A stretch of DNA of 64,000 nt from Hydractinia symbiolongicarpus (taxonomy: Eukaryota; Cnidaria; Hydrozoa; Anthoathecata; Hydractiniidae), in the NCBI RefSeq assembly GCF_029227915.1, contig NC_079876.1:16118001-16182000 (forward strand), given 5' to 3'. The notes below the pieces were generated by a model that ran no database searches, was not told where the DNA came from, and was given only the letters and a program-made list of their open reading frames with translations. The number at the start of each line of letters is the position of its first letter. The first letter of the stretch is position 1. Below are positions 1 to 64,000 of this stretch, one piece after another. Position numbers and translations under genes: made by a program.

Positions 1-1817
1 AGAAGTTGATACACATGTTACCCTGTCACTATCAGGAACAGTTTCATTTGCAGGACTTTGTACGTTTGAACTAAATGACTAAATGATATCAATAGAAGAA
101 TACTGAATATCAGTAGTGATTATGATATCAAGCGTTACAACAGGTAAAAAAAATGGAAAAAAAGAACTGAATGGAAACCTATACAGTTGAAGTAAGTAGA
201 GTCACCATTTACGAAGGCGTGTTTTGGGTGCAACATGTTTTAAAAAAATAACTTTTCCGCAAATTTACGCTGAAATAAAAGCTCAGGCAATACAACCTGT
301 TGCTACCACGTCATAGCAAAAACGCAAACATTTGATAGTTATTTATGAGGCATAATGGGTTAGGCGCTAAATACAGGAAAATCATGTAACAAATCTTTGT
401 AAAATTAATTCACAAACTCGCTTATAATAAAAAGACAGGTCCATTTTATTACTTCGTTTAGGTAAAATAGCGGCAGATTAAAATTTCATGAAAGCTCCAA
501 TAAGTTGCTGTAAACGTTTCAAAATATTGTTACAAAATTATGACCAAAAAACCAGCCGTTTCGGCAGGAAATTCTACGGCGTATTATTACTGATTTGTGT
601 CCTCTACGGGGGAGTATTTGCCTTAAGTAACTGTGCAGAAAAATGCTCACGTTATTAATAATTAATTATTTCAACTGGCACAGCAAAATAAAAATGAACA
701 AGAAAACCTGTCGGTTTGAACACACAATCCAATCCCAATAAATCAATTAGAACTTGGTTAAAATCTGCCTATGCAAGAAAGTGGGACGGCTTAAACACTC
801 ACAACTGCCAGAAGGCTATTCTGACCTTCTGTCAGTTGAAACAAGAGGGTTTTCAACTATCTACGATTTTGTGGAAATGTTCTATTGGGTAAATTGTTTT
901 CAAAAACAATGAATAAAAAAAGAATACACAATTAAAGGGACTACGAACCGGTTAAAATGATCACATTCCGCAAATCCCGCGCGCATATTATAAATCCGGC
1001 AAACGCGCTTTGCGCAATTAACAGACCAGCGCACTTTGCGCCTGGTTCAATATTTTTTTTCGAAAAGTATATTATAAAGAAATATTTTAGCAAGACTCAT
1101 TCTGGATGAAAACATGACCAAGGCTGGAGAAGATAAAAATTATATCGAACATATAAATATATCTATATGTTCGAGTCTGTAAATTACATACATGCCGGAT
1201 TTCGCCGGCTCCAGCTCGACTTTCGTGCAAATCGCTAAAGTCGAAAACCAACAGCCGTTCCGTAGCCCCTTTAACTACATACATAAGTACCTATATGATA
1301 AAAACAAAGATACAACACTGGGCATGCGAAAAATTGATTCTTGTAAAATCCAATAGACAAGTCCTGTTTGTACCATCAGCACATCATATTACTGCAATTT
1401 TAAGTAACAAATTGGCAAATGAGAAAAAATATAACTTATGAAAGACAAGGAATTTATAAAAAGTAGCAGCTTCGATGTGATTCTCAAAAATCTTCACAAA
1501 TATATCGGAGTAGAAGTAACATCAGGAAAAAAAGTACAGGTATTTGGGACTTCAATCCTCAAAAATTGTGTTATTTAATACAAAAATAAATGTTAAAACT
1601 GAGAAAATGGAGCTGATAGCTATTCTCATAATTCTCTTTAACAATATTATGTATATTTAACATATATACAAAAATATATTAGGAAACCACACTGTTTTAC
1701 TTTCTTATATTTATTGCATTTTTTAAAATTGACAAAATATATGTCCTCTACCATCCTTTTATTACTCCAGCGATGATCTGGTGACTCATCTCGCCACATA
1801 ACTTCATGATTTTAAAC

Positions 1818-2295
1818 GAGGGTGCCAATAAGCCGCAATCGCCCGCATATATAAGGGCGACCTCGTGCGACTTTTCGAATTAAATTGACGGTTGTCCGCC
1901 AAGACCGCCCACACTCTCCCAAACACGCCTAGAGCATTCCCAAAATGCAACACCTTGCAACATAAACATGGCAGACGACAGTTAAAAGTATGTGCTTGAA
2001 GAGAAAGGAGTTAATAAAGTTCAAGTAATTTATCAAGTAAATCTTAATAAAAACCATCAAAAACAGTTCTTTTAAGCACTTCGCTAGCACATAGTTAGTT
2101 CATTTTAATTTTTATACTTTTTTAAATAATTTGTGGTGAATCATTGAGTGTTTTTGTGGTGAATCTTTTTTTTTGTTCGGACATTGTTCGGTTCTATGTG
2201 GGTTTTTTCAGACGAATACCTGAATTTTTTTCAAAGCGCCGAACTCGCCAGAAAACGTCCGCACTTTTCACGGTGTATGCGGCTTAGCACCCTCA
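1818..2295. repeat. Possible MITE or foldback element
   Basis: The sequence GAGGGTGCCAATAAGCCGC at 1818-1836 returns in inverted form at 2279-2295 (GCGGCTTAGCACCCTC), with one small gap. The interior is non-coding. The pair is short and imperfect, and no target-site duplication was identified, so this is a tentative call. Confidence 0.3.
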
Positions 2296-5200
2296 CGGTT
2301 TTTATTCCTTAAAATAACTTCGCAAAAATGCAAGTAAACAAAGTGGAAATTTCTCCTGGTTGAATAAAAGATAAACTAGCTCAAACGTCCTAATTTCGTG
2401 ATTTACGTCTTAATTCTGTGATGTATTTTTTTCCAATGTGAGATACGCTAGGCTCTACATATACATACTAAATAATATAAAAGCTCATACGCAGCTAATT
2501 TCTCTTTGATTTGAAAAATCTCAACAACTTAACAAATGCAAAATTCTGGACTTCATTGGCGATAAATTTGTGATGTAACCAATGATGTTGTTGTCTATAA
2601 TAAAGTGAAAGCTTGTGTTTATAATTATATTTGATTGATGTCAAGACTTTTGGGATGAAGAATCATCTGAAATGACAAATTTCAAATTGTCGTGTCATCA
2701 TAAAAAAATAGAATCAATGTCTGCAGAATGAATTTCCAAAATGGATCTAATTTAGCTATATAGCCAGCTATAATTGATGCAATCAATTTGTTTTAAGCTC
2801 CAAAATGATATTAAATCAATGTAAAACCATAGTTGAAAGACTAAGATAAGGACTAAACACATACATTAAAATTCACTACAAGTAACCAGTAACCATCCAT
2901 CATATGTGGGATAAGACTTATAATGGCAGAAGAAATCAGTCAAACTTTTGTACAGAAAGCGATATATGCGTCTTTTGCACAAAAATGAATAAACGGCGCG
3001 CCATTAAACAACTTTTCGTTCCTGAAGTTTCGTTTCCAAACGCTAGCCAACTAAGGTGTGAGTCGGTAACTTGTACCAGAATATGAAATACGTTTATCTT
3101 AAGCTAGACTTAACTACACTATAATAAATACAACATTATGAGCACTAGATCTTAAGACATTCCTTTAAAAATTAATGTCAACCCGCTTTATAAATAAAAA
3201 TTTTACCGCCTTAGCTAGTTTCTAATGTAATCTCGCACATGAACTGGCTCGGCGTAAATTATTCACCAACGAGTTCATTTTTTATTCCGAGACGAAGAAA
3301 GGCTTAACCAAACACACATTCCTGCGGATTGTGTGAAAAATATGAAAGTAGTAGAAAAATGAGTTCAAATTTGTAAACACTGCTTTTTTAAAATCTAAAT
3401 GAAACGTAGAAATCAATAAAAACAAAACTATTTTTGATTCATTTTGTTTTTTAAAACGAATTTTAGCCTGTTGTAACTTGTGTTGTACGAAATACAAATC
3501 TAGCTTCGTAAAATTTCAGATCACTTAAAAGTTAACAAACGACCATTGTAGTTTGGTACTAGCGAAACCAACTGAACATAAAATAATAATGTCAAATGAT
3601 TTATTTGTAAAAAAAATAGGTTTTTGTACCTTGTGCAACGGAGTAGTCTGTTATAACATTTAAAAACTAATAATTTCCGTAACGCAACACTAGACTGGTA
3701 TCCTTCCGTGCTTCATTAGTCTCGGTAGTAAAAACGGCGACATAAAAAGTAGCCCATTTTATAGTTCTACCGGCCAAAGGCGTAGAACAAAAATTAATTC
3801 ATTTTTACATGCTTTTAGAATGCTGCCTTCTAATTAAACTATTAGTTTTAGATTTCTGCTCAAGTTTATAATGAAATAGAAAATATAGCTACCTAACCAT
3901 ATATAACACTAGCATATAGTTGCAACTAAATGCCGTTCTGTTAAACTGTGAGCCGGTGGTCGCACCAATGGAATTAATTTAAAATATATTCCAAAAACAG
4001 TAGTAGTATGTTCTAAAAACATTATGATTTCATCCACAAATGTCAGGACTATGACTCTCGGGTAACATCAACAAAGCTTGAGAACGATTCCGGCAACGTA
4101 ATTATATACATCGCAGCTTTTCGATTGGCTCAAATCGCGACATTTTAACAATATTTCAACAAAAACTGCGACGAACAGCTATTTTCTTTCGAGACGGGGG
4201 TTCGAACAGATATCTAAGGAGTGCGTTTTGGTTAAAATAACCCCGCCTTCCGAACCCTTTTCTGATCAATATAGACAAAAACATATAATACATGCCCGTA
4301 AAAGCCTAAATATTGATATTTTGTGATGCATGTTCTTTAAGACAATAAACGTTTCTTCACTGACAGGATGATTCGACAAAAAATTTTACATTGTCAATGC
4401 ACCCTGAATTACAACTCAAAATCGCCCAAAATAACATATTTTTAAGAAATATGCAACTAGAAAAAATACTTTAGAAACTCTCTTGACAGTTGCTGATAAT
4501 TATAATAGAGTCCTTTACAAACCAAACAAATATAAATCTAAAAAAAATAACAAACTCTTACCACTGGCAAATGCACTTTATTTACTTTCACCGATTCTGT
4601 CTTTGCGTCTTTGACAACATCTATCTTCTTTCGACTAAACTTAAATTCGAATGTGTTTGTCGATAGAACATGAAATTAAGCAGGTTTAGTGTATGAGAAG
4701 AAAAGCTTTATAAAGCTCAGAAAAAAATTATAGGTGTAAATACTTTCTAAATTTACTGCATTCTTCACCAACATCAATATTGAGTAAAATTGATAGTGTT
4801 GATCTGATACTGAAAAAATAGTAAAATTTTGTTTTTTAGCTCCCATCCTAAAGTTTAGAATCATGTTGATTTTCTCTTTAGATAAAGAAGATAAAACATG
4901 TTTCTCAACAAGAACTTTTGACTTGTAATTATTCTGACGTCATGTTTTCATCCAATCTCGTCTTGTCTTGTGTACAAAATAAAAAAAACACGAAATTGTC
5001 TTCCCCCGACAATTTCTGACTACAAACATTATGCAAGCTTCTTCATGTACTTTCCTTTATTGCTTTATTACTAAAAAATCATATTCACAAAAAAGTTGGT
5101 TATCGACTGCTGACCAAGTCGAACCATTTTATACGTTGAAATTTACTAATTTTAAACTTATTCCCAATTCTTGCATAATATTCAGAACAGATTATCACTT

Positions 5201-6290
5201 AGTTTAAAACAGAATTAAGGACCGTTTTATTAACCGTAGTTAAGAAAATACCCTACACTCCCGCTTCCCATTGGTGCTTAAATACACTGAGAAAAACTAA
5301 AAGAATATTATTTTTAAATTACGCCTACGCTTAGGGTAAAACTTTACAAACATTTTATCGCTCAGAAACCTTTAAAGTGGCAAAATTGAATTAGCGGATA
5401 AATATTCTGTTTATAATTAAAACTCAATAACAGACAAAAATATATTTAATCTAAAATAATCTAAAATAATATTTCGACAATATATAGTATATAAAAATCA
5501 TTTTTAATCAACTATAAATTCTTATAATAAATCTCTCATAAAACGTTAACTAAAATTCAAATTAAAAATATACCAAACTTAACTCCTTTTTATTTATAAA
5601 ATTTCATATATATTCAAATTTGTACTTTATGTTAATCTATTATCAAATACAAGATAAAAGATATAACAATAAAAAAAGTCATGTCACCAAAAGTAGGACT
5701 GATTGGTTGATCAATACCAAATGTTTTTCGTTCAGTTCTACTTTTAAAGCGGATAAAAACAGATTATTTGAAATTCATATTACCCATTTGTGATACACTG
5801 CAGAGAATCAACTTGTTCTGCAAAATCCAATTAGTAAAAATTTAGGTAAAGTTCATTTCCAGGTTCTAGTGGAATCATTGACCAAGACTGTGAAGATTCA
5901 ACATTACTATTTTACAGAATTTAAAGGCAATAAGATTTTTAAAGCGAAATGATTATAAGCAAAACACATTTTTAATGTGATCTGCCAAAATAGTTCTAGG
6001 CGTGTTTGTTTCATCCAATTCAGGATTATTATATTGAATGTTTTATTTAGAACAGTTGTACTTGTATTAATAATTTTGGCCATCTAAAACTTTAAAACAT
6101 TTTCATATTCGCTTTAAAAGGATAATTTACAACATCATAGTAGATACAACATCAATTTACAACCAATCAGCTGCGTATGTTAGTTAACAGTGGAAGCAAG
6201 AGACAAGGAAATAGCGATGAATTCTAAATCATTAAGTGACATCTTAAAAACTTAAAAAACCCAGCCTGATTCGCAACAACCATCGCCCTT

Positions 6291-6321
6291 AAATCTACTA
6301 CGTGTTTTACGTGGTAGATTT
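6291..6321. repeat. Short hairpin
   Basis: Arms of 13 bases (AAATCTACTACGT and ACGTGGTAGATTT) pair with one mismatch around a 5-base loop. The transcript could fold here on either strand. No gene is attached to it. Confidence 0.5.
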
Positions 6322-7607
6322 ACTACTTTTTATGGTTGAACTTTCAACAATGGTGCAACTTTTCGTACATTTTATCCACCTTTACATTTTTATAAACGGT
6401 TGCAAAATTCCGAATGTTTTTATAGTATGCACGTAGTGTATGTGGTGTATCAAGTATATGCTCATGTGCATGTGTTAAATTGAATATACAACGTAAAAAA
6501 TAGCTCAAAAACAAAATTTGTCAAAATAACCTAATAATAATCTATATAAAAATATTAACCAAATCATGAAATTAAAAATATATATATGTATGTACTTTAA
6601 AAATAATTTATAATAACTTTCCGTGAATAGTTTAAAAAAGCTGGAATTCTTTTTTTCTTTATCATGTATTTTAATCTGTGTAGTTGGAATATGTACTGAA
6701 GGAGTCCATGTATGCCAACAAAACATCATAACAAAATTTGTATTGTTTCTAAGACAAAAAGAAAAACATCTCACTAATAAGAAAAGAAAACTTCATTGTA
6801 TTTCTTTTTTTATATTCTTTGAAGTCATAAAATAATTTTTAAAATAGTAGTTAGTAATAAATAATTTTAAAAAGGTTTAAACAGATAACTGACAACACTA
6901 GACAATGTGAAGTAGATTTAAACGGTTTGTTTTCGTACCATAAGTTTTTAAATAGTGGTAGGTTTAAAGTCAAGTCTTCTCACAGAGAAAAAAATTATCT
7001 GGCTTTGAGAAAAAATGCTATACTTTTATTTAGTTCAATTTTTGTGGCTAAAAAGTTCGTTTTTTCTTTTACCGATTAAGCCGTAATTAGCTAAGATCAT
7101 GTTCACTCAATTTGAATAAAGATTGTTTCGAAGGGTAGTTCATATCAAATAAGTTGTCTGTTTCCACAAAACCGAATCGATGGTGTAAACAAAAGTAGCG
7201 AAACAAAATGGCCTCTTAAGGTAAACAGATATTAATAGCGTAACAAAGTAGATATCAGCCTTTTGACTGTAGACGCCGTTTAGACGCGACCTAAAGTGAT
7301 GTCACCTTGGCTCAGACTGTTTCTTAGGTCTGTGTCATGGGTATTCATTTCGGAGTGATATTCTGTTTTCGATCACTGCGTATGCCGAAAAAGTCTTCAG
7401 CCATTCACCACACCCCCCCTTATGCCCTGAATTTAAACATGTATTCACACTGCCGTTTACTGCGGTAAGAAATTAAACTTTGTCAAGTTTCACTTCCCAC
7501 TTATGTCAAAGCCGGTTTTGAAAATTATACTTAAAAACGATACATCTCCGTCTCGTTAAGATTTCTATCTGCAATGTGTAACGCTACTAAGATAAAAAAC
7601 CACTTAC

Positions 7608-10551
7608 GTCGTTGCCTACAAACTGAGGACGAACTGATCTGATCTTTTTGATTGCTTGAAAAACATCAACTAACTGTTCAAGTTTTAATTGTTCCATAAA
7701 TATTGATATGGCAATGAATGTACCAGTGCGAGATGCACCATCACTAAAACAAAGGTTATACGTTTGCAAAAATTATTCCCGCAAAAGAATGGCAAATATG
7801 GCTTAGATTAGATTAAAATGGTAAAAATAGTAATAAACTTTTCCCTGATTCATTAGCAAATATTATGTTACCATTATGATGATATTATGCAGTAGTTACA
7901 AACATAATTAATTAAAAGTACAGTAGCAACTGTTAACTTCTGGTTTGCATTTGTTAACTTTTTTCACGTGTTTTTATTTCATGTCACTACATTTAAAGTT
8001 TAAATACAGTTCCCATGGTAGCGGGCAGTACCAGAGAATATTGCCTGATGTGACGTAAGTTGCAATCAATCACATTGCGCAGTTAAAGTATATAACAATG
8101 TTAAACAGTGTACTTACGACAAAATTATCTTTAAAATGTAGTTTAGAGTTAAGGTGTTAGCTGCAAGAAATTGCAAAATGGTCACCTGTCATTTTTTTGT
8201 GAATACACCAATCGCGTCAAACACTCAAAAATAAACTTATTTAAGAATTACCTGCACATGACAACGAGCGAATTCTCTTCATATTTATATTGATGCTTCT
8301 CCACTGTACTTAAGAAGTTCACCATTGCAGCCACATCAGATGGAACCTCGTGGTTTGGCCAAAGTAAAAATTGGAAGATAATGCACTCTACCTCTTCGGA
8401 ATCCTCCTAGGAAAAACAAACAGACTTATTAGGTGTAGTAGATACTTTACCTCAAATCACTTGTTTACATTATTGCCAGCATGGGTTATTTGGCAACAGT
8501 TCTGAAATAATATATTGTTTAACAACAAATGAGTTTGAGTCATTTGCATTTTACATACGTATGAAATACGAACTAACAAAGAAGGTTCATGAACCCACAT
8601 ACACACCTGCTATGCATTGAGCAAACAAAAAATAGCTACACTACATGAAGGTAATTCAGAACACCTCGCAATAAACATCATTATCGCTAACCTTGTCATC
8701 CGTCAAAGCAAACTTGAAAGTAGCAACTTTATAATCACTCTCTTCAGACAGCATTTGCACAGTTATATTTTTGTAAGTCGCAGTTTCACCACACGCTGGC
8801 CATAACTGTGGATATCCCTGAGAAAAAGGAAATATTTAGTCAGTCATAGTGTTGCCGTTTTTGTAAAACTAAACGAACGAAACAATTTAAAGAACTTTTT
8901 GTTAATTAAACAATTACAAAACACAGTTTAATAGTTCAATAAACAGGACAATTTCTCTCTTTGCACGGCAATAATCAAATAGCTACCATCTCATTTTAGC
9001 ATTTGTTATTATTATGATAACGAAACTAGTTCAATCGCATGCACACGCGTTAAAGGATACCAAAACGTTCTAACCTCATCATCTTCGTAGAAATTGTTTA
9101 ACATGACCACTGCACTGATTTTCTTTTGATAAATCATTGCCCAGAAGTCACCAATTGTCTCAGGCAATGGATGATTTGTTGCAATAAAGGCGTCTTTCTG
9201 TTTGTAACCCTAAAAAATCGAAAAGTAAAAAAATACAGATAACATGCAGTTTTAAATGTACTTAAAAATAACTAACTTCTCAGTTGAAGTGGTGGGATTG
9301 TAAATTTATGGACCTTTTTATCGTATGACTAAAAAGGCTTAAAAATGTTTATGGCGCACCGACCAGTAGTCAAACTTTAAAATTCCAGCCCACTAGATTG
9401 GTTAAAATGCACTCCAAGCTGTGGAATTACAAAATCAATTTAAAAATGAAAAAAACGACCGGTAGCCTTGTGGTAGAACGCTCGTTGTTAGTACGGAAGC
9501 TCATTGGATTAAACCCAAGCCAGTTTTATCGTAGCTCAGATGAAAACTTAAAAGACACTAAGAATCCCTACGCAGTACCGTCGATGATAGCAGCACAAAT
9601 AGAAAGAGGTTAATACACTAATTGTTTTCTTTTTCTGTGTTTTAATCTAAATGGCGCGTTTGATACATTTTTAAGGGGCGCTCCTCACCCACTGATCCAC
9701 TACCACTTATTGACTACAGCCCTGATTACTCTAACATTCCTGATTATTCCAAAAAAAGCAACATAAAAAGCTTTTAATATCTTAAATTTAGAATTTTTTT
9801 CATTACACTTTGATGGGTGTGTTGGATAAAATAATGATTAACGAATCAAGTTCAAATTAATAAGAAATGATCTGTCTGATTACATTGGGACATTTCAGAA
9901 ACTATTTCTTGATCACCGATCATTTATTAAAATCCTGATTTTTTTTCTGTTACTAATGAGTAAAAAAATTAGCATGTAAAAAAAGAATATACTTACATCT
10001 ACATAAACTGCATTTATATATTCGGCACCTTCCTCGTAATAAGATGTGTGTGTCAACATTACCCTGTAATCGTCACCTGTGTGGAAATGATAAAAAAAAC
10101 GGTAATATCTGTTTTACACGTTACTAAGCAGAATAAGGTAACTCCGCATGATGACAACAATACACAAAAGCTGGACTTCGCCGCTCCAGTATTAATTTTG
10201 ATAACAAAAAAAGTACCACAATTCACAGTTTTCCGTCCTGTGCTCTTTCAAAATAAAAATTCAAAGTTGCAATAAACAGTTATATTTTTATTAGCCATGC
10301 TTTTTCAAATAAACCACGACACAAAATACAAAGACGGATTCCCAAATACAAAAACCTAACAAGGATGCTAGTTTCCAAACTGTCATGCAAAAATTAATTC
10401 CACATATTAAAAAGGGCTTATAAGCCAAATAGGATAGCAAATTCATCTTACGTGGTAAGATAAACGAATGTCTGTTTTTCGCCCTGTTTACGTCGCGTTT
10501 TCCAGACATTGAATCTTCATCAGCTAGAGGAGCTGTCAATATCTCAAGTCT
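7608..10551 (-). CDS. RPTP exons 44-49: second phosphatase domain D2, catalytically altered, 3' end not found
   Basis: Exons 10452..10551, 9997..10076, 9075..9209, 8692..8817, 8252..8406 and 7608..7743. The fold is clear from ILPRDDYRVML, EYINAVYVDGYKQKDAFIAT, DFWAMIY, and the P-loop region. Key positions differ from an active enzyme: no KNRY motif, WPN in place of WPD, and a P-loop reading VMCSDGASRTG with methionine in place of the histidine. Cysteine and arginine are kept. D2 domains of this family are usually regulatory, and these changes fit that role. The chain stops at VRPQFVGND on a phase-0 donor. The last exon, which should carry a QYxFxY motif and the stop, was not seen in 1-7607. 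Confidence 0.92.
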
Positions 10552-13500
10552 CTACAATTAACAAATATATGGAAAAATACAAGTATAATAAAAGTAACGA
10601 ATAGCGGAAGCCTGAAAGTTACACAAAATACTACAGAAGTGGGATAACATAAAATGCATACCTGGTACTGCAGCTGAAAACCTGATTTATCTGTGTTCTC
10701 TTGATTAGGACGTAGCAGGTTTCTGTATTTAATTTTAATATCCGAAGCATTTATCTCAGTAATACCAGATATGAACGCTTCATATAGCGCATGATAAATA
10801 AACATGTACTGGTCCTAAACGTATCAACAATTTATTTGTGCTGATTTTCTCTAAATAACTTAATTCATTCTTTAGTAAATGAATAAGTTACTGATTTTGT
10901 TTTCACAACTTTCATAACACACAAAAAACATTATTTTTAAGTCTAAGGTTAAACTAAAACGAGCAAACAAAAAATAGAGTTGCAATTTCGGGTCACTAGT
11001 GACATAAAATATTATATCGTTTGCCCCCTCCCCCCCCCCCCCAAAAATCATCAAAAGTCAAAATATAACTCACTTCAGTCTGCACCATATGAATCCTTCT
11101 TGTGCGCAGAAAGTTGACAAAGTTGAACACGTCAACCTTGTTAGTCTGTTTAGAAAGATGTAACATGGAATCAATGCATATAAATGTACCAGTTCTGCCA
11201 ACACCAGCACTAAAAAGAAAATGAGTGCATAATCAATTTGAAATAATTAAATATGTTATCGTTTTTTTTCATGTACAGGAAACCCATTTTACCAAGTCAA
11301 TATGTTAGTTTTGGGCCTGATGGAAGTATTCCACGACCCATAAATAAAACATAGAAGATTGGCAACCTATGTCGAATATTCAATTCACCTGCAATGCACC
11401 AGAATAGGTTTGGTCATTTGCTCAATAGGGTACTCTTTCCGAATTTTATGTCGCAAATTGATTATATTGGATGGGAATTCAGGAACACCATGATCAGGCC
11501 AACTCATGTAATGATACTGTTGCACATCGCGTATTTCTTTGGAACCAGCCTATAGCAAAAATGTTAGATTAAAAAAATTAAAATGATGTCAGATAAATAA
11601 TTTCGGAAATTAACATGTTTGAGACCTATTTTTTCTCAATTACACAAGAGAAAGTGTAATCTAGGAAAAAACATTATCTCAAAAGATTTTTGCAGCGTGC
11701 TAGGGCAAGACAATTTTTGCAATGAAATCTAGATAATATTTAAGATCTGGACATTATAGAGACACGTAGTCTTAATAGATAAACCCTTGGTGCTCATTTG
11801 TTTTTTAAAAAGAAGTTTAGCTTTGTAATGTTGTTTATAAATTTCTTCAAAATGGAAAAAAAAAACAAACAATTCGCAAGGTCTGTTTCTAAGGTTGGTT
11901 AGTAATGAGTTACAAATGGTCTTATTTACTTGAAGGGATGTTCAAATGAGTTTCTTTTATACAAAATATCAACAAAATAATCGTAGAAAACTACATAATC
12001 GGCATAAATAACGCTGTCAAAACGCACTGTTAGTGTTTTTTTTAAAATATGCATTTTACGTTATTTATTTATAATTCCACTTGTACAATAACTTCAATTG
12101 CCAAGTCTATTCCAACGTCGGAATTTATTGTCATCTGATAAACTGCTCAGAATAACATCAAAACGAGTTAATTTCTCTTTAGACATTAAACTATTTTACC
12201 TTCATTCCCTCAAATTTTTACTAAGTAATAATTTCCCGAAAATTTTAATTGATAAATAATAATTTCCCGAAGAAAATGTTGTCTTACAATTAACCGATTT
12301 GTTCCCTTCAATAAATAAGATATTAAAAACTTACCTTTTTTAACGAGAAAGATCTTACTACAACATCCGTGAAGGAATCAGTAAAAGTAAGCGTCACTTG
12401 CATATCACCATATTGCTGTGTCCCAGATGTTGGCCAATACTGCTCACATTTTCTCTAAATATTAATTAACAACTAAAATTAAGAAACAATTTTATACCCA
12501 GGAGAACGACATTACATGTAAAATTTATCTATTGAAGGATAAAACTAAACTGCATAGAAAATTGAAGAATCTAACACTTGCTCTATATTTAACATTTTCC
12601 TAAGGACTGAAAATGTTAGTAATTGCCGTCTCCAGGAGTTATTTGCATTTTATAAAAGGCGTCATTTTAAAACCTGAAATAATCATATTAGTGTTTTAAC
12701 CTTGGTAACGTGATACCTTGATATTTAAAAAATGATTAGATAAATAAGACGAAGTTAAAATGTATCATTTTGTTTACACAGAGTTTTCTCAAGAAGTCTA
12801 TTCTTCAAAAGCGTTTTAATTTTATCACCGGATATAGAAGCACAGAAAGCAAAGTTTCGATGTATAACCACACAATTAAAATTAAAGATTAACCAATCTT
12901 TTTTTAATCTGATTTTACAGATAAAAAGAACTCACCAAAAATTTATCAACCTAAATATTCATTTCAATACCTTTGATCTTTCCACCAAATTTGTAGCCAT
13001 AACAATAACAGGTACGTCTTGTTCCCACACCATTTGCCAGAAATCAACGATCGAGGCTTTATTAGGTCCTGTTATGTAAATATGACGTAGTGTTTACTTT
13101 GTGCATGTTTTGTTATTGTCAAAGAAAATGTTTCTTGGGTCGAATACAATAAATCTTAAGGTAAGACTTCAATTTGGCAAATCAAGATCAATTCATGCAA
13201 AAGTAGGAGTCAATCCTACTTTTTGTCAATAGACGTTGACTGATTCGATCGATTTAATCTTTTTTTTTCAAAGTGAAAACGTGGTTTTGGAGATCGGGTT
13301 TTACAGTCATTGGGAATTGGTCAATATTTAGTGACATTAGAAAGTATAAAATATATCAATCCAAACAAATCAACGTCATATTTTAAATAGCAAACTAAAA
13401 GATCAGCATTGACAACTTCTTTGATAACTTATGGCTACACGATTCGTTTTTTTCTTAAACGTCTTCTAGGCAAAAAAAATCATACCTTGAGAAGCTATAT

Positions 13501-16500
13501 ACATATTTGGTGTAGAGTAACCCTAGAAAGATGAAATTTTAATAAACGCAAAAATATATTTACCACAAAAAGGGATTATTTTTCCTATTTCAAATACCTC
13601 ACTATCAATCTTAAACACTTAGAATAATTATTCCAATTGTATCATCTCAGCGCAAAATTGCAAATGGAATATTAAATACTGTGATAGCGATGATGATATC
13701 ACAGATAACATTATGAAGAACCTTAAAAAGTGCAAACCTACATGGATGTGCGATGCATTGATATAATCGCTACCATCGGCTAACGGTTTCTTTAAACGCA
13801 CTCTAGAATGGTCGTCTAAATGAAAACTTATGTTGTTTTACCACAAACGCAAATGGAATGGACAATTTATATTTATTTTCCATACATATTAACTATTATT
13901 AATAAGTGCCAACAGAAACATCAAAGCAGTTTTACGTCCATTTAAGAAATAAAAGCGTATACGTACATGCAACAATGTTAGCATATCTGTTCTTTGGTTT
14001 TAGTTCCGACTTGTTTGCTATCGTCCATCTGTATTGCTGCCCAGAATTCAAATCCTGATCACACAAAAGCATTTAATTTATCGCAATCATATTTTGGAGT
14101 ATAAGTTAAGTGGATAGTGGCAACTGCATGTCAAATAACTTAAGGTACTATGTTCTCTTAAACTTCAGAAGCGACAAGAAGCGTTAAAGAGCTATAAAAA
14201 AAGTGGAAATAGGGAGCGATAGAATGTTCTAGATAGCCATAGTGAATGGTATAATTTTAGATATCGATCCTATCAGAAAGAGAAGCTGTTGCGTATTACA
14301 ATATGGTTACCAGATAAAAAAGGTTGATTTTGTTATTTTTACTTGATCATTTTTCAAAAACAGAGAAAATCAGCCAATAGTTCACATCTCAATGCTTAAT
14401 TTAGGCGTTCATAAGAAACACTTAGCGCGTTTTTATTACCAAGGGACAACAGAGGTTTTCTCATTATAGATAATAACATTCTATCGCTTAAGAAAAAGTT
14501 AATTTATGCTCACCTTATATTCTTGCGTAAGGGCGTCATGGCTGTCCTTTTTTAATCTCTCCCAGTATATAGGAAAATCAACAACGTTAACTGGTGGATA
14601 ACGTGCATCTAATTCAACTGATGTAGGAGGTTTTCTGTCAAGAATAGTATCAGCTGAAATAAAATATCATAAGATTTTAAAACACAAATTTTATGCCAAC
14701 TCCAACAATACAACGGTTTCTACTACGATTTCATGTTCCTTAATGATTTTTATGTGTCTTATCATATGGTTAGAGTTTTTCTCGCACTGTGATTGGCTAA
14801 TCTACACGAAATATATGCTTTATTTTCATTTCTTACCAAAAAACGAGTGCAATTTTTATTTATTTTTCAATTCTACAGTGTAAAAAGCTGATATTTTTTC
14901 CTTATTGGTTTTTTAAAAAACGAGAACTTGTCAGTAAATTTGTTCAATAATTTACCTCATAAAAAACAAAATTAAAAACTAACTAACAATCAATCATAAA
15001 TATTCACAGTTCAATTATTCTTTTATTCCGTACAGATTTTAAGTTTAACTCGGTATCTTTAGTTTAGTGAGGTTATATCTACAGCGCGTTGAAGAATTTT
15101 GTGTTTAATTTGATTGAACTTATCATACACCGCGATACAACTACTACTTATTATATTGCTTTGAGTGAATTTCATTTCGATACGTAAACAATGCAACAAT
15201 CGGTTTTATAAAATTATGAGACAATTTATATAACTATTTGTATAAAAAACTATATTTATAATCTAAATTTGCTTTTTAAAAGAATTTGATTCTTAAAATA
15301 CTTTTGAAGTGGATATCGTCGTATAATTGTACATTTGCATACTATAGTTACCAGCTAAAACAATTACTTACAAGCCTTTTCATCCATATCTGCACTAAGG
15401 TTGACTTCACCCATTTCTACCATTCCAGTTGATCTTTCGCTGTCACTAAGAATTGACAAATCTTGATGTTCCCTTTTTCCTCGAACATTGTTGTGACGTC
15501 TAATTCTAGTAAAAATAGATGTCCAATAATTAATTAAATTTAAACAACACTATTTTTGTGGAAATAACTTCTAGAATATCGAAACTTAGGAGAACACCCA
15601 CCATAAGACTATGTAAATCTGTTAATCATTAATAGCACAATAATCCATCATTCGCTTAGTAAAACTATAGGCAAACTATAATTTATTTTCAATTATACAG
15701 GTAATTCCATAAAGTGAAAGCGCAGTAATTTTTAGATCATGAAATATATAAAACACACCCATATAAAAACAAGTGAATTTACACGCCCTGAATTTGCAAA
15801 TAGTTATAAATTTACTATTTCAACCACTTACCGGATAATAAAAAGTGCAGCCAATATGATCACAATGATGCACACAACTACTACACTTACAACAGCAATT
15901 GTTGTTGTGTTGGAGGAATCGCCACCAGTTGGAGAACCTTTCGGTGATTTACCTGTACAAATATAAATGACTTATTTTTCTTGTAAATTCTCTATAAAAA
16001 TTTAGGACCCTGCAATTTAAGATGTTTGACTATATCTGCACATCGTTTTAGTAATTAAAAAGCCTAGTTGCTCGAATGAAACCTATTTTGTTTCAATCAA
16101 ATCTTTTAAAAAATACCTTACTATAATTTATGTAAAACAATTTACGGATATAAAATACAAGAAAATTAATAGGCAACATACCGTTAGTTTTAACAGATGA
16201 TAGCCAAGGTGTAGAATAGAATCTTTCACCCTAAGAAACCGTGAAGTTTGAATAAAACTGATCATGCACATTCTGTGATGCTAAAATCTCTCATGTTGTA
16301 TACAGGTTTAAGAAAAGATGTATAAATAGTTTAATTCCCATTTAATTTTAAGTAAAGTACTACTTTTAAACAATTAACCTTTCGAACAGCTCAAAAATTC
16401 AAAGCCTATGCAAAATACAAGTCATTTATATATACCTCATAATATGCCCTTTGCAATATTGAGTACTCAGTACCACGTGTCAATTCTACATTTACGAATG

Positions 16501-19500
16501 ATGTGAAACTGTATGTCGAATCTCTCTTCACTCTAAAAGATTGCTGATTGTATATTTTTCCATCTCCTACTTTGAACTTGGAATAATCACTAAACTTCTC
16601 AGCAGGAAACTCAGCAGTGATATAAAGTTTTTTATTGTTTTCGCTATATGGTTCTAAGTTAGTTGGATCAAGTGAGGTTATGCTACCTGCAGCGACAATT
16701 ATTTGATAGTACCTAAACGATTTTAAAGATATATAAAAAATACATTGCGTTAAAGGTCTAGACAGTCCACTCTTCCACAAAATAGAATGTTCAGACTTTT
16801 CTTAGGCAATTTATTTAATGATTTTGACCAGAGGATGTTATTCAAAAATGCTCCATTGAGCAACATCAAAAAATATCAGAATATAAAAGCATTCAAATTT
16901 TTAATAATAAATTCACTTATTTTAGAAAACAAAGCTTCTTGTGTAAAGTACATCGTCGATTTAAAATTGTACATGAAAAGTTTTGTTTTTTTAATATATA
17001 TCTGGCGAAAAAGAGATTACTTAAGTTTTTCTTTTTGTTAAAAATTAGTTTTTTAACTAACTAGAATCTCAACCTTTTTCAGGTTCTTGGACATTGCATG
17101 AATGTTGTGCATAAAAAAACACCTTCAGCTTACGTCAAACAAACTGGGAAAATTCAATGAATGACTGAAACGAATAAATGTAGTTCAGAAAGGTAAAGGA
17201 TATTTACCTCACAAGAAAAAAAGAATGCCACCCGATGAAAAAAGGTACAAAAAGACATACTTAACATTACTTGGACCTTTTGATACTTGAATTGTTATTG
17301 AAGTATCTGTCTTCTCTGTATTATTTTTCTCAATTTTTAAAAGATCTCTGCGTTCTAAAATTTTTTAAACATCATGCTTTATTATGCAATTTTAATAGAT
17401 TCTTATCCAAAGTAAATCACTTTATATACTAACAATATTAACAAGTCCCACTAAAACCGAAAGAAGTAAATCAAGGCGGACTCCTACGGTGCTAAACAAA
17501 TGGTGAAAAATAACCCTGTCTAAAATTAAATCAAATACAAGTAACGTTGTTGTACATGCTAACAAAGCTGGTTTTATGTTTACTGCTTTGAGATCATTAA
17601 CCAAAATGTAAAAACACAGAGTAGCAAGCAAATCACCTATCATTTTGCTTGAAAAATTACCACGTAGCCTAGTACCATTCTAAATAATAATAAAAAACAC
17701 AGTGTTCACAACAGATCTGGTAGCAGATTGTTTACTATTAGTACAGTAGAGTAGCGTCAAAAACTGATTATACAATATATTACTTTTAGTGCTTAGCATG
17801 TGGCGTAATATCAGTCCTATGTATACATACCTTAGTAGCTTAAATGGAAGCTAAAAAACTTAAGAGCGCTTAGAAAACACCCCTGAAAACTATATTTTGT
17901 ATTATATAATACTTTTGTTTATATTTTTTTATGCTAGAACAATTTATGTAATTAAATGCAATTTGATTAGCTGGAAATTGTATTATATGCTAATTTAATT
18001 TTCCCATGACGGATTTTGCGTTATAAAAAGATTGGAAAGCGATTTTCAAAAACATTGTCAATGTTAACACAATGAAAACCTTACCTTTGATGTAACTACA
18101 GCACGGAAACAAAAGATGAAATTTCCAATCAAAGGGATGTGTACAGTTTTATCATGGATAGTAGAATTTTCTATTCCTTTAAAAATGGTCGCATTAACGT
18201 TATGCGCAACTTCTTCAGGATTCAATGTGAAATTCTCTTTAGTTAAAATGCATTCTGATCTTGAAACAGCAAATTCATATGAACTAAAAATACGCGTTTT
18301 ATTATGATTATTAAAACTCGTCAAAGTTGAAGTTCGCTAAAAAAACTTAGGCTAAGAATGGTCTATTGTAGTTTCAATTTTATTCTTTGACAATAAAATA
18401 ATTCCTTTCGAGGTTTAATTCTTGAAATTTTTAAGGTTGAATTTCTGTAATTTGTAAAACTTAATTAATGCTCACCAAATTAGCCAAGAGAACCAATTTG
18501 CAAAAATTTTCCATCCACAAAAGTTAAATATGTGAAAAATAATTAACTATGTAAAAGCCAATTCGGTTTGTTCACTGAAAGTATCCACAAAATGACAAGG
18601 CTGCTTATCAAACCAATTTATTACTTATTTAGCCAACTAGAGACATTGCAAATACACGCATAGTAAAGTCCTCTTGCTGTAACATGAGTATTACCTGATA
18701 GGTCCAGTATATGGTTGCACCGAACTCAAAGAAAGCACCTCCTTTATCATTGGATCTTTAAACAAAGACACGCTTGGAGAATATGGTCCTGTTAAAAGTG
18801 AAAATCACATTAAAAATGTGATATATATTAACTAATATATATTTCAAATTATATACATGGGTAAAATATTTCCAAAGTTTCACAAATTTATTACGGAATT
18901 ATCAGTTGTGAATAGTATATAGGAGACTCCCTGTAACTTGAACAACGGACAACTCGAACTTTTATTATCTGGAGCTGATTTGCCCGGTCCCTAAGTATTC
19001 CCTATTACATTCTCATAAAAAACGTTCGCTATCTTAAACCATTTTCGAGTTCCCCTTCGGACTATTCCTTCAGATAACTCGAACTTTAAAGGAGGGAGGA
19101 GAAACAACTTTTTTGATAAAAATTAAATTTCTTTAATTCTAATTATTTCACTTTTTAAAATAGATATAAACTTCACTTGTCCGGATATATGTAGTGTGCA
19201 GGGAATTTGCAAACCTTCTCCATCGCCAAGATTATACCTTTTTCCAATGATCTTTACATGACAATTTGAATATAGGTCACTACGCAAGAAATAAAACACG
19301 TTCTTTGCAAATCTTCCGGTTTTGTCTTTTTTTTGATGCCCCATAACATTTTTGTCCTTTATAATAGCTACAGCAAACTTGTCAACATGATTATCTGGTT
19401 CAATGGACACTTCTAACAGTTCGTCTAGGTCTCTGGTGAAGGAAACGCGTGTACCGATAAAATGACTCCGTCTTGGGCAGAAACTACGCTGCCAACCGTT

Positions 19501-22500
19501 CTAGCTAAGTATGAACTCAACCAGATCTACAATGTAGACAATTTGGTTTGTTTTATCGTGCTCAAACAGATAAATTTCTACACCTCATAGATGAAAGATG
19601 CGTTGGTGGTAAGCATAGTAAGCTTCGACTTACAGGATTTGCAGCGGCTAATGCAGCGGGGGAAATGTTGCCAATGTTTGTCATTTGAAAGTCAAAATTC
19701 CCACCATGTTTTAAGAATATAAAACATTTACCATGTCGCTATGGCAGTCAAAACAAAAGCTGGATGGACAGCATATTGTTTGAAGAATGTTTCTGTGAAA
19801 TAGATCGACGTTTCACTGCAGAAGGAAAAAAATTGGTCTAGTGGTTGATAATTGTCCGGCCCATCCATCAATTAATGACCTTGAATCTGTCGATTTAATT
19901 TTCCTGCCACCTAACGCAAAGCTTCAACCAATGGGTCAGGGCGTCATACGATCTCTAAAAGCTTACTAAAAGTCATTGTCTGTCTGACAATTAATTGATG
20001 CCATAGAGAATAACAAACCACTTCCTAAATTTTCTATACTGGATGCAATGCGATGTAAGTTAAAAAAGAAACGGTTATTTAAAAAGAAAAGCAAGCCGAA
20101 TCTTTGTCAGAGGCTGATGATCCTTTAAGTTAACTGTTCATGTGACTGAGTTTTCCCCGAAGGAATCACTGCTGCTGACATTGTATCTGCTGATGACTCT
20201 GTCATAAACACGGAACCCGTTATGACCAATGACGAAATTTTATTAGAAATCCTAGATCAAGATGATCATGCAACGGAAGAAAGCGATAATTATACTTCAC
20301 ATATTCAACCAAGTTGTCCCAAATCTGATGGTGTTCGCCGAGTACTGGAGGCCTTGCGCGAGTACATGCTGTTCAGTGAAAATGGAGAGTGCATACACCA
20401 ATGTATTCATAAAATTGACACAATTGTACAGAATGAGTTAACCTCCACATTGAAACAAATGGATATTCAAGATTATTATCAAAATCAGTAATCTTTGACA
20501 AAATGTGATACTTTAGTAGTTTTTTTTAAAAAAGAAAAATCGCCTTAACTCGAACTATTATCTTATTTTTCCTAAAGTTCAACTTAACGGGACCTTCGCT
20601 TAATTTTCCCGTTCCGTTGGAGGTTTGAGTTAACGGGAGTATACTGTATACATTAACAAAATAAATTTGTTAACCAAAAAGTAATTAAAATAAGCTAATT
20701 TCATTAGTGATCTGGCGGTACTGCTTTATGATTTTTGATAATATTTTTACTGACACGATGGCACTTAACAACTTGCTTTTTGAGGTGACAATGTGGACCT
20801 TTTCTGTTCATTTCATTCGTGACTGATTATCGCATACCGCGTTAAACTTGCAGTTTTGTAAATATAACCCATTTGTCAAAAACACATATTAAGCACTTTT
20901 GTCCGACTTAATCATTCCACATACATATATAGTAACTAGTATGTATAGTGTTAATTAGAAAGCTCAACTGTAAATAACAGAATTCTCACAACAACTAGAC
21001 AAAGGAAACATCCATGCATAGTGAAAGTCACTTACTATCATATTCAGTCTCAAACTTTTGTTCTTTGGACAATGGGCCTGCTCCACCACCAGTGGTGGCA
21101 TGTATACGAATTGTATAATTTGTTCCTGGATATAAATCTTTCACTGTTAAAAACGTAGCATTGGTGTGGCCTGAGACATCATGAACAAAATTTTTGTAGT
21201 AAGTCTTTCGACCAATAATTTTGATCTAAATTTAAAACGAAACGTTACACAGAATAAGAGTGGTTAATATGTATATGTTCACCAGAGATGGCATACAACA
21301 CATAAGAAAAAAGAATTTCTTACATTATAAACTTTTATAATTCCATTTATTTGATAAGGTTCTTTCCAATTTAAATAAATTGTAGTGGGTGATTTCTTTT
21401 GAACACTGATATTTCGTGGTTCAGTGGGCTCTAAATAATCAAACTAGAGGTAATAAAACAGAAATACAATATTTGATTTTTGGTTTAAGAAGTAAACAGA
21501 GTTTGAAGCCAGGGTCAAGACTTAACAATAATATGGAATATAAATAACAATAACATAAGTAATAAAAACGCTAAATTAAAAAAAGATTATGACTATAGAA
21601 TACCAAAACTCTCAGGAAACACCATGTAAAATCAAAACATAAATTAAAAACACAAAAATAAGAAAATAAATAAATAAACAAAAGAACTATACATAATCAC
21701 CTCCTTCCAGTGTTTTTGTTTCTACAACATCACTCCATGGTCCAATAAAAAAGTTTTCTTTTGTGTAAGCTCGAACCTGTACCAAAAAAAATTAAAAACA
21801 ATTGAAACTGTAAAAAAAGGCAAACCTGAAATTCTTCCACACAATTTTTATAAATTAACGGAAGTATATGCTACAACGGGCACGTACGGAACTAATTACC
21901 TGAACTTCATATTCTTGGAAATTACTTAAGTTTTTAATGGTGAAAGACATATTCTCTGAAATGCTTGTAACATTTAAAACAGCTTGTAAATTGTATTTTT
22001 CTTTATATTTTATCTCATATTTACTGATAACTCCACCAACAGGTTCAGGTTGAAGCCAAGAAACCAAAATTTCTTCTTTGGACTTCGGCATTAATGTAAC
22101 ATTTCGAGGTATTGATGGAACTGGAATATATAAATGTAAACAGTCAGAATTATCGTAATCCTTGCTAACATTATGGCAAGCAAAATGCTTTCTAAATTAT
22201 GTAAATAAACAACATGTTTTACCTCCTTCAGCAGTTTTAAAAGATACATTTTTCCTAGCGGATTCAGTTAGCCGATTGTAGCTAGAAACAGTTATAACGT
22301 AATCTGTATAGGGTTCTAGTTTGTCAAGAAAATGATTCGAGGCACTACCAATATTGGATGTGTTTCCTTTAAACAATAATTTATTCCCAGTTGTTGGAAA
22401 ATCACCAGTTGATTGTCCAAAAGATATAGTAATTGTAGCTGTGGTATTCGTAGATATGACATTTACATTTGGTGGACTAACAGTTGCTGAAACAAAGGTA

Positions 22501-25500
22501 TGAAACATTTTGACTTGTTGACAGATGTGTAGCAATATTATCTTTGTATGTAAAAATGTTGCTACAAAGAATATAAAGTCACGCCAGGCTCTTCTCTCTG
22601 TTGTAACTAATACTCCAAAAACGGAACACATTCCATCACGATCTCAACTTGGTTGCCAATATGTCACCAACATTTTTACATACTATACTAGTATACTTCT
22701 AGCAACCAAATGTTGTGAATTAACTATTATTGTGCCCACCTAACATGGGGACTAATTTTTCTTTCATCATGCGTAAAAAAATTACCCTATATAACCACCA
22801 ACTTAATAATTATTTAACAAAGTAAATTATAAAGTGTGGATTTTATATTTTATCTGAATGAGATTTTAAAAGGACGTTATGTTGAGTTCCACAGGGCAGC
22901 CAACATAAGAAAAAAGGAAAATTAAATTTAGAAAACCATACCATTAAAACCAATATAACTTGCTGTCACAATTTGTTGTCCCTTGTTTGTTGAATCACCA
23001 GGGTAGTATGCAGCACAAGTATAATTTATATAACATGTTGTGTTACTGATATTACTATAGTCACATGAAATATTGTTTTTAATAATCCAATCAGTCATGT
23101 TTCGATGAATTTGTAAGTTGGAGATGTAAGTACCATTGACGTTATTGGAAGACCCATTTATATCCATGCTATGATAAGCAGATAAATCTTCTGTAGGAAA
23201 ATTCCACTCCTGTTGAAACCCAGGTTGTGCTTCAACAAAACACTTGATTGATTTACTTGTGTTTTTTACAATTGCAACTGATTTAAGAACTTCTACTTTA
23301 GGATGAGTAGCTAAAATACAAACATATATGTTACAAAATAAATCTGATAAACACAATACGACAATTTATTGCTGTATCAATTTTCCCAATTTTAGGCAAC
23401 TTCCCTTTCATTTTTATTTTAATATTCAACATTTTTTAACTGTTGTGTGGGAAATACAACAAAATACCCAAACACTAAACCGGTACATTAATTCATAAAA
23501 TTTTCTAGGCTTGAAATTTTCAGATTTAAGTTGCATGTGTACCTGACACAGGTATTTAATTTCTGCGCGCATCTTGGCTCTTATATACAAAAATGCTATA
23601 TCAGTACTTCGATGTCTTGCACAACTGTCAAAATTAAAAGTTTATAAAGTTCTATTTGTGTTTTTATGTAAACGGAACGTTCGCATGGCTAATTAGCATT
23701 TGAAACTGCATTAATTAACGCTGCTAATATTGTGATTATTGGTGATATTAAACTATATGAATAATTTTGTAAAGAAAAAACAAAACAAAACTTTAAGTAT
23801 CATTATTCGCTTTTTCCAATTTTTCCAGTTCTGGAGTAATAAAATTATTGAGTCCAATTTAAAAAAGTATTCCATTTCAAATTTCCGTGCAGGGCAAAAC
23901 GCAAAAAATTGGCTTTTCCGCACAACCAATTATTCGACCAGGCCTTTGTGGAAAAATTAAATGTGCACAGAAAGTTTTAAAGTTAAGCTATCTAGTTAGT
24001 ATCAAAGCAATGATAACCTTTATGACAGCCAAGCAATTCCCAACGCATGCTGCAACCATGTTCGTTCCAAGATGTTGGATGCAAACGAACACATTTAGCA
24101 GATATTGGAACGGGAAATTTTCTTACTACTGTACCATATCTACTTGTTGCTCCACTAGACATCTAAAATTAAGACAGAGAATTTTAATAATCTTATCAGA
24201 AATACACGATAGACAAATTTATCGATTCAATTTATTCAATATTACATATGTAAAATCATAAGTTTAAAATTTTGAATTTTAAATACAAGGTAGAAACAGA
24301 ACCAGGAAAAACACATACCGTAACATTATTGCTCAAAGTATAATTATATAAAGTTCTGTTTCCTTGATATCCATATGATATATAATATGATAAAACTCTT
24401 CCATCATTGTAATATCCTTGTCCTTGTATTGCAACAGCATTAATGAGTTTCTGTGAATCAAAGCATACTTGAATCCAAGGTTGATGATCTGCAAAAACAA
24501 CAATTAAAAACAATCTTATTTTTCAAAAGAAAACTACCTCTGGAGCAAAATGCAACGATTTTTATACTTCTTACCTGTCCTTCAAAACATTAGAACGACA
24601 TTAGAAGCTATTTTGATCGTTTTGAAATGGACATACAAAACTTTTCAGCAGGTCATATTCCACAACAATTTTTAAAAGCTACCATCATTATATTGATTTC
24701 TTATCAAATAATTGATTTTCTTTATTCAAGCTCTATATTTTAAGTTTGATCGTTTATCATCCTTTGCTACAAAACCCACTAACTTCCCATTGTCTTAATG
24801 TTTTTTGAAATTACACCCATTTACAGCTTAAAACATTGTCCTTTTTTCGTTAATTTAAATTGCTTATTTGGATCAGAAATAATAAAGAAGACTAAATGCA
24901 ACATTCACTAAATAAACACTACAAGTTTTAAATAAACAATAACATTTTTTACAATCGTTTAGTTTGACTTTAAAGGATAAAAATAATATTGTAATTAAAA
25001 AAAAGAAGTGGAAGTCTACAAAAAGTATTACTGAAAGTCATTATTCGAGGCATGCTTTTCTATTGTCTTGTAACAGACATCATTAGCATCAAGTAACATG
25101 ACTTACAACTAAACGCAAAGGGAGTAAGACTTCCCCCGTACCAAGTTTAAAAAGGCTAACTTGCCAATTGCCAAAATTGTTCGAATTTCACCAATATAGG
25201 AGGATTGGGCCAATTTATTCTTCAAATTTATTCTTTAAATTATGCAGATTTGTGACCTTCCATCATAAAAATACAGCTAGTTAAAAAAGTTTCCAATTCA
25301 GACAAAAAAATATATTAACCTTTATTTTCATATTTTGTCCAATCTCCAATCATGTTATTAAGACCGCTATTTTTTGGTCCATTTGCTGCTTCTACACCTC
25401 CATTATTATATACAGACGACGAGCTCATTGTAACACCATGATTACCTTCTATACCAAGTTTGTGCATACAACCTAAACAATTATATATGACGAAAATGTG

Positions 25501-28500
25501 AGATAATTTAGACAAACACACATCAATATCAGGTGAAATAATTACCATTATCACATCCAATAAACTGAATTTCTCCACACACGTTTGTTGACGATGTTAC
25601 TATATCAATAACTTTACAAATAATTTCTTCCTTAAACCAAAACATCAATGTTGAATCATCACTTCTAGGCTGCGACAACTAGAGAAAAAATCAATATAAA
25701 AATTCAAGAAACAGAACATTTAATGGAAATTTGATGTACATATAATAAACTTTATCACCCAACTATCACAAGATGGCAATATAATTTTTTGAAATCTACG
25801 ACTATAATGAAACTTGTAGAAGGAGGAAATTTGCAAAAAATTATTATTTTTATAAACATAAACTAGCCAAAAGTTAACCTATAGTTAAAGGATTAATTCA
25901 TAAAACCTAATCTTTTATTGTCTTCATTTTCTTCATGTTGAAAAAAATTTCGCATCAATATTCTTGGAAAATTTAACGACATAATTTTTTTCAAATTTTA
26001 CCAAAAGTAAACAAAAACATAGTGTTTGTACTTTTTTAAAAAAACTAAATATTTGAAGGCCACAACGCATTTGGTTATGCTGCAATTAAAGTTAGGAAAA
26101 CAATCATAGTTTATTTTATCTAATCTGCAAACCATGAAAGCTTTGCAAAAATAGCTTCTTACCAATTTAATTAAAAAAAAATAAGAAAGGATGTAAAAAG
26201 TTGTTTGATTATTATTCCTAACCTAAAATTTTTAGTCTTTAAAATTAATGAAAATTACTGTGTTCAGGTCATAGGTTCGGCAATAAGCTAAAGCATATTG
26301 TATAGATATTTACCTCAGTTATTACGAAATGCTATTTTGCATAATAGCCTTAATACAATATTATGTTGAAATAACACTTTATGTAAATTATCCAAAACAT
26401 TACCTTTGTTTGGTTAATTTTCTCCATTTCAGTCATGTTTTTAGGTGACTGCCCATATCTAATGTGAAAATCACTAAAATTGTTGTTATTTAACCTAAGT
26501 CCTGTCAACGTAACCCTTTTCCCAAAATGATAACGGATGTATGATAAGTTTTTGCTGCAGATTTGTGAAAATGGTTTGGATTGTGGCAGGTTCAATTGCA
26601 CAGGAAAGACAGGAGATGAACAAGCTGAAAATAAATAGTAACAAAAATTAGGACAGTAGACAAACCTAACAAAACACTGAGTAACATTACTACTTACTTT
26701 CAGCACATCCATACAATTCAACCTTTAGACAAGCTTGGTTATCTCCAACAAAATGGAATTCGATATAACGTAATGTTATCTCTTTGTTTTTAAACCAGTA
26801 TCGTCTTGTGTATTTGCTTCGTGGATAATCATACGTCTAAAAAAAGGTTTAATGGTCACGACTTACATTTCACACGGCACATATCTCACATTTTTATTAT
26901 GATAGATGTCAACCTCACCCTACGAGTATCACTCGAGGTATCATCCATTTTTACTATTTCAGTGTTGTTCATACTAGATACACTGTATTTGAACCAGACT
27001 TGATGGATGGCAAATGAGTATCCTTGTAATGCCATCCCAGTAACTGTCATAACTCGACCAAGATCAATCTTTAACCAAATTATGCCTGAACTTGCGCACC
27101 AAAATTTATCACTGTTAAGACGAGCATTTGATGCCTTTAAACCACCATCGGGTTTGGATGATGTGAATTGTAAATCATTGATAATCCCATTCTCAAATCC
27201 CAGGGCTTGCATACAAGGTCCTAAAGGGAGCTATACATTTTTATTGTGTCCTTTTTAAATTTTATTATAAAAGTGCTACCTTTTAGTTAAGTTTTAAAGT
27301 TCTATTTTCCATATATTGCTGTGTTTACTATAACTTTGTTTTGGCAATAACCGTTATCAAATAAAGGATTGAATTAAAACAGAAAAAAAATGTCATTAAC
27401 CGCCACTTTCTAAACACTAACACAAAACAAAAAGTCACATACCATAAACGCTAAATTTTAATTTACAAAATAAAACACTGCACAAATTATGGCTTCCGTG
27501 AATTTATTAATTTCCGGTAGTTTCTTTTAACTACGGCAATAGGTTTTCTGAATAAAACAAAACTTAAATAAAGGTTAATGTTCAAACCTGCCGGAGAAGT
27601 TTTAACTGAAATTTCGGTACTCCAATTGCCACTGGTACTGGGTGATAATAAAAGAAACCGCATCTATATGAAAGCACAAAATAAGACATTATGTAATTTT
27701 ATTTATATAAAAAGGGTAAAAATAACTCATTACAAAAACTAATACACCATCCTACACTGTCAGTATATCTAACCTATCCTTAACTTCTGCTGTTGTAAAA
27801 AAATTAAAAGAGGTTTGGAATAATTTATAAAATCTTTCAGCCGGCATCATTTATACCTTATTTTTTTACAACACTAGGTTTACATTCACTACTATATTTT
27901 CTAACTTTATCATTTACTTTACAATAAAAGGCATGTTTATGTTATTTGTAATTACAAACAAACGACTCCCTTCTCGTACTTCGTTTTCATCTTTCTCTTT
28001 AATGAAAAATAGGAAAACAAATCGGTTTAAACACCCTAAATTACACATAAGAAATTCTCAACTCTATAAAACGTTTTTCTTCTAATTGCAGCTCTAAGAT
28101 TTGGAAACTATTTATTTGCCATAAGCACCTTTGCTCTGCACCTTTATTCTGAAATCCATGTCAGTTATATAGAAATCGGTTTTGCATTGCTTTAAATATA
28201 ATGTTCAAAATTCGCGCTCGTTTTTATACAAAAAAAAACACAAGACTATCTCACAATTCTAGGTATATATACATAAGCTTTCACTCTACACATTGATAAA
28301 TTCCATGTAACTATAAGCCAGAAAATGAAAATACCACTGGATCCCTCATATATAAGTTTCTGGGTAGCTTTTTCAACAACCTCAAAAGAAATATATTTAA
28401 GATTTGTACGAACTACCAACGTTCAGATTTACATAAAAATAAAAAGAGGGGCAAAAGAAGCAGAAAAATCTGTAAAATAAGGATCTGTAATAGACAATGA

Positions 28501-31500
28501 GAAATCTCATGGTGCTTTTAGTTTTTTGTTGTTCAGAAATTAAGTAACCATAATAAGTTTTACCTTGCACTTGTATGTAGTAAAGGGTGCAAGCTCGTAA
28601 ACTGTAGCAGACGTAGCTGTGTTTGGTATGTTGTCCGTAAAAACGATTTCTCTACAATTTTGTCGACAACATTGAATTTCATACTTTGTTATGTGCATAT
28701 TTTTAATTGGTATCCATGAAAAAGAAATTGAAGTTGCATTCTGTGAGATAACTGAAAATTTTTTTACGGCTAAATCTAAAATAAACAAATATTATATTTT
28801 TGCTGCACTTTTTTACGTTAATACATTAAGAAAACATAAAAACAACTAAAACAATTATATAAATTTTATTTTTATTAATTTATAATAAACCAATTCAGAG
28901 GTAACATGCTACTAGAATATATAGGTTATACCTTGATATGACCAAGTGAGATTGAAAGATGTCTTGACAGGAACAGAGGAGTTTTGAAAGATGTAATGAT
29001 ATGCACACACAAATTCTTTAGTACACTTGAAATTCCCGTTTGCTTGTTTATTACATCTGCCAAATCTCAGCAAAAACTGATCAATATTATTTTTAAAAAT
29101 TAGAAACGATTTATATATTGTAGTTGCATTTTGGTTTCTTTTGTCAGCAATTGTATAATTTCCATCATTTGTAATGATTTTGTTATTCACACTCCATTGT
29201 ATATTTGGATGTGTACCAAATGCTGCACATTGTAAGCTGTTGTTTACCCTCCTTATCACAACATTAGGAAGTTTATCTAAAACAGGAGGATTGTCGTAAT
29301 ACTAGGTTGTATTATACACCTTGGGAGAAGTTCTTAACCCTCAAACAATTTGTTGAAGGTTAAGCTTACTATATTTATACAAAAGAAATTCAGACTATTG
29401 AGAAGACATAAGGAGTGATGAAATATGAACAATAAAAACACGTTGAGTTAGACCCCAAATTAGCCTATTTGAAATTAGTTTTATGATAACATTTATAAAG
29501 GGGTTGATATTTAATTATCCGTGTTAAAAAAAAGAAAAAAGTAAAATTGTATATAACCCAATTGGAGTGGTATGTGAATAAGAAATTATCACTTTTTAAA
29601 ATAAAAATCCTTCACTTCTGAATAATTTATTCCCTTTTCAGGCTTAAAAATTAAAAAAGATATTTAAACCATTTTTGGACTATATGCATAATAAAATACG
29701 AAAACAAGCGTTATGACTAGTAAAAATACTGCCTGTGAAAGCCTTAGCAATACTTTCACTTACAGCTGAAATTAAGTGCACAGCAAAAAATGTATTATAA
29801 TACACAACAACCTCGTTCACAATAAAGGAAATGTGTTCTTTTTCTGTTTTGTTTTTCATAGCCTCAATCATAGAAATAAATGGCAAAAACAAAGTTTATT
29901 ATGTCAATCAAGACTTCAATTTAAATCCCATACTTTATTAGCTTTTACAGATTTTAGGTTCGCATGGTTAGCAGTTAATAAGAATAAAAGCTAAACCACA
30001 AACAGGTACAGTGGGCAACATAGCTAGCTAGTTATAAAGATACAAGAGTGTTGTAGCCCCTAGATAGAGCTGAGTCAGTATATTTTTGCTGAAGTTGTAT
30101 TTAGTCTGAATTTATGCTCTCATTGATTGTATGTTACCTAAAGTGTCTTTTTTATACAAATGAGAGCATGCAATTGCAAAACAAAAATGAGCAATTAATA
30201 TTTCCAATTTATATATCTGAAGTGAAACCAACAACAAGCATTTAACATCAATAATTTTGCCAATGTAAAATATTTCCATCTATCGAGACCTTATATGTCT
30301 TCATTGTATGTAAAGCTTTAAACGTTACATAATGTTAAAACAACTTTTGTATAGTTGTTTTGTCTACTTACTAAGTTTAAAACTTTTTTTTGACCCTAAA
30401 CAAACAATTCAATTAAACGGAGCCAGTGCAAAATTGCTTATAGGGTAATTTTCTTTTGTTTAAAATACCTGTGTGGACATGTAATGAAAATGTACGAGCT
30501 ATGGTCCGGGGGGGGGGGGGGGGGGGCGGATTTCGCCCCCCCCCCCCCCCCCCTGACGGTTTTTTTTTAATAACTCCAGATTGCTTTGTTATATGGCTAT
30601 GATACTTACTGAGTTTCAACATTTATCTATTAGACACCTGCCATGCTAATTCTTTAGGTTCCATACCTTTCAGAGGCTTTGATATTGGCCATTACTCGAA
30701 ACTACCCCTAAAAATCTCTATGAAATCCTTATAATGGGGAAAATATTATAACTCCTGTTAGGATTATCATTAGAACTTGAAACTTGCAACACAACTTTGT
30801 TTCATCAAGAAGAATCATTTTGAATAATTTGAACACGTGACTAATCCGATTTCCCGATTTTGTCGGATTTTACCCGAAAATCGGAAAAAAACGGATTTTC
30901 GGGCAATTTTAGGCAATTTTTAATCCGATCCATGTAAAAACCGGAAGATATGTTAAATAACTTTTATTTAGCTTTCAGAAACTTCAAACAGAATGTAAAA
31001 ATTCGCTCTAGAACAAAAGTAATTATATTTTACGCAGATAGTGGCATTTTTAACAATTTTCAAGCTTTTGATGACGTCAAAGAAAATGTGCTGACGCAAG
31101 CAAATTTTTTTGGCGCCATTTTGTTCCTTTTATGACGTACTATAAGTGTTCCAAGTTTGATTCAATTTGAACAACCCTATGAAAAGTTATTGAGGGGGGG
31201 CATAGTATGTTCGAAAAACCCCGGACCGAATAGGGTTAAAACCGGTAATTACAGTTTATATCACACCCTTGTACTTCGTTCTTTTTCTGTTTTAGTATTC
31301 TGATTCTGATTAAGAAGCTGCGAATTCATCGATATATCAACCAATCAGCAAATCTTAAAATTTTGTTGCCTGCGTTCCCCTATTGCTAAACTATTTTTCC
31401 TGTGTTTATTATCACATCTGTACGATGGCCCATATGTTGTGTAAATTAGCCAATTTTTTGGTAATACGTAAAACATATACTTAAAATAATATTAATAAAA

Positions 31501-34500
31501 AATATGGTTCACTTCTCTTCTTAATAAAATCTCTTTTCTCGAATCTTCTTTTCTTGGCTCACAATATTAGAGTTGGATTTTGATTACTCACGTTTTTGTA
31601 AAAATGACATACTAGTCTGATATTTTTACAAAGCACATTCTTAAAAAATAATCATGCAGTTTGCTTTGTGGAATCTACCATAAATTTGAGGACTCTGGAC
31701 GGCCTTTTTGCCATTTATTGTGTTTAGTCCTCTCCTACTAAGCCAAATTGACTCGGGATATTACTTTATTCATGCACATGCTTTGTGAACTGCCACAACA
31801 TAAAGTTGTTGGTAAGTTGAGCACGTGTTTTGGGCCACTTGCAGAGGAGTGTCAATATACAGAAGTGAAGTGTGAGAATACAAAAGTTGCAAGAAAAGAA
31901 TTCTCAACTTTTTTGTAATATGTAACATGTAAAGGTAAATATATTGCCCCATATCTTAAACAAACCAATTTTAAGATTATGGCTACAAACAAAGATTTTG
32001 AGATAGCTATTTCATCATGGATGGCTATTTCATTACGGTGTTTAATAATAGCCGTATTATGTTTAAAATCGTTGCACGTAACTTTTTCTGGAAAATTATC
32101 ACGCAACCCGGTTGGTTTTACGCAGCTTAATTCCGGAATTGCGCCAGAACCGAATAAACATAAACATCTTACAGAGGCTATTTCAGTGTCCGGTTTTCAG
32201 ATCTGTTTGACCATTTTGTCTTCCATAAGCTTTTCTTAATTTTATAGTATTTGTTTTCACATGTTAAGGCACATATTTTTATGGTTTATTTTACCCACGC
32301 ATAAATCTTAAATCACTAATTTTAAAATTTTGACAATGAACATAGATTTTGAACCAGCTTGTGGCTAGCTATACTGAGTTTTACTTAGTCCTATTCTTTT
32401 AAAGTTTATATTCAGTTCGGTATCCTATTATCCATTTGTGTATGGTGTTGTGTCTATCTAGTTACAGAGGTAGCTGCTTTTAACTAAAAAGTGAAAAAAG
32501 CAAAGTTGCATTGTTTTTGCTCTGATGGGGCAACAGGTTGTAAATGTTTTTGTTTTTGATAAAGTTTCAGTAATATTTTTTTAAAAATATATATATTTCA
32601 CCTGAGACATTCTAAAAATATTTTGACTTGTCAGTCCAGTATTTTCTATTTTGATATAATTGTTTATCATGTCGTGGACCTGAAGATTTACATTTGGCGA
32701 GGTTTCGAGAGAACTTCCTTACATCATCAGGCGATGCAAATGAGATGAAACATTCGTTTTATAGTATTATTTCGGATCGAAATGATCCTGACCTTGATGG
32801 AAACAATTCACACCTTAACACACTTGTGTGCCCTTTACTCGATTTACGACATACTGCATACCTGTACTAAAGCTCTTTACCTGAATTGCGACAACTATTG
32901 ATTGTTCCACCAGGTGAGTAAAGCTGTTTGCCTGAATTAGGTGTTTAACCTGGTTGCATGATTAATTTTGAATTGAGGTGGAATTTGCGCCAAAACTTAT
33001 TCTGGAAAATAAAGTAGCATTGACCGATTGTTTTTGCTATGACGGAGTAACAAAGGTTTGTAAACTCTATTTTTACTTTAGCTATCATTGCGGTAAAGTT
33101 ATTTTTTAAAAAAATATGTTGCAATCGCAACACTATAATGGTGTGGGCGCTTCAACTGATTTACAACATACCTGTACTAAAGTGCTCCACCTGATTGTGT
33201 GGCACATTGTACGGCTCTTATGAAGTGCTCCACAGAATATAAAACATTGGGTCACACAGTTACTTGTAGCTTAATTCCGCGCTTTGACGCTACGTCTTCC
33301 GGCTAGCCATATATTTTTTACATAGAAAAGGGTAATAAGGGCACTACCCACCTATTACCAGCATCCAAATTTTATTCTTTAATTATTAGGGCGATGATTC
33401 ATCGAATACCCGTCAACATTGATAACTATATGGCACATATCAACTTGAAAGCGTATGTATCAATAAAAATGATGAATTACCAAAATTTCAAAGAAATGAG
33501 ACAATAGGCTCAAAAGTCAGGCCTTTGTAGAATGAAGAACAGCTTGCTATAGCAGATTCCATTCTAAATGTTTTGATAATAATCAAAATAATTTTACAAA
33601 TTGTTTTCCTAGTTGGACCAGGTGGTACAGGTAAAACTTTTACATATAATTATATTATTATGGAATGTGTGTTGCTACTTGTGCATGGACAGGTATTGCT
33701 GCTACATTAGTACAAAATGGTAGGACTGTCACTCACTTTTCAAGTTACCAGTCTCTGTTTTAGACGGCTCTACAAGTAATGTTAAAGTCAATAGTTACGG
33801 TATGATAACTAAATATTCTCTTAAGGCGATTGATGACATGTTTAGGGTTATATGTAATAGCAACACACTTTGCGCTGGTAAAGATATTGCTTTGAGAGGG
33901 AATTTTCTTTAAGTATTTTCAGTTGTAGAGAGAACTGGACGAGCACAATTTTTAAAAGTCTGCTTGAAGAGTTCCACTCTATTGCTCTTGACTAGCATTT
34001 TTCACCTACATACTCACTGAGAGCTAGATAAGGAGAACAAGTGTTTTCAGAATTTCTTTTAAATCTTGGCAGATGTCTTAACTCCAAATAATGAAAAAGC
34101 GTTGTGTCAGACAACTAAGAGGAAATTGATTTATACCCTATTGAGTTTATGCATGCCACCACACCACTTCAACATCAAAATCGGATGTGTTGTAATGCTT
34201 TAGAGAAATCTGTGTCTCAAGGCTGACCTTTGCAATGGTACAAGACTAATCGTTCGTAACCACCATACCAATGTTATTAACTTTGTAATTGTTACTGTTA
34301 TTTGTAGAGGTGATTGTGTTCTAATTTAATTAAAGAGTTTCACTCTGCCCAAATGATACGAATCTACCCTTTCAAATTAAGCGAACACAGTTTCCTTTAA
34401 CATTGTCTTATGCATTGACCAAAAATAAAAGTTAGGGTCAAACTTTTGAGAAGGTTGGTATATACTTGCTTTACCAATGGAGAAATGTATGTTGCTTTTC

Positions 34501-37500
34501 CCCAAGCACGGTCATTTGCTGCAGTAAAGGTAAAGGTTGTCAGTACTTATCAACAAGTTTATAAAGGGAATAGATGTTTCACAAAGAATGTTGTTTTTCC
34601 ACAAGTTTTGTAAATATTATTATTGTATATTACTGATACAATGTTTGACAGCAAGTTACTGTTACCTTTTGAAAGGTTAGTGAGCTGTGTTGCGGCAAGT
34701 TATTGTATACGTCTATATAAGAATGGGTGTTGTGTGGAAAGTTACTGAGGACCTCCTTAAAGCTATGTTTGCCATATTTAGTAATTTTCTTGTTAGAGTT
34801 AATTGTCCTGTTCAAATTAATTGTCTTATAAAATCATTGTACTGTTTAAATCAGTTCTACTCCCTGCTTCGCCATGTTGTTTTTTGTCATTACTGTGTTT
34901 GTTGGCACTTTTGGGAATGTGTTTAACTAGCTGAGTGTTTTATAAGGTTGGCGCAAAATCCTGTGGCTTACCTTTTCGTGGGGCACCATGTTACGTATTT
35001 TTTATGTTACTTTATGGGTACACTAAAATTAAGAAAATTATTATAATGTTCCTACCTTTTCAAAACTAAAGCAATTGATGTTTCCAGGTAATTATTAATT
35101 ATTTTGTTTTACTGTCTCAACATTTTATTTCTAGAAACTAGCCTATGCTGCGTACAGAGAATTCCCAAATGTACAAAGGGCCGGTTTCAAACCAGTCCTA
35201 AATGTACAATATGGACAGGACTTTCTTCACTTTATAATTTCTAAGATATAAGTAATAAACAGTTCCTTCTAGACTTTCTTATAGTTAATATAGTTAATAG
35301 AGTTAGTTTATATATAGTTAGTTAGTATTTTGTCTTAACCCCCTCAGATTCAGTCAACAATTTATCTAGCATTTAAATAATTCTTACGTAATAGTTTGCA
35401 ATGCTCACTTTTTTAGTTTAATAATTCTTTAAAAAAAATTCTAGTCAACAAAACTCTGCAGTGCATTGATGTTTACAGAATTGTCTAAACCATTCAGTTA
35501 TTGTGTCAATAAAACACACAAAAGATTTCATATTTGTGAACAAATTATTAAATGTTATCCCTGCTACATGTCAAAGTTTGTGTATAACTTGTTTCAATGT
35601 TTCAAAGCTTATTACAATGAGGCCGAAGATTATCCAAAAATTTGGCCTTTGGATAACCTTTTGGCAAAACTGACACCCCTGCAGGTAAAACGAAAGGACC
35701 AGCAAGCCTGAATCTATTATACATGGTGTTAATTTTTTTCCTTTCTTCTAGAAGGAGTAAAAAACGGAGTTAATAACTGAACTTTTATTTTGGAAACTTT
35801 GCTCCTGCTCTACTTTAAGGTCCGCGCATTATTTCGTCCTTGTGTCTCTCCATCCGACGTTATCGTTATCTTTACTAAAAGCTTACTTTTCAGCGGTAAG
35901 CATTTTGGCTCGTGTACTTACATGGCAGGAAAACAGATGGTAAGATTTAGTGAAAAGAAGTTTTCCCCTTTGGATTTCTTTTTACAGAAACATCGATGAG
36001 ATTGATATTACCACTTACCTGTTAGTTATTCTAGGCTTTCTTTTAACAGCTACAGCTGTCATCGACAGGTAATGATAGTAATCATTCTTGGCTCTCCGAA
36101 AGACGAAATATGTCTAGAGAGCCAATGTAATATTGTCTACAAAATCCAGTGTAAGGATTGTGACGCTTTTTATGACGGCGAAACGAATGCTCAAACAACA
36201 TGCGCAAGAGCACAAAAAAGCGGTACACAACGCAAATACAGACAAAAATGAGATGGTGGACCATAGCTGGAAGAATGATCATATTATTGACTGAGACAAT
36301 AAAAAGACCATAGACCAAGAGTCTGGTTGTTCAACGACTGATTTAAACTAACGTTTACAAAAACACATTTACAAAATTTTTTTAAAAAATAGCAGCAGTC
36401 TGATAATTCATGCAACAGAAAAATCTAACCTATTATTATCGATTGTAAAAATAAGTTTAACAATTTTAGAATTAAAAAGTTTTTAAAAGATTGTATGTTC
36501 TTTGCATTAGATTAATGAAGTAGAAGATTGTAAACTGTTATTATACCCTATGACGCTAATGCTGTCATTATGCCTAAATTCAGTCAACATAAATGAAAAA
36601 TCATTTTAAAAAAAGAACTAATCTCAGAAACATGATCAACAACTTACAAGATTTTGGTACTTTTTTGGCAATGTAGACTGACTAATTATACAGGAAACTA
36701 AAAGATGTCTCCTCAAAACGTCGTTAATAAAAGATAGCTGTATGATGAAAAATGTTTACAATACGGCAAGCTGCACTGAAGTATCTTGTCTACAGGGACG
36801 GTGGTTGTCAAAACTGGGATTAGGCTCCCAGAAGAAGGTGCTGAATACACTTTCTTGCTTCTTACAAGCATGAGTACTGTCTAACTTGGACCTAAAACTA
36901 TTCTTTAAGAAAATCGTAAAGAGAAAAAGCGATCCTTCTATCACAAACAATACGACACAAGACAGAGCTAACAACATAAACGGAATGGTTACAGATCAAA
37001 CACAAATAGAAAAATGTATATGTCAAAAATATATTAATATAAAATAGAATTAAATAAGACCCTCCTGTGCGCCAGAACTTGTGACTCTGGCTGTAGCTTT
37101 CCACATTTGTTACAGGGCCCCATGACTCAGCCTTACACAGGAGGTTGTCACGACAGGACCAGCTTATCGATATTTTGACTAAGGAAAGCAGGGTTGTCAA
37201 GCCTGAAGACCAAGTTAGTAAACTTGGGCACCTTACTGAACTGGGGTAAAAAGTGGGGTCATTACACCCAAAGACAAGCTAAAAGCAAACCCCCTTGCTA
37301 AGCTTCTTATAAGTTACCAGAGAAGAGTGAGCTGAACTCTTTACCCTCTGGGATTAACGGTAAACTGGCTTGTATGAACCAGCTGGGGTAATACAAAACC
37401 GCTCGGATTTACATTTTCCTCCCCCATGACCCTGGTAGTACAGGTTTAAAGCAACAGCGAAGGTATTTTATAAAGAGGAAAAAAAACGAACAAACAAAAA

Positions 37501-40500
37501 AAAACTAGCAGCAGGTATAAAAGAAAACATATAATGTGGTGCTGTTGAGCGTTCTTGGATCAACTTTGCTTATTGCCTTATCATTGCAGAGGTACCAAGA
37601 GTTTGTGGACCGATCTTTGATATGGGCCCAATAGTGGCCTGAATTCAATGTTCCAGAGTGATTTATCACAGCTACCAAAGCATACTTTTCGATAAAAGAT
37701 GTGTCCGAGTCACTAGATATCGGCATATTGAGATAAGGATTAGAAGAAGAAAAACTTTTAACAAATTTATTGTCCTTAACCAGATGTTCTCCATCTGTTT
37801 CAAGCCTTTTCAGGTGCAAGGTTAAAATTTCGCTATTCCTCGTAATCCTTGTTTTCCTAGTGCTCTCTTGGTGCAGGGATTTTTGTGGGCAAAACCATTT
37901 ATTTTCATTCTCCAGATTTTCAGAAGCTAAAAATATACCAACTGACAATTGCACGCTGGAAGACGGTGACAGTGTTAGGATGTCCTGATTTTCAACAGTA
38001 ACTGAAGAACAGAGACAGGTGTTACAGCGATACTTCTGTCGAGATGTTCTGAGACGCAATTACCGAAAACCCTTTTAATTCATCAAAGACAATAAGTAAC
38101 ATCTCTGCCACATCTTGCTGAGAATTGTATTGGAAAGTTGTATTTCCAGAAGAGTGTATCTTAAGTTCTAGGGCCTTGAGAAAGTTTGAAGCATCAACGG
38201 GGGTCAAAGAACGGTTAAACATGGTCATGTTAAGAGCAATCGCCCTCATAATTGGTGACAATAGGGATGGAATAGTACTTAGTGCTTGCAAAATAACATT
38301 GGCATAGCACGTATTGCCTTTGTTGACAAAACCTGCATTTATAAAAATTGTCTTTGTTTTGGCACTAGTTTTGTTATGGTTGATTTTTAGAGAGACCGGA
38401 GTGCGTGGACCTGATAAACGACCCTTAGGCATTTCTTTTACTGGAGCTGGATTACTTTGACGAGATGCAACAGACTTGGGTGGAAGAGTCTTACTCGTTC
38501 CGGGTGCCTTAATTAAGGAGTCTTGAGACCAGTCTCTTGACCCCCGAGCAATCCATACACAGAAAGAAGCTGTCATACTAACTTTACCAAGGTTTTTTGC
38601 AGTGGAATATGCCATTTTGTTGGAAAAACCCAGCCTTTTCAGACACGCCGTTGTTGTTCTCGCGCAATAAGCTCTTGCCCCTACTTCTACAACAAAGAAA
38701 TCAACTTGCCAACCACTGGAATATTTAGTGACTTTGGTGGAGTGCCAATAGTTTGTATTTTCTTCGCAAGGGCAAGTGAGTTCGATAATTATAACTCGTT
38801 TAAGCTTATTTGAAAATATAACTATATCAGGTCTTAGTTGTGAAACAGCAATGTGGCCTGGAAAACAAAGTTTGGACTAGTGTCAGCAACAACTATTTGT
38901 TATGCTCGCAAATTCTTGTATGTCATGCAAAACATGTTAAAAGCAATCTTATGTACTAGTTATTACACGGTCCCTAGTACATTATGGCTTCAACCTTTCA
39001 GCCAAGTAAAATATATTTTGTTTTAATTTCATGCAACAAGTATACCAGAAAAAATCTAACCTATTAAATGAAGATGTGAATAAATGTTAAGGAATTAAAG
39101 TTAAAACATAAAAAAAACTATTGAAATTTAGTCTTGCACAAACCTTCATTACATCCCATAATTTCTAATCTTCCACCACATCCCTGATCCTCCACAATAC
39201 CATTTTTTTTAACTTTATTATTACAATTCATTTCATGCAATCTAATACAGTTTGCTTTTAACATAGTTGGAAGAATAGCTACTTGTGTTTTGTATCTGTT
39301 GCTGCTCCCTGTGAATACCTGGAGAAACATTAAAACTACACCAAGTAAACTCTTTAAAGCAAATATACACTTGTGCAAAAAATAACTTTAAGCACTTTTA
39401 AAATATATTATAAAATCAGAATACTTTACTTACATGTTTAACATTATTTATTTTGTAACCATATATGACAGAATCATGTTTATATCCATATTTTATTTTG
39501 TAGGTTTCAATTCTGTCATTCCATGCATAACCAAGACCTTGCAGAGCAACTCCAAAAATGTATTTTGTTTCATTAAAGCACACCTGAAGCCAAATGGTTT
39601 GATCACCTAAACATATAAAAAAATATAAAAAATATCCTACTTCATGAAAAATTAAAAACTAAAATTTAAAATTAACAAAACGTGTTTAGGTATGTTAACA
39701 ATAAGTAAGAAGTAATGCAATAACATTTTGTCTGTTGAAATATATTTGAAACGCAAAACTGTTGTTCACCAAGATCTGAAACTCACCATGGAAATATAAA
39801 ATCAACAATAAAATATAAAAAGGAAGTATGTTAAAAAAATCACAGAAAAGCTAACAAATATGAAGTGACTTTGAAAGTACGAAAAGTAATTAGTTTTTTT
39901 AACATACCAACTTGTCTTGCCCAGGCATATCTAAGACTATTTAATCGAGCTTTATCTGGAAAATTATTATTTGAAAACGAACCAGAAGCAGATAAAGTTA
40001 TTCCTGGTTTTCTCCTTTCAAGTCCAAGTTTATTCATGCAACCTAAACACAATAGGAACTAAAGTTCTGTTCAAATTGATCATCAGTACTTTTTGTAATA
40101 ACTGGATAGTTGATGAGAAGACTTTATATATTAACAAAACTATGTAAAACTTTACATATCCACAATCCATACATTTTCCAAGTGTGTGTATTTAAAATAT
40201 TTAATCAAAAACAACTAACTTGTTAAACAACCAGTAAAACCAATCTTTATACATCCTCCACTAGATTGAGGGATGATATCAATAATGCTGCATATTAATG
40301 GAATGTCAAACCAATGTGTTATTATGGAATTATTTTCTCTCTGCGCAATAAACGTCTAAAACAATATATTACTTAATACTCTATCATTCTATGTTACACC
40401 AAAAATCAAATTATTTTGACATAGTAACTAGGCAACAGCCAAACCCAAACCATTACGGTAATTCTGTATGTTCTTCTTATAGCTATAGGAAGAACATAGA

Positions 40501-43500
40501 GAGTTACGGATTTAGAGCAAGATGACAAATGACATTATACTTAAAGGCCTGGAGGGAAAACAAGCCGTGTGAGGGAAAACAAGCCGTGTGTGAGAAAAAT
40601 CTTGATGAGCAAAATTTCTTAGTGAAAATTAGGAACCCGAGTCATCAAAGAATGAGAGTTAGATGACAGCAGTGTGTTCTGTGAGAAGAACTTAAGTAAA
40701 GATGTCAGTCTATACTAGAACGGCAACCGTATTGGTTGTCTAAAAATTGATTTAGATACTCTGGGTGATGGAAGAGGTGATCAACGATTCCATTATCATC
40801 ATTAGGATAATATTAATGGGACGATTATTGCGAAGGTCAGACCTCCCACCAGAAACGTTGAATACAAGAATGAGATGCCAGCTTCCAACAATATGAAAAA
40901 CAAGATTCGTCAATACACTTCTACGCTCCAGTCATTTAAGGCCGGGCAAAAAAAAATTAGTTTTTTTTACCAAAATATTTTTTCCGAAAAAGTTATCAGC
41001 AAATAATTAATCATCGTGCATGCGTATAAAAAGTTAATTTATGTTTTCGTTGAACCTGACGAGAAAGAAGACACGTAAACAAAAATGGTAGATTGTAGGC
41101 AGTGGCACACTGTTTGTGGCTGGTAGCTTTTCGCTGTTCATTTATTATTTCTTCACTACATTATCTCCCTCCTCCAAGCAATTTAACAACAGTTAAAATA
41201 CTCTTTACAATTTGGCTAGTTATATAAAATACAGATAAAAGTAAGTAAGCTAATTATATAATGTAATAATATAAGTTCTTAACCATACTCCTCTATAAAT
41301 TGAAACACCTAAAAATTTGGTTACTTTGATATTCAGCTACAGTTAAAAACATATATATGTATAATATAAAAAAGTAAAATATACTTTTTTCTAACCTAAA
41401 AGGAAACGCAAAAAAAAAAAAAAAAACACACTTATACAACTCTCATGCAATATCAACATTTTGTTCCATAAAACGACTTTTTTTCTGAAGTTTTCATGAG
41501 GCTAGCAGGACAGAAATAAGCATAACTTCTGGATGAAACAAGATTGTTGATGAGCCACAAAATTTTGTGTATCGGTAAAACTAATAAACTTGATTTTTTC
41601 TTTGATTTCTGTTTCTTTTCTAACACCGAAGTTTGGATTCTTGCTAACTTATCTTGGTAAATACCATGATTTCATTTGTTTGGGTTTCTTTTTAATTGAT
41701 CTCTCGCTTTGTCTAATCCATACATTTCGCCACTTCCTAATACCTTCTTTCTTTTCTTTTCTTTTCTTTTTTTACGGTAACAATTGGACTTTCTTTTGTA
41801 CAAAATGGTTGTGCCTTTCGAGATTTACTGCTTTTCGTGGTTGAATGGACAAGGACATCAATAGAGTGTTAACCGACGAATGCGATATCATACTTGAATT
41901 TAGACTTTCTACAGTCGTGCTGGCAGATGGATTTATATCAGAATCTACTATTTTTGGTGTTGTAGTTGGTGATGGTGTCTTGTTTGTAAGGGAAGGTGTG
42001 TCATCAAGAATATTATCTCCGTCGGTTTCTTTTTCAGTCATGAAAATAATTTTTTCAGGACGCTCTTCCTTCTCATCTTCTTCTGCTTCTATGGTAATTT
42101 CTTTGCGTACCTTGCTCAAAGCCAAATTAATAAATCTTATTTTAGGTGAAACTGAGGGCAGGACAACTTCACTTTGTTGCCACTTTTTCCCAAATATTTT
42201 TCAGCGTTTTTTTCAGTATCTTTTAGTGTTGTTGAACGAAAGTGGTGCAACTTGACCTGCTTGATGAAAATCTTTGTTTTGAGAGCCATCGAAAAACTCT
42301 ATACCATAATCATCTTCTCTCCACCATATTCCTTCTCCATAACATATGTAGTCACTCACTCTTTCAAGGTGACAAAACCATGATTTTTTGTGTTTTTCAA
42401 TGAAAGTTTTTGTGATGTAAGTGTTTTCATTTTTGTGTGATATATCTGGACATTTATATTTTTTCTCAATGTCATTCTCGTAGGACTTTCTTGGTACTTT
42501 CTTGCTGACTTCTCGTTCCGCTTATTAACGCAAAATTAAATTTCCTATAATATGGCCTGGATGATTTGATGAGGTGTTACCTGTGATGGATTTCAACATG
42601 TTGAAGATTCTTTCATCGTCTTCACAGTTAATGGAGCTCCCTGATATAATTCGATATTGCATAAGAGCATGAATCATCAAGTTATGAAAATATTTTCCAT
42701 AAAATTTACTTTGTGTAATATTGATGAAATCATCTTTGAAAAAATCTTTAAGCAGGTGGAAATGCTTGAAAGTCATGTGCATTGGAATATAATATACGTT
42801 GGATTTCAATTAAGGTGAGAAAAATCACTAAATTTTTATAGATTTCACTGATTTTATTTTCCAATGTTGCAGCCAATTCAATCAATCCTCTTCTGTAATC
42901 GCACGTCCTGTTGTTATCTCTACCACCGAATGAAATCTCATATGCATTTTCAAAGAATTTTCTTTCTATTTTGTCAAGGTGATGTGTCGATTCGGATAAA
43001 AGATTTTTTATATGTCCTGAAAGATCGTGCATCCGTTCTACTGAACAAATTTCGTAATCTTCAAGATAGTACTCAATCAAGGACTGATTGTTTGCGTTTT
43101 ATCTCATTCCGATGGCATAGAAATTTCACTGCCAGGAAATTTTTTTTTTTGACCTTCTAATTATTGCATTTCCATTATGTCTACACCTTCACTGATTAAA
43201 AAAGTCTTCACTATCTGACCACCGTTTTTTTTGAGTATTAACCATTTTCATTTTTCACTCCATATTTTCGTGCCAATTCTGACCAATTTCCAACTTTTAC
43301 TTTTTTATCCAAATTAGAATGTATTTCCTTGAGTAGGTTTTCCTTGTCCCATGTCATTTTATGCAAAACTCCTGTGTGGGTTTTTTGTTTCACTATTCCA
43401 ATACTCTCTTTATGTATTCGAGCACGGATTCGTGTTTCTGCAACTTCATGATTTAACTTGATGATTCAATTTTCAGCGCGCTAAAATTGCTGAAAATGGC

Positions 43501-46500
43501 AATGTTTTCAATTTTACAAACACTCCCCCCTAATTTCGTGTTTAAAAACAGAATACTTGCCGAAATCAGCAATAAAATGGAATGAAAACTACACCAGGTT
43601 GAAGAGCGTTATTGTATATATTGCCAAAAACAGCATTGTATATATTGCCAAAAACAGATTGTATATATTGCCAAAAACAGATTGTATATATTGCCAAAAA
43701 CAGCATTGTATATATTGCCAAAAACAGATTGTATATATTGCCAAAGAAGATTTGCTTATAAATGTTTAAAACGCAGTTCAAACATTTATAAGCAAATCTT
43801 TTATATAGAATAACCATTTGTTTTGTCCATTTTTAAAGAATCACAAACATTTACTAACGAACCAAGCAAAACAAATCAATTTATCAGAACTGAAATCAAT
43901 TTCATTGTAACAGACTTACACTATTCACTCCAATGAATGTAAACTGATTTACATACGCGTTTTTTTAACAACGTACATGGTTTTGGTATATAATGAGTGA
44001 AAGTCATGAAAAAAACTTACAATATGGAAATTATATCTTAAAGGACACAGATTATCCAGCACCGAAAGAGGCTTATGCTAAAGAATTTTTACGACTTGGT
44101 TACGATATTTGCCAGGATGAATGGGGGGATTCACCCACCAAAGGTATGTAATAAACACAAGGCAGTCCTTATAAGAATAAGAAACGCAGCAAGAGAACGG
44201 TGTGAGCTCCCTCCAAACACCACAATTCAAGACTTCAAAAAACATTGTGAAAACTGTGAAGTATGCAATGGAACACCTAAAACGCCAGGAAGAAAGAGGA
44301 AACGTGTGTCTAGGGCTGGTCGTGGTCGAGGTAGAATTACTATCACTCAAGAAGAATCCGCCAAATGCGACGATGAAGATGATAACAACGGACCTCTTTT
44401 AAATGCAATTGACGCGTTTCGGAAACTTAAAACCAATAGTGAATTGGACGATTTCTTTAAAACAATATTCACTGATATTACTGAAGAACGACTCACATTG
44501 ATATCCTCTTTGGTTGGGAACAAAATAAACCATGCAGTAAAAAAGAATGCATCAGAATTAAATAGTAAATACAAACAGATAAACAATCTCAGCAGTTATG
44601 ACACTTTCCATTTAGGGTTAGGGTTAGGGTTAGTTGAAAGTAACAGAAATTTGGTAACCTATTTAAAAACAATATTTGGAATAGCTGCTAATCCTAACAA
44701 AAGACAGGTTTATCTTCTTTCAAGAGTAATCGAGGGGATTTACAAGCGCAATTATGGAAATATTGTTTACTTGTTAGCTTTTTAAAAAATCTTCAAACTT
44801 ACGTCGAAGCAGGATCAAGACAAGTGGTTGATCTGAATGGAGCTGCTACAGGTGGTGAACAGTATGACACAATTAGCAATTGGTTGACAGATTTAGCAAG
44901 CTTACCAGTTATTCCACCTGACAGTGATGTAGGTCATGCCTTTGATAATAATCAAAAAGTTGGAAAGACCTGGCATGTTGCTGTTGAAAACAAAGTAAAA
45001 TTGTTGGTGATAACAACTCATACATGGATATCTCTTGATAAATCAGGTCACCCTCAAGAAAAAATGTATCTTAAACCAGTTCAATGGTATGAAGACAAAT
45101 CTTTAGTTAGAAAGATCAGCGACGCAAAATATCCAGTATTTTTAGAATTACACAAAGAACACTACAACAGCTTATACCATATAATCGACAAAAATATCAA
45201 ATCAGTTGTAGCTGAACAAAAAACCACAGAAGGATCGGTTACTGATTTTATTGACGAAAAAATAGAAAGGCAATCATCCCTGATATGTATTGCTTGTGAA
45301 AAAAATGGATTGGTGATACCTTAACAAAAAACGAAACGAAAATGTGATATATGTCATTTACAGTTAACTAAAGCCGTCAAGAAATCTTCTAAGACCACAA
45401 AACAAAAAACCTCCGTTTATTGATGTTGAAACAAAGAAACTTCACAAGAAACCTACGGAGGAATCGAATAGGAGATACGAGCAAATAAAATAAAATCACC
45501 AACCTGAAATTCCACAAGTTACGGTTGGTTAATTCAAATTTTAATTCATTAATCCAAATTTATACCAAAAGTGTACAGAAGTTTTGAGAAAAATTGGAAA
45601 GGAAGCTGGAATAGAACGGTATGGTGGTAAAAAACGCCAATGGCTTATAGTTGAATGTGATGGTCTACCATTTCAATTGTGTTTTAACATTATCAAGGAG
45701 ACATACACTTGTTCAATCCGTAACACGTCTCACTTCAAAAAGGAAACTTTTGTTAAACACAGTATGAGCAAACATAATGAACTTGTTGGTTATTATCGGG
45801 AATTTGACTGGGTTTTACTAAAACCTGTTGGTGGGCACATTGAAATGAATTCTATCAAAGCTTTCTGCGAATTAAACTGGGAGCCCTATCTCAGCAAGCT
45901 ATGTCATCTAATGGGATACAAAACTGATAGTGCACAGTTTGTCGCAAAGAAATGTAAAGATCACCATCAGGCGTGGGAGTTATTGCTAATCTTTTTTTTG
46001 GGATCACTACGGGTGTTGATTGTTTTGTACGTCAGAGCACAGCTGCAAACATGCAAATGTTCAGAACTTAGTGTTGAGGGTTTCCGAGGTTTTACAAGCG
46101 AAATGGAATCATGTCCAAATTATATTTACTTGTGCAGTCAGATTACCAATTATACCTTTGCTATTATTAATTTTCGTATGGCATTACAGCGTAATAATAT
46201 AAAGTTGCCCAAGGTGGTGTTTACAAGTTTAGTGATATGTTTTGGGAAGACGGCACCCATTCTACCGGTTGATAGAATTTCACTTCCTCATGCAAATGTT
46301 TACAATTCAAGAAGACGTTAAACCAGTTTACGAAAAGTACTTCTCCATAAGTAACAAAATTATATTTCATGTCTTTTCTTTCAAAAAGCTCCCATGATAA
46401 AATAAAATTTATTTTAGGATGGATTGCGAAGTCTGGTGTTCCAACGGAAAATATGTGGAAAAATGTATGCCAAAATTACGACCTACTTCAAGAGCCTAAA

Positions 46501-49500
46501 TCAAAGCATTTCGAAATGGTTGATTTTAAAAATTCTTCCTTTTCGGGGTACAGGCATCACAAACGAGCTTACGAACAAAATAAACAAATGGAGAGTTTCA
46601 ATTGATAGAAAGCAACTCGACCAAGAGTTGATTAATTTTACTAAGCTGGCTAAAATAAAACAATTTTACACGGTTGCGAAAAACTTTTGTTAATAACGAA
46701 CAGTTGATGCACGCAGTTTATATTACACCAGAGGAAAGAAGAGAACTCAACGACGTGAGAAGGAAGACAAAGGAAACAATAAAAGTGTACATAACCAATT
46801 ATATTTCGCGAATTTTATGCAAACACACACAGGAGTATTTTCAAAGTCTGCTAAATGATTTAAAGGACAGTCACGCTCCACTTGTCGATTTTTTTCTGGA
46901 ACGTAAAGAGTTTGTTGAGCAAAATGATTAACGCTATGTCTTTTTAATTAATAAATCACAAAAAATATTGGAAACTGTATTGTAAATCTAAGTCTGAGGA
47001 CGAAAACAAATTACTAGTATATATATCTATTGTAGGGCATATGTCTCAACAAGGTATTACTTATGTATACTTTTTAACTCTTATCCACAAAATTTGCCGC
47101 ACTTTTAGACCCACTATCTGTTCTAGCTACGTTAAGACGTGATATGATATTATAATTTTTTGCAAATTTCACAATAAAATTTCAGTTTTTCAATGTTCTC
47201 TTTGCTCATTTTTTTTATCTTTGCGCAACGGTCGCACACCAATTTGCTACAAATACAACACTCTATCCAGCGTTCGTTGTGTGCACGTTCCCACCATTTT
47301 TTTCACACGATGTGAAGCAGCAATCATTTTTCGCAATTTTTTTTTTGGTAGAAATGGAATGCAGGGTGGCCTCTTTTCGTCAACTTTTTTGGCTTGTCGC
47401 ACATAAGTTCTTTTAGTTTTGGTTGACGATGAACAATCCAATGCCACCTTCTTTTTAGGTTTTTTCGCAGGCTGTGGTAGCCTTTTTTTCACTGGCCAGA
47501 GTGTGCTCACGTTACTTGATCCTTGTTCCACTACAAAATCGGCGACTAAATTTTTTACAGCTTGTGCAGCACCAGGAATACTATGTCGTAGTTGTTCCGG
47601 AAGTTTATCTACAACGGGAGATGACACCGATTTTACTTCTGGCAGCTCTTTCGGTAATGATAGATTTTCATCCACCCACTTGTGTACAAATTGCTGGCCT
47701 ACTTCAACGAGTGGGTTTCCGTCCAATAACAGCTTTTTGAAGTCTGGTGACCCCGTCATAATAATTTTGCCAAGCTTATTCCGGACGATTGTAACCACTG
47801 GAAGACCGGTATAAGCATGAAGCTCCATGGTTTTTTTCCTTAAGGTGTTGGTTCGCTTACAACGTTTTTCTGCAAGCCTTTTGCTGACGATCGACTAACC
47901 ATAGATGCTCTAGAATGGTACGGTTCGTTTGAAATCAAATTCACGTGCTTATACCGAGTGGAAAGTGTGCCTAAATCCATTACATGGCACTGTACATGCC
48001 TTGGTAAATCATTCCAACAGACAGATATAAGAGAAGATATTTAATAATACTCCACATTAAACAATATCTGAAAGAAGCATCTTTTCAGCAAAAAAAACGC
48101 AAGTGAATAACGTCAATACAAGCCGAGATATAAGAAAATGAATCAAAATTGAGAAAGCTCGGCCTTAAATGACTTGAGCAGTTTGGGCTTTAATAAGTAA
48201 CCACAGCACATGACAGGATGTAAATATAAAGAAGTTAGATAAATAAGTTTAACTGTTTTGTAGATATATAAGTTTAGTTATTGTGATTCTAATAAAAGAG
48301 GAAGCACTTTTACAATAACACCTGTAATGCTACGGCTTAGCAAGTGTGAAGACATTGTGGTGTATAAATAATGATAAATACATGGCCTATTAATTATCTA
48401 TGGAATTAAAATTTCTTAAAATGTTATTAATTCTGCAGCAGATTTCTTTTTATTGTGCTTAACTTCTAATTTGTATGGATATTGCAGCCTTTCATGTTAT
48501 TTCAATTTTTCTCTTATCAGAAGTCATTTCTTGGTTATAATATTACTCTTTTAATTGTATTGACTGTAGCATGAAATGTATATGTTCTAAACATGTACAC
48601 TTCTAAAAAATATAATCATAGTAGCGCAGTTCTCACCTAGGTCATGATGATTTATGACTTGATAAGGTCTACTTCTACAATTTTTACTAAAGACAGTAGA
48701 GGAAGTGTTATCCTTGAAATTGTAATATGGATTATAAAAACTCTTAAATTCCGAAAAAACTTGACATTAATATTATGAAAAGTGTCGCTCCTATGTCCTG
48801 AAAAACCTTAAAACAGGTTCATCTTGTACAGCGTACTTCACAAATAGTCGTAGAAACAACGTATAGTTCAAAAAATATATTATAATTGTTTACTTGAACT
48901 CTCAAAAAAGGAAATAGCTCTTAAAAATGCATGTTGTTCACCCTCAAGAGGACTTTTTATATGACTGTCAGTGATCTCCTGTTGCCGAGTAAAATATTAA
49001 TTTTAAGGTAAGTATGCTGTAACAATAATTTCTCATTCAAATTATATTTAATAAGAAATTTAAAATTGTTTTTTTCAGGCCATATAAGTGCCAAACTAAA
49101 AATGTAACAATTTTAGAATTAAAAAGTTTTTTAGGAGATTTATGTTACTTGCATCAGATATATGAAGTAAAAAATTGTATACAGTATCAATAAAGCTTGC
49201 ACGTCAAGACATATTAATAGTATTATTATTTTTTCAAGCTGTTTTTATGCTTTAAGCTGCCATAAATATAACATAAATATAACATAACATAATAAAAAAA
49301 AATCATTTAAAAAAGACTTAATCACAAACAGGATCAGCAACTTACTGGGTCTTGTTAAATTTTCTACAACGTAGACTAAGTTAGGAAGAAACTAATAGAT
49401 TTCTCCTCAAAATGGTGTTAATGATGAATAACATAACATTTACGCATTTAAAAGCTAGTTGTATAAATATTAGTCATGCTCTCAATTTCTCACACGTTGT

Positions 49501-52500
49501 TCAAAAATTTTAACAGCAAACTTATGTACTAGTTATCACCCTTTGTCTTGTACAATATGGTTTCAAGCTTTCAGGAGAGTAAAATACCTGCAAAGGTTGA
49601 ATAATGTGAAAAATATAATCTGAACGTTTTAAGTTGAATATATATGTTTAAAACAAAACATTTTGTTAAAACGCAAGGCATTTCAAGGAGCGCATACAAC
49701 AATAATTTAACCTGTCTTGTGACAACTTAAAACTAAAAGCTCAAAACTGATAAGAACTTAGCTAATTCTATTCATTTTCCTTGATTAACCCCTTAACTTT
49801 GATATGTTGTGAAGTAAAAAACAATTGATAATCTTTCGATAAGTGTTTTAGCCTTTTGTTTTCACCTGTTTCACCATTTTAATCTGTCCTCTTAGCCAAT
49901 TACATTCGAAATATTTTCAGGAAGTTTTTAAGAATAACAGTTGCATTTTTTCATTATTTTACAACTGTTACCATTACAAAAAATATTATACCTTGTTAGA
50001 TGCTCCGCTTTTGACAATACTTAAAGACTTCAAATTACTACCAAATCGCACTTGAAAATTATGCACAGGTTTTGTTGCATTAGTTTGAACAAGTATACCG
50101 GTAAATGTAACCTCCATGCCAAAATCATATCTTAAGAACTCTCCAGCTGATGAACACCAAGAATTAGAAGAATATAAGTTTGGTGACAACACTGTAGTGG
50201 TATCATTCATTTTTGGATTAAAGTCTGGATTCATCGAAGAAGAACATGCTAAATAAAGACCGCAAATGTAGAAAACAAAAATAAGCCAATATAATAGAAT
50301 TGCAATGTAAAAAATACTTATAAAGTACTTGTCATCTAACAAAATAGAGTATGGAAAAATCAGCTAGAATTGTCTGTTAGCCATGATTTATATATAGACT
50401 CTATAGGTCTAAAAAAATTTCCAAAATTCAGTCTAAAACAAACACCTGGTTTGCCTATGTATTTATTCGAGTAAATCATTATACAGATAGGGATTCTGTA
50501 CTCAAGCCGCATTTATAGCTGTGTGCAAAATAAATCTCTAGGTTTTGTGAAACCTGGCACCATAAAAGAATGCAAATCAAAGGCATTATAACACAGAAGG
50601 TTAATAAAATAAACTACTTACTCTCTGAACATCCATATAATTCAACTTTTATACACACGGCTGTGCTAGACTCCTTGTAAATGCGGACATGACGGGCTGT
50701 GAATGCATTTTGATAAAACCAATGCCGTTTTGTGTATTTGTTGCCAGGATATGCAAAGTTCTATAAATATACAGTCTACATTTTTCCTGGATAATGGTTG
50801 CAATAATAAAGAAAATAACCAATTATATAAATACAGAAAAAAACTGACTCAGCTATTTTCCCTGGAATGATCACAACTTTCTCTAATAAACAATGCGAGT
50901 TATTCTGGACCCCATGAAAAATAACAAACGCAGACACAGATATATTGAGGTGTGTTAAAAGGGGTTAATGTATCTTTACAATAATATTGTTTATAATCTA
51001 CAACTCTTTTGTTTTACCTACCCAAACCCACTACCATCTAACCAAACTAACATTTTTATTGTCATATTTTAGTGATTTCTTTGCACAAGGGAAAACCTTT
51101 TTTTGACAATTTTTAAAAAAAGGATTTTATTTTATTTTATTACAAGTATAAATAATTTTTTATTTGCTTAAATCCAACTATCTCCAAAAATATAAGTCTC
51201 ACTTTTTATTATATTATTTGCGAAAGGTGAACTTAGCATGTGTGTATTGCTACACGTCTATCCTCAAAAGTATAGTAAAATTTTACAATATACAAAGCCT
51301 TAAATTTTTCCTAGTTTTAAGCTGCCTGAAACTGTTTATGTGCTGACTGACTAACCCTGCAAACTTGTTCATCCGTTCCAATTCGATTTGGTCTAAAACA
51401 AATTTTTACATGATCAAAACATGTGTATCTTAATTTTAAAGATTCGAATTTGTGCAATATTTTGTTATAATTTTTACAAAACCGGTTAATCAATATATTT
51501 TTGACGAACCCCAAAATCTCGAATTTAACAAACAAGTTAAAAACAAGTTAAAAAATCAGCAAAAGCTTTTCAATATATTATCATTATCAGTGCTACACAC
51601 AACTGTAAAATTGTTTGTAGAGAATTTATTTAGATTGAATATTTTGCACTGTACTTAAAAAACACATGCCAAATTTATCTGGGCCTGATAAAACATTTAG
51701 TCCTCAACCTAGTACACGTCTTATCTACCTGACTTGTTTTAAAATAAAAATTGCTTTTATTGTTTTCTGCACATTTTTTATTGTGAAAATTTATATGCTG
51801 TCAACAACATTAAAAAATGGCTTATTTTAGAAACACGGAACTATAATAATAGTGAAACTTCATCAAACAAAATTACAGTTATAGCCTCTTTTACTTTAAG
51901 GAAAAGGATGGTTTTTCATCCCGCTGACACCTAAATAGCCGCAGGGACTAATTCCCTTGGAATTTGTTTTTAAAATTGTGATAATATAAATTTATATTTA
52001 TATATATATTTGATAAAGGTAACAATGAGAAATTTACCTGAAGTACTAATAGTATAAACTGTTTACGACTACAGTGGAAACTTATATATAAATCATAAAA
52101 TTGCAAAAGTTTATTTAAAAAAAAAATTAATTTTAGATATTGGGAAAGTAGTTCTTGTCATAGTAATTAATGTATGGATTTAGGAAAATTTTCCCTTTAA
52201 AAATACAACTGTAGATACATGTGGTCATAAAAATTCGATAAGATCATAACAGTTGATGCTAGCATACTTGCAAGATATATGGATTAATTTTGAGATAACA
52301 AGACAGCAAGCTGTGATGATGGAACTGGTCTAACGATCCTTGAAGTTAAAATTGTAGAGGTTACACCCTCTAAAGATCAAAACGCAATGCAAGATCTCCC
52401 TTTTTGCAAGGATAATCTGTAGATTCAAGGTAATTGAACCAAACAACCCTCTCTACACAATACAATACGTACAACTAACGGTCAGAACTCAAAACCTGAC

Positions 52501-55500
52501 AACATGAAAACAGAAGACAGACATAACGACAACAATACAACAAAGAATTTACTATAAAAATAAATAAACAAATACAAAACTATACATATGAGTAGACAAC
52601 CACCCGAGCGCCAGGACTTGTGAACCTGGCAGTAGCTTTCCACATGTGTTACGGGATTCCAACACTCAGCCTTACACGGGTAGTTGTCACTTTGGACCAG
52701 CCATTTGCTTCGGACCAGCCATAAGTCAGGACCAGCCTGAGGACAGTGGAGTAATGAACGTGGATGTAAAGTCACGGAAACAAGAAAGATAGACATGAAA
52801 ACCCCTTATATAGCTTCTTCGTAACATCAGGTATAGCAGGATCGTTAACCCTGTAGACTAAGTGAGCCAACTTAGCCTCCCATGTTAATTTATGAGATAT
52901 AGGACAAACCAAATTTTTTTTCATTACAATTTAGAAAAAAAGCGAAGAAGACATTACAAAACAAGCAGTTTCCTTTATTATTTTAGAATCCAAATATCAA
53001 AGAAACATTCCCCTTGATTTTTAAACACCTAATGAAAGAGGCAGAGAATCAAAGGTAAATTGTGAATATGAGAATAATGATATCCATCAAATACCACGGA
53101 AAGGTAACAGATACATTTAAAAAAGTTATGAAGAAGATGTCTAAATAAATATATATATAAATTAATAAATAAAACAAATAAATAAAAACAGCACTGTCGT
53201 CACTAAAACTCAGAGGAAAAGTTTGTGGACAACAAAATTTGTTGTCCACAATATAACCTGCCTGACATAGATCAACTAAGACAACATTTGCCTGATTTAA
53301 TGATCACACTCGACTTTTGAGCCTGGTTGGTTTACATTTTAATGGCTACAACTGTACTTTGTTAATTGATGCAGTTAAAATTCTAATACATGCTAGCTTA
53401 CTTCCTAATGAGGATACAGAATAGCTAAGCAGCATGTTTAAGAACAACATTAAACAACGTCTAAGTTTTCCTCTTTCGAGATCACCAAAGTACCAAATTT
53501 TACATCTATATAATAATACGCCAGTTCCGTGTGTCTGTAATAGGCAAAGTGGATTTGTTCATTTTCCTTTGATCTTACCGAAATTTTCTTTGAAGTAACC
53601 GAAAAATGCATGTCTATTATGTTAAATTTTCTCAGGTTATGGCGCGACGTCAATAACACTACTTTAACGTCAATATCCTATATTAAATTAATGAAGCTGT
53701 TACAGTGCACTTAACACTTTGAGGCCAAATAACTTGGAAACGAGGTGGTGACGTCAATGATTTTTTACCGCATGGGTCACTAGGGACCACCTAAGACCAA
53801 TTTGGGTAAGTTTCCCAAACCTGGGTCTCCGAATCCGTTTCGGAATGGATGGGTTGATGACGTCATCAAAAAACCTTTAAACAACAATATTTCCGTAACC
53901 GTTTGTCAAAAGTACATGATCCTATACATTTTCTTGATCAACGTCTCAAAATCTATACGAGGAAGGCAACAGGTATATAAATTTTTAAAAACAATTTTGT
54001 GTTTTCACGAGCCTTTGCTGACGTCAGCACAATTTTTATACTCTTATATCTCCTTTGGTGTTCCTCAAAAAAATATCTTCCTATACATTATTTTAATCAG
54101 CGTTTCAACCTCTACAACCTATTTTTCCATTGTCCATCTGCCTAAGTGGATTTCTCCACGGGCCTTATCGACTAGTAAGATTATAACATGTAGAGCGCAC
54201 ACAATAATTAGTTCACTGTTCACAAATGACATCACAAAACTAATCTTTTTTTATTTTCTGTAACGTATACCAAGATTTGGTTGTAATATACATCTGAATT
54301 AATTGTTGACATAAAAGAAAGTATGTTATATTGTGCAAGTACCCAAATGAAAATGGTATTTAAAAATTAACTTACCCTTATGAAACTTCCCTGATTTTCC
54401 TCCCACAACTCAACTAAAACACTTGGATCTTTTATATCATACTTTATATTCATACTTATCACTCCTGAAACGGTCTTTCACAATACAGGGGGTAAGATTT
54501 TTAAGCATATAATATAAGTATAAACCTAGTCCACGTTTTATCTATTTTGGTGAGTTCGGCACGCTACGGGTAAATACGCCACACGCTATATATTATTTTA
54601 GCCTTAGGTTAGTGCCTATCATCCACCATCCATATAAACAATGGAAACGAGAGATCACATGCTCTTTTTGTAAACAAGAATGAGATGTTGTTCAGTTGGT
54701 TTTAGGTAAGAAAACAAATAACTATTTACTTATTTTATAGAAATTAGTTACAAATATGAATTTTTTGTCACAATGGTAGTTGATTTTTAATCGAAGAGTA
54801 TCTTTAATTAGCAAGAAGAGTAGTTTCCTGTGCATTTCAACTTCCAGAGATAAATTCCATGGGCAGTAAAAAGTGATTCAAAATAAGAGCACATATGAGC
54901 TCAATCACATAAGGAATTTTTTTTCAGAATGGTAGGCTAACTTAATTAAGTAATTTTAAGGGTACACAACATTTTAACCCACATATACAAAATGCTATGC
55001 TAGAAATATAAGTAACACACATATAAAAGTATAAAAAGATTAGATTTACCCTCTTAACATTACGGTAATTCACAATCTCTTCTTGCCAAAGATCAACTAA
55101 ATCACTTGGACTCTTTACACCATACTTTATATTCACATTTGGCACACCTGGTGTATCACCTTGTATTGCAAGACCAGTAATTGTCATTATTCCTCCCAAA
55201 TCAATCTGGATGAAAGCATTTTCACTGCACCACTCGGAAGCACTGTTCAATCGAGCAAAAGAAACATTTACGTTATTTGAAGTAGAAATAGATGTTTTCA
55301 ATCTGTCATCGGGTATTACATTGCTTTCCATTCCAAGTGGTTGCATGCATGGACCTTAACATAGTTGAAGAAATAAAAAAAAGAAATTTTGCATTTAAAA
55401 AACTGCAGTAATTTAAAAAATACAAACCTCCTTTTGATGTTGTTGCTATAACTGACTCACTCCATGTCTCTCCTGAAGCAGTGAAAATTTTCACCTAAAT

Positions 55501-57218
55501 ATAAATTTCATTGGCATTCTGATTTTGAAACAACTTAGTGCAATATTTTTATTTTAATTAATAAAATGTTGTTTTGTCATGTTTTAAAATTAACTTTGAT
55601 AGGTAGCAAAGGTATACAGAAATTAAATCCTGATAATGTCACCAATGGCCTAAAAAAACAGAAATTTCTTTTTTCCGTAATTTAATACCTGGGTTTGATG
55701 TTAATAACCTTAACAAGCGCAAATTTTCTCACTAACTGTTAATGTTGTACAAGTTAACTAAATTTGCCTGATTGTTGTGTAAACCACAACTATTTTTAAA
55801 AAATATTTCTTCTTAAAAAACAGATTGTGTTAAAAAGATTTTTGGCTTTCCTAAATTTTCTGATTTCCAGGTTTTTCTGTGTTTTTTTTAAAAAAATCTA
55901 GGTAGACCAAAATTTGTTAAAGTGTTGTCAGTCACACCAAAGAAAAATTAGGATTACTGTTGTATGTCTGCCTGTGAGCTTTTTGAAAGGTGAGAGGGGG
56001 GGGGATAAATTAAAAGCGCTAATGGAATCACACCCATAAATAGAGTAGTGACCTCTGTCAAATGCACGGATTTGGATATTGAATATAGTACATATTCAAT
56101 ATCCAAATCCGTGCATTTGTATTACTCAAAACAAGGGAAATGCCATAGATAAATTAAAAGCACAGAATCACATTTTGGATAGTCTCTTTTATCTGGGCAA
56201 TTTGTGTATCTACATTTTCAGAGAATATGAACGTTTTTAACCACTGATAAATCTTAAACAAACCAATATTAACTTTCAAGTCAATAAACTTCTTTGTATG
56301 CATATTTTGTATTTTTGATATTCAAAATAGGTACAAAAACACTAAATGAAGGCAATAAGACCACTACTGCTATGTTGAATTATTTAACTAATAAAGAATT
56401 AACAAACTCTCATAAAAATACATTTATCTTGTACCGCTATATCTGCCATGTGACGCAAAGTCTTGACTAGAATGGTATTTTTTTATTTTTTCAACCTAAA
56501 TCAATAATTAAATTTTCTTATAAGACATGCTAATACGAATGAAAACAAATTACCTTGCATTCATAACTTGTATAAGACGTTAATTCATTAACTGTTGCAG
56601 ATGTGTTTATCTTTGGTATATCATATGTAACAACCATTTCTCTACAATTAAGTCGACAACACTGAATTTTATATTTTGTTATATATTTCTTTTCGTTTGG
56701 GATCCATGAAAAAGTAATTGAAGTTGTTTTCTGAAGAGCAGCTGAAAATGTCTTGAGGGCTAAAAATAAGGCATATTTATTATAAGAATATAGGAAAAAT
56801 ATGAAAGAAGCACATTAGTAGGAACCTGATCATAAGTTATTCTTGGTAGCTAAGCATATCTAGGATGTCAAACCTGGGAATGACCATGTAAGATTAACAG
56901 TTGTTTTTACAGGAACAAGAGTATTTTGATACATATACTGATATGCACATGCATATTCTTTGGTACACTTAAACATTCCATTTTCGTTAACATTGCAATT
57001 GCCAAACTTCATTAAAAAATTGTTAATATCCTTCTTAAACGTAAGCAATGATTTATATAATGTAGTTGCATTTTGGTTTCTTTTGTCAGCAATTGTATAA
57101 TTTCCATCATTTGTGATGATTTTGTTATTCACACTCCATTGTATATTTGGATGTGTACCATATGCTGCACATTGTAAGCTGTTGTTTACTCTCGTCATCA
57201 CAACGTTAGGAAGTTTAT
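7608..57218 (-). CDS. Discoidin/Ig/FN3 receptor-type protein tyrosine phosphatase (49 exons, both ends incomplete)
   Basis: A multi-exon gene for a type I membrane receptor that should remove phosphate from phosphotyrosine on cytoplasmic targets when its ectodomain binds a ligand. The 49 exons listed in the following entries all have AG acceptors and GT donors, and the reading frame is kept through every junction (2 bases plus 2,603 codons). Domain order is Ig, FN3, three F5/8C, then Ig, FN3, three F5/8C again, then Ig, three FN3, membrane-proximal region, transmembrane helix, PTP D1, PTP D2. D1 keeps KNRY, WPD and the HCSAGVGRTG loop, which makes the family call firm. The first exon starts inside the gene (phase 1) with no signal peptide, and the last one stops before the end of D2, so both termini are missing. 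No transmembrane exon lies between modules A and B, which favours one gene over two tandem genes. A transcript across the 29.3-39.1 kb intron would settle this. Confidence 0.85.
9457..9612 (+). repeat. tRNA-derived SINE, degenerate
   Basis: Starting at GACCGGTAGCCTTGTGGTAG the sequence resembles a tRNA 5' half: the TAGCCTTGTGG stretch corresponds to a polymerase III A box and GGATTAAACCC, about 45 bases on, to a B box. No clean cloverleaf can be drawn, so it is a SINE head followed by an unrelated body rather than a tRNA gene. It sits in the intron between the D2 exons at 9075..9209 and 9997..10076, antisense to the phosphatase gene. Confidence 0.5.
10662..14054 (-). CDS. RPTP exons 36-43: catalytic phosphatase domain D1
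   Basis: Exons 13967..14054, 13742..13815, 13486..13522 (37 bases), 12971..13068, 12335..12454, 11389..11549, 11074..11209 and 10662..10814. The motifs of an active class I cysteine phosphatase appear in order: the phosphotyrosine loop KPKNRYANIVAYD, YINASHI, ASQGP, DFWQMVW, CEQYWP, the WPDHGVP loop with its general-acid aspartate, the P-loop HCSAGVGRTG with the nucleophilic cysteine and arginine, and the Q-loop MVQTEDQY. It hydrolyses phosphotyrosine on cytoplasmic proteins. The P-loop is split by an intron after the first two bases of the serine codon, and D2 is split at the same place. Confidence 0.95.
11030..11042. repeat. Cytosine homopolymer in a D1 intron
   Basis: Thirteen consecutive C residues, preceded by CCCCCT, in the intron just upstream of exon 43. 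A slippage-prone low-complexity tract with no evident function. Confidence 0.8.
14514..15505 (-). CDS. RPTP exons 34-35: cytoplasmic juxtamembrane segment
   Basis: Exons 15372..15505 (134 bases) and 14514..14653 (140 bases). The chain begins IRRHNNVRGKREHQD, a basic segment just inside the membrane, then an acidic serine-rich stretch (ILSDSERSTGM, EVNLSADMDEK) and the lead-in VDFPIYWERLKKD. The final part matches the helical lead-in that precedes D1 in receptor phosphatases. The serine-rich stretch could be phosphorylated, which is an inference only. Confidence 0.85.
15832..15952 (-). CDS. RPTP exon 33: transmembrane helix
   Basis: A 121-base exon. A glycine- and serine-rich linker (KSPKGSPTGGDSSN) leads into about 24 hydrophobic residues beginning TTTIAVVSVVVV and ending ALFII, followed by the basic stop-transfer residues R-I-R-R across the next junction. 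This fixes the topology: all domains at higher coordinates are outside, the phosphatase domains inside. It is the only membrane span found in the gene. Confidence 0.92.
16182..18788 (-). CDS. RPTP exons 27-32: membrane-proximal extracellular region
   Basis: Six exons: 18695..18788, 18085..18283, 17637..17679, 17261..17354, 16436..16712 and 16182..16230. The opening PYSPSVSLFK and PYTGPISSYE look like a diverged FN3 start. Later GPSNVKYYQIIV and the RAYYEGERFYSTPW stretch resemble the membrane-proximal part of classical receptor phosphatases, which is often cut by furin-like proteases. The tiny 43-base exon at 17637..17679 was placed because the flanking phases (0 and 1) require it and it gives an open frame with good borders. 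The join between the fourth and fifth exons uses the GTATGT donor at 17255-17260. Confidence 0.8.
19123..19470 (-). pseudogene. HIRAN-like domain fragment inside the Tigger element
   Basis: A minus-strand open frame reading FIGTRVSFTRDL, then EPDNHVDKFAVAII, GRFAKNVFYFLRS and GEGLQIPC. The EPDN..DKFAV start and the VMGH motif recall HIRAN-type domains found in DNA-repair helicases and in stand-alone invertebrate proteins. It lies where the transposase N-terminus would be expected but on the opposite strand. An open frame of about 115 codons remains, and a methionine occurs at 19410. Whether it was captured by the element or is part of an older host gene is unknown. The domain assignment is from memory of the motif pattern. 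Confidence 0.4.
19494..20491 (+). pseudogene. Tigger-type transposase (DDE_1) pseudogene
   Basis: Broken reading frames on the plus strand keep recognisable transposase parts: CVGGKHSKLRLT, KIGLVVDNCPAHPS with the second catalytic aspartate, then LIFLPPNAKLQPMGQGV, which in active enzymes reads QPMDQGV and supplies the third acidic residue. Here that aspartate is glycine, so the copy is dead besides having several stops. The last 89 codons (20222..20491) are an open frame for the C-terminal tail. The N-terminal CENP-B-type DNA-binding part is absent. The family performs cut-and-paste transposition at TA sites. Confidence 0.75.
21036..21430 (-). CDS. RPTP exons 25-26: fibronectin type III domain
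   Basis: Exons 21324..21430 (107 bases) and 21036..21225 (190 bases). The sequence has EPTEPRNISV, IYLNWKEPYQINGII, then LYPGTNYTIRIHATTGGGAGP, the typical E-F tyrosine corner and G-strand of an FN3 domain in receptor phosphatases. It is followed by a 2.2 kb intron that contains a Tigger-type element. Confidence 0.88.
21701..22120 (-). CDS. RPTP exons 23-24: fibronectin type III domain
   Basis: Exons 21900..22120 (221 bases) and 21701..21776 (76 bases). Landmarks are VPSIPRNVTL, ILVSWLQPEPVGGVI, YEIKYKEKY, LSNFQEYEVQ and the closing VRAYTKENFFIGPWSD strand. These are canonical FN3 features (WLxP, the tyrosine corner and the GPWS loop), close to the FN3 repeats of LAR-type phosphatases. Extracellular. 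Confidence 0.88.
22223..22486 (-). CDS. RPTP exon 22: fibronectin type III domain
   Basis: One 264-base exon in phase 1 to phase 1 encodes a complete FN3 domain: SPPNVNVI at the start, ATITISFGQ in the B-strand, DKLEPYTDYVITVSSYN in the E-F region and VSFKTAEG at the end. Unlike the other FN3 domains of this gene it is not interrupted by an intron. It is the first of the three FN3 repeats between the last Ig domain and the membrane-proximal region. Confidence 0.85.
22942..23310 (-). CDS. RPTP exon 21: third Ig-like domain
   Basis: A 369-base exon, phase 1 to phase 1. It starts HPKVEVLKSVA, then SIKCFVEAQPG (B-strand cysteine) and QEWNFP (C-strand tryptophan). Later come ISCDYSN and CYINYTCAAYYPG, which supply the F-strand cysteine and an extra pair. 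Sequons are very dense (NGSSN, NGTY, NMTD, NISC, NTTC, NYTC), as expected of a surface protein. It is not a close paralogue of the module A and B Ig exons. Confidence 0.82.
24018..25472 (-). CDS. RPTP exons 18-20: third F5/8C (discoidin) domain of module B
   Basis: Exons 25320..25472 (153 bases), 24319..24488 (170) and 24018..24162 (145). The translation has CMHKLGIEGN, SGLNNMIGDW, PWIQVCFDSQK, AVAIQGQGYYNDGRV, and then the best discoidin C-terminus in the gene: CVRLHPTSWNEHGC followed by MRWELLGC. Phases match exons 8-10. The final codon is split in phase with the third Ig exon. Confidence 0.88.
25546..26624 (-). CDS. RPTP exons 16-17: second F5/8C-like domain of module B
   Basis: Exons 26404..26624 (221 bases) and 25546..25678 (133 bases). 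The first gives CSSPVFPVQL, IRYHFGKRVTLTGLRL and DFHIRYGQ. The second gives LMFWFKEEIICKVIDI and ends IQFIGC. It matches exons 6 and 7 of module A in length, phases and the WF...IC..IDI pattern. The N-terminal third is shortened, so it is a diverged F5/8C domain. Confidence 0.8.
26698..27220 (-). CDS. RPTP exons 14-15: first F5/8C (discoidin) domain of module B
   Basis: Exons 26919..27220 (302 bases) and 26698..26836 (139 bases), separated by a very short 82-base intron. Landmarks are PCMQALGFENG, ARLNSDKFWC, LKIDLGRVMTVTGMALQG and the C-terminal ACLKVELYGC. It is the counterpart of exons 4 and 5 and a textbook discoidin sequence, probably able to bind an extracellular or surface ligand. Residue identity to the module A copy is moderate, so the two may differ in specificity. 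Confidence 0.88.
27588..28775 (-). CDS. RPTP exons 12-13: fibronectin type III domain of module B
   Basis: Exons 28564..28775 (212 bases) and 27588..27663 (76 bases). The translation shows SISFSWIPI, a CCRQNC cluster, the F-strand TTYKCK and the closing strand NWSTEISVK. The length and internal phase-0 split match exons 2 and 3 of module A. The domain leads directly into the first discoidin domain of module B. Extracellular spacer or ligand contact. Confidence 0.84.
28932..29276 (-). CDS. RPTP exon 11: Ig-like domain of module B
   Basis: A 345-base exon, phase 1 to phase 1. It opens with KLPNVVIRRV and keeps the Ig core LQCAAFG, NIQWS and FVCAYHY. It is a close paralogue of exon 1. Across about 130 bases (29119-29248 against 57060-57190) the two differ at only about two positions, far less than the neighbouring exons. 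Upstream lies a 9.9 kb intron full of transposon relics. Extracellular. Confidence 0.86.
30500..31236. repeat. Possible MITE with GGTCCGGGG ends and a long G/C hairpin
   Basis: The left end CTATGGTCCGGGG at 30500 and the right end CCCCGGACCGAATAGG at 31219-31236 form an inverted pair. Just inside the left end is a run of 19 G (30508-30526), nine bases, and 18 C (30536-30553). These can form a very stable stem, and the G run could form a quadruplex. The interior (30840-30945) repeats short CGGATTTT motifs in both orientations. No coding sequence. Confidence 0.5.
33525..34560 (+). pseudogene. PIF1/Helitron-type DNA helicase relic
   Basis: Several frames on the plus strand together show the family motifs in order: NEEQLAIADSI, the Walker A segment FLVGPGGTGKTFTYN, then VATCAWTGIAATLVQNG and RTVTHFSSYQS, VVERTGRAQF, HFNIKIGCVVML, LCNGTRLIVRNHHTN and a FPLTLSYALT C-terminal motif. 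These correspond to helicase motifs I to VI of PIF1-like enzymes carried by Helitron rolling-circle transposons. Stops and shifts break it at many points. I did not find the Rep nuclease half or clear element ends, so it could also be a host PIF1 pseudogene. Confidence 0.65.
35466..35711 (+). other. Unclassified 81-codon open frame, coding-like composition
   Basis: The frame has cysteine and aromatic residues (FHICEQIIKCYPCY) and an acidic segment (EAEDYPKIWP) and ends just past a CAG/GTAAAA site that could be a splice donor. I do not recognise it. It lies about 400 bases upstream of the Penelope-type relic on the same strand and may be a worn part of that element or chance. Confidence 0.2.
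36093..36345 (+). pseudogene. Penelope-like element GIY-YIG endonuclease relic
   Basis: Plus-strand text reads KDEICLESQCNIVYKIQC, then KDCDAFYDGET, and after a frame change LKQHAQEHKKAVHNANTDKN and EMVDHSWKNDHIID. This is the layout of the GIY-YIG nuclease at the C-terminus of Penelope-like retroelements: VYKI for the first motif, FYxGET for the second, then the EHKKAV helix. The isoleucine of the second motif is an aspartate and there are internal stops. The reverse transcriptase part was not found, so only a 3' stub remains. Confidence 0.6.
36755..38880 (-). mobile_element. 5'-truncated RLE-type LINE inserted into an older repeat
   Basis: The element runs on the minus strand from about 38880 down to about 36755. 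It has the 3' end of an open reading frame (see the entry at 37505) and a 3' untranslated part. A portion of that (37055-37165) recurs at 52590-52710, suggesting a second 3' fragment of the same family. The flanks (36440-36750 and 38880-39060) match one uninterrupted copy of another repeat at 49100-49620, which marks the insertion borders. The reverse transcriptase domain is missing through 5' truncation, typical of LINE insertion. Confidence 0.6.
37505..38878 (-). pseudogene. LINE ORF C-terminus: RLE endonuclease region fused to a ubiquitin-specific protease domain, frameshifted
   Basis: The first part (38878 to about 38560) reads RPDIVIFSNKLKRVIIIEL, then CPCEENTNYW, GWQVDFFVVEVGARAYCAR and LKRLGF, the pattern of the restriction-like endonuclease end of early-branching LINEs. 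The same frame continues, without a stop, through a proline- and lysine-rich linker into a USP catalytic core: GFVNKGNTCYANVILQAL (Cys box) and NSQQDVAEMLL. Near 38030 a one-base shift occurs. The other frame goes on with YRCNTC (zinc-ribbon half) and the His box YALVAVINHSGTLNSGHYW, then WYLCND and a stop at 37505. Catalytic Cys and His are both present. USPs cleave ubiquitin from proteins. Found inside a retroelement this is unusual. Confidence 0.7.
39144..40042 (-). CDS. RPTP exons 8-10: third F5/8C (discoidin) domain of module A
   Basis: Exons 39908..40042 (135 bases), 39434..39606 (173) and 39144..39318 (175). The translation begins CMNKLGLERR, has ARLNSLRYAW, IWLQVCFNETK and GVALQGLGYAWNDRI, and ends RLEIMGC. 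These are clear F5/8C landmarks. The C-terminal exon is rich in cysteine (HEMNC, EDQGC). The last codon is split after one base, in phase with the Ig exon at 28932..29276, which supports joining module A to module B. The frame also runs on to an in-frame stop if the donor is not used, so an alternative short form ending here cannot be excluded. Confidence 0.8.
40220..50248 (-). CDS. RPTP exons 6-7: second F5/8C-like domain of module A
   Basis: Exons 49992..50248 (257 bases) and 40220..40355 (136 bases), separated by a 9.6 kb intron. The first exon gives CSSSMNPDF at its start, then LRYDFGMEVTFTGI and NFQVRFGS. The second gives THWFDIPLICSIIDI and ends CIKIGFTGC. The fold is a diverged discoidin domain with the usual cysteines at both ends but a weak N-terminal signature. 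The same exon pair in module B is 221 and 133 bases. A large TIR transposon (40.93-48.18 kb) occupies most of the intron, so correct splicing has to skip it. Confidence 0.78.
41775..43457 (-). pseudogene. Transposon minus-strand gene, frameshifted, conserved TE-borne family
   Basis: Read from 43457 downwards, several joined frames give a continuous protein. It starts with a basic N-terminal part (ETRIRARIHKE), then a helix-turn-helix-like stretch (MTWDKENLLKEI, VGNWSELARKYGV). Further on are CDYRRGLIELAATLENK, a block FYGKYFHNLMIHALMQYRII followed by EDDERIFNMLKSITGN, the tryptophan-rich ICYGEGIWWREDDYG, and an acidic serine/threonine-rich tail (open 41772..42125). The YGKYFHNL...QYRI block is one I associate with transposon proteins common in cnidarians, but I cannot name the family. 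At least three frame changes make it non-functional. Confidence 0.5.
43611..43746. repeat. Minisatellite, six copies of a 23-24 base unit
   Basis: The unit contains TTGTATATATTGCCAAAAAC and is repeated at about 43611, 43635, 43658, 43681, 43705 and 43728, with spacing alternating between 23 and 24 bases and the last copy diverging. It lies between the two divergent transposon genes, so it may belong to their shared promoter or to transposase binding sites. Confidence 0.9.
43747..43800. repeat. Perfect 21-base inverted repeat next to the minisatellite
   Basis: Arms 43747-43767 (AAGATTTGCTTATAAATGTTT) and 43780-43800 are exact reverse complements around a 12-base spacer. It abuts the minisatellite and lies 194 bases ahead of the plus-strand gene start. 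Candidate protein-binding or cruciform site. Confidence 0.9.
43974..43994 (+). promoter_or_regulatory. TATA-like element ahead of the transposon plus-strand gene
   Basis: GGTATATAATG directly precedes the first methionine codon at 43994. The TATATAA string is placed very close to the start codon, so it may be chance in an AT-rich sequence. Confidence 0.2.
43994..46931 (+). pseudogene. Transposon plus-strand gene, DUF6589-like putative transposase, frameshifted
   Basis: The gene starts MSESHEKNLQ at 43994. After the DICQDEWG stretch a run of six G at 44123-44128 shifts the frame into the open frame 44075..44785, with HPPKVCNKHKAV, a CENCEVC cluster and a basic GRKRKR segment. Then follow 44824..45324 (GEQYDTISNWL, VGKTWHVAVENKVKLL), a stop, 45584..46321 (KKRQWLIVECDGLPF, a C-x2-C/H-x4-H-like segment, WVLLKPVGGHIEMN) and further pieces to 46931 with YITPEERRELNDV. 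The order and the KFSDMFW / PVYEKYFS pieces match transposon proteins with a DUF6589 region as far as I recall. At least five frameshifts or stops. Confidence 0.55.
44611..44633 (+). repeat. Telomere-type TTAGGG repeat inside the transposon gene
   Basis: Three tandem TTAGGG units plus a partial fourth, read as LGLGLGLV in the open frame without breaking it. TTAGGG is the usual metazoan telomere repeat. Confidence 0.85.
47247..47828 (-). CDS. Transposon accessory protein, 193 codons, apparently intact
   Basis: A complete open frame from MELHAYTGLP at 47828 to a stop at 47247. The N-terminal half has regular secondary-structure-like text (VVTIVRNKLGKIIMTGSPDF, LLLDGNPLVEVGQQF), the C-terminal half is strongly basic (KKPKKKVALD, TKTKRTYVRQAKK, LPKKKLRKMI). 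This looks like a small DNA- or RNA-binding protein. It lies between the plus-strand gene and the right terminal repeat, facing that gene. I do not recognise the family. No frameshift is visible, in contrast to its neighbours. An uninterrupted plus-strand frame overlaps it and is taken as its shadow. Confidence 0.5.
   Translation of the reverse strand: MELHAYTGLPVVTIVRNKLGKIIMTGSPDFKKLLLDGNPLVEVGQQFVHKWVDENLSLPKELPEVKSVSSPVVDKLPEQLRHSIPGAAQAVKNLVADFVVEQGSSNVSTLWPVKKRLPQPAKKPKKKVALDCSSSTKTKRTYVRQAKKVDEKRPPCIPFLPKKKLRKMIAASHRVKKMVGTCTQRTLDRVLYL
49100..49620. repeat. Dispersed repeat, copy 2 (uninterrupted)
   Basis: Matches the two separated segments of copy 1 at 36440-36750 and 38880-39060. 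It lies in the intron before exon 6. No coding content. Confidence 0.55.
50622..55354 (-). CDS. RPTP exons 4-5: first F5/8C (discoidin) domain of module A
   Basis: Exons 55050..55354 (305 bases) and 50622..50760 (139 bases). The translation starts PCMQPLGMES, continues with ARLNSASEWC and the IQIDLGGIMTITGLAIQG core, and ends VCIKVELYGC. This is the full N-to-C signature of an F5/8 type C domain, including the first and last cysteines that normally pair. Such domains bind collagen, glycans or phospholipids on the outer face of cells. The joining intron is 4.3 kb and holds LINE and other repeat pieces plus a partial duplicate of exon 4. The equivalent exons in module B are 302 and 139 bases. 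Confidence 0.85.
52480..52800 (-). mobile_element. LINE 3' fragment, second copy
   Basis: The segment 52590-52710 matches 37055-37165 in the 3' part of the LINE at 36.8-38.9 kb: both contain a GCGCCAG start, CTTGTGA.CTGGC, GTAGCTTTCCACAT and CTCAGCCTTACAC. No open frame of the LINE is present, so it is a short, 5'-truncated insertion. Confidence 0.5.
53450..53640. repeat. Partial copy of the 57.4-59.6 kb inverted-repeat family
   Basis: Shares ATAATAATACG, a GTGTGTCTGT stretch, TTCATTTTCCTTTGAT-like and TTCTTTGAAGT.ACCGAAAAA with the right arm at 59210-59310. Non-coding. Confidence 0.55.
53690..54263 (+). repeat. Repeat with TGACGTCA motifs and a chance 153-codon frame
   Basis: The block carries several TGACGTCA/GACGTCAT strings and a GGGTCACTAGGGACCACC palindromic segment. 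The open frame at 53802..54263 lacks any recognisable motif and is rich in residues expected from AT-rich spacer, so I treat it as non-coding repeat. Similar GACGTCA-bearing text occurs at 31060-31135. Confidence 0.4.
54376..54464 (-). pseudogene. Partial duplicate of phosphatase exon 4
   Basis: The 89-base stretch translates to MNIKYDIKDPSVLVELWEE and resembles the end of exon 4 (VNIKYGVKSPSDLVDLWQEE). It has a TTTCAG acceptor and a GTAAGT donor and ends in the same phase 0, but the N-terminal two thirds of the exon are absent. It could be a relic of an exon duplication or a rare alternative exon. Confidence 0.6.
55428..56759 (-). CDS. RPTP exons 2-3: fibronectin type III domain of module A
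   Basis: Exons 56554..56759 (206 bases) and 55428..55494 (67 bases) together encode one FN3 domain. The B-strand reads ITFSWIP, the F-strand TSYECK, and the last strand carries ETWSESV. It carries an unusual cysteine cluster (CCRLNC) in the C-C' region, which the module B copy also has (CCRQNC). The pair starts and ends in phase 1 with an internal phase 0 junction, the same split as exons 12 and 13. The domain is an extracellular spacer or binding module. Confidence 0.83.
56059..56119. repeat. Perfect 28-base inverted repeat in an intron
   Basis: Arms 56059-56086 and 56092-56119 are exact reverse complements around a 5-base loop (AGTAC). The core reads CACGGATTTGGATATTGAAT. It lies between phosphatase exons 2 and 3 and would form a strong hairpin in the pre-mRNA. 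Confidence 0.95.
56874..57218 (-). CDS. RPTP exon 1: Ig-like domain of module A
   Basis: A single 345-base exon, phase 1 at both ends, flanked by a TTTCAG acceptor and a GTTTGA donor. The translation has an Ig-type core: a B-strand cysteine in LQCAAYG, a C-strand tryptophan in NIQWS and an F-strand cysteine in YACAYQY, plus two further cysteines and several N-glycosylation sequons. The matching exon at 28932..29276 has exactly the same length and shares 33 consecutive identical residues. It lies outside the membrane, where such domains bind ligands or form receptor contacts. This is the most N-terminal exon I could find. Confidence 0.85.
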
Positions 57219-57389
57219 CTGAAAATAACATGACAGAACATCCATAAGGCATAATAAATGTCACGCAGGCTGTTAAGAAGCTTTTCCTGGAAAATGTAAG
57301 TCTGCTTGCTCAAGCAGCATAAAAACCAAAAGTCTAAAAATATCAAAGTTCTTACTATTATTGATTTTAAATCCAATTTAAACTCTAGC

Positions 57390-59605
57390 CTTTATTTTCT
57401 ACTTTTAACTTTACCTCTAGCTCCACTTCTCACTTTCAACTTCACCTTTCTACTTCTTCACTTGGTCGCTTTTTTTTAAATATGCTTTTTTGAACTATTT
57501 TATTAACTTTTTTCAAGACAAAGGGATTGTTCTTTTGTGTTTTTTTGGTGGCAAGAGGACACCGTTTTTGAAAGTTAGCCAATAAATTTATCTCAGCAAA
57601 TCAAATTGAGTCGTTTTTATAACGTGATGTACACAAAGTAAAACCGAGTAGCAAAATGGACATAATTTTTTCGGTGACTTTAAAGAAAATTTTGGCGACT
57701 TCAAAAGAAAATAAACACATTCGCTATGACCGTCACTAACACTTCCTATTATTATATAAGATGTTACAGTAAGAAAGAAGAAGTAAGAAACACATGAAGT
57801 ATTGGTATGTTGCAGTTGTTACAACCAAATACAATCTCGTACATTTCAAAGAATATACCCACAAGCAACCATTTGCTCTCTTTCCAAGTTAAAATAATAC
57901 CCTTTGAACTTTTCAATGCTTTTGTCAATGGTGGGTTTAAAATTCCCGGCTAAATCATTTCTCCAGGGCATATTGGTTATTTTATAACAACCTGCTTTTT
58001 TTTAATTAATCAATAAAATATGGCAATTTGTAAGCTCCCCATAGCCACGTTTTCCTTCCTTAAAACAATATTTGCAATTTTTAGGCTTTCTGCTGCCGTA
58101 TTCTCATTATTTTAAAAGTATGGCAAAAAAAGTAAGGTTCAAGAAGAGTTTTTAAGCAAATTACAGCAACACTTCACAATTCTATAATTCTTTATTGGTA
58201 GTTTTTAAGTGAACAACATTGACTTCTTAGCTGCCCATGGACGTGTTTTTATAGCTTTCAAGCAAACTACAGTGACTTTTCGTCTTCTGTGATTTCGTTT
58301 TATTATTTGTTAAACAAACTACATCGACTTCTTTATATCTACAGTTCTGTTTCAAAACTTTGAATTTGCTGTTCTTTAGAAATACAAAAACCGTTTTGTA
58401 TTTTCATAAATACGTATTTCGCACAATTTCGCATAATTTCTTGTTATAGAAAAACTATAACAAGAAATTATTTTTAACAAAACACATGGTACCAAGACCC
58501 GTTTTAAATACACAATTTTCAAATATTATAGCTATTTTTAATAGTTTTCTTAAATATATATGAAAATAATTTTTGCGATTTATTAGCATGTGCCTATTTT
58601 TAAAAACTTATTTTTAATCGCTCAAATACAATTTTGTTGAATCTAATTTTGCAAATAGGATTGAAAATCAAACATAACTTCTGCAAAACTATAGTTCCTG
58701 CGTTGTTTGATAAAAATAAAATCAACTATGCCATGCATGGTGAAACATACTACCATTTTTGAGCTACTTACGCATAATGCCCAGCTATTATTTTCTGCTT
58801 GCTAATAATTTTGATTTCTTTTTTTTAGAAAAAAATTCTCTACTAGGAATTTAAAAAAATTTAAACTAAGGTACAAATTCAGTATGGTTGAGGGTATCAA
58901 ACAACTTTTTGTACACATCAACAAAATACTCTGTCCTATTCTGTATGGTTGATTTTCTTACCATCACTAATTTACTTTAAAAAATTTGAAAAGTATCTAT
59001 AGGTCGCTGGGTATACTCCACATATTACATAACAATACTGCAACCCCTTCACAATGCTAACAAAATACATAACAATAAAAATCATTCCATTGTTACTGAA
59101 TAAGAGTTTAGCAGCTTAGCAGCAGCTAAGCACTTTGTTCTAGAGTGTTATTATTAACAATTTTAACCTGTGCTGATATTGTAACAATAATATCAAACAT
59201 ATCTCTTATAATAATACGGAGAGTGTGTCTGTCTGTAACAGGTAAAGTGAATGTGTTTATTTTCCTTTGATGTAGCCAACATCTTCTTTGAAGTCACCGA
59301 AAAAAGTATGTCTATTTTGCCTGCTGGTTTACTTTGTTTACTTGATCAAAATGAAGAAACTAGATTTGCTGAAATAATTTTAATGGCTAACTCATGAAAA
59401 ATGTTTACCCTCGAACAAAAAACAAAACAACAACAAACGAATGGTCCCTTCGTCTTGAAAAAAGTGCAAAAAGTGATTCAGAGAAAGAAAAGTGCAAGCA
59501 AAGAAGTAGAAGTAGAAAAATAAAATTAAAAGCCACAAAAAGTTACTTCCAAACTGAAGAGTCGAGTTAGAAGTAGTAAAGTAAAGTTAGAAGTAGAAAA
59601 TGCTT
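57390..59605. mobile_element. Non-autonomous element with long (about 380 base) inverted arms
   Basis: The stretch 57390-57760 and the reverse complement of 59220-59605 match over most of their length. Shared landmarks are TTTTCTACTTCTAACTTTAC-like text, TTTTTTCAAGAC.AAGGGA, the TCAGCAAATC segment and TTTTTCGGTGACTT. The 1.46 kb interior is non-coding. A piece of the right arm recurs at 53.45-53.64 kb. It lies upstream of the first recognised phosphatase exon. Confidence 0.65.
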
Positions 59606-62600
59606 GCTACACAGTGTCAAGTGGATTGGAATTTAGAAAAAGTAATAACTTTAACATATTTAGACGTTACGTTTTTATGTAGTCGAAGCAACGCGTTACT
59701 TTTTCATGTAGTACACTAGAAATTGTCAAGGAGAATCACATTCGCATTCTCAAAAAAAATCCCTTAAAGCTCCAAATTGTTAAAGTTTTATATTTTACCT
59801 GAACCCTGGTGCATAACTACTGTATTTATCCTAAAATGCTATCTAAAGCTGTTTAGCTGGATAACAAACTAATTTGGTGGACAAACGAAAAACCTTGGCT
59901 TGTTGAACTCTCTTTTATCATTTTTACATTACTTTTGTTTCTCTTAATAATGTGTTTTAATAAGCATAAGTATCTAGCTATAGACCAAGCTTAGTCTCCC
60001 CAGTTTTATACTTAACTGGGTGGCTTAGCTACTGTTAGCTGCTAGCTAATGTTAGCTTTAAGGCTCCATCCCGCAGCTTAGCTAGCTCTAACCTATGAGT
60101 TATGTTGTTATTTCTTTTTTTTAGCTATCTATACCTACCTTTATAGTCAAATTTCTCTTCTTCTTTGAGCACAGATTATGATGGAACAAGCTAGCTACAA
60201 ATTTTTTAAAGACTTTTTGAAGTCCATAGAGAATCGTTTTTTCACATTTCCTATAAACTTTACAAGGCGACCACAATATGACAAGTGAAACGAATTTTAT
60301 AGAATTTAAAGTGTGTGTGTTAAATTACTTTTTATTGTGTTGTTTCCTATATCTCGTTAAACTTTTGCCAGGCTATATGTAAAATGCAAGATTTTTTACA
60401 TGGGGTTTTTGACAATTGATTGGAAATTTACATACGTTGGTTTATGACTTTGGGTTAAAAAAAACTATGAAAGGATAGTATGGTTGTCAGTTTACATTAT
60501 TTGTGTTGCAAAATGCTGTTTTTTGAAATTTTGTGGAAACTTTTGTGGAAATAGACCACATGCAATATATATACTGAAAGAACAAATTTTTGTAGAATCA
60601 GACTTCACTGCAAGCTGTTGTATAAGCTGAAATCTTTATATTTTGTATTATAAACTATTGTTGGGGATAACTAAATAATGTGAAAGATCTTTTATCACTC
60701 AAACTTACGCACCTGAAGAATGAATCTTAAAACAGAAAAGGCTTTTTAAAAATATAAAAAAAAGAACACAAAATTATCTGCTTAATTCTTATTAAATTCA
60801 TGATATATTGTCTGTTCCACCTGTAAATGCAGTTTTGCATTTGCAAATTGCTTATTTCTAAAAATACGTATTTTAAGCATGGTGGAGAGTATAGAGGATT
60901 TCTATACAATTTCTGCGCCTCGTCCCCCTATACATCAAATATATAAAAAATTCCGTCGTTTTCGGGCCCAGTCTCCCAGCGATTTCACATGGTCATTTTT
61001 AAGTACATTTTTTAGTGAGCGAGACAACATAACTAAACTAAACTAAAAAGTGGTAAATACGAAATCAGTTAGAGAATAAAATACTCAATTTCATTAGCCA
61101 GTTAGATCTATTTCCACTATTTTCTTTTTATTTAAATTTATGCGTGAATCTGACATTAACACATGCGTTGGTGATAGGTAACAAAAAAAAGCAAAAAAAT
61201 TAGAATTAGATTTATTTGCCCACTTTTCAACTCTTGTTGGTGGAGATGAATTAGCAGATCAATCACCACCAGATGAGGAATATTTACAATCACAAGAGTA
61301 GATTTAGATGATTCAGACTGCGAAGAGGATTTTGATAGAAATTTATTTGAAGATGTTAAAAAAATGAAACCGTCTTTTATTTCATTTTAAGAACTCCAAA
61401 TTTACTTTACTCAAAATTTTTATTTCTTCTAGATTGCAAAGAAAAATTTAAAGCAAAAAATTCGTTTTAAAAAATTGTAATTTTCTAAATTCGCAAAATA
61501 AATTCCTGCAAAATTTTTACCTAATGGTTGTTGGACAACTTTAACTTCGTTGGATATTTTGCTTTTTTAATAATATTATCTTTTTTTTTATCCGCTTATA
61601 TTTTTAGACCTTTGTTTCAGTAGGTATTTTGGAATAATGCAGATGTGACTTTTAAAAATTCAAATTACTGTGTTCTGTGTTTTTGCAACACTTTAGTATC
61701 CTTTATATGATTCAATGAGAGATTCAGTGGACTTTTTCACTAGCATACTGCTAGTTTTGAATATTTTTCAAGGGAAAATATAACAAGAAATTGGTTATAG
61801 CAACAAACAAAGATACAAACGCCTGTTTTAGAACACAAGATTTTCAAACATTATTGTAATTTTTGATAGTGTTCTAAAAAATATATGAAAAATATGAAAA
61901 TGCAATTAGCTAAATATCATGAAAGGAAGAACAACAATAAAGTGTGTCAGCCATATTTGCAAGTTCATAAATGCATATAGGATAGTTTTGAAATGTACTC
62001 ACTGTATTCAGTGTGTTAAAAAATAGCTAGGTAGTTCATTTTGTCAAGAAGATGAACCTAAACTAAATTTTTGTCTAAGATTTAAAATGAAACATGGTAT
62101 CTTAGGTCACATTTGCAAACAAAATGTACAATAATCATCTTACTACCTAAGTAGAAATAAACAAACTAGCATTATTTTATCTATTTCAAGTTTCTTTAGG
62201 TAAAACTTGTATAAAAAGAGGCCAGGTTGTTGCTTTATTGTTTTTTTCTAGATATCATTTCTGCTTGCTGATAATTGGAATTTCTTTTTTTTAAAAAAAA
62301 TCTTTAGCATTGACTCAGAAACCATTTTAAACTAGGGGAAGCTGTATGAAACTCAGTATCGTCAACTTTTTGTTCATGTCAACTAAAGACATGTTCTATT
62401 CTCTTTGTTGATTTTTTTTTTACTATTACTTCCTTAGTATTGAAATTATAAAAGTATTTCTAAGTCGCTTGGTATACTTCACATATATCCCACCTAATAT
62501 CCTACACAATAATGTTAACAAAATCGATCACAGTGAAAAGTAATTACTCGTACCGAAAAGAAGTTTAGCCACGTTTTTCACTATTTTTTTTTTTTAAATA

Positions 62601-62697
62601 AGTCATTCAGAGGTCATATAATTAGGCTCTTTGTAAAAAGGAATAGTAAAAAAATTAACTTGCGCTGATTTTTTCTTGTGTAGTAATATCAAACTTA
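58420..62697. repeat. Direct duplication, 58.42-59.2 kb and 61.77-62.7 kb
   Basis: The two segments share in the same order: ATAACAAGAAATT, a TTTTCAAA.ATTAT motif, ATTT(T)CTGCTTGCT.ATAATT, AACTTTTTGT.CA, GGTATACT.CACATAT and CTGATxTTxT...AATATCAAAC. They are diverged and non-coding. Only the first copy is enclosed by the inverted arms. Between them (59.6-61.2 kb) I see spacer only. Confidence 0.55.
61191..61390 (+). pseudogene. Coding-like fragment, unknown
   Basis: An acidic stretch in two frames: KKLELDLFAHFSTLVGGDEL continuing to DEEYLQSQ then a stop, and a shifted frame RVDLDDSDCEEDFDRNLFED ending FISF and a stop. The composition differs from the surrounding AT-rich spacer and looks like the C-terminal end of a protein with one frameshift. 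No family recognised. Confidence 0.25.
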
Positions 62698-64000
62698 TTA
62701 TTGTCATAGCTTGTTTTAAGCCAACAAAAATGTTAATAAAAATGTTTTAAGACAAACAGTTTTATAGAATTTATAAACTTTATAAAACTTCCTTCACTCA
62801 AAGGAAGTTTTAAAAAGCAAAATAAACTAGTCCTTCAACAGTAAAAATCCACAGGCAAAGTTTGTGCTTTCACAGCAAAGTGGTGATTTGCTCTGTGAGA
62901 TATTATTATTATTATTATTAATAACTGTATACCCGTGGAAGAATCCACTGTATCTCTCATTAAATCTATGTAAAGTAGACCAAAGTGTTTCAAAAATGTA
63001 CAACGCAGAATTTGAGTTTGTGAAACCCACTGACACACAAAAAAAATAAACAACAAAATTAAAATGCAAAATGAAGAACAAAATAAGAGGTAGTATTTTT
63101 TCGTTTCAGCCTCAATATTTTTAACTTGTTGAGAAATATTATCCTTATTATTATAAACATATTTTTAGCCTGACTATGGCCTAAAAATATATAACGCCCT
63201 AATAAAATAAAACTTCCTATAATTTGCTAATGAAAAATTCTACTACGTGTAATGGATCAATTGTTCCTTTGGACGAATAAAGAGGTTTAGTTTACTTGAT
63301 ATATCAAAATCTGTGCATCATACAAATGTTCATACTTAAAACAAACAATCAAGTGTTGACATAATCCTAACGTTTGACCCATTTTTTAGAGTATGTTCTT
63401 ATTAAAAATGTGCGAAAGCAAACCTGTTGAAGCTCAGACACTACAAGAAATTAGATATAAGTTAAAAGGAATAAAAAATCGTTGGAAACTTAAGTTCGTC
63501 TATCGACAAGATACTTTTCATAACACACCTGCTTTTTTTTGGCTTTCTCAGTAGGTAGCTAAGCGTTCTCAGAAGAAAATTCCAATCAGTTTTTTTACTT
63601 CTATTACTTAAATTCACTTCGTTCGAAAGAGATTGGGTTGAAAATGTATACAAATGTCTGATAGATTTCCAATTAATTTTCTATATTTTCAAATGATTTT
63701 CTTTTTTAAATATTTCTAACGCCAATTTTTTATACTCGACAAGACTTTGTTGTTTACATTATGGATTGGAATTATATTCGAAATGCGATAGATGTTTCAT
63801 AAAAATAGCAACCACTGCCCAAGAACACAAAAATGGAAGATAGAGAACAACCATGCTTCGTATAAAATACGTTTTTTAGAATTAATTCAGAGAAAACGAC
63901 TACAAAATATATAATATATCACTTGGTTTTTTCTTTTTGATTGATACGACATACGCAAGACAAACAGGGGTAAACAGGTACTATTATTAATTGTTACTGC

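Follow-up and report, generated by a model that had tools for sequence, protein, structure and literature searches.

Can a cnidarian gene join discoidin (F5/8C) domains to tandem tyrosine phosphatase (PTP) domains in one membrane receptor, and, if it does, what kind of receptor phosphatase is the result? It is mainly the ectodomain that sets the classes of receptor-type PTP (RPTP) apart, and a discoidin class, which forms one clade in our sample and is expanded in Hydractinia, would add to these classes. The question is raised by a 64,000-nt stretch of the Hydractinia symbiolongicarpus genome (C2:16118001-16182000, NC_079876.1; assembly of 480.9 Mb in 76 contigs), hereafter the window, whose minus strand carries an exon chain that encodes, in a single frame, an ectodomain with six discoidin domains alongside Ig/FN3 domains, then a membrane helix and a pair of PTP domains. 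Our analyses indicate, with high confidence, that this gene, LOC130629666, encodes a type I membrane receptor tyrosine phosphatase, which we term a discoidin-RPTP; this confidence covers the architecture, the family and the role as a phosphatase receptor, and does not extend to the pairing with a neighbouring receptor considered below.

The discoidin, FN3 and PTP exons are plain in the stop-to-stop translation of the window's minus strand. Splice sites placed by hand yielded 46 exons running from 57218 to 6671 and encoding 2477 aa, with the sole stop codon at the end. When 5.8 billion proteins were searched, the RefSeq protein P0001 (LOC130629666 isoform X1, 3181 aa) matched with 100% identity over the query region; by NCBI convention, we take its 'isoform X1' label to denote a predicted model. 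The hand model begins at residue 553 of P0001 and equals it over 1687 + 789 residues, i.e. all but one of its 2477. At the remaining residue, P0001 has 153 residues instead, encoded by four extra exons (window 18786-17260) and an earlier exon start at 16720. Although in frame, the hand model lacking the 18.8-17.2 kb exons was dropped, because RefSeq contains them.

The preliminary description had placed a one-frame chain of discoidin, Ig/FN3, transmembrane and two PTP domains at 7608..57218. These parts are indeed there on the minus strand and match P0001, but the coding sequence ends about 0.9 kb further on, at 6671 (last exon 6748-6671), and starts outside the window. The signal peptide exon lies at C2:16187454-16187398 (window-relative position of about 69.4 kb), and the whole N-terminal block, consisting of the signal peptide, an FN3 domain and three discoidin domains, occupies C2:16187454-16182279, just beyond the window. 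Likewise, the count of six discoidin domains is correct for the window, while the whole gene has nine. The features are as follows (window coordinates).

56874..57218, minus strand: unit 1 Ig-like exon; splice sites of phase 1-1; I-set E 0.084, under the cut-off; present in P0001
55428..56759, minus strand: unit 1 FN3, two exons; fn3 E 1.2e-8
50622..55354, minus strand: unit 1 discoidin 1, two exons; F5_F8_type_C E 8.2e-8
40220..50248, minus strand: unit 1 discoidin 2, two exons; F5_F8_type_C E 5.8e-5, under the cut-off; Disc2-group profile match
39144..40042, minus strand: unit 1 discoidin 3, three exons; F5_F8_type_C E 6.1e-10
28932..29276, minus strand: unit 2 Ig-like exon; 75% identity to the unit 1 Ig; I-set E 0.003, under the cut-off
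27588..28775, minus strand: unit 2 FN3, two exons; fn3 E 5.2e-9
26698..27220, minus strand: unit 2 discoidin 1, two exons; F5_F8_type_C E 2e-10
25546..26624, minus strand: unit 2 discoidin 2, two exons; no Pfam match alone; exon structure as in unit 1 discoidin 2, 34% identity; Disc2 profile
24018..25472, minus strand: unit 2 discoidin 3, three exons; F5_F8_type_C E 1.8e-17; neuropilin-1 b1b2 chain 3.8e-18 (PDB)
22942..23310, minus strand: third Ig-like exon, without a Pfam match and called solely from where it lies and how its cysteines are spaced
21036..22486, minus strand: three FN3 domains, five exons; fn3 E 1.6e-34, three stretches
about 18786-18697, 18285-18085, 17679-17638 and 17352-17260, minus strand: four ectodomain exons; P0001 peptides located in the window
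16182..16720, minus strand: membrane-proximal ectodomain, two exons; hand model and P0001
15832..15952, minus strand: transmembrane helix exon; Kyte-Doolittle 3.52; besides the signal peptide, the sole strongly hydrophobic 21-residue stretch
10662..14653, minus strand: PTP D1, nine exons; Y_phosphatase E 1.6e-149 (D1 and D2 together); KNRY, WPD and HCSAGVGRTG; nearest to PTPRS/LAR D1
6671..10551, minus strand: PTP D2, seven exons; P-loop VMCSDGASRTG, WPN instead of WPD; stop codon at 6671

A Pfam scan of the full P0001 recovered two Y_phosphatase domains (1.1e-147), F5_F8_type_C (3.4e-65, with five stretches at 0.001) and fn3 (2.5e-58, five stretches), and none of the kinase, CUB or MAM families; the F5_F8_type_C and Y_phosphatase matches are beyond chance. 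When the discoidin domains were scanned singly, five of the nine passed the Pfam cut-off, namely one in the first block (Disc3) and two in each window unit (Disc1 and Disc3), so that four of the six in the window passed. Disc2 of unit 1 (E 5.8e-5) and, in the first block, Disc1 (1.9e-5) and Disc2 (0.0055) fell below it, and Disc2 of unit 2 had no Pfam match when scanned in this way. As judged by profile comparison, the Disc2 group is nevertheless discoidin, since a profile built from eight Disc2 sequences gave probabilities of 97.7% against Disc1 and 98.9% (E 3.6e-17) against four Rhopilema discoidins, compared with only 5% for Disc3 and 0.1% for FN3 controls. A predicted structure of unit 2, built from four sequences, was poor (mean pLDDT 48.5) and was set aside. 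The putative Ig-like domains of the preliminary description are weak calls, with I-set reaching E 0.003 in unit 2, under the cut-off, and the third Ig-like exon giving no match.

A single membrane helix followed by two Y_phosphatase domains, the first with HCSAGVGRTG and WPD motifs, is the layout of a receptor-type PTP. At the level of motifs, D1 reads as a phosphatase domain that keeps its catalytic motifs, and D2 as degenerate, the histidine of its P-loop and the aspartate of WPD being missing. In order, the protein has the signal peptide, an FN3 domain and three discoidin triplets, with an Ig-like and an FN3 domain ahead of both the second and the third triplet; a further Ig-like domain, FN3 repeats, the membrane helix, D1 with its catalytic motifs and the degenerate D2 follow. 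The discoidin/Ig arms most probably recognize a ligand, either on an adjacent cell or in the matrix, and its binding would change where or whether D1 can dephosphorylate nearby tyrosine motifs. Going by general knowledge of PTPs, D1 would act on tyrosines of nearby proteins, and D2 would be regulatory.

This architecture is not unique to LOC130629666. The discoidin (PF00754) and PTP (PF00102) families co-occur in P0001 and in predicted proteins of Clytia (P0008), Rhopilema (P0009, P0123 and P0124) and Hydra (P0010, P0011 and P0013), as well as in a JGI (P0012) and a EukProt (P0125) entry, all taken from the best 120 of 6875 matches and a second listing of 19 matches. In neither set of matches listed (the best 120 of 6875, and the 19, which also lack Hydra and Hydractinia) does a protein labelled anthozoan combine the two families. 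FN3 accompanies discoidin and PTP in P0008, P0009, P0124, P0010, P0011, P0013, P0012 and P0125. P0123 terminates within D1, and the discoidin domain of Clytia P0008 is just over the cut-off, in the whole protein only (28.6 versus 28.2 bits). The Clytia, Rhopilema and Hydra relatives share discoidin, FN3 and two PTP domains with LOC130629666 and belong to the same family, but they are labelled 'receptor-type tyrosine-protein phosphatase S-like' or 'delta' in RefSeq, names that hide the discoidin part. A medusozoan family of discoidin-RPTPs with LOC130629666 as a member, marked by F5/8C, FN3, transmembrane and two PTP domains in one protein, all of which P0001 has, is proposed here with the same high confidence as its architecture and role. 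The literature that we searched, which covered few subscription journals, yielded no published description of discoidin receptor phosphatases; the proposal of a cnidarian tandem-PTP receptor with a discoidin ectodomain is borne out by the domains of P0001. Beyond cnidarians, Mercenaria P0006 combines the discoidin-like PF22633 with sushi and PTP domains and groups with PTPRQ on long branches in the tree described below.

Within the Hydractinia genome, Pfam scans returned 83 discoidin matches, all of which were used, and 165 PTP matches; among those of the 165 that were listed, 75 were used, further exons of the same locus being omitted by eye. The PTP rows clustered into 51 loci, and 18 of these (15 on C8, three on C2) have a discoidin match upstream on the same strand within 22 kb, a limit of our own choosing; for a single locus among the other 33, a discoidin match lies on the opposite side. 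One C8 locus (L033/L034) was read by eye and shows discoidin exons, FN3, a membrane helix, D1 and D2 on one strand over about 12 kb; its D1 is intronless, with HCSAGVGRTG and WPD, and its D2 P-loop is VTCSDGANRSG. The remaining 14 C8 loci are candidates only. A C8 PTP at C8:22595615 carries two stops. One of the three C2 loci, at 15.5 Mb, belongs to a second copy of these genes (C2:15.49-15.59 Mb), with 94.7-99.6% identity in the main collinear blocks, introns included (four 10 kb stretches). This copy may be either a recent segmental duplication or a second haplotype in the same scaffold, and it was left out as separate evidence. Several other PTP loci, too, are present in duplicate on a single chromosome and score equally.

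The closest established relatives to be weighed are the LAR-type (R2A) receptors PTPRF, PTPRD and PTPRS, whose ectodomain opens with three Ig domains and continues with FN3 repeats. LOC130629666 resembles them in being a type I membrane protein with FN3 repeats and tandem PTP domains, and its D1 is nearest to theirs in PDB sequence comparison (PTPRS 273 bits, PTPRK 262, PTPRM 262); D2 is nearest to PTPRE/PTPRA, and then to LAR. It is therefore a real possibility, although not the one we favour, that a LAR-like RPTP gained discoidin domains while retaining a function in adhesion or in neurites, its likeness to a neighbouring gene being due to recent tandem duplication without functional pairing. 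Unlike LAR-type receptors, however, P0001 starts with the signal peptide, FN3 and three discoidin domains, has nine discoidin domains in all, and lacks the N-terminal three-Ig block. Its D1 also falls outside the LAR clade in a D1 tree of 28 rows (after L044, the two L045 rows, P0010 and P0007 had been dropped from 33), whose reference set does not include R2B, R4 and R5 types. In this tree, seven discoidin-RPTPs and ten C8 copies form one clade (97/95); the seven without the C8 copies are unsupported as a group (58/0), with the LAR clade at 85/67. Upstream of one of these C8 rows, L035 (C8:25115875), there is no discoidin match. A further difference lies in D2: the P-loop reads xC[SR]DGA[SG]R, with the histidine replaced, in all seven discoidin-RPTPs checked, P0001 (xCSDGAxR) included, versus HCSAGVGRTG in all four LAR rows checked. 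Widened to xC[SR]DGA[SGN]R, the family pattern also takes in the VTCSDGANRSG seen by eye in the C8 locus. The D1 P-loop of Rhopilema P0124 is HCSAGIGQTG, and therefore at least one relative probably has no phosphatase activity.

The neighbour in question, LOC130629668 (P0002, 2628 aa), lies upstream of LOC130629666 on the same strand and surely extends over C2:16261901-16217612, one gene-like exon set standing between them. Compared with unit 2 of LOC130629666 it shows 96% identity, a dS of 0.059 and a dN/dS of 0.37, while for unit 1 the dS is 0.30; dN/dS is 0.34-0.42 in three ectodomain blocks of the two genes. Exon and intron blocks in the ectodomain's 3′ half are 91-97% identical, so that the likeness is explained by recent duplication or conversion, a point that also speaks for the LAR-like reading. 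The two FN3_2 exons are 100% identical over 294 nt, and the membrane-proximal exon is 76% identical at the nucleotide level; that identical FN3 exons adjoin one that is 83% identical in amino acids suggests gene conversion between the two genes.

What counts against duplication within a LAR-like lineage as the whole account is that LOC130629668 has a wholly different cytoplasmic end. It has no PTP domain; an I-set Ig and an EGF-like domain lead instead to a membrane helix with a tail of 83 residues, and part of the stretch between Ig and EGF, which has no Pfam match, looks SEA-like by eye. The tail contains YTGLVPTEEEVAYSQL, with the ITAM-like spacing YxxL-x8-YxxL, the consensus for ITAMs; this spacing arose in 0.8% of 100,000 shuffles of the tail. 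VAYSQL in the same tail also fits an ITIM, a match that arises often by chance (32%). The intervening exon set (C2:16217028-16187969) comprises discoidin and Ig exons, and its tail is 87% identical over 82 residues, with an in-frame stop within the ITAM-like stretch.

Paired immune receptors of the PIR, LILR and SIRP types have a common ectodomain and opposite tails. The Hydractinia genes are like them in being clustered, in having near-identical ectodomain stretches (unit 1 being less alike, dS 0.30) and in differing in their cytoplasmic ends, which at the motif level are PTP domains in LOC130629666, and ITAM-spaced tyrosines with the ITIM-like VAYSQL in LOC130629668. They are unlike them in that one member itself bears the phosphatase. 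Paired receptors with opposing outputs are a possible interpretation of the cluster, with LOC130629668, given its near-identical ectodomain and short ITAM-spaced tail, as the candidate partner; that one ligand engages both receptors and that they act in opposition is an attractive conjecture. The fuller version, in which a hydroid paired system keeps one discoidin/Ig ectodomain alike by conversion, sets a phosphatase against an ITAM-like tail and has the C8 array as its repertoire, is offered only tentatively, and we consider it rather doubtful. Were it true, a ligand on the neighbouring cell would engage both receptors, recognition would be set by the balance between phosphatase and motif, and the 15 candidate discoidin-PTP loci on C8 would be an expanded recognition repertoire. 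The idea can be tested and has a biological context, because Hydractinia is a model of allorecognition, with a complex reported to comprise 41 Alr genes (PMC11999971), and because the recognition tissue of Botryllus is reported to express CD45-like receptor phosphatases alongside ITAM/ITIM pathway genes (PMC12065747). The two genes would offer a cnidarian system in which to test phosphatase against tyrosine-motif receptors that share nearly one ectodomain.

The preliminary description had instead proposed that the discoidin domains are a kinase-type module, making the protein the enzymatic opposite of the discoidin domain receptors (DDR1 and DDR2), one that could sense collagen or surface glycans; a collagen-sensing phosphatase of this kind is a reading that we consider very unlikely. 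In DDRs, discoidin is the class of the ligand-binding domain, and a discoidin ectodomain is joined to a tyrosine-signalling cytoplasmic part, as it is in LOC130629666; the latter, however, is a phosphatase and not a kinase, no kinase family appearing in the Pfam scan of P0001, and it has nine discoidin domains together with Ig/FN3. DDR-likeness was judged by comparing one Disc3 and one Disc1 with the PDB. DDR2 is among the Disc1 matches (28.4-28.8 bits), close to but slightly below lactadherin (32.8) and neuropilin-1 b1 (31-32). For Disc3, neuropilin-1 is nearest (b1b2 chain 3.8e-18; single b1 41.7 bits), and DDRs are absent from the best 60 of 444 PDB matches. A DDR-specific ligand module, and the collagen sensing derived from it, are therefore unsupported, and by sequence the discoidin domains are generic, with no special link to DDRs. 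The b1/b2 discoidins of neuropilins are among the nearest by sequence, but LOC130629666 differs from neuropilins in having PTP domains and no CUB or MAM domain in the Pfam scan.

Least probable of all is a merged prediction, in which the discoidin units form an adhesion gene of their own and the PTP gene begins further downstream. Phase 1-1 modules would splice anyway and, because the ectodomain domain borders are phase 1 in the model, the reading frame alone is no proof of linkage; the RefSeq entry is itself a prediction, and the genes clustered around the locus share its ectodomain but have different tails. Against this, discoidin and PTP are also joined in single predicted proteins of Clytia, Hydra and Rhopilema, and the RefSeq model is continuous, passing from the units to the membrane exon with no other tail in between.

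The repeated ectodomain bears on how the gene grew. The module Ig-FN3-Disc-Disc-Disc is present twice in the window, and with a dS of 1.3 and a dN/dS of 0.37 between them (dS of 0.51 for the Ig alone), both units look old and under purifying selection. Hydra P0011 has the order FN3-Disc x3-Ig-FN3, as judged by alignment and by eye; the Hydractinia C2 gene has two more copies of the [Ig-FN3-Disc x3] module, and it was therefore probably enlarged by module duplication. The 9.6 kb intron that splits unit 1 discoidin 2 contains mobile-element-like ORFs.

Beside the window gene, LOC130629666, which is predicted to encode a receptor tyrosine phosphatase with discoidin domains (discoidin-RPTP), the following loci were located on contigs C2 and C8 of the same assembly:

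C2:16217612-16261901, LOC130629668, upstream of the window, its ectodomain nearly the same as that of the window gene, without PTP
C2:16187969-16217028, a gene-like set of discoidin/Ig exons between these two genes
C2:15.49-15.59 Mb, a further copy of the LOC130629666/LOC130629668 genes
C8:21.7-27.96 Mb, an array of 15 PTP loci, each with a discoidin match upstream on the same strand

The cytoplasmic tail of LOC130629668 carries the ITAM-spaced YTGLVPTEEEVAYSQL, and the tail of the intervening exon set is 87% like the LOC130629668 tail, being interrupted by an in-frame stop. This set, whose end lies 0.5 kb before exon 1 of the window gene, includes three repeats with a 6.6 kb period and equal match scores. 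In the further C2 copy, the main blocks, introns included, are 94.7–99.6% identical to LOC130629666/LOC130629668, reflecting either a recent duplication or the placement of both haplotypes in one scaffold.

Two introns of the window gene, one separating its two Ig-FN3-Disc-Disc-Disc units, the other within the second discoidin domain of unit 1, contain ORFs:

window 38876-37508, minus strand, two overlapping ubiquitin C-terminal hydrolase (UCH) ORFs (1.2e-22 and 1.1e-8), between units 1 and 2
window 44042-46321, plus strand, ORFs inside the unit 1 intron

By eye, a retroelement-like stretch adjoins the UCH ORFs. The first plus-strand ORF gave a borderline RAG1 importin-binding match (23.8 bits; cut-off, 23.3), and comparison of two plus-strand ORFs with the PDB returned no meaningful relative.

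In the C8 array, where one of the 15 loci was read by eye, stops fall within the first PTP domain (D1) at one locus. The D1 P-loop of P0124, a Rhopilema discoidin-RPTP, reads HCSAGIGQTG and lacks the catalytic arginine.
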